From Branchiostoma floridae (taxonomy: Eukaryota > Chordata > Leptocardii > Amphioxiformes > Branchiostomatidae), in contig NC_049995.1 of the NCBI RefSeq assembly GCF_000003815.2, positions 17,869,777 to 17,933,776 on the forward strand: DNA of 64,000 nucleotides. Reading direction: 5' to 3'. A program made the position numbers and the translations under genes. Under the pieces are notes generated by a model. That model was not told the origin of the DNA and ran no database searches. It saw only the letters and a program-made list of their open reading frames with translations. Shown piece after piece: positions 1-64,000 of this stretch; the first letter of the stretch is position 1, and every line of letters starts with the position of its first letter.

Positions 1-236
1 TTGGTCTATCCCCTGTATAAACTATGGTCACGTTTGTGAAATTAAATGAATACAGAATAGACTGAAGACCCTGACACTCATTTAGGACCAATCCCTTCAC
101 CGGGTAGGAAAGTGGCCTGGAATCTATCCTATCCTTCAGTTTACTCTTCTGGTTGCATTAAAGGAAAATGTAACTTTTCTGACTTTTTTAGTTTTCAGTA
201 TTCAGAGACATAGCCTAAATTTTCAATTGCAGCAAC

Positions 237-402
237 AGACACAAATACACAGTCACATGCAAATTCACACACTCTCACTCACTCACTCACTCACACACAC
301 ACACACCCACGAACACACACACACATAAACACACACACACACTCACACACACACTCACTCACTCACACACATACACTCACATAAACACATACATTAACAC
401 AA

Positions 403-435
<33 letters not shown>

Positions 436-474
436 CACTAGCACACACACACACACACAAACACACACACTAGC

Positions 475-509
<35 letters not shown>

Positions 510-535
510 AACACACACACATACACAAACACAGA
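237..535. repeat. CA-rich microsatellite
   Basis: About 300 bases of (CA)n, (CACT)n and (ACAAAC)n runs with interruptions. Open frames across it are low-complexity artefacts. Confidence 0.95.
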
Positions 536-682
536 GTCTGTAGTAGCAGCCTGGTGTGACTATGTTGCCATGATGACACCTGCCGTGCGTCATTAGTGTA
601 CAAACACTCAGCTGGGTCCTTCCAACAATGGCAGAGCTGTCGGCAACCCTCTTTCGTCAGCTTCCGCCTCAGCTTACACCGA

Positions 683-1050
683 CGTTTCAATACAGAAATG
701 GGGAACCAAATTATGGGGCGGTGAAACCAATATAGCTAATGGAAGTAGAGTCAACGTTTGGATATTTCATGAAGACTCCTACATGTGCGTCACAAAAGCG
801 TAACCATAGTAACGTTACCATAGCAACGTTGCCATGGTAACCATAACAACGTCCTGTCAACAATGGTAAAGACTTCATCAATCTTTCCATCAGTTTCCTG
901 ATCAACGGCTACCACATTTCATACAGTAGAAGGAACCCAATTTGCGGACGGTAAAACCAATTCTGTTAATGGCATGAGAAGGGCCAACGTTTGAATAATT
1001 CATGAAGACTCCTACGTGTACATCACTGTATCGTTACCATAGCAACTTGG
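683..1050. repeat. Two diverged tandem copies, unit about 235 bp
   Basis: 683-815 and 919-1050 share ACCAA...GGCGGT, AACGTTTG.ATA, TTCATGAAGACTCCTAC and TACCATAGCAAC blocks in the same order. No coding support. Confidence 0.6.
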
Positions 1051-1238
1051 CAGTCCCTACCAGGCTTATCAATCATTTGTTGGAAAATAATAAAAGTTGC
1101 CGAATGGCACAGTATCCTTGCGTGGTTGTATCTCTGTACTATTAAGTGTGTGATATCATGGCTAACTTCTGTTTTTATTTTTCAGCACCTTGAAAAGTCT
1201 GTTTCAGATCTAGATTAGTATTGTCTACTCGCATAATT

Positions 1239-2480
1239 TCACCGGGTTACATGAATACGGCACTTAAATGAATAGCACCCAAGGAGATCCCCCCAAACGC
1301 CTGGGCCACCGTTATTGAAATGTGCAAAGTAGCGAAATTCAATGTTCTTATTTTTATCTTCGCCAAGAAGATAATGATTTTGCCGACTTGGGTCTGTATG
1401 TAGGTCAACAGGATATAAGTCGAGAAATTGTGGACGGAACTTTTTGATTTTTGCAGGTGTGTAGCGGTTGTCGATAGGCATGCCTAGTTCGAAAATGGGT
1501 TACCTGGCGTTTTTGTACGGTACGGTAACGAGCTTATTATTTTTTTGGGTGTTTTTTCGGGAAGCATAAGTCAAAATGCAGCTGGGCGATTTTCATGATA
1601 TTTGGCAGGTGTGTAGCGGTTGTAGAAAGGATTGTCATGTGCGAGAATGGTTTAGCTACCTTTTACCTATGGTGCTGTAGCTGGCTTTGTATAAGTGCGT
1701 TTGTCTGTATGCAAGATAACTCAAGACGTTCTTGATGGATGCTAATGATATTTGGTTGATAGGTAGGGGACACAAAAAGGATGGTCATGATTTTTTAATG
1801 GTGGATAGCTGTTGGGACTAGGTGTGAATGGTGTAATTTTGGGCCTCCTAGCAGCTTGTTTGGAACTGCAGTGGGTCTTATAGTTCGTAACTTTTTAGAT
1901 GGATAACCCCTGAGGGGATTGATCGATATTCTTTATTTTTGGGTACTACAGGTAGGTAGGTACTTTGGGTGATCATCAACATAATGAGATGCAAATTATG
2001 TAAATCACTATCTATTTAAAATAATTACTTAGGGTAGCTTATCCTGGAGAAGCAAACAGGGTGAAGGAGAAAGGTAATGTTACATGATACTCTATATGTC
2101 TGGACGTGTACAGTTCACCAGTGAGGGAAGGTGGTGACCTGGTTACACCAAATTAACCCTGACTCAAGCAGCAAAAGGGAGAGAATCAGTCATGTGGAAC
2201 CGAATTCGAAGTTTCCCCGAAGTCTAAGAGACCAGACGTGCCCAGCCCTTTATCCCGCTGGTCTGAGTTTCAATAAGATTTGTGGGCATGATTCTCTTCG
2301 CCAGAAGAGTAATGTTATTGGTTGTATGGGTCTATATGCTGGTGAACAGCATATAACTCGAGAAATTGTTAGTCAAGATCCCAAGGCAATTGGGCACCAA
2401 TGCTACCCTACCAATGTGTGTGGACCATTAAGCATCATTTATCATTCAAGCCCCTCAGACTGTAGCAAATTATCCTGATC
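1239..2480. repeat. Interspersed repeat region with two diverged copies
   Basis: 1355-1430 and 2285-2370 share TCTTCGCCA.GAAG, GGGTCTATATG and GAGAAATTGT. The motif TTTGCAGGTGTGTAGCGGTTGT recurs at 1453 and 1603. It looks like dispersed non-coding repeat; open frames here have no family support. Confidence 0.5.
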
Positions 2481-3961
2481 TACTTCCCCTGACATGGGCC
2501 AGTCACACCAAATTAACCCCCTGCCCTCAGTCTCCGGCCTTTAGCATAAAGATGACCCCTCAACTTAAAGACAAATCAAAGGTGCAGCAGAACTATTTGA
2601 TTATCCTGATGATACACATGTCATTGACCTGATAATTGTTTGCAGGGGAGAGAAGCACGAACAAGTGTCTCTAGGGCTCAGGGCTATATATTGAAACCAA
2701 ATAAGCTCATTAGATCACTATTGTTCATGCTATGATATTGGTACACCAGTACTTCTTTGAGAGTCCAAATACCCAGGTCTAACAGTTAGTCAGTCAGTCG
2801 AGGACATCAGACATCAACTCGGGAAGCTTGCAGGACCCTTATAACAGTGATCCATTCATTATACTCCAAAAAGGCTCTGAGTGTCTAGAGATTATTTAAT
2901 GTTTGTGCATAGAGAAATGTCTCAGTACCAGAGTGAATGCTAGTTCTAAGAGCTTGGCCAAGTTTTATAGCAGATGGGAGGAGTAACATGCCATACATTC
3001 ATTTAGATAAAACTTAGGTGCACTTTATATTTTGCTTAAACCATCCTGTGTCGGTTAACCGTCATATGACGCTTAGCCGTCACCGGTCTAAAGAGGAAAT
3101 AAAGGGCGTATGATGGTATTTCCGCAAACCATCCTGAGCTACCTCCGGACCTGGTCCTGGTTCGGTTTGATGATTTCTCCGTGAAAGAGAAACCATCACT
3201 GGTGACGGTAATAGGAGGGTGTGGGTCATACGCTAATGATGTGCTAACGAGACTGTAGCAATGGAAACATGTTTTTCCTCATTCTAATCTTTGAGACATT
3301 GAAAGTCGTCAAATGTTCCAAGTGGAATGGCCATTTTCCTACGGCACTGCAGTAGAATGTATGGGTGTTTGTAAACAACAATACCCGTGGTTAGATAAAT
3401 AGAATTTTCAACTGCTACAAACACACGTTCATGCAGTCGTTTGCTTTGGGGTAGGTGCTCTTTTAGAAATAGTACTACATGAATGAGACCTAATAGTCTT
3501 GAACAAAGGCATGATTATTTGGTGAAGAGATGTATTTGTGGAACTCTAGTTTGTGTATTTTATCGTCTTCTAAGTTATACATTAACGTAATATGCTATAC
3601 CTAAAATATAAAGACCCGGAGAAAATAACAGATTTTTAGATACTTTTAATCATGAAAATGAAAAGACGGATATGAAAGCTGACTGAAGGCCGGGAAGAAA
3701 GTCTTATCTATTTCAAATCCATAAATCTTCTTCTTCTGCCTCCTGGTCCTTAATGTGTGAAGAAATTGTGTACGGACTTTCTCCTTCCTTCACTTATTTT
3801 TTCTTGTTGATGTTCTATCTTGCATTAACAAATCTGTGAAACAAGAAATTACCTTACTCTTGCTCTTGCTCAACATTCAATGCATTAAAGCTGGAAAACA
3901 CTGAGGCAGTCACACATCACATAACAACTCGTCTGTAACAAACACCTTTACTTTTCTTTAG
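2481..3961. other. Intergenic sequence, little recognised
   Basis: I see no gene. A CGTCATATGACG palindrome with surrounding CCGTCA repeats lies at 3060-3090. The rest is AT-rich single-copy-looking sequence. Confidence 0.5.
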
Positions 3962-3967
3962 TTTATT
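3962..3967 (-). terminator. Possible poly(A) signal of moonraker
   Basis: TTTATT on the plus strand is AATAAA on the minus strand, about 345 bases after the moonraker stop. Other AT-rich candidates exist nearby, so this choice is weak. Confidence 0.35.
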
Positions 3968-4311
3968 ACATTTCTTAGGAAACAGAACAAAAAACCATTT
4001 CAATCACAAAAGAACCCCTTATTGGTGACATTTTCCATAATTCTTTTTCATCTCTAAACAAATCCACACTATTTTAACAGTGTGTCATTCTGGAAAACCT
4101 ATGACACATTTCAGTTCAGGTGTGGAACTCTACTACTTCATTTGTCTTTGGCACAGTATATCATAAGTAAAAAGCTCATAACTTAACATCAAAACATTTC
4201 ATTACAGATGTTATTCCTTTAAATAAAGGTAACTTTCATTAAAACACACAGCATATCATAGTATTCTGACCTATCTTGTGACCTCTGACCCATGATGCAA
4301 CCTGTGACCTG

Positions 4312-7300
4312 TCATGTGAACTCTGACCTATAAACATTCTCCACACATTCTTCACAGGCATCAGTCATCTCCATGACGACCGCATCCAGGACATCCTCCA
4401 TCAGTTCATCTGCCAGTCTGAGGAGAAACAAACAAGTTAAAACTGACGAAGGATGATGAAGCCGTGATTTAATGACAAATACTAATTTTGAACCAGAGAG
4501 GCAACATTTTCGAGAAAATGCAGGATGTTTCACCTTCAGTGGTTTGCCTTTTGTCAAGCTACTTACACATAATGCTACAGCATCACGCCCACCCTTGAGG
4601 CGTCGCCAAAAAAGAGAAACCTTATATTTGCTGCAACACCGTATTTGCTGAAACAGTTAATATTTCTTTCAAGTTTGCTGTAACCAAGGAGCTTGATGAA
4701 AGCTCCTTGCTGTAACACTATATGCTAAAATCACGGTAGTTCTAAGCTGTGATTGGTTTATGACAGAAGACGATGAAGAAAGACGAAGAAGAGCACACTT
4801 ACATGCACAAACAATATTTCTTCTTAGTTAGAAAAAACTAACTTGCAAAAGTCTTACCTTTGAAAGTAGATATACTCTGCAACCATACTTGACTGAAATA
4901 TATGAAATCTACATGAAAACGAAGAAACAAAACCTACTGGTCGACCAGTCTCCATGGGTTGAAGGCTCCGGCGGTTTCGTGGCTGGTTCTGCGCCGGTGC
5001 TGGTCGAAGCTACGCCGGTAGGAGCGGAGGTCCAGCATCTGGCCTGCAGGGGTGAACAGTAGGGTAGGGGGCGCTCCTACAACAGCTGTACGCTGGCCTG
5101 CATCTGTAGAATCTTTGACACCTGTCTCTTTAGTCCAAGGATGTCCTGACTGTGTAGCGGTGGAGTCTACGATACCTTCCTGGCGGAAGGAAAGTGAGTC
5201 TGGCATGTTGCCATGGAAACGACCTTCGGACCAGTGTGCTGGTTGGCTGGGGGGTGTCGGGGACCATGCCTCACGAGCTGTGACAACATCACAATAACCA
5301 GAAATTAAAAAAGAATAAAAACATCTGAAACATTTCTAAAGTAAAACTCATTCTTTTTATGATAAACAACACAGTTGCAATATATCATAACCACAAAGAA
5401 GTTGAATCATGATTATAGGTTATTGATTGGTGGATAGATGGATCTAGGACATCACTTAATTAAATGATTGTAACCTTCTATATAATGTATAACATGATAG
5501 TCACATTTTTCAAATAAGGTCTAGCTGAATGCATACCGGTTCTGAATCNNNNNNNNNNNNNNNNNNNNNNNNNNNNNNNNNNNNNNNNNNNNNNNNNNNN
5601 NNNNNNNNNNNNNNNNNNNNNNNNNNNNNNNNNNNNNNNNNNNNNNNNAGAAGGGAATCCAGCATTGACTGGCAAATATCATTTTTATTAGTCTCAAGAC
5701 ATTCTAACATCTAAAGGGTAAAGTTTTCCCAACTTACTTCTGATATGCTAAGAAGATAAGAAAGAAAGAAACCCACCTCCACCAGCTGTAGCTTCTGTAG
5801 GATGTTGTTCAAGGTTGACATGTCCTGTAGGGCGATGACCTCCTGGTGGGCTGACCTCTGACCTTCTAACCTCTGCAGCTCTGCAGACGTGTTTTCAAAC
5901 ACTTGATCGAGAACCGCGTTCCTTAAGACAGGTAAGTTGTCTCCTAGCTGCTTTCTCCTGTCGAGGTAACGCTCCTCAACTTCTCTCCTCATTCCAGCAT
6001 CCTGGAAACCCCCATACAAGCCCTCATGTTCTCCTCCCCTCTCTCCAGCTCTCTTAAAACCTCCATTCACATCCCTTCCTCCAGTTTCTTTAACAACCCC
6101 ATATACGTCCCTAGATTGCCTTCCTCTGGTTTCCTCATAACCCCCATACATGTCCTGATGACTACTCAAAGACCCTAAGGAGGTTCTTGGGTGACTTAAG
6201 AAGTCTTCAGGTATTTCTCCCCCTTTCTTCTCCATGTCTGGGTTTTCGTACAAGTTCCTCAAGTCTGCATTCCTTCTGCCATTAGGGGAAAGTCTTGAAG
6301 GACTATAGGTTAGACCATCCCTTCTTATCTCCACTCCTCCTGGGTTTCTGTACTCCTCCTTAAAGTCAAGGCTCCTTCTAGCATCTTGAGATGTCCTGGG
6401 GTGTCTGGAAGGATCCGTTATTTCTTCCCTTCTTCTCTCTAAGGCTTCTTGGTTCCTGAAAGTGTCTCTGTAGTTTAAACTTCTTCTTACAGCCGACCCC
6501 ACCTTGGGGCTCTTATGGGGGTTGAGGGAGCTCCCTCTGGGTGACAAAGATCGTTCTCTGTACCTGTCAACAATCATAATTAAATTGTACTGTAAGCAAC
6601 GTACTAGATGATAAACAGTCTGTCATTATTAAAACATATAAGTTTGCAATAGAAATTAGATTCAGTCCTTCTGTCTGTAAGATGTACATACAAAGATATC
6701 TAGAATTACCACCATAAATAATGATAATCAAAAATCTTTTGTACACTTTCCAATCTATATAGTCAGAAAAGCAGCCACACCTGACATGTTGGGGAGGGGG
6801 GCTTGGCGGTGGCGTCCTGTTCTCCTTGCCCATATATGGTAGCGGTGGTTTGACCTTGGCCCAGGACGCCAGCGTGTGCTTGCCTACGGGAGAGTGTGGC
6901 GGTCGCCGTGGTGTCCTCTGTTTACAAATAAACAAACAAACGATCTTTCACTACTTTTCCTAGAATGGCTAAACATGCAAGGTATAAAAATACAAATATT
7001 CAGCAACGGGTCTATATACAAACTGATGGCTGAGAGGAAAACAGCTATCTCATTTAATATGTTTTTTAAATTCACTTTCTGAAAGTGCATTTACTAACTT
7101 AAAGGTGAAGACCCTCCAAATGAGACTTTAAACAAATTAATGACAATAACAATACTTTTAGTTTTACTCCTACAATGTAGTACTGCCACTGATTTCAAAC
7201 TGATTCATCAAGTTAAGTTTTTTAAATCTGGGAACCGACAGGTTGACATGGAGAGGCCTAATATAAATATCAATTTTCAAGTTTTGCCAACGTTCATTTC

Positions 7301-10300
7301 TGACGTGTACAAGTGTAGTAAAGGTGACAGTAGTGTGGTAGACTGGTATCACTTACCAACTAGGTATAGACTTTCCCATCAGTCAATAACATAATAAACA
7401 CAATCACTGTTTTCTAACTGTTTCTTCCAGATAAAGGTGAGTTATTTTAAAACAAACTGAACTGGAAAGGCCTTACAAAGTTTTGCCAGCTGTACCTTTG
7501 ACTTTGGGGACACCAGAACCCCCCTCCGCCTAGCGGGATGGGTAAGACGTTGCACCTTCCCAGGTTTCCTGGCGCTGGTCCTTCTTAAAGCAGCAATACC
7601 TGCACGGAGAATGTCTTCCCTCTCTGGGTTTCCTGGAAGAAGCAAGGGCAAACATCTTAAGATCAGGACTGTTTCCAGAACCTATACTTCCCTCCACATT
7701 TGATTTATGCAACAGAAATAAATCCACCCTGTCCTGTTCAAATAATTAAAAAATTATGACATGAAACTGCATTTTAGTAAACTCAAAATGACAGATTTGA
7801 CGATGAAAATCAAAAACATGGACTCCCAAACAACGAGAGAGACAGTCCTGATCTTAAGATGAAAAAAAGCGTAGCATATTTTGGAGCTTTCTTAGATACA
7901 AATTACACACAATTATTTTTAGCTATGGTTAGCTTATTGTACGTGACACTGTATATACATGTAGGCCAGGTGCCTGATTTATATAAATTAACAAGAAGAA
8001 TAGTGATTAGTCAGATTAAGAAACATGTTAGTGAAGAAATAGAGCCCACCATCGTTTGTCTCCTGGTGCAGTAGTTGTGACATATCCTCCTCCAGTCTGT
8101 GAGCTGGGTGCAGTCTGGGCCCTGGAGAAGGTACAAGCACCAAGGAGTCATACAGGTGGTCTTCTGGTTACATATTTTGGAGGCTGGGCTACTACAAGTG
8201 GAGTTGTGCGAGATAACTTTAGGGTGCTTGGCCCAGAAGCCAGAGGTCCTGGGTTCAAATCCTGTCATTCTACCGATCTTGTGCTCTTCAATGGGGAAGG
8301 CACTTGACACAACTTTCCTCACTCCACCCAGGTGTAAAAATGGGTGCCTGACTTCAGTTGGGGAGGTTAAAAGGGCGGCGGAAGAAAAGGGATGGGCTCC
8401 ACCTTCCAATACTGTGCCCTAGACACTGTAGACAATAACCCACTGTCCCTATATGTTTACCCTAACCATGCAAACCTATATATAGCTACCTACTACCACT
8501 TTAAAAAAAATGAATACTACATTGTACAACTAACAGTAACTACTGGCACTACTGTCAGTTGTGATCAAAGAACTTCCAGTCATACCTGTCCGTGCAGGCC
8601 TGTCTTTCCAGACAGGCTGGCCACGTCTTGTCTTGACCTTCATACGACCTTCAGGTACCCTCTTGTGTGCTGTGACTTCTGAGGAAGGCTTGGGCTACAG
8701 GACACAGAAAAAAAAACTGTTGTTAAACTTTGTTACCCTATTTCTTTCTTATTTTTAGTTAGAACAGTAATGGTTCTGGTATCCGTTCTGCCGGTTTTCC
8801 CCAAGCAGATGGAAAAGAGTTTTGAGTCAACAACCGGATGAGCTTCCACCCACAAACTTTTTTTTTGTGGTTTGGTTTGAACAAACAAACAAACAAAAAA
8901 CGAGAACAACGGACTGTACCTGTCTTCTACCTAGTAGTTGCAGCAGACTCTTAGCTGACATGTCCTTAATGTAAACAAACAAACAAAGAAGAAGAGCCGA
9001 TAATACCTGTGTTCTACCCAGCAGGTGCAGCAGACTCTCCGCTGACATGTCCGCAATATAAACAAATAAATAAACAAACAAGAACAGCCAACCGTACCTG
9101 TACTTGTGTCCTACCCAGTAGTTGCAGCAGACTCTCTGCCGACATGACCTCGGCTGACCCCACCTGCAGCTGTGCAGACACCTGGGACAGCTGCTTGATC
9201 ACATGACCAAGGTCCTGGATGATTGACAAGAAATATTATTTCCGAAAATAGTCTCATCAGGTTGGTAGAACATAGGAGAATTTTTTGACACAACTTGTTG
9301 GCCAGCAGGTATTTACATCAAAAAGGATTACTAAGCAATGTACTAAGTACCTGCTGGTTGTGTAAAAACAATGCTTCTTTATCCTAAGAAATGTTATTGC
9401 TACTGAGCATGGCGACTACTTTCTTGTACAAGTCAAGGACTCAATGTGTTCTTTGGTACACACAGACAGATAGACAGACAGCAGACAGACGGACAGACAG
9501 ACAGACAAACAGACCTGGTATACCGTTGGCAGCCCCCCTCCCCTGCTGGTACACGGGTGGCAGCCCCCCTCCCCTGCTGTACTGATCAGGTAAACAAACA
9601 AACAAACAAACAAACAGACCTGGTACACTGGTGGCAGCCCCCCTCCCCCACTGTACTGATCAGGTAAACAAACAAACAAACAAACAGACCTGGTACACGG
9701 CCGGCAGCCCCCCTCCCCCGCTGTACTGGTCAGGCAGCTGCTGGATGAACACCTGAAGAACTTTCACTGCAGCTCGATGAGCAGCTCCCAGCTTCTTTAA
9801 GACATGAGCCTAGAACACAGCGGAAAGGTCATCTCAGGTCGTCTCAAGAAAAGGACAGAAGACCAGGCTTTTAGCCAGGCATGTGTCATGGCGTCATTTG
9901 GACACGCTTTTCTTAAAATAACAAGAAATTGGACGCACTAGATGCCCTTACACTGGGGAGCAGATCCTCTGACAAGTATGAAATTCTGATTGACCAGGGA
10001 TGTCACTTAAGTTCATTTGTGACCACTCTGACAGTAATTTTGCCTCTCAGGAGTATCAAGGAGCTTTTATCTGATAAAGGCTCCTTGGGAATATGTTACA
10101 ATACACCGTTTTAACTTAAAATTTGTGAAAACTCTGCACGGACTCCAGGAAGACTAGTGAATTGTCACTAATGGAGATCTCAATAAACCAAACCAAACCA
10201 AACCACCATGGAATGCGTGTGGCGTGTGCTAAAGATTGTGTGTATCTGAATAATTATACATTCTAACTTTGATACTGTACGGAAAAGACAAGCATGTAAA

Positions 10301-12673
10301 AACCTTTCTGGCTTGCTTGGTTTTCTCACTGGCAGGCCTGCTCAGGTCCTGTTCAACTTCTGCTATCTGGAAAAGAGAAAATAAAAGATAAGAAAGTATC
10401 TGAGCAAGACAGTACACAAGGAGATATTTACAGTGTACATCTTCACAGTGTGTGTGAGTGACAGCACCCAACAGTTTGCTGTATGCAATTTTGGGGCAAT
10501 CAGTTCACATCATATTCCATTTGATCATCTTCCATTTGCTGGTTTGAATTTAAACTGTAAATGCTTCACACTTTTTTACTTTTACTGACATATTCTTTCC
10601 CCTACACTTTTATATTCCAGAAAGAATGCACGTTGAAGTCTTCAACGACTACAACAAAACAAACAAACAAACAAACAAACAAACAAACAAACACACACCT
10701 GGTGCTGTAGTGTGTAGACCATCCTGCCCGCCCTGGTCAGCTGTTCTTGCCTCCTGACCTCTGACCTGGGATCGTCCTCCGTGTCCGAGATTTTCTCCAC
10801 GCTACCGCGCCGCTTTCGCTTGGACGGACTCGGAACCTGACCTGCAGGTGCGGGGAATTCGATACTCGAGGTGTCAGGTATCACAGGTGTTTAAGGTTTG
10901 AGTTTGAAACAATTCCATGATACAGGAATGCTATGTTGCAACTGCACATTCATGGTGGGTATTTCAAACTTACCAGTAAACCCTTCAAAACAAAACCAGC
11001 GCAAATTTTCACCAATGTCAAATGATTTTAGGGGATTAGTAAAGTTTTCTGGTCAAAATGAATTTCCTGCTGATTCTGAGTTTCAAAGTTCTGACCTCCT
11101 CTTCCTGTCAAGTGTCAGCTTACACTAAGTTACAGTTACATTCATCTTCTCCTTCACTTCCTAACACTCTACAGTATTCAACTTATAATTAATACACAGA
11201 ACCAAATTTTTACACAGACACAGACTGACAATCTGAAAATAAAACCTCTATACAGCCCAGACCTCACCTTGTGTTAAGTGTCCCTCCAGCTCCCGGATGT
11301 ACCTCTGGAGCTCCTTCTGAAGTTTCCTCACCTGTCTGGAGGGCTTGTCTCCAGGTAACACAGGTGAGTCTCCAGGTAAAACCCCAGGTGAGTCTTCCGC
11401 CAGCCTAAGAACCAGCCCAGGTGATGATGGCATGTCTCTGTGCCTCTGCTTCACCCTGGGTGGTGACACTTGTAAATTCTCGGATGTCGGTTTTCTTGCA
11501 CTGGAAGTCTTGGCTGGTTTTCTTCCTTGTATACTACTAGAAGATCTATTTCTACTTTGTTGTTGATTTCTATTCCTCTGAGTGTTTCTTTCTTGTGCAA
11601 CGTCAATGTTACAGTCTTCTTCACTGTCTTCCCTCACTCCCGAGTCTGTTGTTGCCACATCAGCCATGTTGATTACCTGATCATTCCTCCTACGTTTCGC
11701 GTTATCCCGTCTGGCGAGAAACAACGCCTGAGAAAGTTTCTCCTGGGAGAGAAGTGACATCTGTCCGGCTGACACAGCACTGGGGTCGTTTCTACTCACC
11801 GGTGAGGCACCAAGTTTCTCCACGACGACAGCAGAAGGTTTCCGGTACCTACATGGACAAAGGTAAGACATCCGGGTGATAAGATATGCCACATAGCAGT
11901 TATTCAATCAACTGGATATGATTTTGGAAACAGTTAGATATTTGAGGTAGCATCTAACGTTACTACCTTTTGTCAGTGACTGAGGAAATCTTGTTGAACA
12001 GCATGTTTTACACCCTAACCATCCTGCCTGCCCTGGTCAGCTGTTCCTGTCTCCTGACTTCCGTACAACAAACAAACAAGCAAACAAACAAACACACACT
12101 CAAGCAGCTGGAGATGATTTTCGAAAGGATTTGATATTTCAGGTAGCGTCTACTAGTACTTCCTTTTGTCAGTGACTCTGAGCAGATCTGTCAAACAGCA
12201 CGTTAACTAGCAAATATACAGGCTTTTCATTGACGTCGTACTAATTATAATTGAATCCTCCGATGACCATGTTGGCGGGTAATTGAATTAAGCAGTAGCA
12301 TTTTTATGTGGTTAACAACATACACTGTAATTCAACATAGCGCGGATGACGTCAAATGAAAAGCCTGTATTCTCTATCAATTGATAAGCGAAGAAAGTGA
12401 AGACAAAGTTTAGATAGTAAGTAAGAAACAGAATTAAGACAAGGTTCCGTACCTCTTGGTGAGACTGTCGGCCGCGGTTGCCATGTTGACGTTAAACGCC
12501 AGCTGGTTCTGCTTCTGAAGGGCAAAAGGTCGCGCGTCCCTGCCTGGGTGGCTGCCAGTGGGCGGGAGGTTGCCGGGGAAACGCTTCAGGTTGCCATGGT
12601 AACGGTGCACACCGCTACTGCCCGGTGGAAGCTGGAACTCCAGCTGGGTTTTACCACTGACAATGCTCGTCAT
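4312..12673 (-). CDS. KIAA0753: Moonraker/KIAA0753-like centriolar satellite protein
   Basis: Moonraker (OFIP) works at centrioles and centriolar satellites with OFD1 and CEP20 in centriole duplication and cilium formation (family knowledge). Coding exons read on the minus strand: 12673-12453, 11848-11268, 10841-10699, 10366-10304, 9809-9690, 9214-9098, 7632-7496, 6917-6781, 6563-5777, 5277-4938, 4417-4312, with a tentative one at 8678-8586. Seen motifs matching the family: QKQNQLAFN near the N terminus, SQEKLSQALFLARRD in the next exon, RRQEQLTRAGRMVYTLQHQ, a helical block with LGAAHRAAVKVLQ and VIKQLSQVS, a Pro-rich ASWAKVKPP stretch, and a C terminus with GAFNPWRLVDQ then LADELMEDVLDAV. 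Phases agree except at the tentative exon and before exon 5277-4938, where an exon must be missing, probably in the gap at 5549-5648. The start is the first Met of the second exon; an upstream UTR exon ends at 13159. About 950 codons, like the human protein. Confidence 0.88.
5549..5648. other. Assembly gap, 100 N
   Basis: A 100-N placeholder, probably of unknown true size. It lies in the moonraker intron where one exon is predicted to be missing from the phases. Confidence 0.99.
8170..8450 (+). mobile_element. tRNA-derived SINE
   Basis: A B-box-like GGGTTCAAATCC with upstream TGGCCCAGAAGCCAGAGG, followed by a body with GGTGTAAAAATGGGTGCCTGAC. The body motif recurs in reverse at 57.1 kb next to a clearer tRNA-like head, so this is a dispersed family and not a tRNA gene. 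Confidence 0.6.
8586..8678 (-). CDS. Tentative extra exon of the moonraker gene
   Basis: On the minus strand a CTCAG acceptor is followed by 93 open bases rich in Lys and Arg (RMKVKTRRGQPVW) and a GTATGA donor. It ends in phase 1, exactly what the next exon (7632-7496) requires. Its 5' phase does not fit the CAG donor of the exon at 9214-9098. It would fit if that exon ended earlier, at the GTAGGA within CTGGGTAGGA. A basic region lies here in the vertebrate protein too, but the residues are not clearly alignable. Confidence 0.42.
8895..9114 (-). repeat. Splice-junction array, moonraker exon 9214-9098 donor
   Basis: Three units of about 85-95 bp. Each has ATGTCnGCnnAGAGTCTGCTGC, then CAG|GTA, then (GTTT)n. 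The real exon is the most upstream on the minus strand. Two downstream copies carry amino-acid changes (Q to H, E to K). Confidence 0.8.
9515..9720 (-). repeat. Splice-junction array, moonraker exon 9809-9690 donor
   Basis: Units contain the exon end (GCAGCCCCCCTCCCC plus GGTACAC on the plus strand) and the donor followed by (GTTT)n, repeated at about 9516, 9545, 9618 and 9691. Only the copy contiguous with the exon body is coding. Confidence 0.8.
9868..10140. mobile_element. Interspersed repeat, family with copies at 32.2 and 60.0 kb
   Basis: Shares CTTTTAGCCAGGCATG, ACGCTTTTCTTAAAATAACA and GGGGAGCAGATCCTCTGACA with 60046-60185 and, in reverse and more diverged, with 32152-32425. No coding capacity seen. 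Confidence 0.65.
10059..10091. other. Hairpin-forming inverted repeat
   Basis: CAAGGAGCTTTTATC pairs with GATAAAGGCTCCTTG with one mismatch and a 1-3 base loop. A shorter relative lies at 4687-4711 (CAAGGAGCTT). Confidence 0.55.
10654..10697. repeat. (AAAC)n next to a moonraker donor
   Basis: An (ACAA)n run directly follows the donor of exon 10841-10699 on the minus strand. The same arrangement is seen at other junctions in the window. Confidence 0.85.
11908..12205 (-). repeat. Tandem duplication holding a stray copy of moonraker exon 4
   Basis: 11908-12009 and 12105-12205 are about 200 bp apart and similar (GATATTT.AGGTAGC.TCTA, CCTTTTGTCAGTGACT). Between them 12015-12062 resembles exon 10841-10699. 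On the minus strand it reads EVRRQEQLTRAGRMV, then diverges. It has no matching donor and is a non-functional exon fragment inside an intron. Confidence 0.7.
12217..12369. mobile_element. Small inverted-repeat element (MITE)
   Basis: Ends TACAGGCTTTTCATTGACGTC and GACGTCAAATGAAAAGCCTGTA are inverted copies. About 153 bp, non-coding, in a moonraker intron. Confidence 0.75.
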
Positions 12674-13158
12674 GGTGGATTTTGTTGGTGATGCCTGGAA
12701 ATTCAAATTAAAGAAAAATAAGACGCAACCTAAAAAAGACGCAACCTGTGGCAACCTAAAAAAAAATTTTTTCCCGCAATTGAATAAATTTTTACAAAAA
12801 TGCTGTTGACAGATTTCATAACTTCAGGGCTCTCCCCAGGAATTTTGTGAAACAACCAGAGGGGCGAGTAGAACAGAAAGAAACATGCCGTCTGCTGTCG
12901 TGAAGATTCCAACATAGCATCCTCATCTACATCTGCACTAATACCTAGTAACAGTTTTTTTTGGAACATATAAATCTTTTAAAGTTTAGTTGCGATGACT
13001 TTTGGAACAGAAACGAGAAAGATTTTTAGACAGAAATATGTGGGGAGGGGGGCATTTTTTTACGGGAGCGAAACGTTGAAAGGCGTGATTTTGGAACAGA
13101 CTACTTGCGCAGGATGGTACTTAATCATATGGCCAAAATAAAAAGCATAAAAGCTTAC

Positions 13159-13270
13159 CTGCACTACTTGGAACTCTTGGAAAAAAACCTAATACGGACG
13201 CAGAACAGGCGAAAACAAATCTGTCGACAGCGCGAAATACTCTGATTTTTTCGAAGCATCCGCCATTTTC
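13159..13270 (-). promoter_or_regulatory. Moonraker 5' UTR exon with YY1-like motif and uORF
   Basis: A consensus donor (AG|GTAAGC) at 13159/13158 joins to the acceptor before 12694, so transcription must start upstream of 13159. GAAAATGGCGG on the minus strand (13270-13260) fits a YY1-type motif. Its ATG opens a 25-codon reading frame that stops at TAG (13191-13189). That frame is the same as the main coding frame after splicing. The transcription start itself is not visible. Confidence 0.6.
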
Positions 13271-13529
13271 AAATTTGTGGCCTCATACCGACGTTCTCGT
13301 GAAGATATCGCACCATAGTTTACAGGCGACACTGGCACCATTTTTCTTTGTTACTGACTTACAAAGAGACATAAACTTTAAGATAAGAGACATTTTGACT
13401 ATAACTAGATTTATTTTGAAAGCTTTTAGCCATAGTTTTAAATTCCATAGGTTTTTCACCACCACAAAAAAGTTAATGTAATGTATATTCTCCCCCTGAT
13501 GCCTCTGAATGGCATGTTCCATACCCAAG
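13271..13529. promoter_or_regulatory. Shared head-to-head promoter, moonraker and SRRD
   Basis: Only about 260 bases separate the moonraker first-exon motif (minus) from the SRRD start codon (plus). No TATA box stands out. Both sides carry an AAnATGGCGG motif. A bidirectional promoter is inferred from the spacing and orientation alone. Confidence 0.55.
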
Positions 13530-13537
13530 ATGGCGGC
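13527..13537 (+). promoter_or_regulatory. YY1-like motif over the SRRD start codon
   Basis: AAGATGGCGGC overlaps the chosen ATG. The same motif sits on the ATG of the gene at 61.5 kb and in the OXR1 leader. Confidence 0.5.
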
Positions 13538-16500
13538 GCCCGGTAGCGCTGCGGACGCCGCAGACGGTTTTCAGCTCGTCACGTCCAAAACACGGAGAAA
13601 ATGGCGGGAAAACCGGCCTGGGTTGGCGACAGCTTACCGGAGACACGCACATCAGGGCGGGGAGGAGGAAAGTGTAGACATAGACAAGCTGGAAAAGAAT
13701 ATATTAGATTCCAAGTAAGGCCTGACACTTAGAGCATGCTTTGTTTACAAACTGCTTTGTTTACAAACTGCTTTGTTTACAAACTGCTTTGTTTACAAAC
13801 TGCTTTGTTTACAAACTTCCTTGTTGGCTGATATAGGTTCTGGATGCTATCTGAAATGTCAGACTGTTTCCAAAATCATATCCAGTTGTTTGAGTAATTA
13901 CCATTTGGCATATTCTTATTACCTGGGTGTCTTCATCAACGTATCAAAGTATATACTACTAGTAGTTAATAACCTGAAGTGACGTGTGTCTATTTTTCAG
14001 AGAGGAGCTGAGATGTTCAGAGTTCTTCTCGACTGTAAAAGGTATGTGACATTCTTAACTTAAGTTTACATGGCACCTACTAAAACTATTTCTAATGATG
14101 AACATAGAGTAAGTGTAATGAGTTATTGAACTCACCTATTTTTATTGCTATTGACATCTATGTATATTGGATGCCAATCAGTCAATGGCAGTTTTCTAGT
14201 ACAGTAGAAGCCGCCTAATTGCACAGCCTATTTGCCAGTAAATTTCGTGCAATTACCCTTATGGTGCAATAATGCGAAGCTATCTAGGTGGACCGCATCG
14301 GTTTGGGATTTGGGGATTCCGTGCAGGTAACAGAAGTGTGCGTTAATCCATTGTGCAATTAACTGGCTTCTACTGCCTATTATATGTATACCAGGCCCTG
14401 TGTTTGAACCATATTTTGCAGTTACATAATAGTACCATGACCATGGAAGCAGACAGACAGACAGAGGCAGCGTTAACTTTGGAGGAAATTTACTGGCAAA
14501 TAGGCTGTGCAATTAGGCGGCTTCTACTGTACTAGAAAACTGCCATTGACTGATTGGCATCCAATATACATAGAATCAATAGCAATAAAAATGTATGTAT
14601 GTATTCATGTGTGGGCCACAACACCAGCATACCGCTGCCTGTGGCCCACGTGTATTGTATCGTTTGCAATCTCAATAAATCAAATCAAATCATGGCTCAT
14701 ATAACCGTTCCGTGCTGTTTTCTTCAAACAAGATGGCAATTTTCTGTTTTGTTTCTACAGACATTTTCAGACACGTAAAAAGAAGAGACTGGGAGAGTGT
14801 ATGTATCCCTACCACACACATCAGCCCGACCCAAAACTGTGGCTGTGAGGACCTGAGAAGAGAATCCCTCCCCTGTCAACACTGCGTGGAGTCATCAGCA
14901 GGGACAGAGGGTGTGCAAGGGTTTGTGGAGTCAGCAGCAGTGACGGGGAGTCTCCAAGGGTTTGATGACATCGTGTGCTACGGGCTGGGAAGATTCTCCA
15001 GTTGTGTGACGGCGAGATATCAGCTGGGGTTTCTTCTGCTGCTTACAGATGTTTTAGATGTAAGTATTAATAATTGGTTGCTTATGACAGTGGACTACAG
15101 CTTAATGTCCTATCCTAAGGACTGCAACCCTTTCCAGTAACATGCATGTTGGGCGCATACAAAATAGGCAAGTGCCTCATGCGGATATTAAATAAGTGCA
15201 GTTCTAGATAAAAATGGATTCACCAGTCAGATTTTGGGGACATTTTTACATGTCATTTTTTCATTGCTCTTGCAATAGAAAGTAAAACATCTAAAAAAAT
15301 GTTTCTTTATTGGATTTGTACCCATAAAAGTTGCATTTTTATATATTATATCATATGGCAGGGCATAATTGGGGTATGATATCCAATACAAGTTAGTCTT
15401 AAGATGATAAAAGAACACCAGTCTGAGAAGGCTTTCATCATCATCATCAGTCACTGTATTCTGCATCTATAGTCTTGAGAAAGGCAAAGCTTGTTTTGGA
15501 AAGTGCTTGATTGTTTTTTAAGTTGATTTAGTCCTACAAATCTCTATTATGTATTTCCACCATTTCCACCTTTTGTGCAGGTCCCCGGCAGCTGCTTTGT
15601 CTACGATCCTCTCTTCTCATCCAGTGAGAAACAGCTGCTGGAGAAACTTGGGTTTCAACTTATACAGAAGAATGAGGTAATACATAGAAAATGTATGTGT
15701 AACTGACATGTAATATACTAGTAGTTGAAAAGTTTGAGCTACATTCCAACACAAGGGAGACAATCACCAGTTAACCATCCTCCTACGCAGGGACATCCAA
15801 CAGCCAAACTGCCTGTCTGGGTGTGCCCTGCTCTTTCAACCGTCACTCTTAGTTCCTGACCGCCCTGCTTATAAATGTTAATAAGGTTACCCTTGGCCTT
15901 ATACATGCGAGACAGCTTTTGAAAACAGAAAGCCTGTTCTCTGATTGGCTGGCAGCTGGTTTGGGGGGGGGACGTCCACAGGAACTAAGAGTGACGGTTG
16001 AAAGAGCAGGGTACATCCAGACAGGCAAATTGGCTGTCCCTGCGTAGGAGTATGCAGTAAACAGTTGTTTGTTGTTTACAGGAAGGTAAGAGACCAGCAA
16101 ACAGTTGTTTGTTGTTTACAGGAGGGTAAGAGACCAGTAAACAGTTGTTTGTTGTTTACAGGAAGGTAAGAGACCAGTAAACAGTTGTTTGTTGTTTACA
16201 GGAAGGTAAGAGACCAGTAAACAGTTGTTTGTTGTTTATAGGAAGGTAAGAGACCAGTAAACAGTTGTTTGTTGTTTACAGGAAGGTAAGAGACCAGTAA
16301 ACAGAAGAACCCTGTTCTACATGCCCCACTGTGGGAAGCCCCTGTACAACAACCTGCTGTGGTCCAACTGGGGACCACAACTCAGCAACCTAGCCGTGCT
16401 GGGGAACAGTCTGTCCAACATGGCTCTCAGGTTGTTATTTTTGTTTGTTTAAACCTTTCTTTATTTCAATTACTTTATTTATTTATTAATTTCATACACA

Positions 16501-17646
16501 CAAACAGACACCAAATGTGCTCGGAACAGGCACAATACAAGCACAGGGAGAGGTATTGTGGCTAATACGGCAGAAATAAAAGATTTGTCTGAACATGCAT
16601 GATATAGTAGAGCATGGTCCAAACATGTGAGGGGCCGCAACCTTTAACCTGGCTCATGAGCAGTTTAATCTGTGAATGCGCTTATTGTACAGGCCCTGAG
16701 TGAACCCTCACATGTGCCAATGATACTGTAACAGTACAGTGCCTGAAACTCTTGTCCTCATCTAATCACAGAACCAAGGTTTATTTGTTAGGCGGTACTG
16801 ATCTTAACTAAACTGTTTGAGCTTTATTTGTTGAATATTTTTTATACTTCCAGATGCACCAGCAAAGAGTTGGAGAAGGCAGCATTCTACATACACAGTG
16901 TATCCTTACAACAGTGTTCAAACTACATAATGTTGTGACTTACAGAAAAATGTCTTAGATTATGGTTGGACAGGGGTGAGAATTATGATGTAATATGAAA
17001 TGCAAAAACTAAAAAAAAGGATATTATGAACGTGTAACAAATTCAAAGTTGCCCTTTCAAACATAGTGTTGTAACAAGTTGAAAAGCATATCCTTTAAGA
17101 TGCACCCTTGTCACAACTGAGCATAAGGTTTGTACAGTCAAGTGGTTAGCACTGCATCTGGATCAAGTGGTTCGGAGTTCAAATCTCGCCTTTTGGTACT
17201 CATCAAACATGCATGCTACTTCAAAGGATAGGAAGTTGACTTGTTAAGTAGATTCTACAGTCTTTTCTTGTTGAGAAGAGCTGGGAGCATTTCCCCAGTA
17301 CAACAAACTTGTTAATACTGCACATAGCATCTGTCGATGTCCCAATCAGTGATAAATAGCTCAACTGGTCATTAAACTGGCTCGAGATCACTTTCACATT
17401 CACAACTTAAAAGTGACATGAGTGTGAACTATAAAACTCCTTAACGTCTGCCGACAGATCTTAGACTACACAAAGGAGTTCCCCCTGCCAAACAAGTTTC
17501 ACTTTCAGGACATCTTTAACGACACGTCCCTTCATCTGTTTCCCGTGACGGACAGGTCCCCGCCCCCGTCGCTATGGCAACAGGCGGCGGAACCCGTCTA
17601 CGACCTTGACTGGCAGGAGGAGATTATTACCAACTGTGACAAGTGA
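13530..17646 (+). CDS. SRRD: SRR1-like domain protein
   Basis: SRR1-domain proteins were first named for a plant circadian and light-signalling gene; the animal protein's biochemical role is poorly defined. Seven exons: 13530-13714, 14001-14041, 14761-15059, 15581-15676, 16282-16430, 16854-16899, 17458-17646, giving 334 codons with all phases consistent. Family signatures: ARYQLGFLLLL at the end of exon 3, FVYDPLFSSSEKQLLEKLG in exon 4, the LFYMPHCGKPLYNNLLWSNW core in exon 5, and FQDIFNDTSLHLFP near the C terminus. The SRR1 domain covers about residues 140-310. I chose the Met at 13530 (AAGATGG context) over an in-frame Met at 13509. Exon 5 is preceded by six tandem copies of its own acceptor; only the last reads into the exon. 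A poly(A) signal follows 60 bases after the stop. Confidence 0.9.
13737..13822. repeat. Short tandem repeat, 18-bp unit
   Basis: About five copies of CTTTGTTTACAAACTG just after SRRD exon 1; each unit has an internal TTGTTTACAA palindrome. Confidence 0.85.
14139..14592. repeat. Long inverted duplication around a MITE
   Basis: Arms of about 107 bp at 14139-14247 and 14485-14592 are near-perfect inverse copies and include unique-looking flank as well as the element end. The loop is about 240 bp. It lies in SRRD intron 2. Confidence 0.8.
14202..14375. mobile_element. MITE with CAGTAGAAGCC ends
   Basis: Ends ACAGTAGAAGCCGCCTAATT and AATTAACTGGCTTCTACTG are inverted. A related copy lies at 63080-63256. 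Confidence 0.7.
15782..16051. mobile_element. Foldback element with long inverted ends
   Basis: CTACGCAGGGACA and GTCAC.CTTAGTTCCTG blocks at the left return inverted at the right (CAGGAACTAAGAGTGAC, TGTCCCTGCGTAG). Relatives at 52946-53440 and, partly, 56812-56893. Confidence 0.75.
16040..16303 (+). repeat. Splice-junction array, SRRD exon 5 acceptor
   Basis: Six 40-bp units of TTTGTTGTTTACAG|GAAGGTAAGA...ACCAGTAAACAG. Acceptor positions are spaced at exactly 40 bases (16081, 16121, 16161, 16201, 16241, 16281). Each unit also contains GGAAG|GTAAGA, a good donor consensus four bases after the acceptor. Only the sixth leads into the exon body. Confidence 0.92.
17128..17210 (+). mobile_element. 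tRNA-like SINE head
   Basis: AGTCAAGTGGTTAGCACTG (A-box-like) and GTTCGGAGTTCAAATCTCGC (B-box-like) about 40 bases apart in SRRD intron 6. No complete tRNA cloverleaf is expected. Confidence 0.5.
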
Positions 17647-17707
17647 CGGGTATCATACCAGAGTTCATGTGTGTAGATAAGGCAAAAGGAATCACCTTTA
17701 ATTTATT

Positions 17708-17713
17708 AATAAA
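17708..17713 (+). terminator. Poly(A) signal of SRRD
   Basis: AATAAA about 60 bases after the SRRD stop codon, with a T/G-rich stretch downstream (TGTGCCATTTGTC). Confidence 0.65.
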
Positions 17714-18277
17714 ATGTTTGGCCTATGCTGCCTGGAAATGTGTGCCATTTGTCATGTTCTTAATTGCATCACTTAATTGTTAAGTTTGGTATCATCTTTT
17801 TTTCTTTTTTTTTTGGTTTCTCCTGTCGATTGGACAGATGAGGAGGCAGACAGGCTTTTTGCCTGTTTGCCTGACCTGCACATGACTTTTTATGGTGAAG
17901 GAGGGGTGTGCAATTCTTTTTGGTATCATCAAGAAGGCATTAAGTGTAGTTTCTTCCCACAGAAAGAGAATTAGTGATGGCTCAAAAGATAATTACACCT
18001 CTCATGGTTAACGGATGAGACATGTAGGGAGTTGGAGACCAAAGTTTGGCAGTAATTTGCAAGTCTTTTTGTCAGCGAGAGTTCCCCTTGCCCACCGGAG
18101 CCGCAGTGCAGTCTGGGAAGGGTGGTGAAATTCCCCACAATTTCAGCAGGGGGCGCAATTCTACCACGATTACAGTTCCAACCAGGATGCCCCTCCAGAC
18201 TGGATCCTGTGTCTCAAGTTACCAACTAATTTTACCAGAAGCTCAACTGTGAGGCAGTGTTGTAAATTGCCAGGCTG

Positions 18278-18498
18278 TAACGCTAGTTCACCTTTATTCG
18301 CGGGGTAACCTTTATCCGTTGTATTCAACACCAGGGTATTTCAGAATATCAAGTCGATGGACGGTGGTCTCAGACTGCATTATATTGAAAAAAAAATGCA
18401 ATTTGAAACTACCGTCCATCAATGTGATATCCCCAAGTATCCTGGTTTTAGGTACAACGGATATAGGTTACTCTGCGAATAAAGGTGAACTAGCGTTA
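18278..18498. mobile_element. MITE with TAACGCTAGTTCACC ends
   Basis: TAACGCTAGTTCACCTTTAT and ATAAAGGTGAACTAGCGTTA are perfect inverted ends about 220 bp apart, and much of the interior is also self-complementary. Confidence 0.85.
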
Positions 18499-18511
18499 TA
18501 TGTATACAAAT

Positions 18512-18792
18512 GTACATGTAATCAATCTCCAAGCAGATCAGTATCCTCCATAGTGACTGCTGGCTCATTCCTTTCGATCACTAACTAAGCATTCACTACG
18601 GAGGATGGTAGGAGGCTAGATATAGTAATCTCCAAGCAGATCCTATAGTGCAAGAATAGTGGCATAACATAGTATCAAAAGGTCAGCTAAGGAGCACAGC
18701 CTTTGGTAAACAATGAGCACTCCTGGGCCAGGCTACATTCCTTTGCCAGCTTTAGATATTAGGATCATAGTAGGATCTGCTTGGAGATAAAA
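18512..18792. mobile_element. ATCTCCAAGCAGATC elements
   Basis: ATCTCCAAGCAGATC at 18526 and 18630 and the inverse GGATCTGCTTGGAGAT at 18774. Same ends as the compact element at 20494-20632. Confidence 0.65.
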
Positions 18793-19385
18793 TATTCTTC
18801 AGTAACAATAAACATGGTTCATGATATTAAATTCCATTACTGAAGAGGGAATATATTTCAAGGTCACCAGTATAGCCTAGTTCCAAGGCAGCCCTGGGTG
18901 GCCTATAGTAATTTGATAGTTCATGATGATAGCCTGGCTCCTAGGAATTCTCACAGGGATAAACTTCACATTCTAAAATAATGTCAACAATTTAGGAAGA
19001 AAAACAATTAAAAGCAAAAAAAAGAGTTGGACGTCATCTGACTTCTACGACCGTGCCCGCACCGTGTCAAAACAATATATCATTACGTGATGAAAAATCG
19101 TTAATGTGGAAAAAGGTGGTCCAAAAAATCAATATGGAGCATACCATGGTGGGCGGGAATTCGTGATTTTGAATTGATTTTTGAAACACAAACTATGCTT
19201 TATTTTGAAATGAAATCGTGCATATCATATTGTTAAACAGAAGCGACATTTTCTAAGTTTTATATGGCTTCAAATATGGGGTATATTTGATAAAGCAAGC
19301 ATCAATTAGTTTTGTTATTCCCTACGAAGTATTGGTACGGTCCAGCTCCCCAAGGTTTCCTTGCGATGACGTCACCCTGATTTCC

Positions 19386-19508
19386 AAGATGGCCGCTGCC
19401 TGGTATCACAACAGCAACATTCGGTCACAGAACAGGGCTGCTGGCGACTCTGCCCGCGGGTTCCTCTCGGCTGGAAGACAGGAATACTCTGGCCCGACTG
19501 TGTGCTAG
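19386..19508 (+). promoter_or_regulatory. OXR1 leader with YY1-like motif and uORF
   Basis: AAGATGGCCGC (19386-19396) contains an ATG that opens a 39-codon frame ending at TAG 19506-19508, about 220 bases before the OXR1 start codon. It is probably a 5' UTR uORF. A separate alternative first exon cannot be excluded. Confidence 0.45.
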
Positions 19509-19730
19509 CCGCGAGGCACGACATTACCGAGTTCCCGCCATTAGAACGAGCTGTGTAGCGCTCCATCTGTGAAATACCCGCGCCGAAACAAATGGATCAT
19601 TTCAATGGACTTCTCTGAAGGACATCGCAGAGTTGTTTTGGAGAACAGTCCTTGAGAGGAGGGGGTGAGGAGCTCGTCTCGAGGACTTCCTTATGATCGA
19701 ACTGACGTCTTAAGACGTCTTGAAGCAGCC

Positions 19731-22700
19731 ATGGCGACCCGGATGGCGAGTCGGGAGCAGAAGGAGGAGGGGGAGCTCGCTGCTAGCAGGAAGAGGCGGA
19801 TGTTCGACCTCTCTAGGTAACTCTGACACGTATTCGGCTCAATTTTATCACACCATCTACAAAATATGGCGACTTGATGCCAACATATAATTATGTATAA
19901 CATTCTCTTGTCGTTAGTGTTATTTCTAGCGTAACGTTATTGCATGAGACTTGGTTTGTAGATGGGTATCATTTTGCAGAAAGATTCTCCGCAGTTGTCT
20001 TGCAAAAAAAAATATTTGGTATCTCTCCCCAACATCGGTTAGCTGCATGATGAAAACCACCTCCCGGCCATTGCTGGCAAACTTTCCATGTTAACATTAT
20101 AACACTGTGCCGTGATGTGAGAGAGGCTTGTTGGCAAGTTTTGTCCCCAGTTCGCAGGACATATAATTCCGTCCCTGTTTCTGTCCCGTGAGGTCACACC
20201 TCCCACATTTCCGCCCCATCATGCATCATGTGATGAATGACTTTTCAAGCAGAGGTTAGGTTCTAGATTGTTTTGGACGTTTTATATATTAATATCTACA
20301 GACATTAGAAAAATGTTAGCTTTTCATTTTGTTGAACAACCAGAAATAGGAAATTTGACATATTAGAAAATTTGATAAAAAGGTCTAAAACAGCCAAACT
20401 GAAACTGCTTCGAGAATATTGTATTATTTATAAATTGCTTGTGACAAGAAGGTTGAACCTTCTTCCTTGCTTGTGATGAGTTCATGTTGAATAATCTCCA
20501 AGCAGATCCTATGGTTAGCATAAGATAGTATTAAAAGCTGGCAGAGGAGTGTATTTGTCTTGGACTCTTAACTCTTCACTCCTCTGTGAGCTTTTGATAC
20601 TATTTTATGCCACTGTAGGATCTGCTTGGAGATCAATGTTAAAAACAAAATATGGATATTTATGCTTGTGTTTTTTGTTTGTTCAACTTTTGCAGTTTTG
20701 TCAGTGAAACACGGAATTCAGGGTTTGTTTGTTTGCTTTTGCTTCAGATGACAATGGTTTTTTATCGTTTGATCTCAGTATATTCTCAATCTCAGTTGAA
20801 GATCCCCAAATTGATAACTTGATATTTTGAAGATTGTATTAAGGTGAAGGATGTAAACAATGAATGAAAGAATGATAAATGAATGAATGATAAATGAATG
20901 AATGAATGAATGAATGAACAAATGATGGAATGACTGAATGAATAATTAAATGACTTGAATCATTGAATGAATGAAACAATGAATGAATGAACAATCAAAT
21001 GATTGAATGACTGACTGACTGACTGAATAAATGAATTTTGCAACACAAAACGTGCCCTAGCCCAGGCCATACACACCAGGGCTCGAAATTCATTTTTGGG
21101 ATTAGGTGCACTGGTGCACGTGCACCCAGCTTAAAAAATTGGGTGCACCCAAAAAATTTTGGGTGCACCACTTAAATTTAAGTAGAATGTTAAAAAAACC
21201 TAATAACAAAACTTAGTCACAAGCTATCAAATTCTTAAACAAGTAACATGACAGACATTTTCATTATCTTTCTAACACTTAGATGTCAAGAATATGATGT
21301 ATACTAGTATACTTGATATCTTTCCATACATAAACCTAAGAAAATATTTGGGTGCACCCTGTGCACCCACTGAAAATAATTGGGTGCACAGTGCCAATTT
21401 TGGGTGCACCTGGGTGCACGTGCACCCAGTATTTCGAGCCCTGCATACAGACCAACATGTACTAGTACAGTTAAACCTGCCTAAGACAACCACCCAAGGG
21501 ACCGGGCAAAAGCGGTCGATTTGGTCAGGTGGTCGATTAGAAGAGTATCGACTCTCAACATGTCCGATGCATAGTTTAAATGGTTTCCGTTGTGTTAAAT
21601 GGCAAATAGCATACGCACGTGCATCCGCCGCCATCTTTATTTTGAACATAACATCGTAATGGTAGTCAAAATTCAACGTAAACTGGCTGAATTTGGCACA
21701 AAATCGCGCTAGTTATCCTTGAAAATCGATGACACCTCAAGATTTGAAAATAACGCGGGCGTTATAGGCAGGGATTTGGTCACAATTTTGGGTGGTCGCG
21801 GTCGCCAGGTGGTCGGTGTGAAGAGGTCGCTTAATGCTTACGCCAGTGAGGAAAATTTTCGGGACAGAGAAAAAGTGGTCGTAATGGCCAGGTGGTCGCT
21901 AAAAAGAGGTGGTCGCTTGGGCAGGTTTGACTGTACTAGTACATGACTCCAACTGTTACAAGACAGACACACATTGTAGATTGTCAGATTAACTAGGATT
22001 ACAAATATTAGGAAGCCTGTTACTAGTATTGTTGCTGCTGTCGCTGACAACTAATCATCATCATATAATTGAAGGAATGATTCTGTCAAATAAAACCTAA
22101 AACAATTTTTTTTTTCATGTAGAGATTAGAGTCAGAATCTGACTCAGACATTAATTTATTCAGGCATGAATCTCCAATTTGGATCTTCTGTTCTAGGGGT
22201 GGGTACTAGGGCTGTGTACCTAAACAAATTTCAGGTACAGGTACAGGTACAGGTACACAGATGTTTAGATCCGGACCTGTACCTAAACATTTTTTTAGGT
22301 ACGATACAGGTACGGGTATTTAGGTACACAGCCCTAGTGGGTACCGGTACAGAAAATCCAGGTCCGGTTCAGGTCCAGAGGATCAGGTCCAGGTCCGGAC
22401 CTGAACCTGGACCTGATGCAGTATGAGTATGACTCGTAGCAATGGTCCATTTCACTACAAAGAAATCTATTTGGTAGAGTAATAGACTCACAGTGGCATT
22501 TTAAAAACGCTAACTGCACCTGTACGATTGGCTGTAAGACTTGGTAGAAATTACTATAAACTCTACTCTACTTCACTCTTGTTATTTTCTTCCACCTGCA
22601 AGCGCCAAAAGGTGTGAATGCCTGATAAGACAATCTGTGAATTTTCTAATCGGTCCAACATCTGGTCCACCCAATTTTTTCAGGTCCGGTTTTTCTGGAC

Positions 22701-25700
22701 CGGTCCAATAAGAAAAACTCGGTTTTGTACTGGTACGCTGTATCGATACCCAGCCCTATTCTGTTCAGTTAGAACAAGGTTAGAATCACATCATAGCTGG
22801 CTTAGTGGTGGAAGTTGCTGCAGATTTAAGCTGTCTTATTGGATGAGAATGGACCAATCACATGGTACCTTTCATAACTATACATCACCATTTTATGGTT
22901 TGGATTAGCCAATCATAGGACCTAATTGGATGGACCAATGGTGGTGGACCATTTCCTTGTTACAGATTAAAATGGTTAGAATTAGCCAATCACAGGGCCC
23001 AATCTGATTGACCAATCATGGTGCCTCATGCTAGGATTAGCCAATCACAGGATACCTTTTGATAGAAGAATCGCAGAGAAAAAGGACTTTTGATTGACGA
23101 ATGTGTTTATTTGTGATTGTATTTATTTACGTTTTGTTTAAGCGTTTATTAATTCAGATAGAATCCACATTTATTATTTTTAATAGTAAAATACATACAA
23201 TATAATACTTGCAAGTCATTATGTAGCCATTTTCTCATACCAAGTACAAACATAGATATACATGTATAATGTCATTATGTATACTACAGTCAAACCTGTC
23301 TATAGCATCCACTCAAGGGACTGGAGAAATATGGCCACTATGAAGAAAATGTTGATCAATTGACCATGAGCAAGCTACACATGATTTCAGTTCCCACTAA
23401 TCTTTCTCACCAAGTAACATTGTCTCAATTGGTAAATTCACCGACAAACACTTTAATGCTCAAGGCATGCATCCCTTCTGCTACCGCCAAAATGACCCTG
23501 TCAGGAACTCTAAATCTTCGCAAACTACAATTTCAAACTCGGTGCAGGGTGACATAAGGCTGCAGTATGGTTGCATAGGTAGTGTTTCTGTATCAACGGG
23601 ACTGGAAATCGTGTGGCCGTGGCCGCGTTGGGCAGGTGGCCGGTAAGCATATTTCTTAATCATTACAAATCCAAGGGACCGACAAAAAGTGGCCACTATG
23701 GCCAGGTGGCCGGTATGCAAACTTTAAGGTGGCCGCTAGTACAAGTTTGACTGTATATGCAATTTATCACTTTAAGTTGCTACCAGGCATGTATTATATC
23801 CTTGGTAAGGGAAACCTGAAGACTTATGTGTATTTGTGGAAACAAGTCTACAGGAAAGACTCAAAACTTTTCTGCTTTTGTTCTGGAGACATTACGTAAC
23901 ATTATGTAACGTCCTTACTGTAACCAAGAAGAAATTAGTTTGATCTTTCATAGAACTGCCACGTTGTAACACTACAGATATCAAAACATGTAGCGAAATT
24001 TTGTTCTTTTCAATATTTCCAGTTTAGAACTGGCTCCTGAATGTGACTGTATAACATCCTCCGCTCCTAAAAATAGCGTCAGAACCACCAACAGGAAAAA
24101 GTTGTTTACTGTAGTAAAATCCCTTAGGGTGTATGTCAAAGGTCAGAGGTCATCTGGGATCGGTGCCAGAACACGTTTAGTGACTTTTCAACCAAGAAAT
24201 TGAGGAAAACGTTGATGTTTAGTGGCCAGAAGAGTGTTCAAAAGTCTGGTTTGTTGTTTTTCACACAAAATGGGGTTGATGATTTGCAAATGTAGTGAGA
24301 TTGATACGTACGTGATTAAATTTGTAATGACGGTTTCGTATTACAGAAGGCCTGATTAATTTTGCCACACAGTAATTATTCTTCTCGTTATACATGTGAC
24401 AAGAATGTCCATGGATGAAATGTAGCCAGAGTTTATTGTGATGACGGTGTTAATCACTCCAATATTAATTATAACGAGCTAGCGGGAATGAAGGTCATTT
24501 TAACACAGGTTTCATTACTTCCCAGGACATTTTGCTTTCTGGGCCAAGCCACTTAGATTTGTTGTTTTCCAACTGGAACAGAATTTCCGAATAGCAACAA
24601 ACATGAATAATTATGACAATAATGTTAATGCATAAAAATTGTCATAACACTTAGTTTTCTTGTGCATGGCATTTTTTTTTAGCATAACATATGTAAGACC
24701 AAGGAAAAAATGTTGTGTTTCCTGTTTTCCCTACCCTCCCTAGAAAAACCTGCTGACCCTAGGTCACAATTTTTTTATTCTTCTCCACTCCACGCAGGAA
24801 ACACAACCTAAAGTTTGACAATTCTATGAAACAATGTACAACATTAGCGTAGCCTATCTATACAGGGTAATTGCTCTATGGCATAACATCCACACATTTG
24901 ATGATGGACATGTAACCCTAAAAGGTCGTGTCCCTACTTGATATGCGAACGACCTTCGCTGTAATCACTGTTTGCATGTTGTGGACGGTCGTCAAGGTCG
25001 TCTCCGTGACCTTGGGATGACCTCTGCGCCAGGGGTTACGTGTCGTCTGTGCAGTGTTGAAAAATATTCCTGGAGAATTGGCCAGAGTGCCTGTCATTGT
25101 AGACTGACATTTGCATCTCATCTTGTTTATCACATGCAGGGTTCGAAATACACATACTTAACATGCAATTTGCACATAATTTTTGAGATTTGCATGTCAA
25201 AATTTTCTGAACTTGCAATCTTGCATGTTGAAAATACATGGCCTATAGTAAAAATACTGAGGCCACGATGCCTTTGTTTGTCTGACGGTGATCGTCACCG
25301 GTCATCAGTAGGTGTTATAAACAGTCAAATTCAGCTTTGCTGCAAACTAACATGCTTCAATTATGTGGATATCTTTCCAAAATTTGCAGTTCTGTCTATA
25401 TTGTCATGTGCCAATTTCAGTCCATCAACAGTGACAGAATGGGCAAAATTCTTATCCATCCAGAGCAGCAACATTCCACCAAAGTACAGAATGATGGCTG
25501 GTGACTAGAACATTGCAGTATAGACTAGTTGTATTTTGCATGTCAATATTTTAAATTGCACGTAAAATTTTCGTCAACTTGCAATTTTGCATGTAGCAAT
25601 AAAAAAGTATTTTGATCCCTGACATGTCAGAGTCCTCCCCAGAGGAAGGAAGAACGGAGGCCCTCCACTATACTCCTAGCCCAGCTCCACTATACTACTT

Positions 25701-28700
25701 TTGAAATTTAGTGTGTTTCTTCCCATTTTTTGGGTTAGTTTTGCTAAAATTAATGAAAATTCACAGATTTTTGTGCCAAGTGACATCACTTTTCCAGTTG
25801 GCATTGTCTGCAAAAACTTGTGAATGGGCGATGATGAAAACAATAGTCGTTTTGCCACTTCACAACAAAGGAATCAATGTAATACTAATATATTATACTT
25901 GTAGCATTTGACACCCTTTGTCATTGCAAAATGAACCCATTTTCATTGAAGCGCAGCACGTTGGTTTGCCCAGTAATTTTTGCCAGCCCCTCCACTATAC
26001 TAAAAAATTCTGGGGAGAACCCTGTGTGTTGTTCTCCATCTGGCCTAGGAAAAAAATGTTGTGTTTCCTGTTTCCCTACCTACCCTAGAAAAACCTGCCA
26101 ACCCTAGACTTTTTCTTGGATGGACAGTGGAGTCACATAGTTTCCAGTTAGAATTTTTATTCCTTGCTCAATCATGTGAATGTAAATCGTGTCCAGAATA
26201 GGTTTCTAATATTAGCTTTAAACCAATCCTTAACTTAACACTTTGATGAATCATTGAATGTGATGGAATTTTCCACATAGCAAAATTTTCTACAAGTTTC
26301 CACATTCCATGTAAGGTGGAGGAATTCACCCCCCCCTGTTATCGAATAATGACTCCTCCCCAGATATACCGTCTCCTCCCCTGAGTACCTCAGATGGACA
26401 GTCCCTATTCCAGCTCAAATTACATGAAAACATCACAAGAAGAATCTGATTACAGCCCCACCAAGCAGACCCCAGTGGCATTTTCCATCACATTGGATGA
26501 GTTACATGTATGTATGTTTGGCCTCTGGGGTGGAGTTACAGTACTTACTTCGAGCGCCGAAGGGGCAACGATCGTAGGGGGGTCCGGGAGCATGTTCCCC
26601 CTTTAGTCCATCATTGAGGACGGAATGGGCAAATTTTTGTCCATACCCAGCAGCAAAAATACGCTGGCTAGAACCCTGGTATGACTTTACTCGGGTCTTT
26701 TATGTAGTAAACAGTTTTGTTACCCGCATGAAAAATGGAGGTATTGTTTTCACTCTGGCGTTAGATGGTGATGTGTACATATGCGAGTGTCCGGCAGATT
26801 ACTGTAAATGCATTTAGTTTCCCAGGGATTTAATTTCGCGGTAGCGGGAAAAAGGACTTTTCGCGGTGGATTTAAGTTCGCGGTAACATCATAGACTACA
26901 ATCTAATACCATAATAGAAAAATGTTCGCGGTACTTTTAACTTCGCGGTGAAGTGGTCACCGCGAAAACTGCGAACATTAATCCACCGTGAACATTTCTG
27001 CATTTACAGTATCGTGTAAATGGTTTGCAGTCTGTTGTTTGCTTGATGATTCTTAAAAGTTAAAGAGTGCCTCCTGGTGACCAACCTTGGAACTGCAGCA
27101 CTCCATTTTTTGTGTGTCCAGCTGATGAATATCTTAATAAACCCTTGATGTGTTGTGATGATATTTGTTAGGTGGTTGTCACCTGGCTGTCCTTCATCAG
27201 GGTTTGAAATCCTTTTTTCAGGTAACGTTGAAAATTACCTGCATCAGACAAATTTTACCTGCACCACTCTGAATTTAAGAATTATGGATCATACTAAAAT
27301 TGTTATGTTAAGTTAAACCGTTGCTATTTTTTCTTTTATGCTTAATGGTAACCCGTGGTAACAGTCAATGCAGCTAATAACAATCCATATATACACTACA
27401 TCATATAACATTTATGAATAAAACCCAGTACATGGGCCAGTGCAGGTTAGGTGCAGGTAGACACCAGAAATACCTGCACAGCTCCAATTTTACCTGCACT
27501 AACCTCATTTTGTGCCTTCTGTAGGCCGACATATTTTTACCAGCATTTTATTGTTTTTTATTCAGTAAATAGATTAATGAGCTTTTGGTGTCTCCAGCTT
27601 TGAATTTTTTTCACTCACTGTTAGGGAGCCCATATTGTTTGTTTGTTTTATTCTGCTTTTGAAATATACAAAAACATTGAGACTTGAGGAACCATCCAAC
27701 AGAATTATGATAATAACACAAAATCATGAATTCCGGATTAGACAAGAATACTGTACATTGTAATGCAAATGCTAACCAAAGATTTCAGTGTAGCCATAAC
27801 AATACCAAACAGAAATCAAAATCTATTTTGTACTTTGTGTAATAGTCGTTGCCATACATTGTACCATGTACAGTTGTTGTGCTATAAAGTTTATATATAT
27901 TCTTTTGCATCTGAGATTCTTGAATCCCATATCGTTAATTTTCATTATCATATAGCCAGATGGAGTTGGCCAATCAGAGGCCCCCATTTCCCATGGGTTA
28001 TCAGGCAGTAACCTCAAAAGTGGTCGGTTATTCTAATAACCGACCACTTTTTGGACCGCACCATTATACAGGGGACAGTCATGAATTTTTTTTGTACTGT
28101 TGTTTGTGTGTAAACCATGCATAACTGTCAAAAATATTATGATTGATTGGTTATGTTAATTAGGGCTCCACATGGGGAATATAGGGATACTTGAAAAGGA
28201 ATTATGCTGATTTTACACATTTTCATTATGGCTTTCTAACGTGATTAAGCCGGTACCTTCCTAAATCACTTCATATATACGTACTTTGTCGTGCCCAAGT
28301 GAAAAGGCTCTGCATGGGGGGTACCAGGACTCCACTTAATACATGTAGTTTGTATTGCAAATAACNNNNNNNNNNNNNNNNNNNNNNNNNNNNNNNNNNN
28401 NNNNNNNNNNNNNNNNNNNNNNNNNNNNNNNNNNNNNNNNNNNNNNNNNNNNNNNNNNNNNNNNNTGGTTATCGCACCTGACCAGGGATTATCTCACCAT
28501 ATACACCTCGGGCCGGGGCATTAACCCTTAATTGTTAAATCTGTCATTTTATTGGTATTAATTTAATAAGAATTCAACAGTTTCATGTCATGAACCTCCG
28601 ATGAAGTGTTTTTTTTTCTTTCTTCTTTCTTTATTCATTAAAATCAACCTTACAGAGATTATTTCTTAGCAGAAGCACCTCTGAATGCCGTTGATCTTAC

Positions 28701-31700
28701 AATGTGACTCAAAGTAGATTCTATCAACAACTAGACAAGTGTAGTTCACATGACATATACAATACATAGACAAATAAAAACACTTAGGTATCAGTCATTG
28801 ATTTGTTGTACAGTCTGATTGCATAATTTGTATAGTGTAGGAATGAGTTGCGCAGTCTGGATCAGAAGTTCAGATCTTTAGTACGGATGTGCTAAAAAAA
28901 ATGAGTCTGTCCGAACAAGCAAAAGTCCGTCCCAGGACGGAAGAACGGGTCCTGGAGACTGCCACACCCTTGTGCTGGCTGTTTTGTAAGATGGATTGCT
29001 AACTCGTTAATCAGTGAGATTAATCCCCAGGTCATTAACCAGGGGTTTAATTACTGAATCATTAATCTGTGTGATTAATCCCCAGGTCGTTAACCAGGGG
29101 TTTAATTACTGAATCATTAATCTGTAAGATGAATGACTAACCCATCCATATCTGCTGCAGGTACCGAGGTATGCTACAGAGGGGCGGGACCAAACAGCCA
29201 AGCAGGTACGGACGCTTCGTTTTTGTTTGTTTATTTATAGAGATTCTCCATATACATGTACATAATGTACAATGGCAAAACAGGTGTCAGAAGACAACTT
29301 TTCAAAGCCCCCATACCAAAAGCATAATAAAATGATACATCAAATGATAATACATATAAATACAATTAAGGTTAAAGTCTTTGAAGAACAAATTTAATGC
29401 AAATCAATGCTTGAACCTTTGTTTATTCATGAAAGCTCAAATCATCCTGCAGGCCACTTTTCATTGAGGTCATGGGGGAAGAGGTATACGTAAGGGTTAG
29501 ACATCGTATATAACAGAGATACAGTTTACATTACAAGTCCTGAGGAGTCTTATAAGTCTATTTAAGTAAATCATTATTTTGTACCCACAGATTCAGCCAG
29601 TCGGTGGACATGAGTGGTGGCCCGCCGGTACTTCCGTGGGAGACCACCGGGCCCGACACAGCGGAGGGCGGGAAGAACTGGGACGCAGCAAAGGACAAAC
29701 CGGCCGACTATCCCCGAAAACTCTCGCTCGGTCAGTAACACCGAAAACTATCCTTGTGTCAGTTCACACCTAGCTTTCTAAACCAGGGCTCGAAATTCAT
29801 TTTGGGGATTTGGTGCACTGGTGCACCCAGCTAAAAAAATTGGGTGCACCAAAAATTTTTGGGTGCACCACTTAAATGTAAGTAAACAAATAACCTAATA
29901 ATAACAAGCTATCAAATTCTTAAGCAAGTACCATGACAGACATTTTTATTATCTTTCTAACACTTGGATGTCAAGAATATGATGTAAAAAATGTAAACTA
30001 GTATACTTTGATATCTTTACACACATAAACGTAAGAAAATATTTGGGTGCACCCTGTGCACCCACTGAAAATAATTGGGTGCACAGCTCCAATTTTGGGT
30101 GCACCTGGGTGCACATGCACCCTGTATTTCAAGCCCTGCTAAACCAAACCCTAACCCTATGCCAGAAAAATGTCTCTGGGTCAGTTCACACCTACAGGTT
30201 CACATAGTTCCTAACCCAAACCCTAACCCTATCCCAGAAAAATGTCTCTGGGTCAGTTCACACCTACAGGTTCACATAGTTCCTAACCCAAGCCCTAACC
30301 CTATCCCAGAAAAATGTCTCTGGGTCAGTTCACACCTACAGGTTCACATAGTTCCTAACCCAAGCCCTAACCCTATCCCAGAAAAATGTCTCTGGGTCAG
30401 TTCACACCTACAGGTTCACATAGTTCCTAACCCAAGCCCTAACCCTATCCCAGAAAAATGTCTCTGGGTCAGTTCACACCTACAGGTTCACATAGTTCCT
30501 AACCCAAACCCTAACCCTATCCCAGAAAAATGTCTCTGGGTCAGTTCACACCTACAGGTTCACATAGTTCCTAACCCAAACCCTAACCCTATCCCAGAAA
30601 AATGTCTCTGGGTCAGTTCACACCTACAGGTTCACATAGTTTCTAACCCAAACCCTAACCCTATCCCAGAAAACTGTCTCTGGGTCAGTTCACACCTACA
30701 GGTTCACATAGTTTCTAACCCAAACCCTAACCCTATCCCAGAAAAATGTCTCTGGGTCAGTTCACACCTACAGGTTCACATAGTTCCTAACCCAAACCCT
30801 AACCCTATCCCAGAAAAATGTCTCTGGGTCAGTTCACACCTACAGGTTCACATAGTTTCTAACCCAAACCCTAACCCTATCCCAGAAAAATGTCTCTGGG
30901 TCAGTTCACACCTACAGGTTCACATAGTTCCTAACCCAAACCCTAACCCTATCCCAGAAAACTGTCTCTGGGTCAGTTCACACCTACAGGTTCACATAGT
31001 TCCTAACCCAAACCCTAACCCTATCCCTGAAAACATCAATGCTTTCCCCTCATCGGCTTAGTGATAGAAAAAAAACATCTAAATCCACACTGATGGGGCC
31101 AGAACAGGGCTCGAAATACNNNNNNNNNNNNNNNNNNNNNNNNNNNNNNNNNNNNNNNNNNNNNNNNNNNNNNNNNNNNNNNNNNNNNNNNNNNNNNNNN
31201 NNNNNNNNNNNNNNNNNNNACTCTGAATTTAGGGAGTATGGATCATACTAAAATTTTCAGGAACCATTGCTATTTTTTATCTTATACTTTATTGGCAGTA
31301 ACAGTCGATGCAGCTAATAACAATCCACATAAACCTACATCATAGGACATTTATGTATAAAACCCAGTACATGGACCAGTGCAGGTAGACACCAGAAATA
31401 CCTGCACAGCTCTAATTTTACCTGCACTAACCTGCATATGCCCAGTACATGAACCAGTGCAGGTTAGGTGCAGGTAGACACCAGAAATACCTGCACAGCT
31501 CTAATTTTACCTGCACTAACCTGCATATGTAGGTGGTATTTCGAGCCCTGCAGAAGAATTTCACTACTCAGTGATTTTAACACCTGATAAAGTCTATGTA
31601 CCAATATTATCAAGCCTTTTCTATGACCCAAACGGGGTTTGAACCCATTTCTTCCTGACCTCAAAGAGGGCACCTTATAGGATATAAGAGAATTCTTTTG

Positions 31701-34700
31701 ACACAACCAGCAGTTACTTACATTGCTTACGTTTTGATGTCTCTCAGACACCTTCGTCAGGGCTTTTAACTTAAGTTCTGCTTCTCACCACTATATGTAG
31801 CCGATGTAGGTGGCGCTTTTGCGGTGCCCGCCTGTTGTCTTCCCTGTCTGACCTTCGCCCCCTCCCAGTCAATTACGCAATTGTTCCTGGCGATATGGTC
31901 TGTAACTGCCGACTTCTTTTCTTTTCGGAAGAGCACCTTATGTTGCCAGGCATACCTGTCCTTGGTACTGAACACCATCCACACACATTTGTGATATATC
32001 GGGTGAATTTGCATCCAGTAGGTACCCAGTTTTTTTTAGTAATGAGGCTGATTTACATGTACGTGATCAAGGCACCTCCATTTTACGGCAAATTCGTAAT
32101 ATTATTGCTAAAATGTAGTTATCACACAAGTGTGAAGGTTTCCACTCAGGCTTTTAGCTAGGATTTTATCAAAGGGTGTCCAAATTTCTTGCCGTTCGGC
32201 AAGCGCTGCAGGGGCGAGTATTGTAGGTGGTCTGGGAACATCCTCACTCAGAAAATTTTGAAATTTATAACTCTCTGAAACACCATTTCTCACATCTTGA
32301 GGTGCACATTTTGGGGAACGAAGGAAATTTACTGTCAGACAGGCCACATGTGACCTGTAGCATCCCTGGTCAATCAGAATTTCATGCTTGTCAGAGGATG
32401 TGCTCCCCAGTGTAAGGCTGTACAATCTGAGTTATTTTTTTAACAGGCTGTACAATGTACGCCTGTATGGCTGCCTGGCTATAAGCCTGTTTCCACTGCT
32501 GTTGTTTTTGTACAGACTCCCAGGATGTTGCCAAGTCTCCTCACGAGAAGAAAGGCGCCCGTCGAACTCGCTCGCTCCCAAAACCCAAGGGCACGTCCGA
32601 GTACGTGGTAAGTACAGCAGGGAACGGGGTAACACTCTTGCTCCCAAAACCTGAAGGCGTGTCAGATTATCCTTCCATCCGCCCATTCATTCATTCACTC
32701 CTTCATTCATAATGATTTATTCATTCTTAGAAAGAAAGAAGCAACAGTCAGTCTCCTGGATCCATTTTCACACACCGTAGTCTAAATTTTGTCCATAAGC
32801 CAGTGGTCTATCAGTCTTGTTTACTTATTTCTGGTTTTTGTTTACCCAAAGGTTCAGAAGACCGACTCGTTGGCTAGGATCAGATTTGTTTACTTGTTTT
32901 GTTTTTGTTTACCCCAAAGGTCCAGAAGAGCGACTCGCTTGCTGGAATCGCCCTCCAGTTCGACACGACGCCGTCAGAGCTGGCCAGACTGAACAAGCTG
33001 CCGACCAGGATGGTGTTCCCTGGCATGGTGCGTCGTCTGTAGTGTCTGTGGTGTCTGTAGTCACTGTGTCTGTAGTGTCTATAGTGTCTGTAGTGAGATA
33101 CATATTGTTTGTTCAGAAGCTGTTTATGCCTGACCCCCATGTTTGTTTGCTTGTGTGACTTTGGACGAGTGTGAATTTTGAAGCTCTACATGCTGACCCC
33201 CATGTTTGTTTGTTCAGAAGCTGTATGTTTGTTTATGTAGATGCTGTTCATGTCCACCCTAATGTTTGTTTGTTTGTTTATGTAGATGCTGTACGTGCCT
33301 GACCCTGATGTTTGTTTAGATGCTGTACGTGCCTGACCCTGATGTTTGTTTGTTTAGATGCTGTACGTGCCTGACCCCGATGCCTGGACCGATGAGGAAA
33401 CGTCCGTGTCCAGCAGTCCTGCCTCCCCCCCACCCTCGCCTGCAAGCACAGAGATTCCTTCGAGGAGATTCGTAAGTTCTTAGATTCCCTTAGAGGAGTT
33501 CCTGTGTTTGGGGAGAGCCACACCCAACACACATTAAAGAACCCACCGCACTTATTGAAAAGCGTAGGGGACCTTACCGATGTGATTGGATCAAACCAAC
33601 AGACTGGTCTCCTTGTTGACATCTTTGAAAGGTGATAGTCACCTGTTTTGTCAATCCCTCCACAAATGTGGTAAATCTAAATATTAAATAAACAAGTTTT
33701 TTTATTCCTTCCAGGAGATTTGTAAGTTTTCACTAGATTCCCTTAACAAGATCTCTTTTGCTATTCTTAGCATTCTTTTATTAACATTTTTTAGTCAATA
33801 CCATGTTTATTTACAAATGTGTGTGTTCATGACACGTTTGTTGATTGACATTTTTAACTTGCCTCTTGTTTTTCCCAAGGATTTGCCAGTTGTACGGGAA
33901 AAGGAACCCGCCGTAAGTTGCTCTCCTATGTAATCTTCAAGACTCAAAAGACCTGAAATTTTTCTTACACTGCTGAGTAGAAAAACAAAGAAACAATGCT
34001 GCTAGTAAGAGAGCATTAATTTTTGGGACGGTAGACAAGAAGAGGCTAATAACAAAGAGAGCCTTAACAAATCAGCACTTGCAATTAGCCCTCGGGAAAG
34101 AACTTGCGAAGAACTATTAAAGTACCCTATTAACGCATGTTTCCAACTTCAGTCGCAGGACCCAGGTCATGTGACCAGCCCCGCCCAGGTCGTGACCCCC
34201 AGCAGCAGCAGGCAGTCGTCGCTGGACGAGCTCGGCAGCCAGAAGGAAGACGAGTTCCACGAGCAGTTCCTCAAGATCAACGTCAAGTACATCACAGCTG
34301 GCAAGGTGAGTTCCTCAAGATCAACGTCAAATACATCACAGCTGGCAAGGTAAGTTCCTCAAGATCAACGTCAAGTACATCACAGCTGGCAAGGTGAGTT
34401 CCTCAATATCAACGTCAAGTACATCACAGCTGGCAAGGTGAGTTCCTCAAGATCAACGTCAAATACATCACAGCTGGCAAGGTAAGTTCCTCAAGATCAA
34501 TGTCAAGTACATCACAGCTGGCAAGGTCAGTACATCACAGCTGGCAAGGTCAGTACAGCACTCTGTATCTGTATCTGTATAGCCGGTATAACCGTCCTTC
34601 GGCGTAACACACCAGCACTGCTGGCAAGGTCAGACAAGGCCGAGTGTTCACAGCTGCCAGGGTAAATACGGCACTGCTAAAAAGGTCAGTCAAGGTCAGT

Positions 34701-37700
34701 ACAGCATAGCTGGCAAGGTCAGTACAGCACTGCTGGCAAGGTCAGTACAGCACTGCTGGCAAGGTCAGTACAGCACTCTGGCAAGGTCGGTCAAAGTCAA
34801 GTACAGCACTGTTGGCAAGGTCAGTCAAATCAAGTACATTACTGCTGGCAAGGTCAGTCAATGACAAGCACATCAAGGACAGTTCTGAATATCCAAGTCA
34901 AGTCAATGTGAGACTATAATGAAGGATATGTCATCTCAGTTCCCAAAAGACTAGTCTTGTCTTGTTATGTTGCTTAGCTTATTAATTACCATTTCACTTT
35001 AATGCGATTATGGGAAAAATTACATTTATAGCTAATTCCATTATGTTCCTCTCGGCATCAATTTCATTTTCCTGCAAACTGCAATTACAGGAAAACTTGT
35101 GTGACCTTTTGTAGGGGTCGATTGCTAATCAAAATGCTGAGCGGCAATAATTAAATCTTCTTTTGATGAGTGGCTCTTCGAGGACACGGTCGGTGTTTGG
35201 GAGGCAAAATGTTTTCCCTCTGTGGCAAAATTGCCTGTATTTTTTTTTGCAGTTAAAATCCTGTGTGCACCTGTATATTACAAGTATATATATATATATA
35301 TATGATACACCAGATTGAGTAACTATTTTTGGCGTATGATACACCAGGATTTTAAGAATTGGAATTCAGAAATAAAATCAGGCCTTAGAGAAGACTTTCC
35401 TCTGTAAAACTGCAACTATATTGTAAAGTTTTTCCTGCAATTTGGTAAAAAAAGTATGCAAGTATTCGCCTAAGAGTTAGTTCGCTTCAGAAAATGTACA
35501 GCAATAGCTTCAAAGTTGTACTTTATTTATTACTAGTCACACTTCTTTCAGCTTGAATAATACAGACTACGGTAACACCGAACGTGATTGTGTCCCAAAC
35601 GCACATTAAGTATCTCCTGGAAATCAAGTTTAGGGATGAGGAGTGGTTTTATTTATCTGTCGGATTGTGACTTATCGTGTTTCCGACCGTTTAAAGGCAT
35701 GTTAAGCGGCGTTCTCCTGGTCACACTGATTGCGATCGTGTTCAACCAGCACAAGTCAAATCTGCTGATCATAGAGAAGGGATGAGAAGAGTATGGACAC
35801 AGATCTTATATCGTGTTTCCGACTGTTTCAGGGCACGGTAAGCGGCATTCTTCTGGTCACGCCGAACGCGATCATGTTCGACCCTCACAAGTCGGACCCG
35901 CTGGTCATCGAGTTTAGGGATGAGGACAGAGTGGTCTTCTATATATCTGTCGGATTCTGACCCTTCTTGTTTCTGACCATTTCAGAGCATGTTAAGCGGC
36001 ATTCTGCTAGTTATGCCGAATGCAATCATTTTCGACTTGCACAAGTCTAAATCTACTGGTCATAGAGTTTAGGGATGAGGAGAGAGTGGCCTGATATGTC
36101 TGTCAGATTCTGACTCGTTGTGTTTCCGACCGTTTAAAGGCATGTTAAGCGGCATTCCAATCTACTGGTCATCGAGTTGAGTGATAAGAAATGTTTCGTC
36201 TATGTCTGTCAGATTATGACGCGTCTCGTTTCCGACCGTTTCAGGGCACGGTAAGCGGCGTGCTTCTGGTCACGCCGAACGCCATCATGTTCGACCCTCA
36301 CAAGTCGGACCCGCTGGTGATCGAGACGGGATGCGAAGAGTACGGCCTCATCTGCCAGATGGACACGGTTCTGTCCGCAGCCATGTACCACGATATCAGG
36401 CCCATGATGGAACCACACAAAAGGTAGGACACACAATAAACAAACAAACAAACAACAGCCACCATGTACCACGATATCAGGCCCATGATGGAACCACACA
36501 AAAGGTAGGACACACAGTAAACAAACATACAAACAAACAACAGCCACCATGTACCACGATATCAGGCCCATGATGGAACCACACAAAAGGTAGGACACAC
36601 AGTAAACAAACAAACAAACAAACAAACAACAGCCACCATGTACCACGATATCAGGCCCATGATGGAACCACACAAAAGGTAGGACACACAGTAAACAAAC
36701 AAACAAACAAACAAACAAACAACAGCCACCATGTACCACGATATCAGGCACATGATGGAACCACACAAAAGGTAGGACACACAGTAAACAAACAAACAAA
36801 CAAACAAACAACAGCCACCATGTACCACGATATCAGGCCCATGATGGAACCACATAAAAGGTACAATAAATGAATAAACAACAGTACCATTGTTCAGATA
36901 TTTATTACAAAATGTTTTGCCTTTTTGTGTAAGCTCAGTTCGTTTTGGAGTATGTGTCATTGTTGTTAAGTGGTTGGTTAAGTTACTTTGATAATTAGTT
37001 TGATTGATTGATTGTTTAATTGATTGATTGATTGATTGACCATTGCAGAGATGAGATTTACAAGTCAGGTGACTACAGCCAGGAGGAGACCGAACCAACC
37101 AGCTCCTCCAGGAGCAGTTGCCACGGCAACGGCGGAGCCCCGTTGCCGGGACAGCGGTCGGAGAGTTTGGAGGACGAGGTTTTCGGCGGTGGCGGTGTTC
37201 CCAAACCCCCGGCGGGACCTGGCGTAGAGGTGGCACAACTGGTGGATTTGGGGGACACGATAGCGGATGGCGGGGGCGTGGTAGCGGACAGCGGTGGCAT
37301 TCTCGTGGCAGAGGGTTCGACGGAGGGTTCGATGGAGGATTCTAACGTGCCAAAGCCGCAGAAGTTCGTTGAGGAGCTGGTACCGATTATCGAGGAAAAA
37401 GTGGACCCAAACAGACTCAGCCCTCGCGTGCTCAGTCCTGATGCAGGGATCGATGAGGAAACGGACACAAAGGGCGCGGGAAAAGGACCACCGGACACGG
37501 TCGCAGACCAGGTCAGGAAAAGCGGCTGTAGCGACGCCAGCGACACGGGGAGCGTAGAGAGCGGCATCGCGGAAATGGTGGACTCAGCGAACCAGAAGGA
37601 TAGCGTCAGGCCGGACAACAACGGTGCAATTTCCGAGACGTCGTCGTCCGGGCAACCCGGGTTGCCGGGCGTCGACCCTGCCACAGACACGGCAACAGAC

Positions 37701-40700
37701 GGTGTTAACGTGCAAGAGAGTTTAAACTTTGTAGACTTTTCGTGCGGCCTGTTCACCACAGAGGCGAACAGGTCTGGCGTACAGGACATCTCGGAGGTGA
37801 TTCCGCAGGACTCCAGCGTACAGGAGGAGATCGCACTCCTTAAAGACGCCTCCAAACTCTCGGAACCCTCGGAAGACTCGGAGCTGAGGATGACAGAGAC
37901 GGTGCGAGAGAGGCCGACATTCCTTCCCTCCTTAACGGGCTCCTTCGATGGTTGGTGGCTTTTATTTCTTATCTATATCCACCGCACTACAAAATACTGT
38001 AAATGCATGTAAGTTTGCGGGGATTTAATTTCGCGGTAGCGGGAAAAAGGACTTTTCGCGGTGGATTTAATTTTGCGGTAACACCATAGACTGCAGTCTT
38101 ATATCATGATAGAAAAATATTCGCGGTGGATTTAATTTCGTGGTGAAGTGGTCACCGCGAAAACTGCGAACATTAGTCCACCGCGAACATTTCTGCATTT
38201 ACAGTATGCCTTTTCTTATTTTCCTTGAACACAGAATACTGATCTTTCAGCAAGAATATTATTCTGTATATACAAGAATCCCTGTTTAGTGTTTTGAGAA
38301 AATTCAAGAAACCCAAGGCATATTTTTCTTGTGCAAAGAATTTTTGGTTTGTGGTTTTCATTTCAAATATTTACGTCGTTCACTTTTATTAGTCTTTTCC
38401 TGCGAAGTAATACAGTTTCTTTTTTCCAGCTGATTTGCCAAATCTCATCCTCAAGCTGATTGGCAAAGACATTTCAGCTGCAAATTTAGTGCTAAAAGAT
38501 ACATTTGTATCTCTGAATTTTTGCAAGAGTCCAATTCAATTAAGATTGAAAACTAGAGTTGATAAATTTTTTCCCAGCCCCAGTTAAATGACATTGAATG
38601 ACCCATGTTGTAATTTGGCTAACAACCCATAACCTGTCTGTACCACAGAGCTCCTGCAGACCCAACCCTAGTTGGAACACAATGACGCAAACTGTAACCC
38701 ATCTTATGACCCACGTTTTAAGTTTAACCCATCTCATCTATTGACCAACACAGTAAACCATCTAATGGCCCTGCCACTTTTAATTCATGTATCATTTTAA
38801 ACCAACATTGTTCACCATCTAATGACCCATGTTGCAACCCATCTGGTGACCAATGCAGTTACCCATTTCTCTGCCCCACAAAGCTTGTCATCCCAGCCCC
38901 AGTTAGAACATTATGACCCATGCCCTTACTCATCTAATGACTAAATCCTGTATCCTATATAATGAGCAACATTGTAACCCATCTAATGACCCATAACCCA
39001 TATCAACACCCATAATGACCCACGCTGTAACCCATTTCTTTGCCCCACAGAGCTGCTGCGGTCCCAGCCCCAGTTAGAACATTATGACCCATGCCCTTAC
39101 TCATCTAATGACCAAATCCTGTATCCAATATAATGAGCAACATTGTAACCCATCTAATGACCCACGTTTTAACCCATCTAATGTCCCATATTAACACCCA
39201 TCTAGTGACCCACGCTGTAACTCGTCTCTGTCCCACAGAGCTTCTGCCGTCCCAGCCCGTTAGAACATTATGACCCACGCAGTAACCCGTCTCTCTGTCC
39301 CACAGAGCTGCTGCCGTCCCAGCCCGTTAGAACATTATGACCCACGCAGTAACCCGTCTCTCTGTCCCACAGAGCTGCTGCCGTCCCAGCCCGTTAGAAC
39401 ATTATGACCCACGCAGTAACCCGTCTCTCTGTCCCACAGAGCTGCTGCCGTCCCAGCCCCAGTTAGAACATTATGACACACGCAGTAACCCGTCTCTCTG
39501 TCCCACAGACCTGCTGCCGTCCCAGCCCCAGTTAGAACATTATGACCCACGCAGTAACCCGTCTCTCTGTCCCACAGAGCTACTGCCGTCCCAGCCCCAG
39601 TTAGAACATTATGACCCACGCAGTAACCCGTCTCTCTGTCCCACAGAGCTGCTGCCGTCCCAGCCCCAGTTAGAACATTATGACACACGCAGTAACCCGT
39701 CTCTCTGTCCCACAGAGCTGCTGCCGTCCCAGCCCCAGTTAGAACATTATGACCCATGTTGTAATCCATCTTGCGACCCATGCTGTAACCCATCTCTCTG
39801 CCCACAGACCTGCTGCCGTCCCAGCCCCAGTTAGAACATTATGACCCATGCAGTAACCCGTCTCTCTGTCCCACAGAGCTGCTGCCGTCCCAGCCCCAGT
39901 TAGAACATTATGACCCACGCAGTAACCCGTCTCTCTGTCCCACAGAGCTGCTGCCGTCCCAGCCCCAGTTAGAACATTATGACCCACGCAGTAACTTGTC
40001 TCTGTCCCACAGAGCTGCTGCCGTCCCAGCCCCAGTTAGAACATTATGACCCATGCTGTAACCCATCTCTCTGCCCACAGACCTGCTGCCGTCCCAGCAC
40101 CAGTTAGAACATTATGACCCATGCAGTAACCCGTCTCTCTGTCCCACAGAGCTGCTGCCGTCCCAGCCCCAGTTAGAACATTATGACCCACGCAGTAACT
40201 TGTCTCTGTCCCACAGAGCTGCTGCCGTCCCAGCCCCAGTTAGAACATTATGACACACGCAGTAACCCGTCTCTCTGTCCCACAGAGCTGCTGCCGTCCC
40301 AGCCCGTTAGAACATTATGACCCATGTTGTAATCCATCTAGCGACCCATGCTGTAACCCATCTCTCTGCCCACAGACCTGCTGCCGTCCCAGCCCCAGTT
40401 AGAACATTATGACCCATGCAGTAACCCGTCTCTCTGTCCCACAGAGCTGCTGCCGTCCCAGCCCCAGTTAGAACATTATGACCCACGCAGTAACCCGTCT
40501 CTCTGTCCCACAGAGCTGCTGCCGTCCCAGCCCCAGTTAGAACATTATGACCCACGCAGTAACTTGTCTCTGTCCCACAGAGCTGCTGCCGTCCCAGCCC
40601 CAGTTAGAACATTATGACCCACGCAGTAACTTGTCTCTGTCCCACAGAGCTGCTGCCGTCCCAGCCCCAGTTACAACATTATGTGACCCATGTTGTATCC

Positions 40701-43700
40701 TATATAATGATTGTAACCCATCTAGTGACCCACACAGTAACCCATCTCTCTGCCCACAGAGCTGCTGCCGTCCCAGCCCCAGTTAGAACATTATGACCCA
40801 CGCTGTAACTCGTCTCTGTCCCACAGAGCTGCTGCCGTCCCAGCCCCAGTTAGAACATTATGACCCATGTTGTAACCCATCTAGCGACCCACGCAGTAAC
40901 CCATCTCTCTGCCCACAGACCTGCTGCCGTCCCAGCCCCAGTCCCTCAGCTCGCCCCAAGGTCCTCCGCTCTTCCTGTGTCTCAAGGTCATGCAGATGAA
41001 GAAGTCCTTCACCGGCGGCAAGGAGGTCGTTAACCCAGGGAGCACCAAGTTGCCTGAATACTGGTTCGCCATCCCGAAGGACAGGTAAACTCCGGTGGGA
41101 GACACAATTTTGTCAACATTGGTGGGAGACACTGATTCAATGGCTGGGGTTGCAGAAACATCTGTTGGAGATATTCAGTATATTTTGGTTTGCCATCCTG
41201 AAGGACAGATAAACTCCAGTGGGAGACACAATTTTGTCAACCTTGGTGGGAGACACTGATCATTCACTTTGGTAGGAGGCAGTCAAACCTAAGAAGACAT
41301 ACAATGGTATGAGACACTGGTTAGAGTTGCAGAAACATTGATAGGAGATATTCAGTATATTTTGGTTTGCCATCCCAAAGGACAGGTAAACTCCGATAGG
41401 AGACACTGATACACTTCAGTAGGAGACAGTTCAACATTGGCATGAGACACTGGTTGGGGTGCAGAAACATTGGTAGGAGATATTGTGGTCACAAATGTAT
41501 TACCTAAAGCTTGTTAAAGCTGCTCAAATTGGTGTGAGACTGATAAACCTTGATGAGAGACGGTAAACAATGGCAGGGAAAATGTCATTTATGTACAGGA
41601 CTCTCCTGACTGTTTGAATTAGAGTGATATTGCCAAAATATTGGGTTGTTAAGTTTCTGAAAACGTGGGTCTAAATCACAGTAAAGAACCATGGTCCAAA
41701 CTAAAGCACTAGAGACTGCTCAGACAATGCTAAAAGTAAATGTAGCTAGAAAAGACTGTTTAGAGTCATATTGCCAAAACATTGGGTTGTTGAGGTTCTA
41801 GACGTTAGAGTCTAAATCACAGTTAAGCCCCGTTTACAAATCAAGAATTTAGTTGGCCGAGTTNNNNNNNNNNNNNNNNNNNNNNNNNNNNNNNNNNNNN
41901 NNNNNNNNNNNNNNNNNNNNNNNNNNNNNNNNNNNNNNNNNNNNNNNNNNNNNNNNNNNNNNNNNNNNNNNNNNNNNNNNNNNNNNNNNNNNNNNNNNNN
42001 NNNNNNNNNNNNNNNNNNNNNNNNNNNNNNNNNNNNNNNNNNNNNNNNNNNNNNNNNNNNNNNNNNNNNNNNNNNNNNNNNNNNNNNNNNNNNNNNNNNN
42101 NNNNNNNNNNNNNNNNNNNNNNNNNNNNNNNNNNNNNNNNNNNNNNNNNNNNNNNNNNNNNNNNNNNNNNNNNNNNNNNNNNNNNNNNNNNNNNNNNNNN
42201 NNNNNNNNNNNNNNNNNNNNNNNNNNNNNNNNNNNNNNNNNNNNNNNNNNNNNNNNNNNNNNNNNNNNNNNNNNNNNNNNNNNNNNNNNNNNNNNGCGAG
42301 TTGTCAGCGAACTCTAAAGTCACGAGGAGGCATGCCCCTGATTTTTTGGAGAAAACGGCAGAGTTTCTTCGTCGGCATCAGGGTCATACCTCCTCATAAT
42401 TTAGAGTTCGCTGACAACTCGGCCGAGCTAAATTCTTGATTTGTAAACGGGGCTTAAAGAACCATGGTCCAAACTAAAGCACTACGGACTGCTCAGACTA
42501 TGCTGCATGTAGCTAGAAAAGAGGATGTTTTCTTCCTTACCAGAGCCGACCACCTCTACGCGTTCTTCCTGCAATGGTCGCCGGACGTGTACGGCCACGA
42601 GGTCAACAAGGCCGACCTGGAAGTGTCCGGTTTCGTCGTGCTCGGGGAGGAGACGGACTCGCTGGAGGTCGTCGACGACTTCTACTCATCAGAGTCAAGT
42701 CTGTACAAGGACTGGGAGGTCAGTTTGTTTGTTTGTTTGTTATTATGAAAAACAAGCTGTCGGGTTTCATGGTGCTCGGAGAGGAGGCGGACTTGCTAGA
42801 GGTCATCAATCATTGCTACTCCGAGGAATCGAGTCTGTACAAGGACTGGGAGGTCAGTTTGTTTGTTTGTTTGTTTGTTTTTATTTAATATGACTGAGAA
42901 GGGGTTCGTGGTGCTCGGCGAGGAGACCGACTCGCTGGAGGTCGTCGATGACTTCTACTCTTCAGAGTCGAGTCTGTACAAGGACTGGGAGGTCAGTTTG
43001 TTTGTTTGTTTGTTTGTTATTATTTATATGAAAAACAAGCTGTCGGGATTCGTGGTGCTCGGAGAGGAGGCAGACTTGCTAGAGGTCATCAATCATTTCT
43101 ACTCCGAGGAATCGAGTCTGTACAAGGACTGGGAGGTCAGTTTGTTTGTCCGTTTGTTTGTTTGTTTTTATTTCATATGACTGAAAAGGGTTTTGTGGTG
43201 CTCGGCGAGGAAACAGACTCGCTGGAGGTCGTCGATGATTTCTACTCTTCTGAGTCGAGTCTGTACAAGGACTGGGAGGTCAGGGGTCACATTCTTGATA
43301 AGAATGAAAAAAATGACATTTTTTTGCAGGTTGATTTCTCGTGTTATTTTGTTTGAAATGAAGATTGATTGCTCGAAGAAAATTATGATTGGAAACTAAA
43401 GTGAGCTGGGTTTTTCCTAACAGGTGTGTAAGGCTGGTTCTCCTACCTGAAAAATCGTGCCTTCCTAAATGAGAGGGGTTGGAAGTATATTTAATGTTAT
43501 GTCATATGCAGTTCTCGACTTTAGGTGCTATTTCACAACGACAATGATATTAGAAAAAGAAAATGTATCAAAGTTAACCAAACCAGATTTCCTTCTAAGA
43601 GATTCTGAGCATGATAGAGATTACAGCTGCCACACGTACAAGAATTTACAGTTTGTTTATTTTGTTGTTTACATCAGATCGTCACGGCGATGGAGGCCAG

Positions 43701-46700
43701 GCGTAGGTTGTCCATGCTGGAAGTTGAGGACAGTTTACCGCAGCCAACACTCCTGGGCAAGAGCAACCTACTGGACTCCAAACATGTCTCACTGGTAAGA
43801 CTGAACTCTGAACTCCAACCCCTAACCTTCCTTAGCCAACACTCCTGAGCTAGACTCCAAACACGTCTCACTGGTAAGACTGAACTTTGAACTCCAACCC
43901 CTAACCTTCCTTAGCCGACACTCCTGGGCAAGAACAACCTGCTGGACTCCAAACACGTCTCACTGGTAAGACTGAACTTTGAACTCCAACCCTTAACCTT
44001 CCTTAGCCGACACTCCTGGGCAAGAGCAACCTGCTGGACTCCAAACATGTCTCACTGGTAAGACATGTTCCCCCAGCTTGTCATTGACAGGTGTCATGTT
44101 CCCCAGCATGTGATTGACAGATGCCATGTTCCCCAGCGTGTGATTGACAGATGTCATGTTCCCCAGCATGTGATTGACAGATGCCATGTTCCCCAGCGTG
44201 TGATTGACAGATGTCATGTTCCCCAGCATGTGATTGACAGATGTCATGTTCCCCAGCTTGTGATTGACAGGTGTCATGTTTATAACTGTGTGTGATTGAC
44301 AGGTGTCATGTTCCCCCAGCTTGTGATTGACAGGTGTCATGTTCCCCAACGTGTGATTGACAGGTGTCATGTTCCCCCAGCTTGCCCAGTTCCTGCCCCC
44401 GAGGACCGAGGGTTACGCCTGGATGCTGATATACTCCACGTTTGAACACGGCATCAGTTATGACTGTGTGATTGACAGGTGTCATGTTTATGACTGTGTG
44501 TGATTGACATGTGATTGACAGGTGTCATGTTCCCCCAGCTTGCCCAGTTCCTGCCCCCGAGGACCGAGGGTTACGCCTGGATGCTGATATACTCCACGTT
44601 TGAACACGGCATCAGCCTCACCACCATGTACAAGAAGATGGTCGGAGTGGACTCACCTGTGCTGCTCGTGGTGCAAGACTCGGAAAATAACGTAAGTCAC
44701 AAGAATGGATGAAGGGATGGAGGGATTTGATGGGTGAATGGAGGGAGGGAGGGAGGGAGGGAGGGAGGGAGGGAGGGGTGAATGATTGAATGGATTATGA
44801 GTGGACTGTTGGATGAATGAATGAGAATGAATTGGTGGATGGATGGATTTGTGGATGGATGGATGGGTGGATGGATTGATAGTTGTATGGATGAGTATAT
44901 TTAATGAGTGGATGGATGAGTGAATGAATGAGTGAATGGATGAATGCACTTTGAAATTTGTATCAGATTCTAATCGAAATTATATGATATTGATTGAAAC
45001 CTGTCTATCCTCAGGTGTTCGGAGCTCTGACGTCCAGTCCAGTTAAGATCAGCGAGCATTTCTACGGCACAGGAGAATCTTTCCTTTTCACCTTCTTCCA
45101 AGACTTCAAGGTAAGTGTAGGAAGTGTAGTAATTGTCTTAAGTTGGACTTGACATTTCATTATTAGGAGGTCTGTTGGACTGTAGATTAAGTGTTGGGTT
45201 AATCTTATGTATGTTTTATGATTTTGAGGTTGCCCCCAAACCATGTCTGATGTGAAATTCTGCGTAAAATACCGGTATGGCGTGCAAAACTCTGCAAAAT
45301 GTGTATACAGATTGCAGTATCCTAAAGTCAAAATTTGATGCAGAATTCTGTGTACTACACAATTCTGCCTCTAAATGTACAATTCTGCAGAACTGACTTA
45401 TATAAGTTCCACGAAATCTATGAAATGTAATCATCATATGAAGGAACTATGCAATGTACAATGTACATGTATACCCTAATAATTAGAGTCCTCCAAATTG
45501 AAGATGGTAATGAAAGTAGTCCGAATTCAAAATAGTAGTTACTCTGGATTTATAATCATATTAATGTCACATGTTTAAGGAAACAGTGGAATATTTGGAG
45601 TTTGTTGGAAACTCTCCTCACCTGAGACTGTGCTCCTTCCCCAGGTTTACAAGTGGACAGGTGACAACACTTTCTTCATCAAGGGGGACAAGGACTGTCT
45701 GGCCATCGGGGGAGGAGAGTAGGTCACGTCTTATACACCTTCTTAGATCCTCACATTTTCGTTAAGACATCCTTACTATGGCTTTCTTTGGGGGAGGAGA
45801 GTAGGTCACGTCTTATACACCTTCTTAGATCCTCACATTTTCTTTAAGACTGTCTGGCCATCGGGGGAGGAGAGGAGGTCACGTCTTATACACCTTCTTA
45901 GATCCTTAGAGAATTTTCCTTAGGACATTCTCGTTATAGCCTGGTATCCTGCCATATAATAGCTCCTGAGTCTCCGATCCTCTCTGCAAGGACTGTCTGG
46001 CCATCGGGGGAGGAGAGTAGGTCACGTCTTATACACCTTCTTAGATCATCAAATTTTCTTTAAGACATCCTTATTATGGCTTTCTTTGGGGGAGGAGAGT
46101 AGGTCACGTCTTATACACCTTCTTAGATCATCAAATTTTCGTTAAGACATCCTTATTATGGCTTTCTTTGATTTTCTTATACACCTTCTTAGATCCTACC
46201 ATTTTCATTAAGACATCCTTATTATGGCTTTATTTGATTTTCTTATACACCTTCTTAGATCCTCACATTTTCTTTAAGACATCCTTATTATGGCTTTATT
46301 TTATTTTCATGGTGTCATGTTTCCGCTCCTCCCTGTGATTGGATGAGATGTTATGACTGACTGTATGATTGACTTATTAGATCCTCAAATTTTCCGTATG
46401 GTATTCTTATTGTAGCTGTGTGTTGCTGTCGTATGATATGATTGACAGGTGTCATGTTTCCCCTGGCTGCCTGTGGTTGGATGAGATGTTATGACTGTAT
46501 GATTGACAGGTGTCATGTTCCCCCCCAGCGGCCAGTTTGGCCTGTGGTTGGACGAGATGTTATGACTGTATGATTGACAGGTGTCATGTTTCCCCCCAGT
46601 TCGGCCTGTGGTTGGCCGAGATGTTATGACTGTATGATTGACAGGTGTCATGTTTCCCCCAGTGGCCAGTTTGGCCTGTGGTTGGACGAGATGTTATGAC

Positions 46701-47645
46701 TGTATGATTGACAGGTGTCATGTTCCCCCCCAGCGGCCAGTTCGGCCTGTGGTTGGACGAGATGTTATGACTGTACTGTATGATTGACAGGTGTCATGTT
46801 TACCCCCAGTTCGGCCTGTGGTTGGCCGAGATGTTATGACTGTATGATTGACAGGTGTCATGTTTCCCCCAGTGGCCAGTTCGGCCTGTGGTTGGACGAG
46901 ATGTTATGACTGTATGATTGACAGGTGTCATGTTTCCCCCCCAGCGGCCAGTTCGGCCTGTGGTTGGACGAGATGTTATGACTGTATGATTGACAGGTGT
47001 CATGTTTCCCCCCCAGCGGCCAGTTTGGCCTGTGGTTGGATGAGATGTTATGACTGTATGATTGACAGGTGTCATGTTTCCCCCCCAGCGGCCAGTTTGG
47101 CCTGTGGTTGGACGAGATGTTATGACTGTATGATTGACAGGTGTCATGTTTCCCCCCAGTTCGGCCTGTGGTTGGCCGAGATGTTATGACTGTATGATTG
47201 ACAGGTGTCATGTTTCCCCCAGTGGCCAGTTCGGCCTGTGGTTGGACGAGATGTTATGACTGTATGATTGACAGGTGTCATGTTTCCCCCCCAGCGGCCA
47301 GTTCGGCCTGTGGTTGGACGAGATGTGGTGCCTGTATGATTGACAGGTGTCATGTTTCCCCCAGCGGCCAGTTTGGTCTGTGGTTGGACGAGATGTTATG
47401 ACTGTATGATTGACAGGTGTCATGTTTCCCCCCAGCGGCCAGTTCGGCCTGTGGTTGGACGAGATGTTATGACTGTATGATTGACAGGTGTCATGTTTCC
47501 CCCCAGCGGCCAGTTCGGCCTGTGGTTGGACGAGATGTTGTACCACGGAAGAACCCACGCCTGTACGACCTTCAACAACCGGCTGCTGACCTCCCAGGAG
47601 GACTTCACCATCAAGGGGCTGGAGGCCTGGGGCTTCGAGATGTAA
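19731..47645 (+). CDS. OXR1: OXR1/NCOA7-type TLDc protein (LysM, GRAM-like, TLDc)
   Basis: TLDc proteins protect against oxidative stress, and several bind the V-ATPase. Exons: 19731-19816, 29161-29205, 29591-29730, 32516-32607, 32920-33027, 33358-33471, 33880-33912, 34153-34305, 36245-36423, 37049-37950, 40919-41084, 42544-42718, 43678-43794, 44539-44691, 45015-45110, 45645-45718, 47507-47645; phases agree and give 923 codons. LysM covers about residues 117-160 (DSLAGIALQFDTTPSELARL), followed by MLYVPDPD. A GRAM-like region covers about 240-317 (GTVSGVLLVTPNAIMFDPHK). A 300-codon acidic, Ser/Asp/Val-rich exon 10 follows. Then come EYWFAIPKDRADHLYAFFLQ and the TLDc domain (about 765-923: LPPRTEGYAWMLIYSTFEHG, VYKWTGDNTFFIKGD, FGLWLDEMLYHGRTHACTTF). 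In invertebrates one gene usually stands for both OXR1 and NCOA7. Introns 4 and 6 end in AAG. At least eleven of its exons have tandemly amplified borders. Confidence 0.92.
20494..20632. mobile_element. MITE with ATCTCCAAGCAGATCCTA ends
   Basis: ATCTCCAAGCAGATCCTA and TAGGATCTGCTTGGAGAT are perfect inverse ends; the interior GCATAAGATAGTATTAAAAGC also returns inverted. Lies in OXR1 intron 1. Confidence 0.85.
20862..21030. repeat. (TGAA)n/(ATGA)n microsatellite
   Basis: Imperfect AATGAATGA and GACTGACTGA runs in OXR1 intron 1. Confidence 0.95.
21077..21443. mobile_element. CAGGGCTCGAAAT element, GTGCACCC interior
   Basis: Left end CAGGGCTCGAAATTC, right end ATTTCGAGCCCTG. The interior repeats GGGTGCAC. 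Flanks are CACAC/CATAC. Near copy of 29784-30138. Confidence 0.8.
21467..21935. mobile_element. ACAGTYAAACCTG element
   Basis: Ends ACAGTTAAACCTGCC and GGCAGGTTTGACTGT; the interior repeats GTGGTCG. Related to 23286-23754 and the truncated 56894-56943. Confidence 0.75.
22190..22759. mobile_element. Nested elements: GGTCCGG/GGTACC-rich unit split by another
   Basis: An outer element (TAGGGGTGGGTA ... TACCCAGCCCTA; GGTCCGGTTCAGGTCC interior) is interrupted at 22207-22335 by an element with AGGGCTGTGTACCTAAA inverse ends and (CAGGTA)n interior. A relative of the outer one lies at 54460-54920. Confidence 0.65.
22790..23070. repeat. Degenerate array rich in CCAAT/ATTGG
   Basis: Roughly 60-bp diverged units with GGATTAGCCAATCACAGG or GGACCAATCA. 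About nine CCAAT or ATTGG pentamers fall in 280 bases of OXR1 intron 1. Confidence 0.7.
23286..23754. mobile_element. ACAGTCAAACCTG element
   Basis: Ends ACAGTCAAACCTG and CAAGTTTGACTGTA, interior GTGGCCGGTA repeats. Non-coding. Confidence 0.75.
23755..25136. other. OXR1 intron 1 sequence, nothing recognised
   Basis: AT-rich intron DNA. I see no exon with family support and no clear repeat, apart from a CCTGTTTCCCTACC block that recurs at 26065. Confidence 0.5.
25137..25621. mobile_element. CAGGG-ended element, TGCATGT/TTGCAA interior
   Basis: Left end CAGGGTTCGAAATAC, right end GTATTTTGATCCCTG, flanked by ACATG on both sides (5-bp target duplication). Interior rich in TTGCATGTCAA. An open frame across it is an artefact. 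Confidence 0.75.
25628..26024. mobile_element. Element with TTCTGGGGAGAACCCTG end
   Basis: Inverse-orientation relative of 62172-62561, sharing CTCCACTATACTA, AAAACTTGTGAATG and GGGGAGAACCCTG. It directly abuts the preceding element. Confidence 0.7.
26800..27011. mobile_element. TACTGTAAATGCA MITE, GCGGT-rich
   Basis: Inverse ends TACTGTAAATGCA and TGCATTTACAGTA; interior TTTAATTTCGCGGTAGCGGG and CACCGCGAA blocks. Other copies at 37995-38206 and 53087-53281. TA flanks suggest a Tc1/mariner-like mover (inference). Confidence 0.85.
27198..27515. mobile_element. TGCAGGT-type element, partial
   Basis: Starts CAGGGTTTGAAATCC and shares CAGGTAGACACCAGAAATAC and CAATTTTACCTGCACTAACC with 31105-31550 and 57535-57802. 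The right end is not clear. Confidence 0.6.
28016..28051. other. Perfect 17-bp palindrome with 2-base loop
   Basis: AAAAGTGGTCGGTTATT, CT, AATAACCGACCACTTTT. In OXR1 intron 1, about 310 bases before a gap. Confidence 0.95.
28366..28465. other. Assembly gap, 100 N
   Basis: A 100-N placeholder in OXR1 intron 1. Confidence 0.99.
28980..29130. repeat. Two 62-bp tandem copies
   Basis: GTGAGATTAATCCCCAGGTC, ATTAACCAGGGGTTTAATTA and CTGAATCATTAATCTGT blocks repeat just upstream of the OXR1 exon 2 acceptor. Unlike other arrays it does not include the splice site. Confidence 0.8.
29706..31042 (+). repeat. Splice-junction array, OXR1 exon 3 donor, 72-bp units
   Basis: Twelve near-identical 72-bp units from about 30150. 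Each has TATCCCAGAAAAATGTCTCTG followed by GGTCAGTTCACACC. This matches the exon 3 end TATCCCCGAAAACTCTCGCTC|GGTCAGT, so the array derives from the donor. Since 72 is a multiple of 3, a long open frame crosses it, but that is not a gene. Units include AAACCCTAACCCTA, a chance telomere-like motif. Confidence 0.85.
29784..30138. mobile_element. CAGGGCTCGAAAT element, GTGCACCC interior
   Basis: Close copy of 21077-21443. Ends CAGGGCTCGAAATTC and TATTTCAAGCCCTG, flanked by CTAAAC on both sides. It sits inside the exon 3 donor array, between the first divergent copies and the homogeneous 72-bp units. Confidence 0.85.
31105..31550. mobile_element. CAGGGCTCGAAATAC element, TGCAGGT interior (with gap)
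   Basis: Inverse ends CAGGGCTCGAAATAC and GTATTTCGAGCCCTG, flanked by CAGAA on both sides (5-bp target duplication). The 100-N gap 31120-31219 lies inside it. An internal 95-bp stretch is doubled. Confidence 0.85.
31120..31219. other. Assembly gap, 100 N
   Basis: A 100-N placeholder inside a mobile element. Confidence 0.99.
32152..32425. mobile_element. Diverged reverse copy of the 9.9/60.0 kb repeat
   Basis: CATCCCTGGTCAATCAGAAT, TTTCATGCTTGTCAGAGGAT and CTCCCCAGTGTAA are inverse to blocks at 9950-10010 and 60130-60180. Confidence 0.6.
32806..32950 (+). repeat. Splice-junction array, OXR1 exon 5 acceptor, two copies
   Basis: TTTTGTTTACCCAAAG|GTTCAGAAGACCGACTCG at 32850 is repeated as ...CCCCAAAG|GTCCAGAAGAGCGACTCG at 32920. 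The second continues into the LysM exon. Confidence 0.85.
33110..33372 (+). repeat. Splice-junction array, OXR1 exon 6 acceptor
   Basis: About five units of TTGTTTAG|ATGCTGTACGTGCCTGACCC with decreasing similarity upstream. Acceptor-bearing near-perfect copies are at 33286, 33320 and the real one at 33358. Confidence 0.85.
33455..33755 (+). repeat. Exon 6 donor copy 250 bp downstream
   Basis: The exon end CCTTCGAGGAGATTC|GTAAGTTCT and following TAGATTCCCTTA recur at 33712-33745 as CCTTCCAGGAGATTTGTAAGT, now also with a TTCCAG acceptor-like sequence. Confidence 0.7.
34262..34860 (+). repeat. Splice-junction array, OXR1 exon 8 donor
   Basis: About five 44-bp units of GAGTTCCTCAAGATCAACGT plus CAAGTACATCACAGCTGGCAAG|GTGAG follow the exon. 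They decay into 23-bp units (CAGTACAGCACTGCTGGCAA) to about 34860. Confidence 0.92.
35588..36244 (+). repeat. Splice-junction array, OXR1 exon 9 acceptor, four diverged copies
   Basis: Units of about 150 bp at roughly 35620, 35818, 35966 and 36120 resemble the acceptor and 5' half of exon 9. The one at 35832 has an intact GTTTCAG and 27 codons identical to exon 9 except Val to Ile. It then diverges and has no clear donor. Others carry frame breaks. Confidence 0.8.
36383..36862 (+). repeat. Splice-junction array, OXR1 exon 9 donor
   Basis: Five copies after the real one of ATGTACCACGATATCAGG plus CCCATGATGGAACCACA plus AAAGGTAGGACACAC, separated by (AAAC)n of variable length. Minus-strand open frames across it are artefacts. 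Confidence 0.93.
37995..38206. mobile_element. TACTGTAAATGCA MITE, GCGGT-rich
   Basis: Same family as 26800-27011 with matching inverse ends; lies 45 bases after the exon 10 donor. Confidence 0.85.
38600..40918 (+). repeat. Splice-junction array, OXR1 exon 11 acceptor, about 24 units
   Basis: Units of 57-92 bp, mostly 68-69, each TCTCTGTCCCACAG|AGCTGC plus TGCCGTCCCAGCCCCAGTTA plus GAACATTATGACCCACGCAG. They are near-identical from 39240 and degenerate upstream to about 38600 (AACCCATCTAATGACCCA). The most downstream acceptor, 40918, reads into the conserved exon. Several successive units are open in the coding frame. Confidence 0.93.
41827..42453. mobile_element. TTAA-flanked inverted-repeat element (piggyBac-like MITE), with gap
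   Basis: Inverse ends GCCCCGTTTACAAATCAAG and CTTGATTTGTAAACGGGGC are flanked by TTAA on both sides. Part of the interior is N (41864-42295). A second copy starts at 63789. TTAA targets are typical of piggyBac; no transposase is seen. Confidence 0.85.
41864..42295. other. Assembly gap, 432 N
   Basis: A sized gap inside the TTAA element. Confidence 0.99.
42620..43285 (+). repeat. Splice-junction array, OXR1 exon 12 donor, five alternating cassettes
   Basis: Donors at 42718, 42852, 42991, 43135 and 43278. Each unit has about 95-105 coding-like bases ending AAGGACTGGGAG|GTCAG, separated by (GTTT)n. Units alternate A (LGEETDSLEVVDDFYSSE), B (LGEEADLLEVINH-YSEE), A, B, A. All are stop-free in frame. 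Each copy is preceded by an AAG at which a phase-0 exon could begin, but the intervening introns would be only about 39-53 bases. Confidence 0.92.
43744..44062 (+). repeat. Splice-junction array, OXR1 exon 13 donor, four copies
   Basis: Units of CACTCCTGGGCAAGAGCAAC plus CTGCTGGACTCCAAACACG plus TCTCACTG|GTAAGACTGAAC, with CCCCTAACCTTCCTTAG closing the spacer. Copy 2 has a deletion creating a stop; copies 3 and 4 are open. Confidence 0.92.
44063..44538 (+). repeat. Splice-junction array, OXR1 exon 14 acceptor
   Basis: About a dozen units of roughly 30 bp (TGTGATTGACAGGTGTCATG plus TTCCCCAGC), plus a 77-bp exact copy of the start of exon 14 at 44381-44457 that breaks off at GGCATCAG. The real exon starts at 44539. 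Confidence 0.92.
44700..44950. repeat. (GGGA)n and (ATGA/GGATG)n microsatellite
   Basis: Starts about 10 bases after the exon 14 donor: AATGGATGAAGGGATGG, then (GGGA)n at 44733-44776, then TGGATGGATG and GAATGAATG runs. Confidence 0.93.
45690..46320 (+). repeat. Splice-junction array, OXR1 exon 16 donor
   Basis: The exon end ATCGGGGGAGGAGA|GTAGGT plus CACGTCTTATACACCTTCTTAG recurs at about 45787, 45855, 45994 and 46088. It degenerates to TTATACACCTTCTTAGATCC units to 46270. Confidence 0.9.
46430..47512 (+). repeat. Splice-junction array, OXR1 exon 17 acceptor, about 16 units
   Basis: Units of about 62-76 bp: TGATTGACAGGTGTCATGTT plus TCCCCCCAG|CGGCCAGTTCGG plus CCTGTGGTTGGACGAGATGT plus TATGACTGTA. 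Only the last acceptor (47506) continues into the final exon; in the others TTGTACCACGG is replaced by TTATGACTG. Confidence 0.94.
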
Positions 47646-48696
47646 TCCGACCCCCACACGGCTTCAACAAGGAACCCGACACCGACAGGGCTTCAATACG
47701 TAACCTGATATACCCATTGGCTTCAAATGTTGTACCTGATCTTTAGCGAAAAGTCCCAGAGGAACCTTGAATTTACAGTTTTGGATGATTCTGAAATGTA
47801 ACCTGATCTTATGCAGTTGTAATCTTATCTCACTGCTAGGGTGGTGAGATGTAACCTGATCTTACAGCTGGGCTTGTGAGGTGTTACTTGATCTTATGCA
47901 GGTGTAACCATATCTTAATGCTGGTGTTGTGAGACGTAATGTGATCTATCACAGAGATGTAATCTGATCTTACACAGCTGTAACCTTATCTCGTCCCTGC
48001 CCTGCACTGTTGTTGTACTTAGTTAGCTGCAGGGTGAGTAACAGTTGCACATCCATGTAGTTTTGTATGGGGAAAGGTGCATCCACTTCAGGCTGTTGGG
48101 CTAAACTGAGGCAAATTCTAGGCAAATTCTATTCACTCTGTTCTTCTTAGATCCCAGCTGTGTGCAAGCATGTCAATTCCGTCTGACTAGAGAAAGTTGG
48201 TCCAGGTGCTATATCCACGCATCCAACAGTCTGTAAAGACCTTTGTTCTCTTTATGTCAACGTACTTGTGGCTGAATTCCATAGAATTTGATCACTATCA
48301 TGGTTCCAACCTTGACAGCAAGTATTCAATGCCAGAGGACGCCCCCCCCCTCTACAGTATCAAGTTTCCTACCAAACAGGCTGCAATGCTGCAGACCGAA
48401 GTAGTTTCTTCTGTTCAGCTTCATCAGTGCCTAATGACTATACCTGGAGTTACTATTAGAAGGAAATATGAAATAGGGAGACAAAAGATTGGGCCTCAGC
48501 AGTTAAATTCATTGTTTTTGGACGCAAGTGTCAAATGGGATTCCTAAAGGTATCAGACATGAAGCTAATACAATGGGTTGTAAAGTACAGTCCGATCTGA
48601 CTGTGTTCACTCTCAGAAACTGAATGAGCCAAATTGAAGACCATGGAAGACCCTGTTTTATATTTCAAATTTTAACATGTTTTGTTTCTGAGATAA
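47646..48696. other. OXR1 3' UTR or intergenic, low-order repeats
   Basis: 47780-47990 has diverged GTAACCTGATCTTA.GC units. An open frame at 48197-48547 has no recognisable family and no splice or codon support. Confidence 0.5.
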
Positions 48697-49110
48697 ACTT
48701 GCCTGGTTACCAAACCTCAGCCCGATCTCAAGTATCTATCGTGCAGGGGTCTGGCAGGATGACATGGGAACTCTTCTCAATTTTGCCCCTTATAGTGGGC
48801 AAAAAACTCCACCAATAGAACAGTAGCAGGATCAGCAGGAGGTAACTACACCCCACCATGATTGGTTAAAGACCCCAACTGTATTTTTTGAATCCATAAC
48901 AGTGACCACTAAGTACTTGATTCGCTTAACTGTGATAGCCTGCTGACCAACTGTGGTGTGTTGTAGCTGGCTACCTGTGGTGTGAGTGGTCATCAATCCT
49001 AGGTTCTCCTCCCTCTGATCAAGGGCCTTCGAGAACCTTTCTACAGCCATCCTGCCAGACCCCAACACGAAAGATATCTGAGGTTGGGGTATGGTATCCA
49101 GGCTAGAGAT
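48697..49110. mobile_element. CCTGGTTACC element
   Basis: Inverse-related ends GCCTGGTTACCAAACCTCAG and CTGAGGTTGGGGTATGGTATCCAGGC. Same ends as the shorter 54271-54454. Confidence 0.65.
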
Positions 49111-49474
49111 AGACCAACTACAGGTTCGATTCACAGATGTGGCATGAGAGATGGGGCACCTAGACTGACTGTGAGAAGTGTACTAAGCTGATGTACATAA
49201 TTCATCTTGCTTATAAAATTATACATTATTTACATATTACTGGATCATCAGAATAAATCATATTACCATATATTTGGACATTTAGGCTATGTTGAGTTAC
49301 TTTACTTTAACTTTATTTGATTGTTGTATATGTTACTTGGACAGTGAACTTTTTTTTTCAACATTGTCTGTCACACGTCAAGCAGTTTTGGCACTGCATT
49401 TTACGTTGACCTACTCTCAACTTCTTGTACTAAAGTGCACGAATCTCTCTATCCAATGCTGAGATAGTCTTCAC

Positions 49475-49815
49475 CAGGGCTCTAGCCAGCGTCCATTTTT
49501 CCGTCAATTGACGGAAATTTGCTGCGTGTGACGGAAAATTTTTAAAACCAATCCGTCAACCTTGACGGACAAAAATCCTTGGTGGAAGCTACAGGCAGCT
49601 TGGGGACACTGTCCACGGTCGGAAAGCCACACACTGTTTGTTTTGCTATTGTTATGATTGATGACTTAGTGTGTCGGCGACCTTTCGCATACGATAATCT
49701 CATTAAAAACCTGTATTGCAAGGTCTCAGTTCCGTCTTTCTAACTTAATTTTTGCCGTTTTCGTGACAATGGGAATTGGCTGACGGAAAAAAATGTCGAG
49801 CTGGCTAGAGCCCTG
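49475..49815. mobile_element. hAT-like MITE with 8-bp target duplication
   Basis: Perfect inverse 16-bp ends CAGGGCTCTAGCCAGC and GCTGGCTAGAGCCCTG, flanked on both sides by GTCTTCAC. An 8-bp duplication and CAGGG ends fit hAT elements. No transposase. Confidence 0.88.
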
Positions 49816-49823
49816 GTCTTCAC

Positions 49824-50720
49824 ACATGTCTACGTAAATGTGTGACAGTGACTTGACTGAAGCTTGTCCCGACTACTGCTAGCGATGAAAGTGTGACGGA
49901 AGTCGCAAAATCATATACGACGCAGTACATTATTTATTAGAAGTGGGCCCATATGGGGGTACTTGGATCTAGAAAAGGATTCTTGTCGAAAAGACGAGGT
50001 AACTTTGTGAAAAGTAGGGTGCATTTTGTATCCCCCCAAATGTATTATCTATCGGAAAGTAACAGTTCCATTTGGAGTGGAATGCCCCCTCTATATATAA
50101 GAGCAGGTGCGAACAGCTAAAATTGAGTACATTTAAGTCCATGCAGTATGTTTAGCAGTGTTTAACTCATTTGCATATAACCAGTTCTTAATGACTTCTG
50201 TTAATTAGTGGGGTTGAGGCAGGAAGCTAGAGTCAAAGTATAGCCACCATGGCTGTAGCCAAGATGTATGTAAAAATGCTGTTAAGTAAATTAGAGTATA
50301 GAAAACTCTTTATTTTCTTAATATAGAAAAGGAAGTATTGTCATTCCAGAATGATTGTAAAACAGAAAGATTTATTATAAACGGGCACAGTGCTTATGCC
50401 TTATGCTTTTCATGTCAATATGCTGTTATATATGTATCGCTAAATGTATAAATCTAACTATGATTGGCACCAGTTTGCTCATAAAGATTAATCTATGAGT
50501 CATTCTAAGATGTTATTAGAGAGAGTTCGGTCCAACAGAAGGAAAAGTGGTGACTAGAATTTTACTCATCACAATTTTAGTCAGCATGTATAGAGAACAA
50601 GCTCCTAGGTGGTCGTGACCCACTATTTGTTGTGTCTTACTATGGCTGCCTGTCAAAATCAGCAATTTTGCATTCCTAAACTTTATTTTGTTGTTTGCAG
50701 TAACTGTTGTACATCATGTA
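49824..50720. other. Intergenic sequence, nothing recognised
   Basis: I see no gene or clear repeat here. Confidence 0.5.
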
Positions 50721-51006
50721 AAGGTGGGGTCACACGTGCGTATATATTTAAGCCCGTATGAGGCGCGCATGGGAGTATTTACCTCCACCAGGCCCCATAG
50801 GTCGCTGGAAAAATAATAGAAATTGGACAAACGTAAACAGGTAACATGTCAGGCGAGTCAGCTAACTCATCTAGAATGTTATGTATGTATATTTGTCCAA
50901 TTTGTACTATTTTTCCCGCGACCCGTGGAGCCTGGTAGAGACTAAGAAAGAGCTTCATACGCACCTCAAATGGACTTGAATATATACGCATGTGTGACCC
51001 CACCTT
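50721..51006. mobile_element. AAGGTGGGGTCACACG foldback element
   Basis: AAGGTGGGGTCACACGTGCG and CGCATGTGTGACCCCACCTT are inverse ends; interior TTGGACAAA/TTTGTCCAA also pairs. Confidence 0.85.
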
Positions 51007-51326
51007 AAATGGCTAAAGCCACACAATGTAATAATTGTAACCCTTAGAAGGAATTTCATGTCATCATATTTCTTAACGTCGGGCTGAGCTTTTGCTTAAT
51101 TTTGATAAAATGAATCTTAATATGTGAATGCCACATCTCTGATTATAATCTAAACTGCTAATATGCATTTCATTTGTCACTAAGGGTCAAATCAGAAATA
51201 TTGTTGAAAGCAGCACGAATGCAATACCTGGGTTTCTGTTTTGATTTATTTTTTAAGACATCTTCAGTAGGAGAAATTGTGATTGTACATGAGAAAAGGT
51301 CACAGCCATTTCTGATAACTGATATA

Positions 51327-51501
51327 CTGTAAAACTTTAAACTTTCGTGGAGGTTTTATTTTTGCCGTGATCTTTCCTCTGTCACTAAGAAAATCTGTAT
51401 TATTGCTTTAGTACAGAATTGTTCCAACCGCGAACTCACAGCGAAAACCTCCTTCTACCGCCAAATAAAACGTCCGCAAAAGTATAGAGATTTACAGTAC
51501 T
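51327..51501. mobile_element. TACTGTAAA MITE
   Basis: TACTGTAAAACTTTAAACTT and ATTTACAGTA ends; interior AGGTTTTATTTTTG and CAAATAAAACGTC pair imperfectly. Ends resemble the GCGGT-rich family. Confidence 0.6.
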
Positions 51502-51548
51502 TGCTCGTTGTGGCCTGGACTCCATATATTTGGCCTCCTTTGGTCAAT

Positions 51549-51949
51549 ATACACCTTTCTCACCCGGCGGCCATGATAGATCGAAGATGAGGTCAATGAG
51601 GCAAACAGACAAAACTTATTTCTAAAATCAGGTCCCATTTAGTTTTCCCCCAAACCACACAATTTTTTATAATACAAGATGGAATAATAAATATTACAAG
51701 TAGTGTTATGCACTGAAAGATGTAGCGATTTAGAGTAGTGTAGACTGATCTCATAGTCCCGTAAGAGATGCAAAACAAAAACATAATAACGCAAATTTTT
51801 GATTGATTTGCAGCCATTCACTTATTGGTCACTTTCCTAATTGGCAGGTTATCATTGGCTGAACTGCTAATTATGATGGACAGTCTTTTGTTTGCCGCAT
51901 TGAACTCGTTTTAGATCTATCATGGCCGCCGCGTGAGAAAGGTGTATAT
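51549..51949. mobile_element. TACACCTTTCTCAC foldback element
   Basis: TATACACCTTTCTCACCCGG plus CGGCCATGATAGATC return inverted as GATCTATCATGGCCGCC plus GCGTGAGAAAGGTGTATA. The YY1-like CGGCCAT lies in the inverted ends and is not a gene start. Confidence 0.85.
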
Positions 51950-52945
51950 GGCCTCCTTCGGTCAACCATATTGACCATGGCAAGATGCTGTAGTGTGGCC
52001 TGAACAATTCTGTAATAAGTCAGACCAGCTGCTGCAGAGATAGCCTGTTTGCTGGGAGGACGTTAGGGAAACTGTTGTAATCGTTAACTAGTCATGAGTA
52101 TGTGCATATACCTGTGCATCCTGTCAGTGGGTGCAATTTCAGATACAAGTTCCCGGGCGCTTTCGACCCCACAAAACTTGGTGTATCTGAGTTGTCCCTC
52201 GTGTTCCCGGGAGAGTGTCCCTGTGGATATCCATGTATGTACAGACTAGAGTGTACAATGTACGTACGTACAAGCCAGCGCAGGACTGTAGAATTACTGT
52301 TATATGATGTATTCGCTGGCAATTAAGAGTTAAGAAAAAGTGTCTGGATTGAAAAAAAGTCCAGATTAGAAGACTGTCAATGTTCCATGTACAGAGTCAA
52401 AGTGACCATATTCGTATAGCCTCCGCGGCAGGCTTCATGGGGCCAGTTTTTGGCCTTGTCATTTCCAGGCTAACTTTTGGTATAATGCTAAAGCTAGGCT
52501 TTTTGGCTACACCTTAGTAGTGGAGCCATTACTTATAGTAATCAAACTCAGCCCAATGTGATGTAAAAAGTTGTGCAATGCATTCCCATAGAAATTTGTT
52601 GCTGTTTTTTTTTTTCTGAATGTAGCAAGTACTAATTTTGCTTATCTTTTCGCGGACAAGTCTTACGATTTTTCTGCTTCGATGTGTTATGCCTAAAATG
52701 GTTCTCATAAAAATACCTTGAACAGGGGTTCAGAAAATGGTTCCAAAACGAAGCCTTCAAATGCTCAGACCACCTCCTGGCTACACAAGGCCTGTCGCGC
52801 GGGGAAACAGTCGTACTTAAAATACATGTACTGGCCAAGTGGGAGGTTTACATGTAGGAATACAGTGTAGATAGATAGATGTAAAATAAAAAGAAAGGTA
52901 TTCTATCCAGTCCCAGTGGGCTGCAGGGCTGTAGTTCCAGCCTGG
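51950..52945. other. Intergenic sequence, nothing recognised
   Basis: Short open frames only, without family support. Confidence 0.5.
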
Positions 52946-53440
52946 CAGTTTATTACATTCTCCTATAGTACACAGAGACATCTATCTGCGCCAGCAAACC
53001 ACCTCTTGGCTGTACTCTGCTATCTTAACTGTCACCATCAGTTCCTAAATGCCCTGCTTATAAATATTAATGAACTTACCCTGATGTACTGTAGATGCAT
53101 TTATGTTTGCGGAGATTTAATTTCACGGTAGTGGGGAAAAGGACTTTTTGCAGTGGTTTTAAGTTCGGGGTAGCACCATGCACTGTAGTCTCTTACTGCC
53201 ATGGAAAAATGTTTGCGGTGGTTTTAAGTTCACAGTGGTCGCGAACATTAAACCACTGGGAAAGTTTCTGCATTTACAGTATGCGAGGTCCATTTTGAAA
53301 ACTGCAAGGCCTATTCTCTGATTGGCTGACATTTGATTTGTGGCGACGCCCACAGGAACTGATGGTGACGGTTGAGATAGCAGAGTACAGACAAGAGGCG
53401 GTTTGCTGGCGCCGTTGGACGTCTGCGTAGGAGAATGGTT
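52946..53440. mobile_element. Foldback element with a nested MITE
   Basis: Relative of 15782-16051: ACTGTCACCATCAGTTCCT and AGGAACTGATGGTGACGGT are inverse ends, with TGCCCTGCTTATAAATATTA and CTCTGATTGGCTG interior. The TACTGTA MITE 53087-53281 is inserted within it. Confidence 0.8.
53087..53281. mobile_element. TACTGTAGATGCA MITE, nested
   Basis: Same family as 26800-27011, more diverged, bounded by TA on both sides inside the foldback element. Confidence 0.8.
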
Positions 53441-54060
53441 TGTTGTAACCCTCCTGTATCTGGTAGCTGGTGCAACTGGTGAAGTTTAGATTGTGCAAAT
53501 AAAGGTGACACTTTCTAGTCTTGTGTACTTTGTCTTTTTGTGTGTGTGTGTTGTGGGGGGGAGGGCGGAGGCTTGCAGCTGGTGAGTATGTCAAAGTTCA
53601 GTTCAGTTAAAAGCCTCTGGTTGACAACACGCTAAGTGCATTCTTTCAGCGTAATAGCTGTAACTTGTCTGTATTCCGCTAAAGGGCGCAGCTACGTGAG
53701 AGGCTGGCCATTTGTAGGGTATGAATGGGGGGATCTTGGTGGCCTTACGTGATAGACAGGCCAGCTAGACATCCCTGGGGCACAGCCCAGCTTTTTCAAT
53801 AAACCCCTGCCGTGATATGCTGTACTTAAAAGTATTGTTTTTTCAACAACAACAAGTATCACAGATGTATTTCATTTTGACATTAATTACACATTTTATT
53901 CTTGGATGCTTTATAGATATGGTTTTTCCTCTGAATGAAAAAAAAATAACCTCTGTCCCCCCTCCCTCTTTACCTTTAGAACAATCCGTTAACCTCTAAC
54001 CTCTGACTCCTGGCCCCGTGCGTGCATGCTACCGGTCTACTAAAAACAGAAACCCCGTAA
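53441..54060. other. EXOSC6 upstream region
   Basis: AATAAA-like signals occur at 53499 (with T/G-rich sequence after it) and 53800. Either could end the OXR1 transcript or an unseen one. No TATA box or YY1 motif was noticed before the EXOSC6 start. Confidence 0.35.
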
Positions 54061-54108
54061 GACCGAAGCGATCCCGATTGAACCTGTGTCGGTGAGGACT
54101 CGGACACG

Positions 54109-57100
54109 ATGCCGACAGACTCCAGACGGGTCCCCGGGCCGCAGGACAGCCGGTCCCCGCACTGGTACGGGAAACACGCGGTAAGGACGTAGCTTCACTC
54201 TCCTCTCTCTGTTGCCCCCCTCCCCCCTCACACGCAGTGCAGACGGAACTGTGAGAACAGTTGTGCTAGCCTGGATACCAGTCCCTCGCTCTATACTATA
54301 GCCCTTTCGCGCTAGTGTATAATCCTTATCCCAGGGAAGGCCACAAGCCCCAGTCTCTATTTGCACTCAGTACCATACCCCAACCTCAAAATATATCTTT
54401 CGTGTTGCATGATAGATACTTGAGATCAGGCTGGGGTTTGGTAACCAGGCTAAATGGCACCCGGTTTCTGATAACTATTGTACAGTGCACAGGTACAAAA
54501 CCGGTTTTTCTTATTGTACCGGTCCGGAAAAACCGGACCTGAAAACATTTGGTGGACCGGATGTTGGACCTTTTCGAAAATGAACAGACTATATGATCAG
54601 GAATTCACGCATTCGGGGCCTTACCGATCGAAGAAAGTAACAAGAGCGAAGCAGACTACAGTCATTTCTACAAAGTTTTGCAGTCAATCGTACAGAGGCA
54701 GTTATTAGTCTTGTAGGATTTTAGAACGCCAGTGGGAGTCAAATACTCCACAATGTCAAACATACTTTTTTGCAGCGAAATGGACCATTGTTTTGAGTAT
54801 CGTCCATTCATATGGTTTCACATACTGAATCAGGTCCAGGTTCAGGTCTGGACCTGAACCTGATCCTTTGGACCTGAACCGGACCTGGACCTGAATTTTC
54901 TGTTCCGGTACTCTCCCCTAATGTATACTGTTAATGTAAGGAGGCAGTGCAGAGCAGATTTAGACGTAAAAGGTTTTGTTTTTATTTCCAGACTCGGCAG
55001 GAAGGCGATACCAGACCTGACGGGAGAGGAGACCACGACCTCCGACCTGTGTGTGAGTAAAATTAACAAACAACAACAACAACAAAAATTGTACACATAT
55101 TCTATTCCAAGCCAAAAATGTTTTGGCCTGATTTTGAGTAACACCTCCACTGTCTTTGATGCCAATTTGCCCAAAGAAGGTTTCAAAAGTCTAGTGTCAG
55201 TTTCCCGCTTGCTTGATGAGTGATCCATGTTGACTTGTTTTTTTACACTTGTTTCAGACCTCCACGCGGGCGTTGTCAGCCAGGCCACGGGGTCGGCCTA
55301 CATCGAGATGGGTCAGACGAAGGTCATCGCAGCTGTGTGAGTACGACCTCTGACCTTTGCCCTTGCCAATAGACTGCTTCAGGGTTCAAACTGCTTATGG
55401 TGCATTGTGGGTAATATGTCAAAGTTGAAACACGTCTGGACATGTATCAAGCCTTGTATTTGCCTTCACCTTTGACCTTTGAACAGGTACGGCCCGCGGG
55501 AGATTGCTCGGCGCGAGGAGTTTACGATGAAGGGTCGGCTGTGCTGTGAGCTGAAGTTCGCCACGTTTGCCTGCAGACGGAGGAGACAGCACATCCAGGT
55601 GGGTACAGCAAGGGTAGCACACTTCCATGTAATGTACAGCAAAGGTACAGCACATCCAGGTGGGTACAGCTAAGGTGTAGCAAAGTACAGCACATTCAGG
55701 TTGTACAGCAAAGGAACAGCACAGGTACAGCACATCCAGGTGGGTACAGCTCATCTAGGGAAAGCACAGCACAGCACATGCGGGTGGGTACAGCAAAGGT
55801 ATAGCACATCTTGGTGTACAGCNNNNNNNNNNNNNNNNNNNNNNNNNNNNNNNNNNNNNNNNNNNNNNNNNNNNNNNNNNNNNNNNNNNNNNNNNNNNNN
55901 NNNNNNNNNNNNNNNNNNNNNNNNNNNNNNNNNNNNNNNNNNNNNNNNNNNNNNNNNNNNNNNNNNNNNNNNNNNNNNNNNNNNNNNNNNNNNNNNNNNN
56001 NNNNNNNNNNNNNNNNNNNNNNNNNNNNNNNNNNNNNNNNNNNNNNNNNNNNNNNNNNNNNNNNNNNNNNNNNNNNNNNNNNNNNNNNNNNNNNNNNNNN
56101 NNNNNNNNNNNNNNNNNNNNNNNNNNNNNNNNNNNNNNNNNNNNNNNNNNNNNNNNNNNNNNNNNNNNNNNNNNNNNNNNNNNNNNNNNNNNNNNNNNNN
56201 NNNNNNNNNNNNNNNNNNNNNNNNNNNNNNNNNNNNNNNNNNNNNNNNNNNNNNNNNNNNNNNNNNNNNNNNNNNNNNNNNNNNNNNNNNNNNNNNNNNN
56301 NNNNNNNNNNNNNNNNNNNNNNNNNNNNNNNNNNNNNNNNNNNNNNNNNNNNNNNNNNNNNNNNNNNNNNNNNNNNNNNNNNNNNNNNNNNNNNNNNNNN
56401 NNNNNNNNNNNNNNNNNNNNNNNNNNNNNNNNNNNNNNNNNNNNNNNNNNNNNNNNNNNNNNNNNNNNNNNNNNNNNNNNNNNNNNNNNNNNNNNNNNNN
56501 NNNNNNNNNNNNNNNNNNNNNNNNNNNNNNNNNNCTGGATTTTCGGAGATTTTTTTGCAGTCTGTAGATATTCATCAGAAATGCATAAATGGGGTGACAT
56601 GAATTCATGGTTACCGTAGAAATAGCAAAGTATAACCTCATTTGAACATTTGAAGACTTACGGTATCCTGGGAAGACATCTTCTCCTTGTTTGTGTTTCA
56701 GGATAACCAGGAGAAGGACGGGGCGTTGATTGTCCTACAGGCCCTGGAGCCTGCGGTCTGCTTGGTGAGTGGAACATTTTTATCATGATCAAGATTGACA
56801 TCTAAACTGCCAATCCTCCTACGCAGGGACATCAACGACGAGACCGCCTGCTCTCTCAACCGTCATCCTTAGTTCCTGGACGCCTAGCTTATAAATACAG
56901 TCAAACCTGTCTATAGCGGCCACTCAAGGGTTTGGAGAAATATTTACTTGTACTGATAGAAATAAGAAGTAAGATAGTGCGCTGAAGTTGTGTCGTTGTG
57001 TTTTTTGTTTTTTTGTTTTGTTTGCTTTTAGACAGATGAGGACAATGTGGCACTGCAATCAAGTTAGTAACTTATTTTAACAGTGACACAGTACAGACAG

Positions 57101-59944
57101 AAGGTAAAGGTAGTTCTTTCTTTTACCTCCCCTCTCAGGTACCCATTTTTACACCTAGATGAAGCAAGGAAGGTCGTGTAAAGGGCCTTTCCCAAGGGAA
57201 CAATGTTGGGGCACGGCAAATATCAAACTCTGGACCTCTAGATTCCCAACCCAAATGCTCTACCAGTTATGCCACACAAGACACCACAATTATAACAGTG
57301 GTTTGTAAGTTTGTTTGTTTGTTTGTTGTTTTACAGGACAGGTTCCCAAAGTCTCAGGTCGATGTTTACATCACAGTATTACAAGACGACGGCAGCGGTG
57401 GGTAAACAATAGTAAACGATCTTGTACTTTTCTTATTCTTCTACTAACACATAAGTCATGACACATGAGTCACGTAAGCTTCAAAAAGTTCAAGGCCACC
57501 CTGACAAAGGGTAGAGGAATTTTCTGACCTCTGACAGGGCTTGAAATACCACCTGCATATGCAGGTTAGTGCAGGTAAAATTGGAGCTGTGCAGGTATCT
57601 CTGGTGTCTACCTGCACCTAACCTGCACTGGTCCATGTACATTAGCTACATTAAAAGAAAAAATAGCAATGGTTTCTGAACTATTTTAGTATGATCCATA
57701 TTTCCTAAATTCAGAGTAGTGCAGGTAAAGTTTGTCTGGTGCATGTTCAATGTTATCTGCACCAGTTCAGGTATATGCAGAAAAAAAGTATTTCAAGCCC
57801 TGTCTGACCTCACAGATTGACAAAATCTGGTAGCATACATCGAATTTGTTGTTCATATTTTGAAACGCCGAGCTGCCGATAAAGCAAAGCCTATAAAAAG
57901 TTTCCTGACCAGTATACTGTAATTCCTGATTTTTTCAATGTACTGTTATGTTCACGGTTTTCACGGTGACGACTGTAACGTGAACTTATCATTACTGATA
58001 ACAAATAATTCACAGACTTTTTTATGTGCACTTGCCTCGACAGTGAACATTTAGTTCCGAGAACAAGTTAAATTTTCTCAGACCGTTGAAAGTTTGGTAC
58101 CGTGAAGACAAAGTGAATTACAGTATGTAATACTATGCATTAGTGTTTTCCCTGTGACATGTTTTGTTGCTGTACTTATTGATGCAACAGTTTCTTTCCC
58201 TGTGATGTGTTGTTGTTGTTGTTTATTGGTGTTGTTTTTGTTTTTGTTTACAGCCCTGGCAGCTGCGATCACCTGTGCCGCCGCGGGATTGGCCGATGCG
58301 GGAGTCATGATGTATGACATCGTGGCGGGGTGTTCCGTGGTAACCATGGTTTCCTCGACTTTTAAACAGTTATAATCATCCAATATACACTTTCAGTCGT
58401 AATTGTGAATTCAGCATTTGATGAAACCAAACTTTGACCCCTGACCTACATCTATGGTATAACCAAATCTTGACCCCTTACCTAAAGTGGAACCCCAAAA
58501 CCTTGAGTGCTGACCTTTAGAGGAATCCTTAACTTGCCCCTGACCTTTTGAACCCTAACCTTGAAGCCTGGCCTATGGTGGTGAAACCTAAGATAGACCA
58601 TGACCTCTGACCTATAGTGAAACCCTAGCCTCAAACTCTGACCTTAGTGGAACCCCACCCTTTACCCTGCCCTATTGTTGAACCCTGACCTTGACCCCTG
58701 ACATACAGCTTGACCCTAACCTTGACCCCTGACCTGTTCCAGAGACAGTGTGGGGAGAGACAGTTGTTGGACCCCAGTGTGGGTGAGGAGTTAAGTCAGG
58801 AGGTGAGTGGTTGACATAAAAGCCTATCCACTCAGTTTGGTGTGTAGATGGTTCTGTTAATTTTGAAAATGAAGTGGATGCTTAGCAGCCTGGGTTTACA
58901 CAATTTCTTGCTGGCTGGGGTTATGGCTCAATCTATGGCAACTATCGGACCAGCTGTTCGGAGTGCAATAACTTTTAAAATGTCACTAAGTATGAGCGAA
59001 TTAAGGAATGGGTTTAAGTGCTCGTTCGAACAGGCATTCCAACACCCGAAACACCCTCCTTCCACTTGTGGGAGGGCCCATTGTTATCAAATGAGCGCTC
59101 TAGAACCTATTTTTTAATTCGCTCATTAACTGACGTTGCCACCAAACAGTTTGATAGTGCATGTCGACATCTCCAGACAGAAGCAAACATAAGAGCAAAC
59201 TACTATCCGGATGGTACCCAGGCTAGTACTGTGTATAAGGTGTTTCATTTTCAGGGGGAGAGTGCAGAGGACCATGGGATGGTGACGGTCGGACTGCTGC
59301 CATCGCTGAACCAGGTGTCGGCACTAACGTTAGACGGACATCTGCAGCAACAAACAGCTGTACAGGTCAGCACACAGTATTTGTTTGTTTCTTTCTTTGT
59401 TTATTTGTTAATCAAGTGTTATGACTCTACTTCTGCTCTGCATCTATGTCAAAAGGTTCGGGCAGACCCCCACCCATACTGTTTTGAGAACTTTCCAGTC
59501 CCACAGACACACACAGAAGGACATGCACACACACCAATACACACACAGACACACACACAGACAAACACAGACACACACAGACAGACACACACAGACACAC
59601 ACACACACACAGACCAACACACACACACACACATATACACACACAGACATGCTAAAAACAACACCTTGCTATTACAAAAGGTAAGTAAAGTTGAACTATA
59701 AAGCACCAATCTGACAACTCCGAACTTAGGGAGATTCATTTGAAGTGACCACAATATCTTAGACAAATTCCTTCTAAGACCATGCTTCTTGTGTCCCCAG
59801 GCCGTGAAGACGTGCATCGGTGGATGCCAAGGAATCTACCCCATCCTTAAAGACTGCTTAGTCACGTCTACAAGAAAGAAGATCCCCGCCTTGGATCCGA
59901 AGTCGAGCCATGCGAGCACAGAGGGACAAAACGGGCAGACATGA
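54109..59944 (+). CDS. EXOSC6: Exosome complex component MTR3 (RNase PH fold)
   Basis: EXOSC6/MTR3 is one of six RNase PH-like subunits of the catalytically inactive ring of the RNA exosome, in nucleus and cytoplasm. Ten exons: 54109-54180, 54992-55052, 55258-55336, 55487-55598, 56702-56764, 57337-57397, 58254-58339, 58743-58802, 59255-59365, 59801-59944; phases agree and give 282 codons (human protein 272). Seen motifs: GRGDHDLRPVYLHAGVVSQA, TGSAYIEMGQTKVIAAVYGP, KGRLCCELKFATFACRRRR, LQALEPAVCL, ALAAAITCAAAGLADAGVMM, LLPSLNQVSALTLDGH, CIGGCQGIYPIL. Exons 4 and 5 join in phase 0 across the 712-base gap, so no exon need be missing there. The end of exon 4 (CACATCCAG|GTGGGTACAG) is the seed of a tandem repeat that runs into the gap. 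Confidence 0.93.
54271..54454. mobile_element. TAGCCTGG MITE
   Basis: TAGCCTGGATACCAG and TTGGTAACCAGGCTA ends, with ATACCCCAACCTCA and TGAGATCAGGCTGGGGT interior pairing. In EXOSC6 intron 1. Confidence 0.7.
54460..54920. mobile_element. GGTCCGG-rich element
   Basis: GTACCGGTCCGGAAAAACCGG and CAGGTCCAGGTTCAGGTC blocks, inverse relative of 22338-22759. Confidence 0.7.
55585..55822 (+). repeat. Splice-junction array, EXOSC6 exon 4 donor, runs into gap
   Basis: Exon end CACATCCAG|GTGGGTACAGC recurs at about 55659 and 55732, with related GTACAGCAAAGGTA units throughout, up to the first N. Confidence 0.88.
55823..56534. other. Assembly gap, 712 N
   Basis: A sized gap that begins inside the EXOSC6 exon 4 donor array. 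Confidence 0.99.
56812..56943. mobile_element. Truncated foldback and ACAGTCAAACCTG pieces
   Basis: CTCCTACGCAGGGACATC to GCTTATAAATA matches the left part of 15782-16051. It then switches to ACAGTCAAACCTGTCTATAG of the 23286-23754 family. Confidence 0.65.
57118..57296 (-). mobile_element. tRNA-derived SINE, minus strand
   Basis: On the minus strand TGGCATAACTGGTAGAGC fits a tRNA A box region and CCAGAGTTTGATATT a degenerate B box; the body has AGGTGTAAAAATGGGTA as in the 8.2 kb copy. Confidence 0.7.
57535..57802. mobile_element. CAGGGCTTGAAATAC element, TGCAGGT interior
   Basis: Inverse ends CAGGGCTTGAAATAC and GTATTTCAAGCCCTG, flanked by TCTGA on both sides (5-bp target duplication). Opposite orientation to 31105-31550. 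Confidence 0.85.
57916..58125. mobile_element. ATACTGTAATTC MITE
   Basis: ATACTGTAATTC and GAATTACAGTAT ends; interior TTCACGGTT...CCGTGAA. Lies in EXOSC6 intron 6. Confidence 0.75.
58425..58742. repeat. Degenerate TGACC-rich array in EXOSC6 intron 7
   Basis: Diverged 30-40 bp units such as GAACCCTGACCTTGACCCCT and GACCTATAGTG up to the exon 8 acceptor. Confidence 0.8.
59504..59650. repeat. (CA)n/(CAGA)n microsatellite
   Basis: ACACACAGACACACAC-type run in EXOSC6 intron 9. Confidence 0.95.
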
Positions 59945-60045
59945 GAGTACATATAAGCCACTTCACCGTATGAACTGCTCATGCACAAGGTCAAAGGTCA
60001 TATTAGAAGATGAACGGACGGACATGAGACTGAAGAGACCAGCAG

Positions 60046-60190
60046 GCTTTTAGCCAGGCATGCGTCATGGCGTCATCTGGACGCGCTTTTCTTAAAATAA
60101 CAAGAAATTGTACGCACTAGATGCTCTTACACTGGGGAGCAGATCCTCTGACAAGCATGAAATTCTGATTGACCAGGGATGCCACCAGGT
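60046..60190. mobile_element. Interspersed repeat, close copy of 9868-10010
   Basis: GCTTTTAGCCAGGCATG through CTGATTGACCAGGGATG, within the likely EXOSC6 3' UTR. Confidence 0.75.
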
Positions 60191-60243
60191 CATTTGTGGT
60201 CACAGTCTTCTACTATGACCTCTTTCACAGTCCACTTTCAATG

Positions 60244-60270
60244 CCCCCCCCCCCCCCCCCCCCCGCCCCC
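60244..60270. repeat. Poly(C) tract
   Basis: A run of about 20 C, a single G, then CCCCCC. Length is likely unstable or uncertain. Confidence 0.9.
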
Positions 60271-60702
60271 CAAGAAAAAACCCAGCCCCATTCGAAGATT
60301 GCAACCGAGTCTAAGAAAACCTCAACTTTAGCTGTTTCTCACACTGTTGTAAGAAAATGTTGCTGCCATCCTGTGAAACTGGTATGGTACAGTAGAGCGG
60401 CAAGTAAAACAGATAAACACTTAACAAAACAGATACGGAAGTAATAAATGAATTGTCCATTTTGCTTGGGAGTAGTTTTGGTATAAACTATTTTTTCACA
60501 TATGTAAGCTAAGACTTTTGAATATTCCATTATTTTATACAATGTATGGACATAGTTAAATAATCGACATGACTCTTTGTAAGGTCTACTCTATCTGCAC
60601 ACAACGATACTTTAGTGCCAGTACTAGTAATTATTTTAACTATTTCCGTAAAACTAAGCTAGAAATGTATTTCGAGTCTTGAGCAAGGTCTCAATAGTCT
60701 GA

Positions 60703-60708
60703 AATAAA
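60703..60708 (+). terminator. Possible poly(A) signal of EXOSC6
   Basis: AATAAA, with a second AAATAAAG about 15 bases on, then GTTTGTGTG-rich sequence. It lies 760 bases after the stop, beyond an interspersed repeat that would be part of the 3' UTR. Confidence 0.4.
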
Positions 60709-60724
60709 AAAGATAAGAAATAAA

Positions 60725-61500
60725 GAATTTATAGTTTGTGTGCCATGTTCTATGTGTTCTGTTATTTGTTCAGTATTAAACTGCCGGATCAGGTAGATTT
60801 CATAATAAGGGTAAAATTTTTTTAGTACTCACAGTTTTGTGTTGCCCTTGAACTCATTGTAATATCCAACCAAAGAAAAATTGGACTCACCCAAATTTTC
60901 GACTGAACAGCACCAGTCTTTGTCAAGGAATGAACAACCCAACTAGCTACAACGTGCTACATAATTGATTCGACTGAGAATGCTTTACAATTTGCTGACA
61001 ACGCTTAAATCATATATACTTAGTATATATTACTAGTGGGCTTATTTAGGAGAAGGCATTACAGACCCTAAAAGTGGGGCATCTCTTGAGGACAAGGTAG
61101 AAGGAAGGTACTTAACTTTTAAAACTTTCTTTAAGTTAGAAAAAAGGATTCGTTATTTGTGTAATTATATGTTTTGTTTTGCTTTTGTTACATTTCAACG
61201 AAAGAGGTTTAATATCCTCGTATTGAAAAATGTCCTGTGAACTCTACAACTGAAGTGCCACCTGTCCGTGTTGGGTAGAACTGCAGTGGTGACGTACTTG
61301 CTGCCATGGCGACGATAGCAAAACAAAGCATCCAACCGCATCAAAACGCCAAGACCGCCTTCATATACATGCATTTTGGTTTTAGTTTATCCGATCATTG
61401 TAGTACTTATTAATCCACTAATACATGTACTAGTTAATTACCAAATTTTTAATTAATGATTTTAGGTCGTTTTTTTTTTCCTTGTTGTGTTGTGTTTCAC
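60725..61500. other. Intergenic region between EXOSC6 and the C22orf23-like gene
   Basis: AT-rich; no gene, and no repeat I recognise. A promoter for the downstream gene probably lies near 61450-61545, without a visible TATA box. Confidence 0.45.
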
Positions 61501-61545
61501 GAAAGCTGGTTGTTAAGCGTTTGGCGCGTCTTGTCCAAACGGTCC

Positions 61546-61556
61546 AAGATGGCGGC
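61546..61556 (+). promoter_or_regulatory. YY1-like motif over the C22orf23-like start codon
   Basis: AAGATGGCGGC, identical in sequence and placement to the SRRD start motif. Confidence 0.5.
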
Positions 61557-63524
61557 CCGACAGCCCGTCGCGCGAGGAGGGATGTGGAACACTCAGCAGG
61601 CCCAGTACAGTAAGGAGACTCAGGAGCTCCTTAAAGGTGCGGGACCGAGATAAGAACACAGGGAAGGGTCTGGGGTTAAAACTGATGGTGTCTTGTGGCG
61701 ATTTAAGGCGGTATCTGTGTGTGTGTGTGTGTGTGTGGTATACCAAGCGTCCGTCACAAAAATAATTTGTTGTTTTTGTTGCTCTGTTTAGCACCAACTC
61801 TCATAAATTCCACCGGATATGCCATAATACCACCACATGGGGAAAATACATGAATTTAAAGTCATTGAAAGAGATGTACCGATGCAGTATAAGTAACGTT
61901 AATCTATCTACATGTTTTATTTAAAGAAGTCTACCTACTCTACTCTTGAAATGAAGTTGTGCCAAATTATGACATATCTTTGTTTTGAATCCCCAGTCAT
62001 GATGCAGGAGTCGAAGCTGACGAATTTCCAGCAGAGAAAACTCAAGCAGACGATGAAAGGTGCGTTTACCTGTGGTTGTGCTGGTTCAGTTTTATTTCCA
62101 GACAAATTAGACAACAAGGATCTTACTGTATTAGTACAGACTTAACAGTGAGTAATGGTACATGTAGTAGTCAGGGTTCTCCCCAGAATTTGTAGTATAG
62201 TGGAGGGGCTGGCAAAAATAACCCGCACCAACGCGTTGCGCTTTCATGGAAATGGGTTCATTTTGCAATGACAGAGGGTGTCAAATACTACAAGTATAAT
62301 ATATTGTTGTGATTCCTTTGTTGTGAAGTGGCAAAACGACTATTGTTTTGATCATTGCTCATTCACAAGTTTTTGCAGACAATGCTGACTGAAAAAGTGA
62401 TGCCACTTGGCACAAAAATCTGTGAATTGTCATTAATTTTAGCAAAGGTAACAAAGAAAATAGGGAAGAAACACACTAAATTTGAAAAATAGTATAGTAG
62501 TGGAGCTGGCTGAGATTATATTGGAGGGCCTCCCTTATTCCACCCTCTAGGGAGAACCCTGGTAGTAAAAACAGTAGTTGAATGTTGTATAGTTAGTAGT
62601 TATAATTACTGTAGTAGATATACTACTAGTAGTATAGAGTCAGAACTATCAATGGTTTAGAAGAGATAGAATAAAGAAAGCTAGATGGTCATCAATTTTA
62701 CCTGAGTTGAGTGAAGAAAATATGGGTCTAAAGTACATTTGCCAAACTCACAACATCCAAGGGCCTGCTGGTCTAGAGATTGGAACCAAGAATTTTGTTT
62801 AAACTAAAGCATGCAAAAAACTCATCTGTTTCTGTTCCAGATGGCGGCACCCTCCCCCTCAACTGTCCACCAACCAGCAGCCAGCGTCCCCAGCGCCCCG
62901 TCGCGCCCGTGACCCCCAGCAAAAAGGTCAACCCACGGACATACCTGGGAGGTCGGAGGTCAAAGGAAGCTTGCGAGAGCTCACCGGCCGCACAGCCAGA
63001 GGATTATAGACCCAGACCAAAGAGTCAGTACTTGTTTATTTGTTTGTGTGTTTCTTTATATTAGTGATCACTCAAGGTATAGTAGAAGCCAGTTAATTGC
63101 ACAATGGATTGCCGTACACTTCTGTTAGTTCTTTAGCGGCATTCCAAAATCCAAAACCAGAGCGGTCCAGCTGGATAACTTCGCATTGTTGCACCATCTG
63201 GATAACTGCACAAAATACACTGGCAAATCGGGTGTGCAATTAAGCAGCTTCTACTGTACACACAAAAAAAAGGTTAGGGCAGCATGATGGCATATGGAGA
63301 TAACATGTTTGTTTGTTTGTTTCTTTGTATTTACAGAGGCGGTGTGTACAGATAAAGAGAAGGCGCGGTTAGGCAGCTTGATGGCATATGGAGATAACAT
63401 GTTTATTTATTTGTTTGTATTTACAGAGGCGGTGTGTACGGATAAAGAGAAGGCACGGTTAGGCAGCCTGGTGGCGTATAGTAATGTTTGTTTGTTTGTA
63501 TTTACAGAGGCGGTGTGTACGGAT
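61549..63524 (+). CDS. C22orf23: UPF0193/EVG1-like protein (C22orf23), 3' end missing
   Basis: A small conserved animal protein of unknown function. Exons: 61549-61636, 61997-62059, 62841-63023, then an exon beginning at 63337, 63427 or 63508. Seen: MWNTQQAQYSKETQELLK joining to VMMQESKLTNFQQRKLKQTM, then DGGTLPLNCPPTSSQRP, which match the family core of the form ESKLTN.QQR...LPL.C.PTSSQR. The next exon gives KAVCTDKEKARLGSL, matching the EKEKQRL region. Phases are 1, 1 and 1 at the three joins. The fourth exon is present in three tandem copies and the last runs into the gap at 63525. The remaining half of the protein is not visible. The start ATG lies in an AAGATGGCGGC motif. Confidence 0.85.
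61712..61738. repeat. (GT)n microsatellite
   Basis: GTGTGTGTGTGTGTGTGTGT in intron 1 of the C22orf23-like gene. Confidence 0.95.
62172..62561. mobile_element. CAGGGTTCTCCCC element with 5-bp target duplication
   Basis: Inverse ends CAGGGTTCTCCCCAGA and TAGGGAGAACCCTG, flanked by GTAGT on both sides. Relative of 25628-26024. Confidence 0.85.
63080..63256. mobile_element. MITE with AGTAGAAGCC ends
   Basis: ATAGTAGAAGCCAGTTAATT and AATTAAGCAGCTTCTACTGT ends, relative of 14202-14375. Confidence 0.75.
63275..63524 (+). repeat. Splice-junction array, C22orf23-like exon 4, runs into gap
   Basis: Three acceptors (TATTTACAG|AGGCGGTGTGTAC) precede exon starts at 63337, 63427 and 63508, each followed by GATAAAGAGAAGGC in the first two. 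The tail of a fourth, earlier copy is at 63278-63305. Confidence 0.88.
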
Positions 63525-63624
63525 NNNNNNNNNNNNNNNNNNNNNNNNNNNNNNNNNNNNNNNNNNNNNNNNNNNNNNNNNNNNNNNNNNNNNNNNNNNN
63601 NNNNNNNNNNNNNNNNNNNNNNNN
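63525..63624. other. Assembly gap, 100 N
   Basis: A 100-N placeholder inside the third copy of C22orf23-like exon 4. Confidence 0.99.
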
Positions 63625-63788
63625 CTTAAAAAGAGAAGTTTTTCTCACACCTTACCTCACCGGTCCCTTAGCCTCACTGGTCGTATAGGGGCAGCAATAT
63701 AATCAGCAGAAGTTTTCCATCATACTGTAACTTGTATATAAGTTACGTGACTGTGCCCATCTCTGTTTTGTAGCCCTTGTGCACTAAA

Positions 63789-63930
63789 GCCCCCTTTACA
63801 AATCAAGAATTTAGCTCGGCCGAGTTGTCAGCGAGCTCTAAATTATGAGGAGGTATGACCCTGATGCCGACGAAGAAACTCTGCCATTTGTTCGTCGGCA
63901 TCAGGTTCATACCTCCTCGTAATTTAGGGC
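63789..63930. mobile_element. Second copy of the TTAA element, partial
   Basis: GCCCCCTTTACAAATCAAG, GCTCGGCCGAGTTGTCAGCG and GAGGAGGTATGACCCTGATG match 41827-42453; the other end is replaced by unrelated sequence after about 63930. Confidence 0.8.
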
Positions 63931-64000
63931 TAGTTCACTGGTTATGGTGTGTGTTCAACTACCATTCTCTTTCACAAATGCTGAGAGCAGAGAAAGCAGC

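Follow-up and report, generated by a model that had tools for sequence, protein, structure and literature searches.

Mirage minisatellites across exon-intron junctions of an OXR1-like gene and its neighbours in Branchiostoma floridae

Mirage minisatellites have been published for the amphioxus genes Adh3, TnC and PGBD5 and for the globins (PMC3087553, PMC3902484). According to these two papers, the Adh3 mirages (Canestro et al. 2002) are tandem repeats with 10-72 base units that lie across exon-intron boundaries and duplicate the splice sites, and both length and somatic instability have been reported. The globin mirages BflGb6 and BflGb9 have 150-160 base units, with one duplicated boundary per gene, and their authors took the Adh3 data and globin RT-PCR to suggest that splicing is undisturbed (PMC3087553). 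Resequencing confirmed the repeats of 60 and 108 bases that overlap splice sites of lancelet PGBD5 (PMC3902484). Tandem duplication also features in the Rogers model (as cited in PMC3087553), where introns are gained by duplication of exon sequence bearing AGGT; a case of such gain has been reported for potato RdRp (PMC4974935). The accessible part of the huntingtin paper makes no mention of mirages.

We analysed a 64,000-nt stretch of the Branchiostoma floridae assembly GCF_000003815.2 (NC_049995.1, positions 17,869,777-17,933,776, forward strand), hereafter the window. Exons were modelled so that splicing stayed frame-consistent. The resulting OXR1 model is a single open frame of 923 residues across all 17 exons, and SRRD (modelled from inside the first exon shown, its 5' part omitted), EXOSC6 and exons 1-3 of the C22orf23-like gene have one open frame each. 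The moonraker frame is open from its ATG to exon 11 and is lost past the gap that follows, which probably hides sequence. The identities of these genes are supported by Pfam matches above the curated cut-offs (LysM and TLDc, SRR1, RNase_PH, UPF0193 and MNR).

Each junction was probed with the 32 nt across it, and counted as amplified if a second, gapless match of at least 24/32 lay within 1500 bases. By this probe, 16 of the 88 window junctions are amplified: 13/32 in OXR1 and 3/56 in the four neighbouring genes together (moonraker 1/26, SRRD 1/8, EXOSC6 1/18, C22orf23-like 0/4). The units span the exon-intron boundary, as in mirages, and both donors and acceptors carry arrays, in the window and in the background loci described below. 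A preliminary description of this DNA had claimed that the repeat unit takes in the exon border together with the adjoining GT or AG, and this is confirmed; exon edges with their GT or AG are indeed tandemly repeated in the introns. Fifteen of the 17 amplified sites that it listed stand (Table 1). The other two are OXR1 exon 3, which we rejected as an amplified junction (its 72-base array at 29735-31026 is classed as intronic, likeness to the gene starts only at the fifth intron base, and the best probe match is 22/32), and C22orf23-like exon 4, where the last unit enters an N gap and the real exon is therefore unseen. The earlier observation that donor arrays follow the exon and acceptor arrays precede it holds throughout the window, but this is the geometry of any edge-straddling tandem array. 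The moonraker exon 6 donor was missed by the gapless probe and detected by TRF and the array test. Beyond the sites listed earlier, OXR1 exon 11 proved to be amplified on its other side as well.

Table 1. Position of the OXR1-like gene and of the junction arrays in the window (exon bounds in brackets).
Feature	Exon	Span	Strand	Unit (bases)	Remarks
OXR1-like gene (LysM + TLDc)		19731..47645	+		17 exons, 923 residues; 13/32 splice junctions tandemly amplified
OXR1 acceptor array	5 (32920-33027)	32828..32951	+	68	Probe and array test
OXR1 acceptor array	6 (33358-33471)	33027..33395	+	38	Probe and array test
OXR1 donor, one dispersed copy	6	33700..33735	+		250 bases downstream; probe; absent from the preliminary description
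OXR1 donor array	8 (34153-34305)	34253..34879	+	44	
OXR1 acceptor array	9 (36245-36423)	35609..36354	+	154/106	TRF and probe
OXR1 donor array	9	36370..36874	+	81-89	AAAC microsatellite
OXR1 acceptor array	11 (40919-41084)	38631..40952	+	69	24 extra copies
OXR1 donor array, diverged	11	41053..41493	+		Found by probe, not by TRF
OXR1 donor array	12 (42544-42718)	42619..43293	+	About 139	
OXR1 donor array merging into acceptor array	13 (43678-43794) into 14 (44539-44691)	43731..44624	+		
OXR1 donor array merging into acceptor array	16 (45645-45718) into 17 (47507-47645)	45681..47550	+	82, 71	
Moonraker donor array	6 (9214-9098)	8910..9155	-	About 87	TRF and array test
Moonraker donor array	5 (9809-9690)	9493..9741	-	70	TTTG microsatellite adjoins donor
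Moonraker donor array, short	13 (4417-4328)	4265..4331	-	19	TRF; absent from the preliminary description
SRRD acceptor array	Real exon (16282-16430)	16044..16317	+	40	Five extra copies
EXOSC6-like donor array	4 (55487-55598)	55572..55822	+		Stops at N gap
C22orf23-like (UPF0193) acceptor array	4	63272..63524	+		Three units; last enters N gap

These arrays are amphioxus mirage minisatellites, a kind already in print, and the preliminary description was right about those of Adh. Like the Adh3 mirages they lie across exon-intron boundaries and duplicate splice sites, although OXR1 has 13/32 junctions affected within a single gene, and longer units too. They share with BflGb6 and BflGb9 the duplication of acceptor and donor edges and the real exon adjoining the array, and differ in that a single duplicated boundary is reported per globin gene (PMC3087553). 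In the same assembly, one of nine globin regions holds an array fitting BflGb6 (150-160 base units, exon 2 acceptor), with 4.2 copies of 158 bases. The PGBD5 repeats are likewise imperfect tandem repeats over splice sites, but at two sites in one gene (PMC3902484). In the Rogers model and in potato RdRp, as here, tandem duplication yields extra splice-site pairs; unlike in such intron gain, the copies in the window lengthen existing introns.

As a background, we used 39 kinesin and myosin loci not selected for repeats, in which only motor-domain exons were modelled and terminal exons under 35 nt were removed before counting; aldehyde dehydrogenase was left out because it yielded too few exons. 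Ten of the 492 background junctions (about 2%) are amplified, spread over 7 of the 39 loci; this count includes both sides of one exon in kinesin gene L017 and two junctions in L026, and models L045, L048, L049 (3, 1 and 1 stops) and L034 (1 stop) may contain wrong junctions. Our literature search found no published figure for this rate. Against it, the 13/32 junctions of OXR1 amount to a roughly 20-fold hotspot. OXR1 is a local hotspot of array turnover, the cause of which is unexplained, and to our knowledge this window is the densest mirage case. The probe test found no arrays wholly within an exon. Exons do not escape entirely, however, since TRF shows small repeats inside two of them, a 39-base stretch present twice in an exon of SRRD and a repeat of 12 bases in OXR1 exon 10. 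In L017, one whole exon is amplified together with both splice sites, which breaks the earlier rule that the exon body stays single.

How far the arrays favour junctions depends on how they are counted. By raw base count, junctions in the window are not enriched (16/90 amplified, against 208/797 intron positions), because the arrays populate the introns with copies of themselves; we therefore dropped raw position counts as the sole measure. With each array counted once, 11 of 36 kinesin and myosin arrays span a junction against 5.7 expected (P=0.018), an excess of about twofold that becomes borderline without the L026 gene (9/33 vs 5.3, P=0.064). In OXR1, a gene picked for looking odd, 10 of 19 probe-based events do so against 2.9 expected. 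TRF-only events give 7/15 vs 1.4 in OXR1 and no significant excess in the kinesin and myosin loci (5/21 vs 2.75, P=0.12); we prefer the probe-based events because TRF alone missed several of the junction copies at OXR1 exons 9, 11 and 16 and called the in-exon repeat of SRRD intronic. The earlier argument that slippage has no cause to single out splice sites is only partly borne out: raw counts do not support it, and the per-array excess, strong in the selected OXR1, is significant in the background loci for all probe-based arrays but neither without L026 nor with TRF alone.

Neither base composition nor survival of copies accounts readily for this excess. GC content was rejected as a full account: a first run expected 10.0 amplified junctions against 13 observed outside OXR1 and 5.5 against 13 in OXR1, but there the copies themselves inflated the GC-rich intron class. 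With exon-derived probes dropped from the matching (232 and 391, respectively), the expectation falls to 6.4 against 13/548 observed and 2.7 against 13, so GC matching removes little of the excess. Longer persistence of exon-anchored copies is unlikely as its main cause, since the excess also holds among near-identical background copies (7/17 vs 2.7), yet in kinesins it nearly vanishes at the loosest probe threshold (14/396 junctions, or 3.5%, vs 3.1% of intron). A junction excess of roughly twofold or more persists against pure random placement.

This excess, and its persistence in copies that are near-identical and hence recent, would fit a mechanism coupled to splicing or transcription (R-loops or spliceosome-linked breaks) that duplicates DNA preferentially at exon-intron junctions, as the preliminary description proposed. 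We nevertheless consider such a process unlikely, as nothing observed links the duplication to splicing. The exonic share of the unit, entered by hand from nearest-copy homology, ranges from 0.06 to 0.93 (mean 0.42) and is not distinguishable from uniform (KS P=0.14), and breakpoints do not cluster at the junction, in the 21 of 26 junctions that remain when moonraker exon 6, the OXR1 exon 6 donor, the OXR1 exon 9 acceptor and both sides of the L017 exon 6 are omitted. A junction that may lie anywhere in the unit, together with the whole amplified exon of L017, leaves breakage directed at splice sites without support. Background arrays are also mostly intron-only (25/36), and the borderline result without L026, the TRF-only result and the loosest kinesin threshold all argue in the same direction. 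At amplified junctions the intron edges are richer in GC, and TTTG/AAAC microsatellites lie alongside (6/27 vs 5/553 other junctions, the background part being one exon counted on both sides); moonraker exon 6 was manually assigned to the amplified class for both comparisons. These features point to ordinary minisatellite formation. It is conceivable, if rather doubtful, that tandem duplication in the germline of the lancelet favours junctions two- to fourfold owing to chromatin, transcription or splicing there, with OXR1 a locus where the process runs unchecked.

We think it probable that these mirage minisatellites arise by ordinary tandem duplication and expansion, with selection tolerating those that straddle an exon edge; the same kind of array in kinesin and myosin genes supports this. 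Gene segments of about 20 to 170 bases would duplicate in tandem, and the duplicates would then grow, presumably through slippage or unequal exchange. A segment straddling an exon edge would be tolerated, since one junction remains attached to the exon body and the correct protein can still be made, and segments within exons would mostly be purged by selection. The copy adjoining the exon body would serve as the coding edge, all others being intronic and drifting almost freely, their decoy GT and AG included, and splicing would take the site closest to the exon body.

Coding constraint is almost absent from the extra copies, and the used copy varies at third positions of codons. Over 932 sites in 22 arrays (the count leaves out moonraker exon 6, L017, L026, L047 and L028 exon 4), changes seen in the used exon copy alone number 1/3/18 at codon positions 1/2/3, and changes within the extra copies 24/26/41, with a slight third-position excess (P=0.05). 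One might instead suppose that selection maintains the extra sites as back-up or regulated splice sites: the decoys retain GT in 40/45 and AG in 62/71 cases (together 102/116, at 26 junctions in window and background, including one false moonraker exon 6 match and two wrong-side OXR1 exon 14 copies), and 59 of 83 have scores equal to or above that of the real site, one array contributing 24 of them. However, conservation of the dinucleotides is similar to, and no better than, that of the adjoining exon-derived bases, the changes in the copies are spread almost evenly over codon positions, and use of a decoy would give an in-frame, open product in 0 of the 83. We regard such maintenance as very unlikely.

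That haplotypes or reads were joined into false tandem arrays during assembly is hardly credible. Two of the six gaps in the window do begin at arrays (55823 and 63525), and one globin mirage was aberrantly assembled in the draft genome (PMC3087553), but the copies are identical neither to each other nor to the used exon, and their differences follow a codon pattern that makes biological sense; moreover, arrays recur across unrelated kinesin, myosin and globin loci, and the PGBD5 repeats withstood resequencing (PMC3902484).

With as many as 24 decoy acceptors, or 11 decoy donors, beside a single exon, the splicing machinery must ignore dozens of similar decoys in OXR1 if, as we infer and as the one open frame and the codon-position pattern indirectly suggest, the gene is spliced correctly in the animal. 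OXR1 is a natural experiment on splice-site choice, in which many decoys equal the real site in sequence score, and the arrays supply material from which introns could be gained and exons extended.

The window, placed at C17:17869777-17933776 in a 513-Mb assembly of 431 contigs, holds five genes that we modelled from splice signals and reading frame: moonraker (minus strand), SRRD, an OXR1-like gene, an EXOSC6-like gene and a C22orf23-like gene. All five exceed curated Pfam cut-offs (MNR, SRR1, TLDc + LysM, RNase_PH and UPF0193); their exact names, some of them those of the preliminary description, are putative. The firmest model is the OXR1-like gene, with a single open frame of 923 residues in 17 exons.

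Many exon edges show head-to-tail repeats of a segment comprising the exon end, its GT or AG and some intron sequence, a type of minisatellite previously known from amphioxus as a mirage. Junctions were counted as amplified when a 32-nt probe across them was matched again at 24/32 or better within 1500 bases; this applied to 13/32 junctions in OXR1 vs 3/56 in the other four window genes. The preliminary description had listed 17 such sites, and 15 of these held; OXR1 exon 3 did not, and an N gap after the array leaves C22orf23-like exon 4 unclosed. Donor arrays do lie after the exon and acceptor arrays before it, as also described, but this geometry is a consequence of tandem duplication. Splice-junction arrays lie immediately at the start of two of the six assembly gaps and therefore probably broke the assembly there; copy numbers of arrays adjoining gaps may be wrong.

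Coordinates of individual features (window positions, or model coordinates for kinesin loci L017 and L026)
Location	Coordinates	Strand	Feature
SRRD coding exon	14886-14964		39-base (13-codon) tandem duplication (TRF)
OXR1 intron 3	30139-31033		array of 12.4 copies of a 72-base unit with CCCTAA-like stretches; treated as intronic
OXR1 exon 4 donor edge	32516-32680		degenerate second copy downstream (by eye; under the thresholds used)
Window	55823-56534		assembly gap starting at an array
Window	63525-63624		assembly gap starting at an array
L017, kinesin gene	5326-5915	minus	whole exon with both splice sites and AAAC microsatellite, repeated about 5 times
L026, kinesin exon	5073-5263		two adjacent similar versions; differences mainly synonymous-looking (by eye)

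Our background sample comprised 33 kinesin and 6 myosin loci from the same genome, picked by Pfam hits rather than by repeats, with exons set by a custom spliced protein-to-DNA alignment. It covers the motor domains of two gene families in one assembly, and stops are present in a few gene models. Amplified junctions numbered 8/396 in kinesins and 2/96 in myosins, 10/492 in total, including both sides of the L017 exon and two L026 junctions. Clear examples on inspection were acceptor arrays at L009 and L033, donor arrays at L028, L044 and L046, a donor copy at L047 and the repeated whole exon of L017. This sample thus puts mirages at about 2% of junctions, a rate that OXR1 exceeds roughly 20-fold. 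Presumably one L017 exon copy is used per message; the paired L026 exons look like mutually exclusive alternative exons, that is, coding alternatives.

Whether junctions are favoured over introns varies with the counting method. In terms of raw positions, 16/90 junctions and 208/797 intron probes in the window were repeated, giving no junction enrichment. Because arrays inflate introns, no array should be counted more than once. With positions weighted by copy number, the rates were 41% of junctions vs 9% of introns in OXR1, and 2.4% vs 1.3% in 43 other genes (gene bootstrap ratio 1.8, 95% interval 0.97-2.87); the kinesin ratio was smaller at the loosest probe threshold (3.5% vs 3.1%). With GC matching, and intron probes that copy exons dropped, 13/548 junctions outside OXR1 were amplified vs 6.4 expected, and 13/32 vs 2.7 within it. 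At the level of arrays, placing units at random in collapsed genes predicted that 5.7 arrays would span a junction in the kinesin and myosin loci, where 11/36 did so (P=0.018); the comparison became 9/33 vs 5.3 without L026 (P=0.064) and 7/17 vs 2.7 for near-identical copies only (P=0.009). TRF arrays alone gave 5/21 vs 2.75 (P=0.12). For OXR1, a gene picked for looking odd, it was 10/19 vs 2.9 (P=0.0001). A modest true junction excess is likely, though not yet secure.

A process linked to splice junctions, such as R-loops or spliceosome-coupled breaks, had been suggested as the cause. Exon sequence makes up between 0.06 and 0.93 of the unit (mean 0.42; 21/26 junctions), a spread not distinguishable from uniform; the junction has no preferred place inside the unit, and this speaks against breakage at the splice site itself. 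Intron edges are GC-richer at amplified junctions (0.443 vs 0.370, P=3e-7), and a TTTG or AAAC microsatellite lies within 60 bases of 6/27 amplified vs 5/553 other junctions (P=2e-6). Both features typify ordinary DNA prone to minisatellites; the microsatellites may be either a cause or an accompaniment of the arrays.

We also compared array copies by codon position (22 arrays, 932 exon-derived sites). Changes confined to the copy attached to the exon body fell 1/3/18 at positions 1/2/3, and those within extra copies 24/26/41; sites with one extra copy only, where the direction of change is not assignable, gave 5/4/15, and mixed sites 1/0/4. This pattern shows coding constraint on the attached copy and near-freedom from it in the extra copies. 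Decoys, the extra copies of a splice site, retain GT in 40/45 and AG in 62/71 copies, about as well as neighbouring exon-derived bases. In 16 window arrays, 59/83 decoys equal or exceed the real site on a simple generic position matrix (24 of these 59 belong to a single array, the OXR1 exon 11 acceptor), and 0/83 would give an in-frame, open product. The splice machinery would then presumably have to select the site closest to the exon body.

Among nine globin exon-2 regions retrieved, one (L058) has an array of 4.2 copies of a 158-base unit at the acceptor of exon 2, consistent with the published BflGb6 globin mirage. One article adds PGBD5 to the mirage cases, with Adh and TnC cited, and reports that its repeats are upheld by re-examined Sanger and new Illumina data (PMC3902484); another describes VCBP3 introns that hold exons, whole or in part, in some cases together with splice sites (PMC2632668). 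Our searches of open-licence papers turned up no earlier genome-wide mirage count. The new elements are the OXR1 density, a mirage rate measured in genes selected without regard to repeats, the tests of placement and of codon position, and the decoy count.
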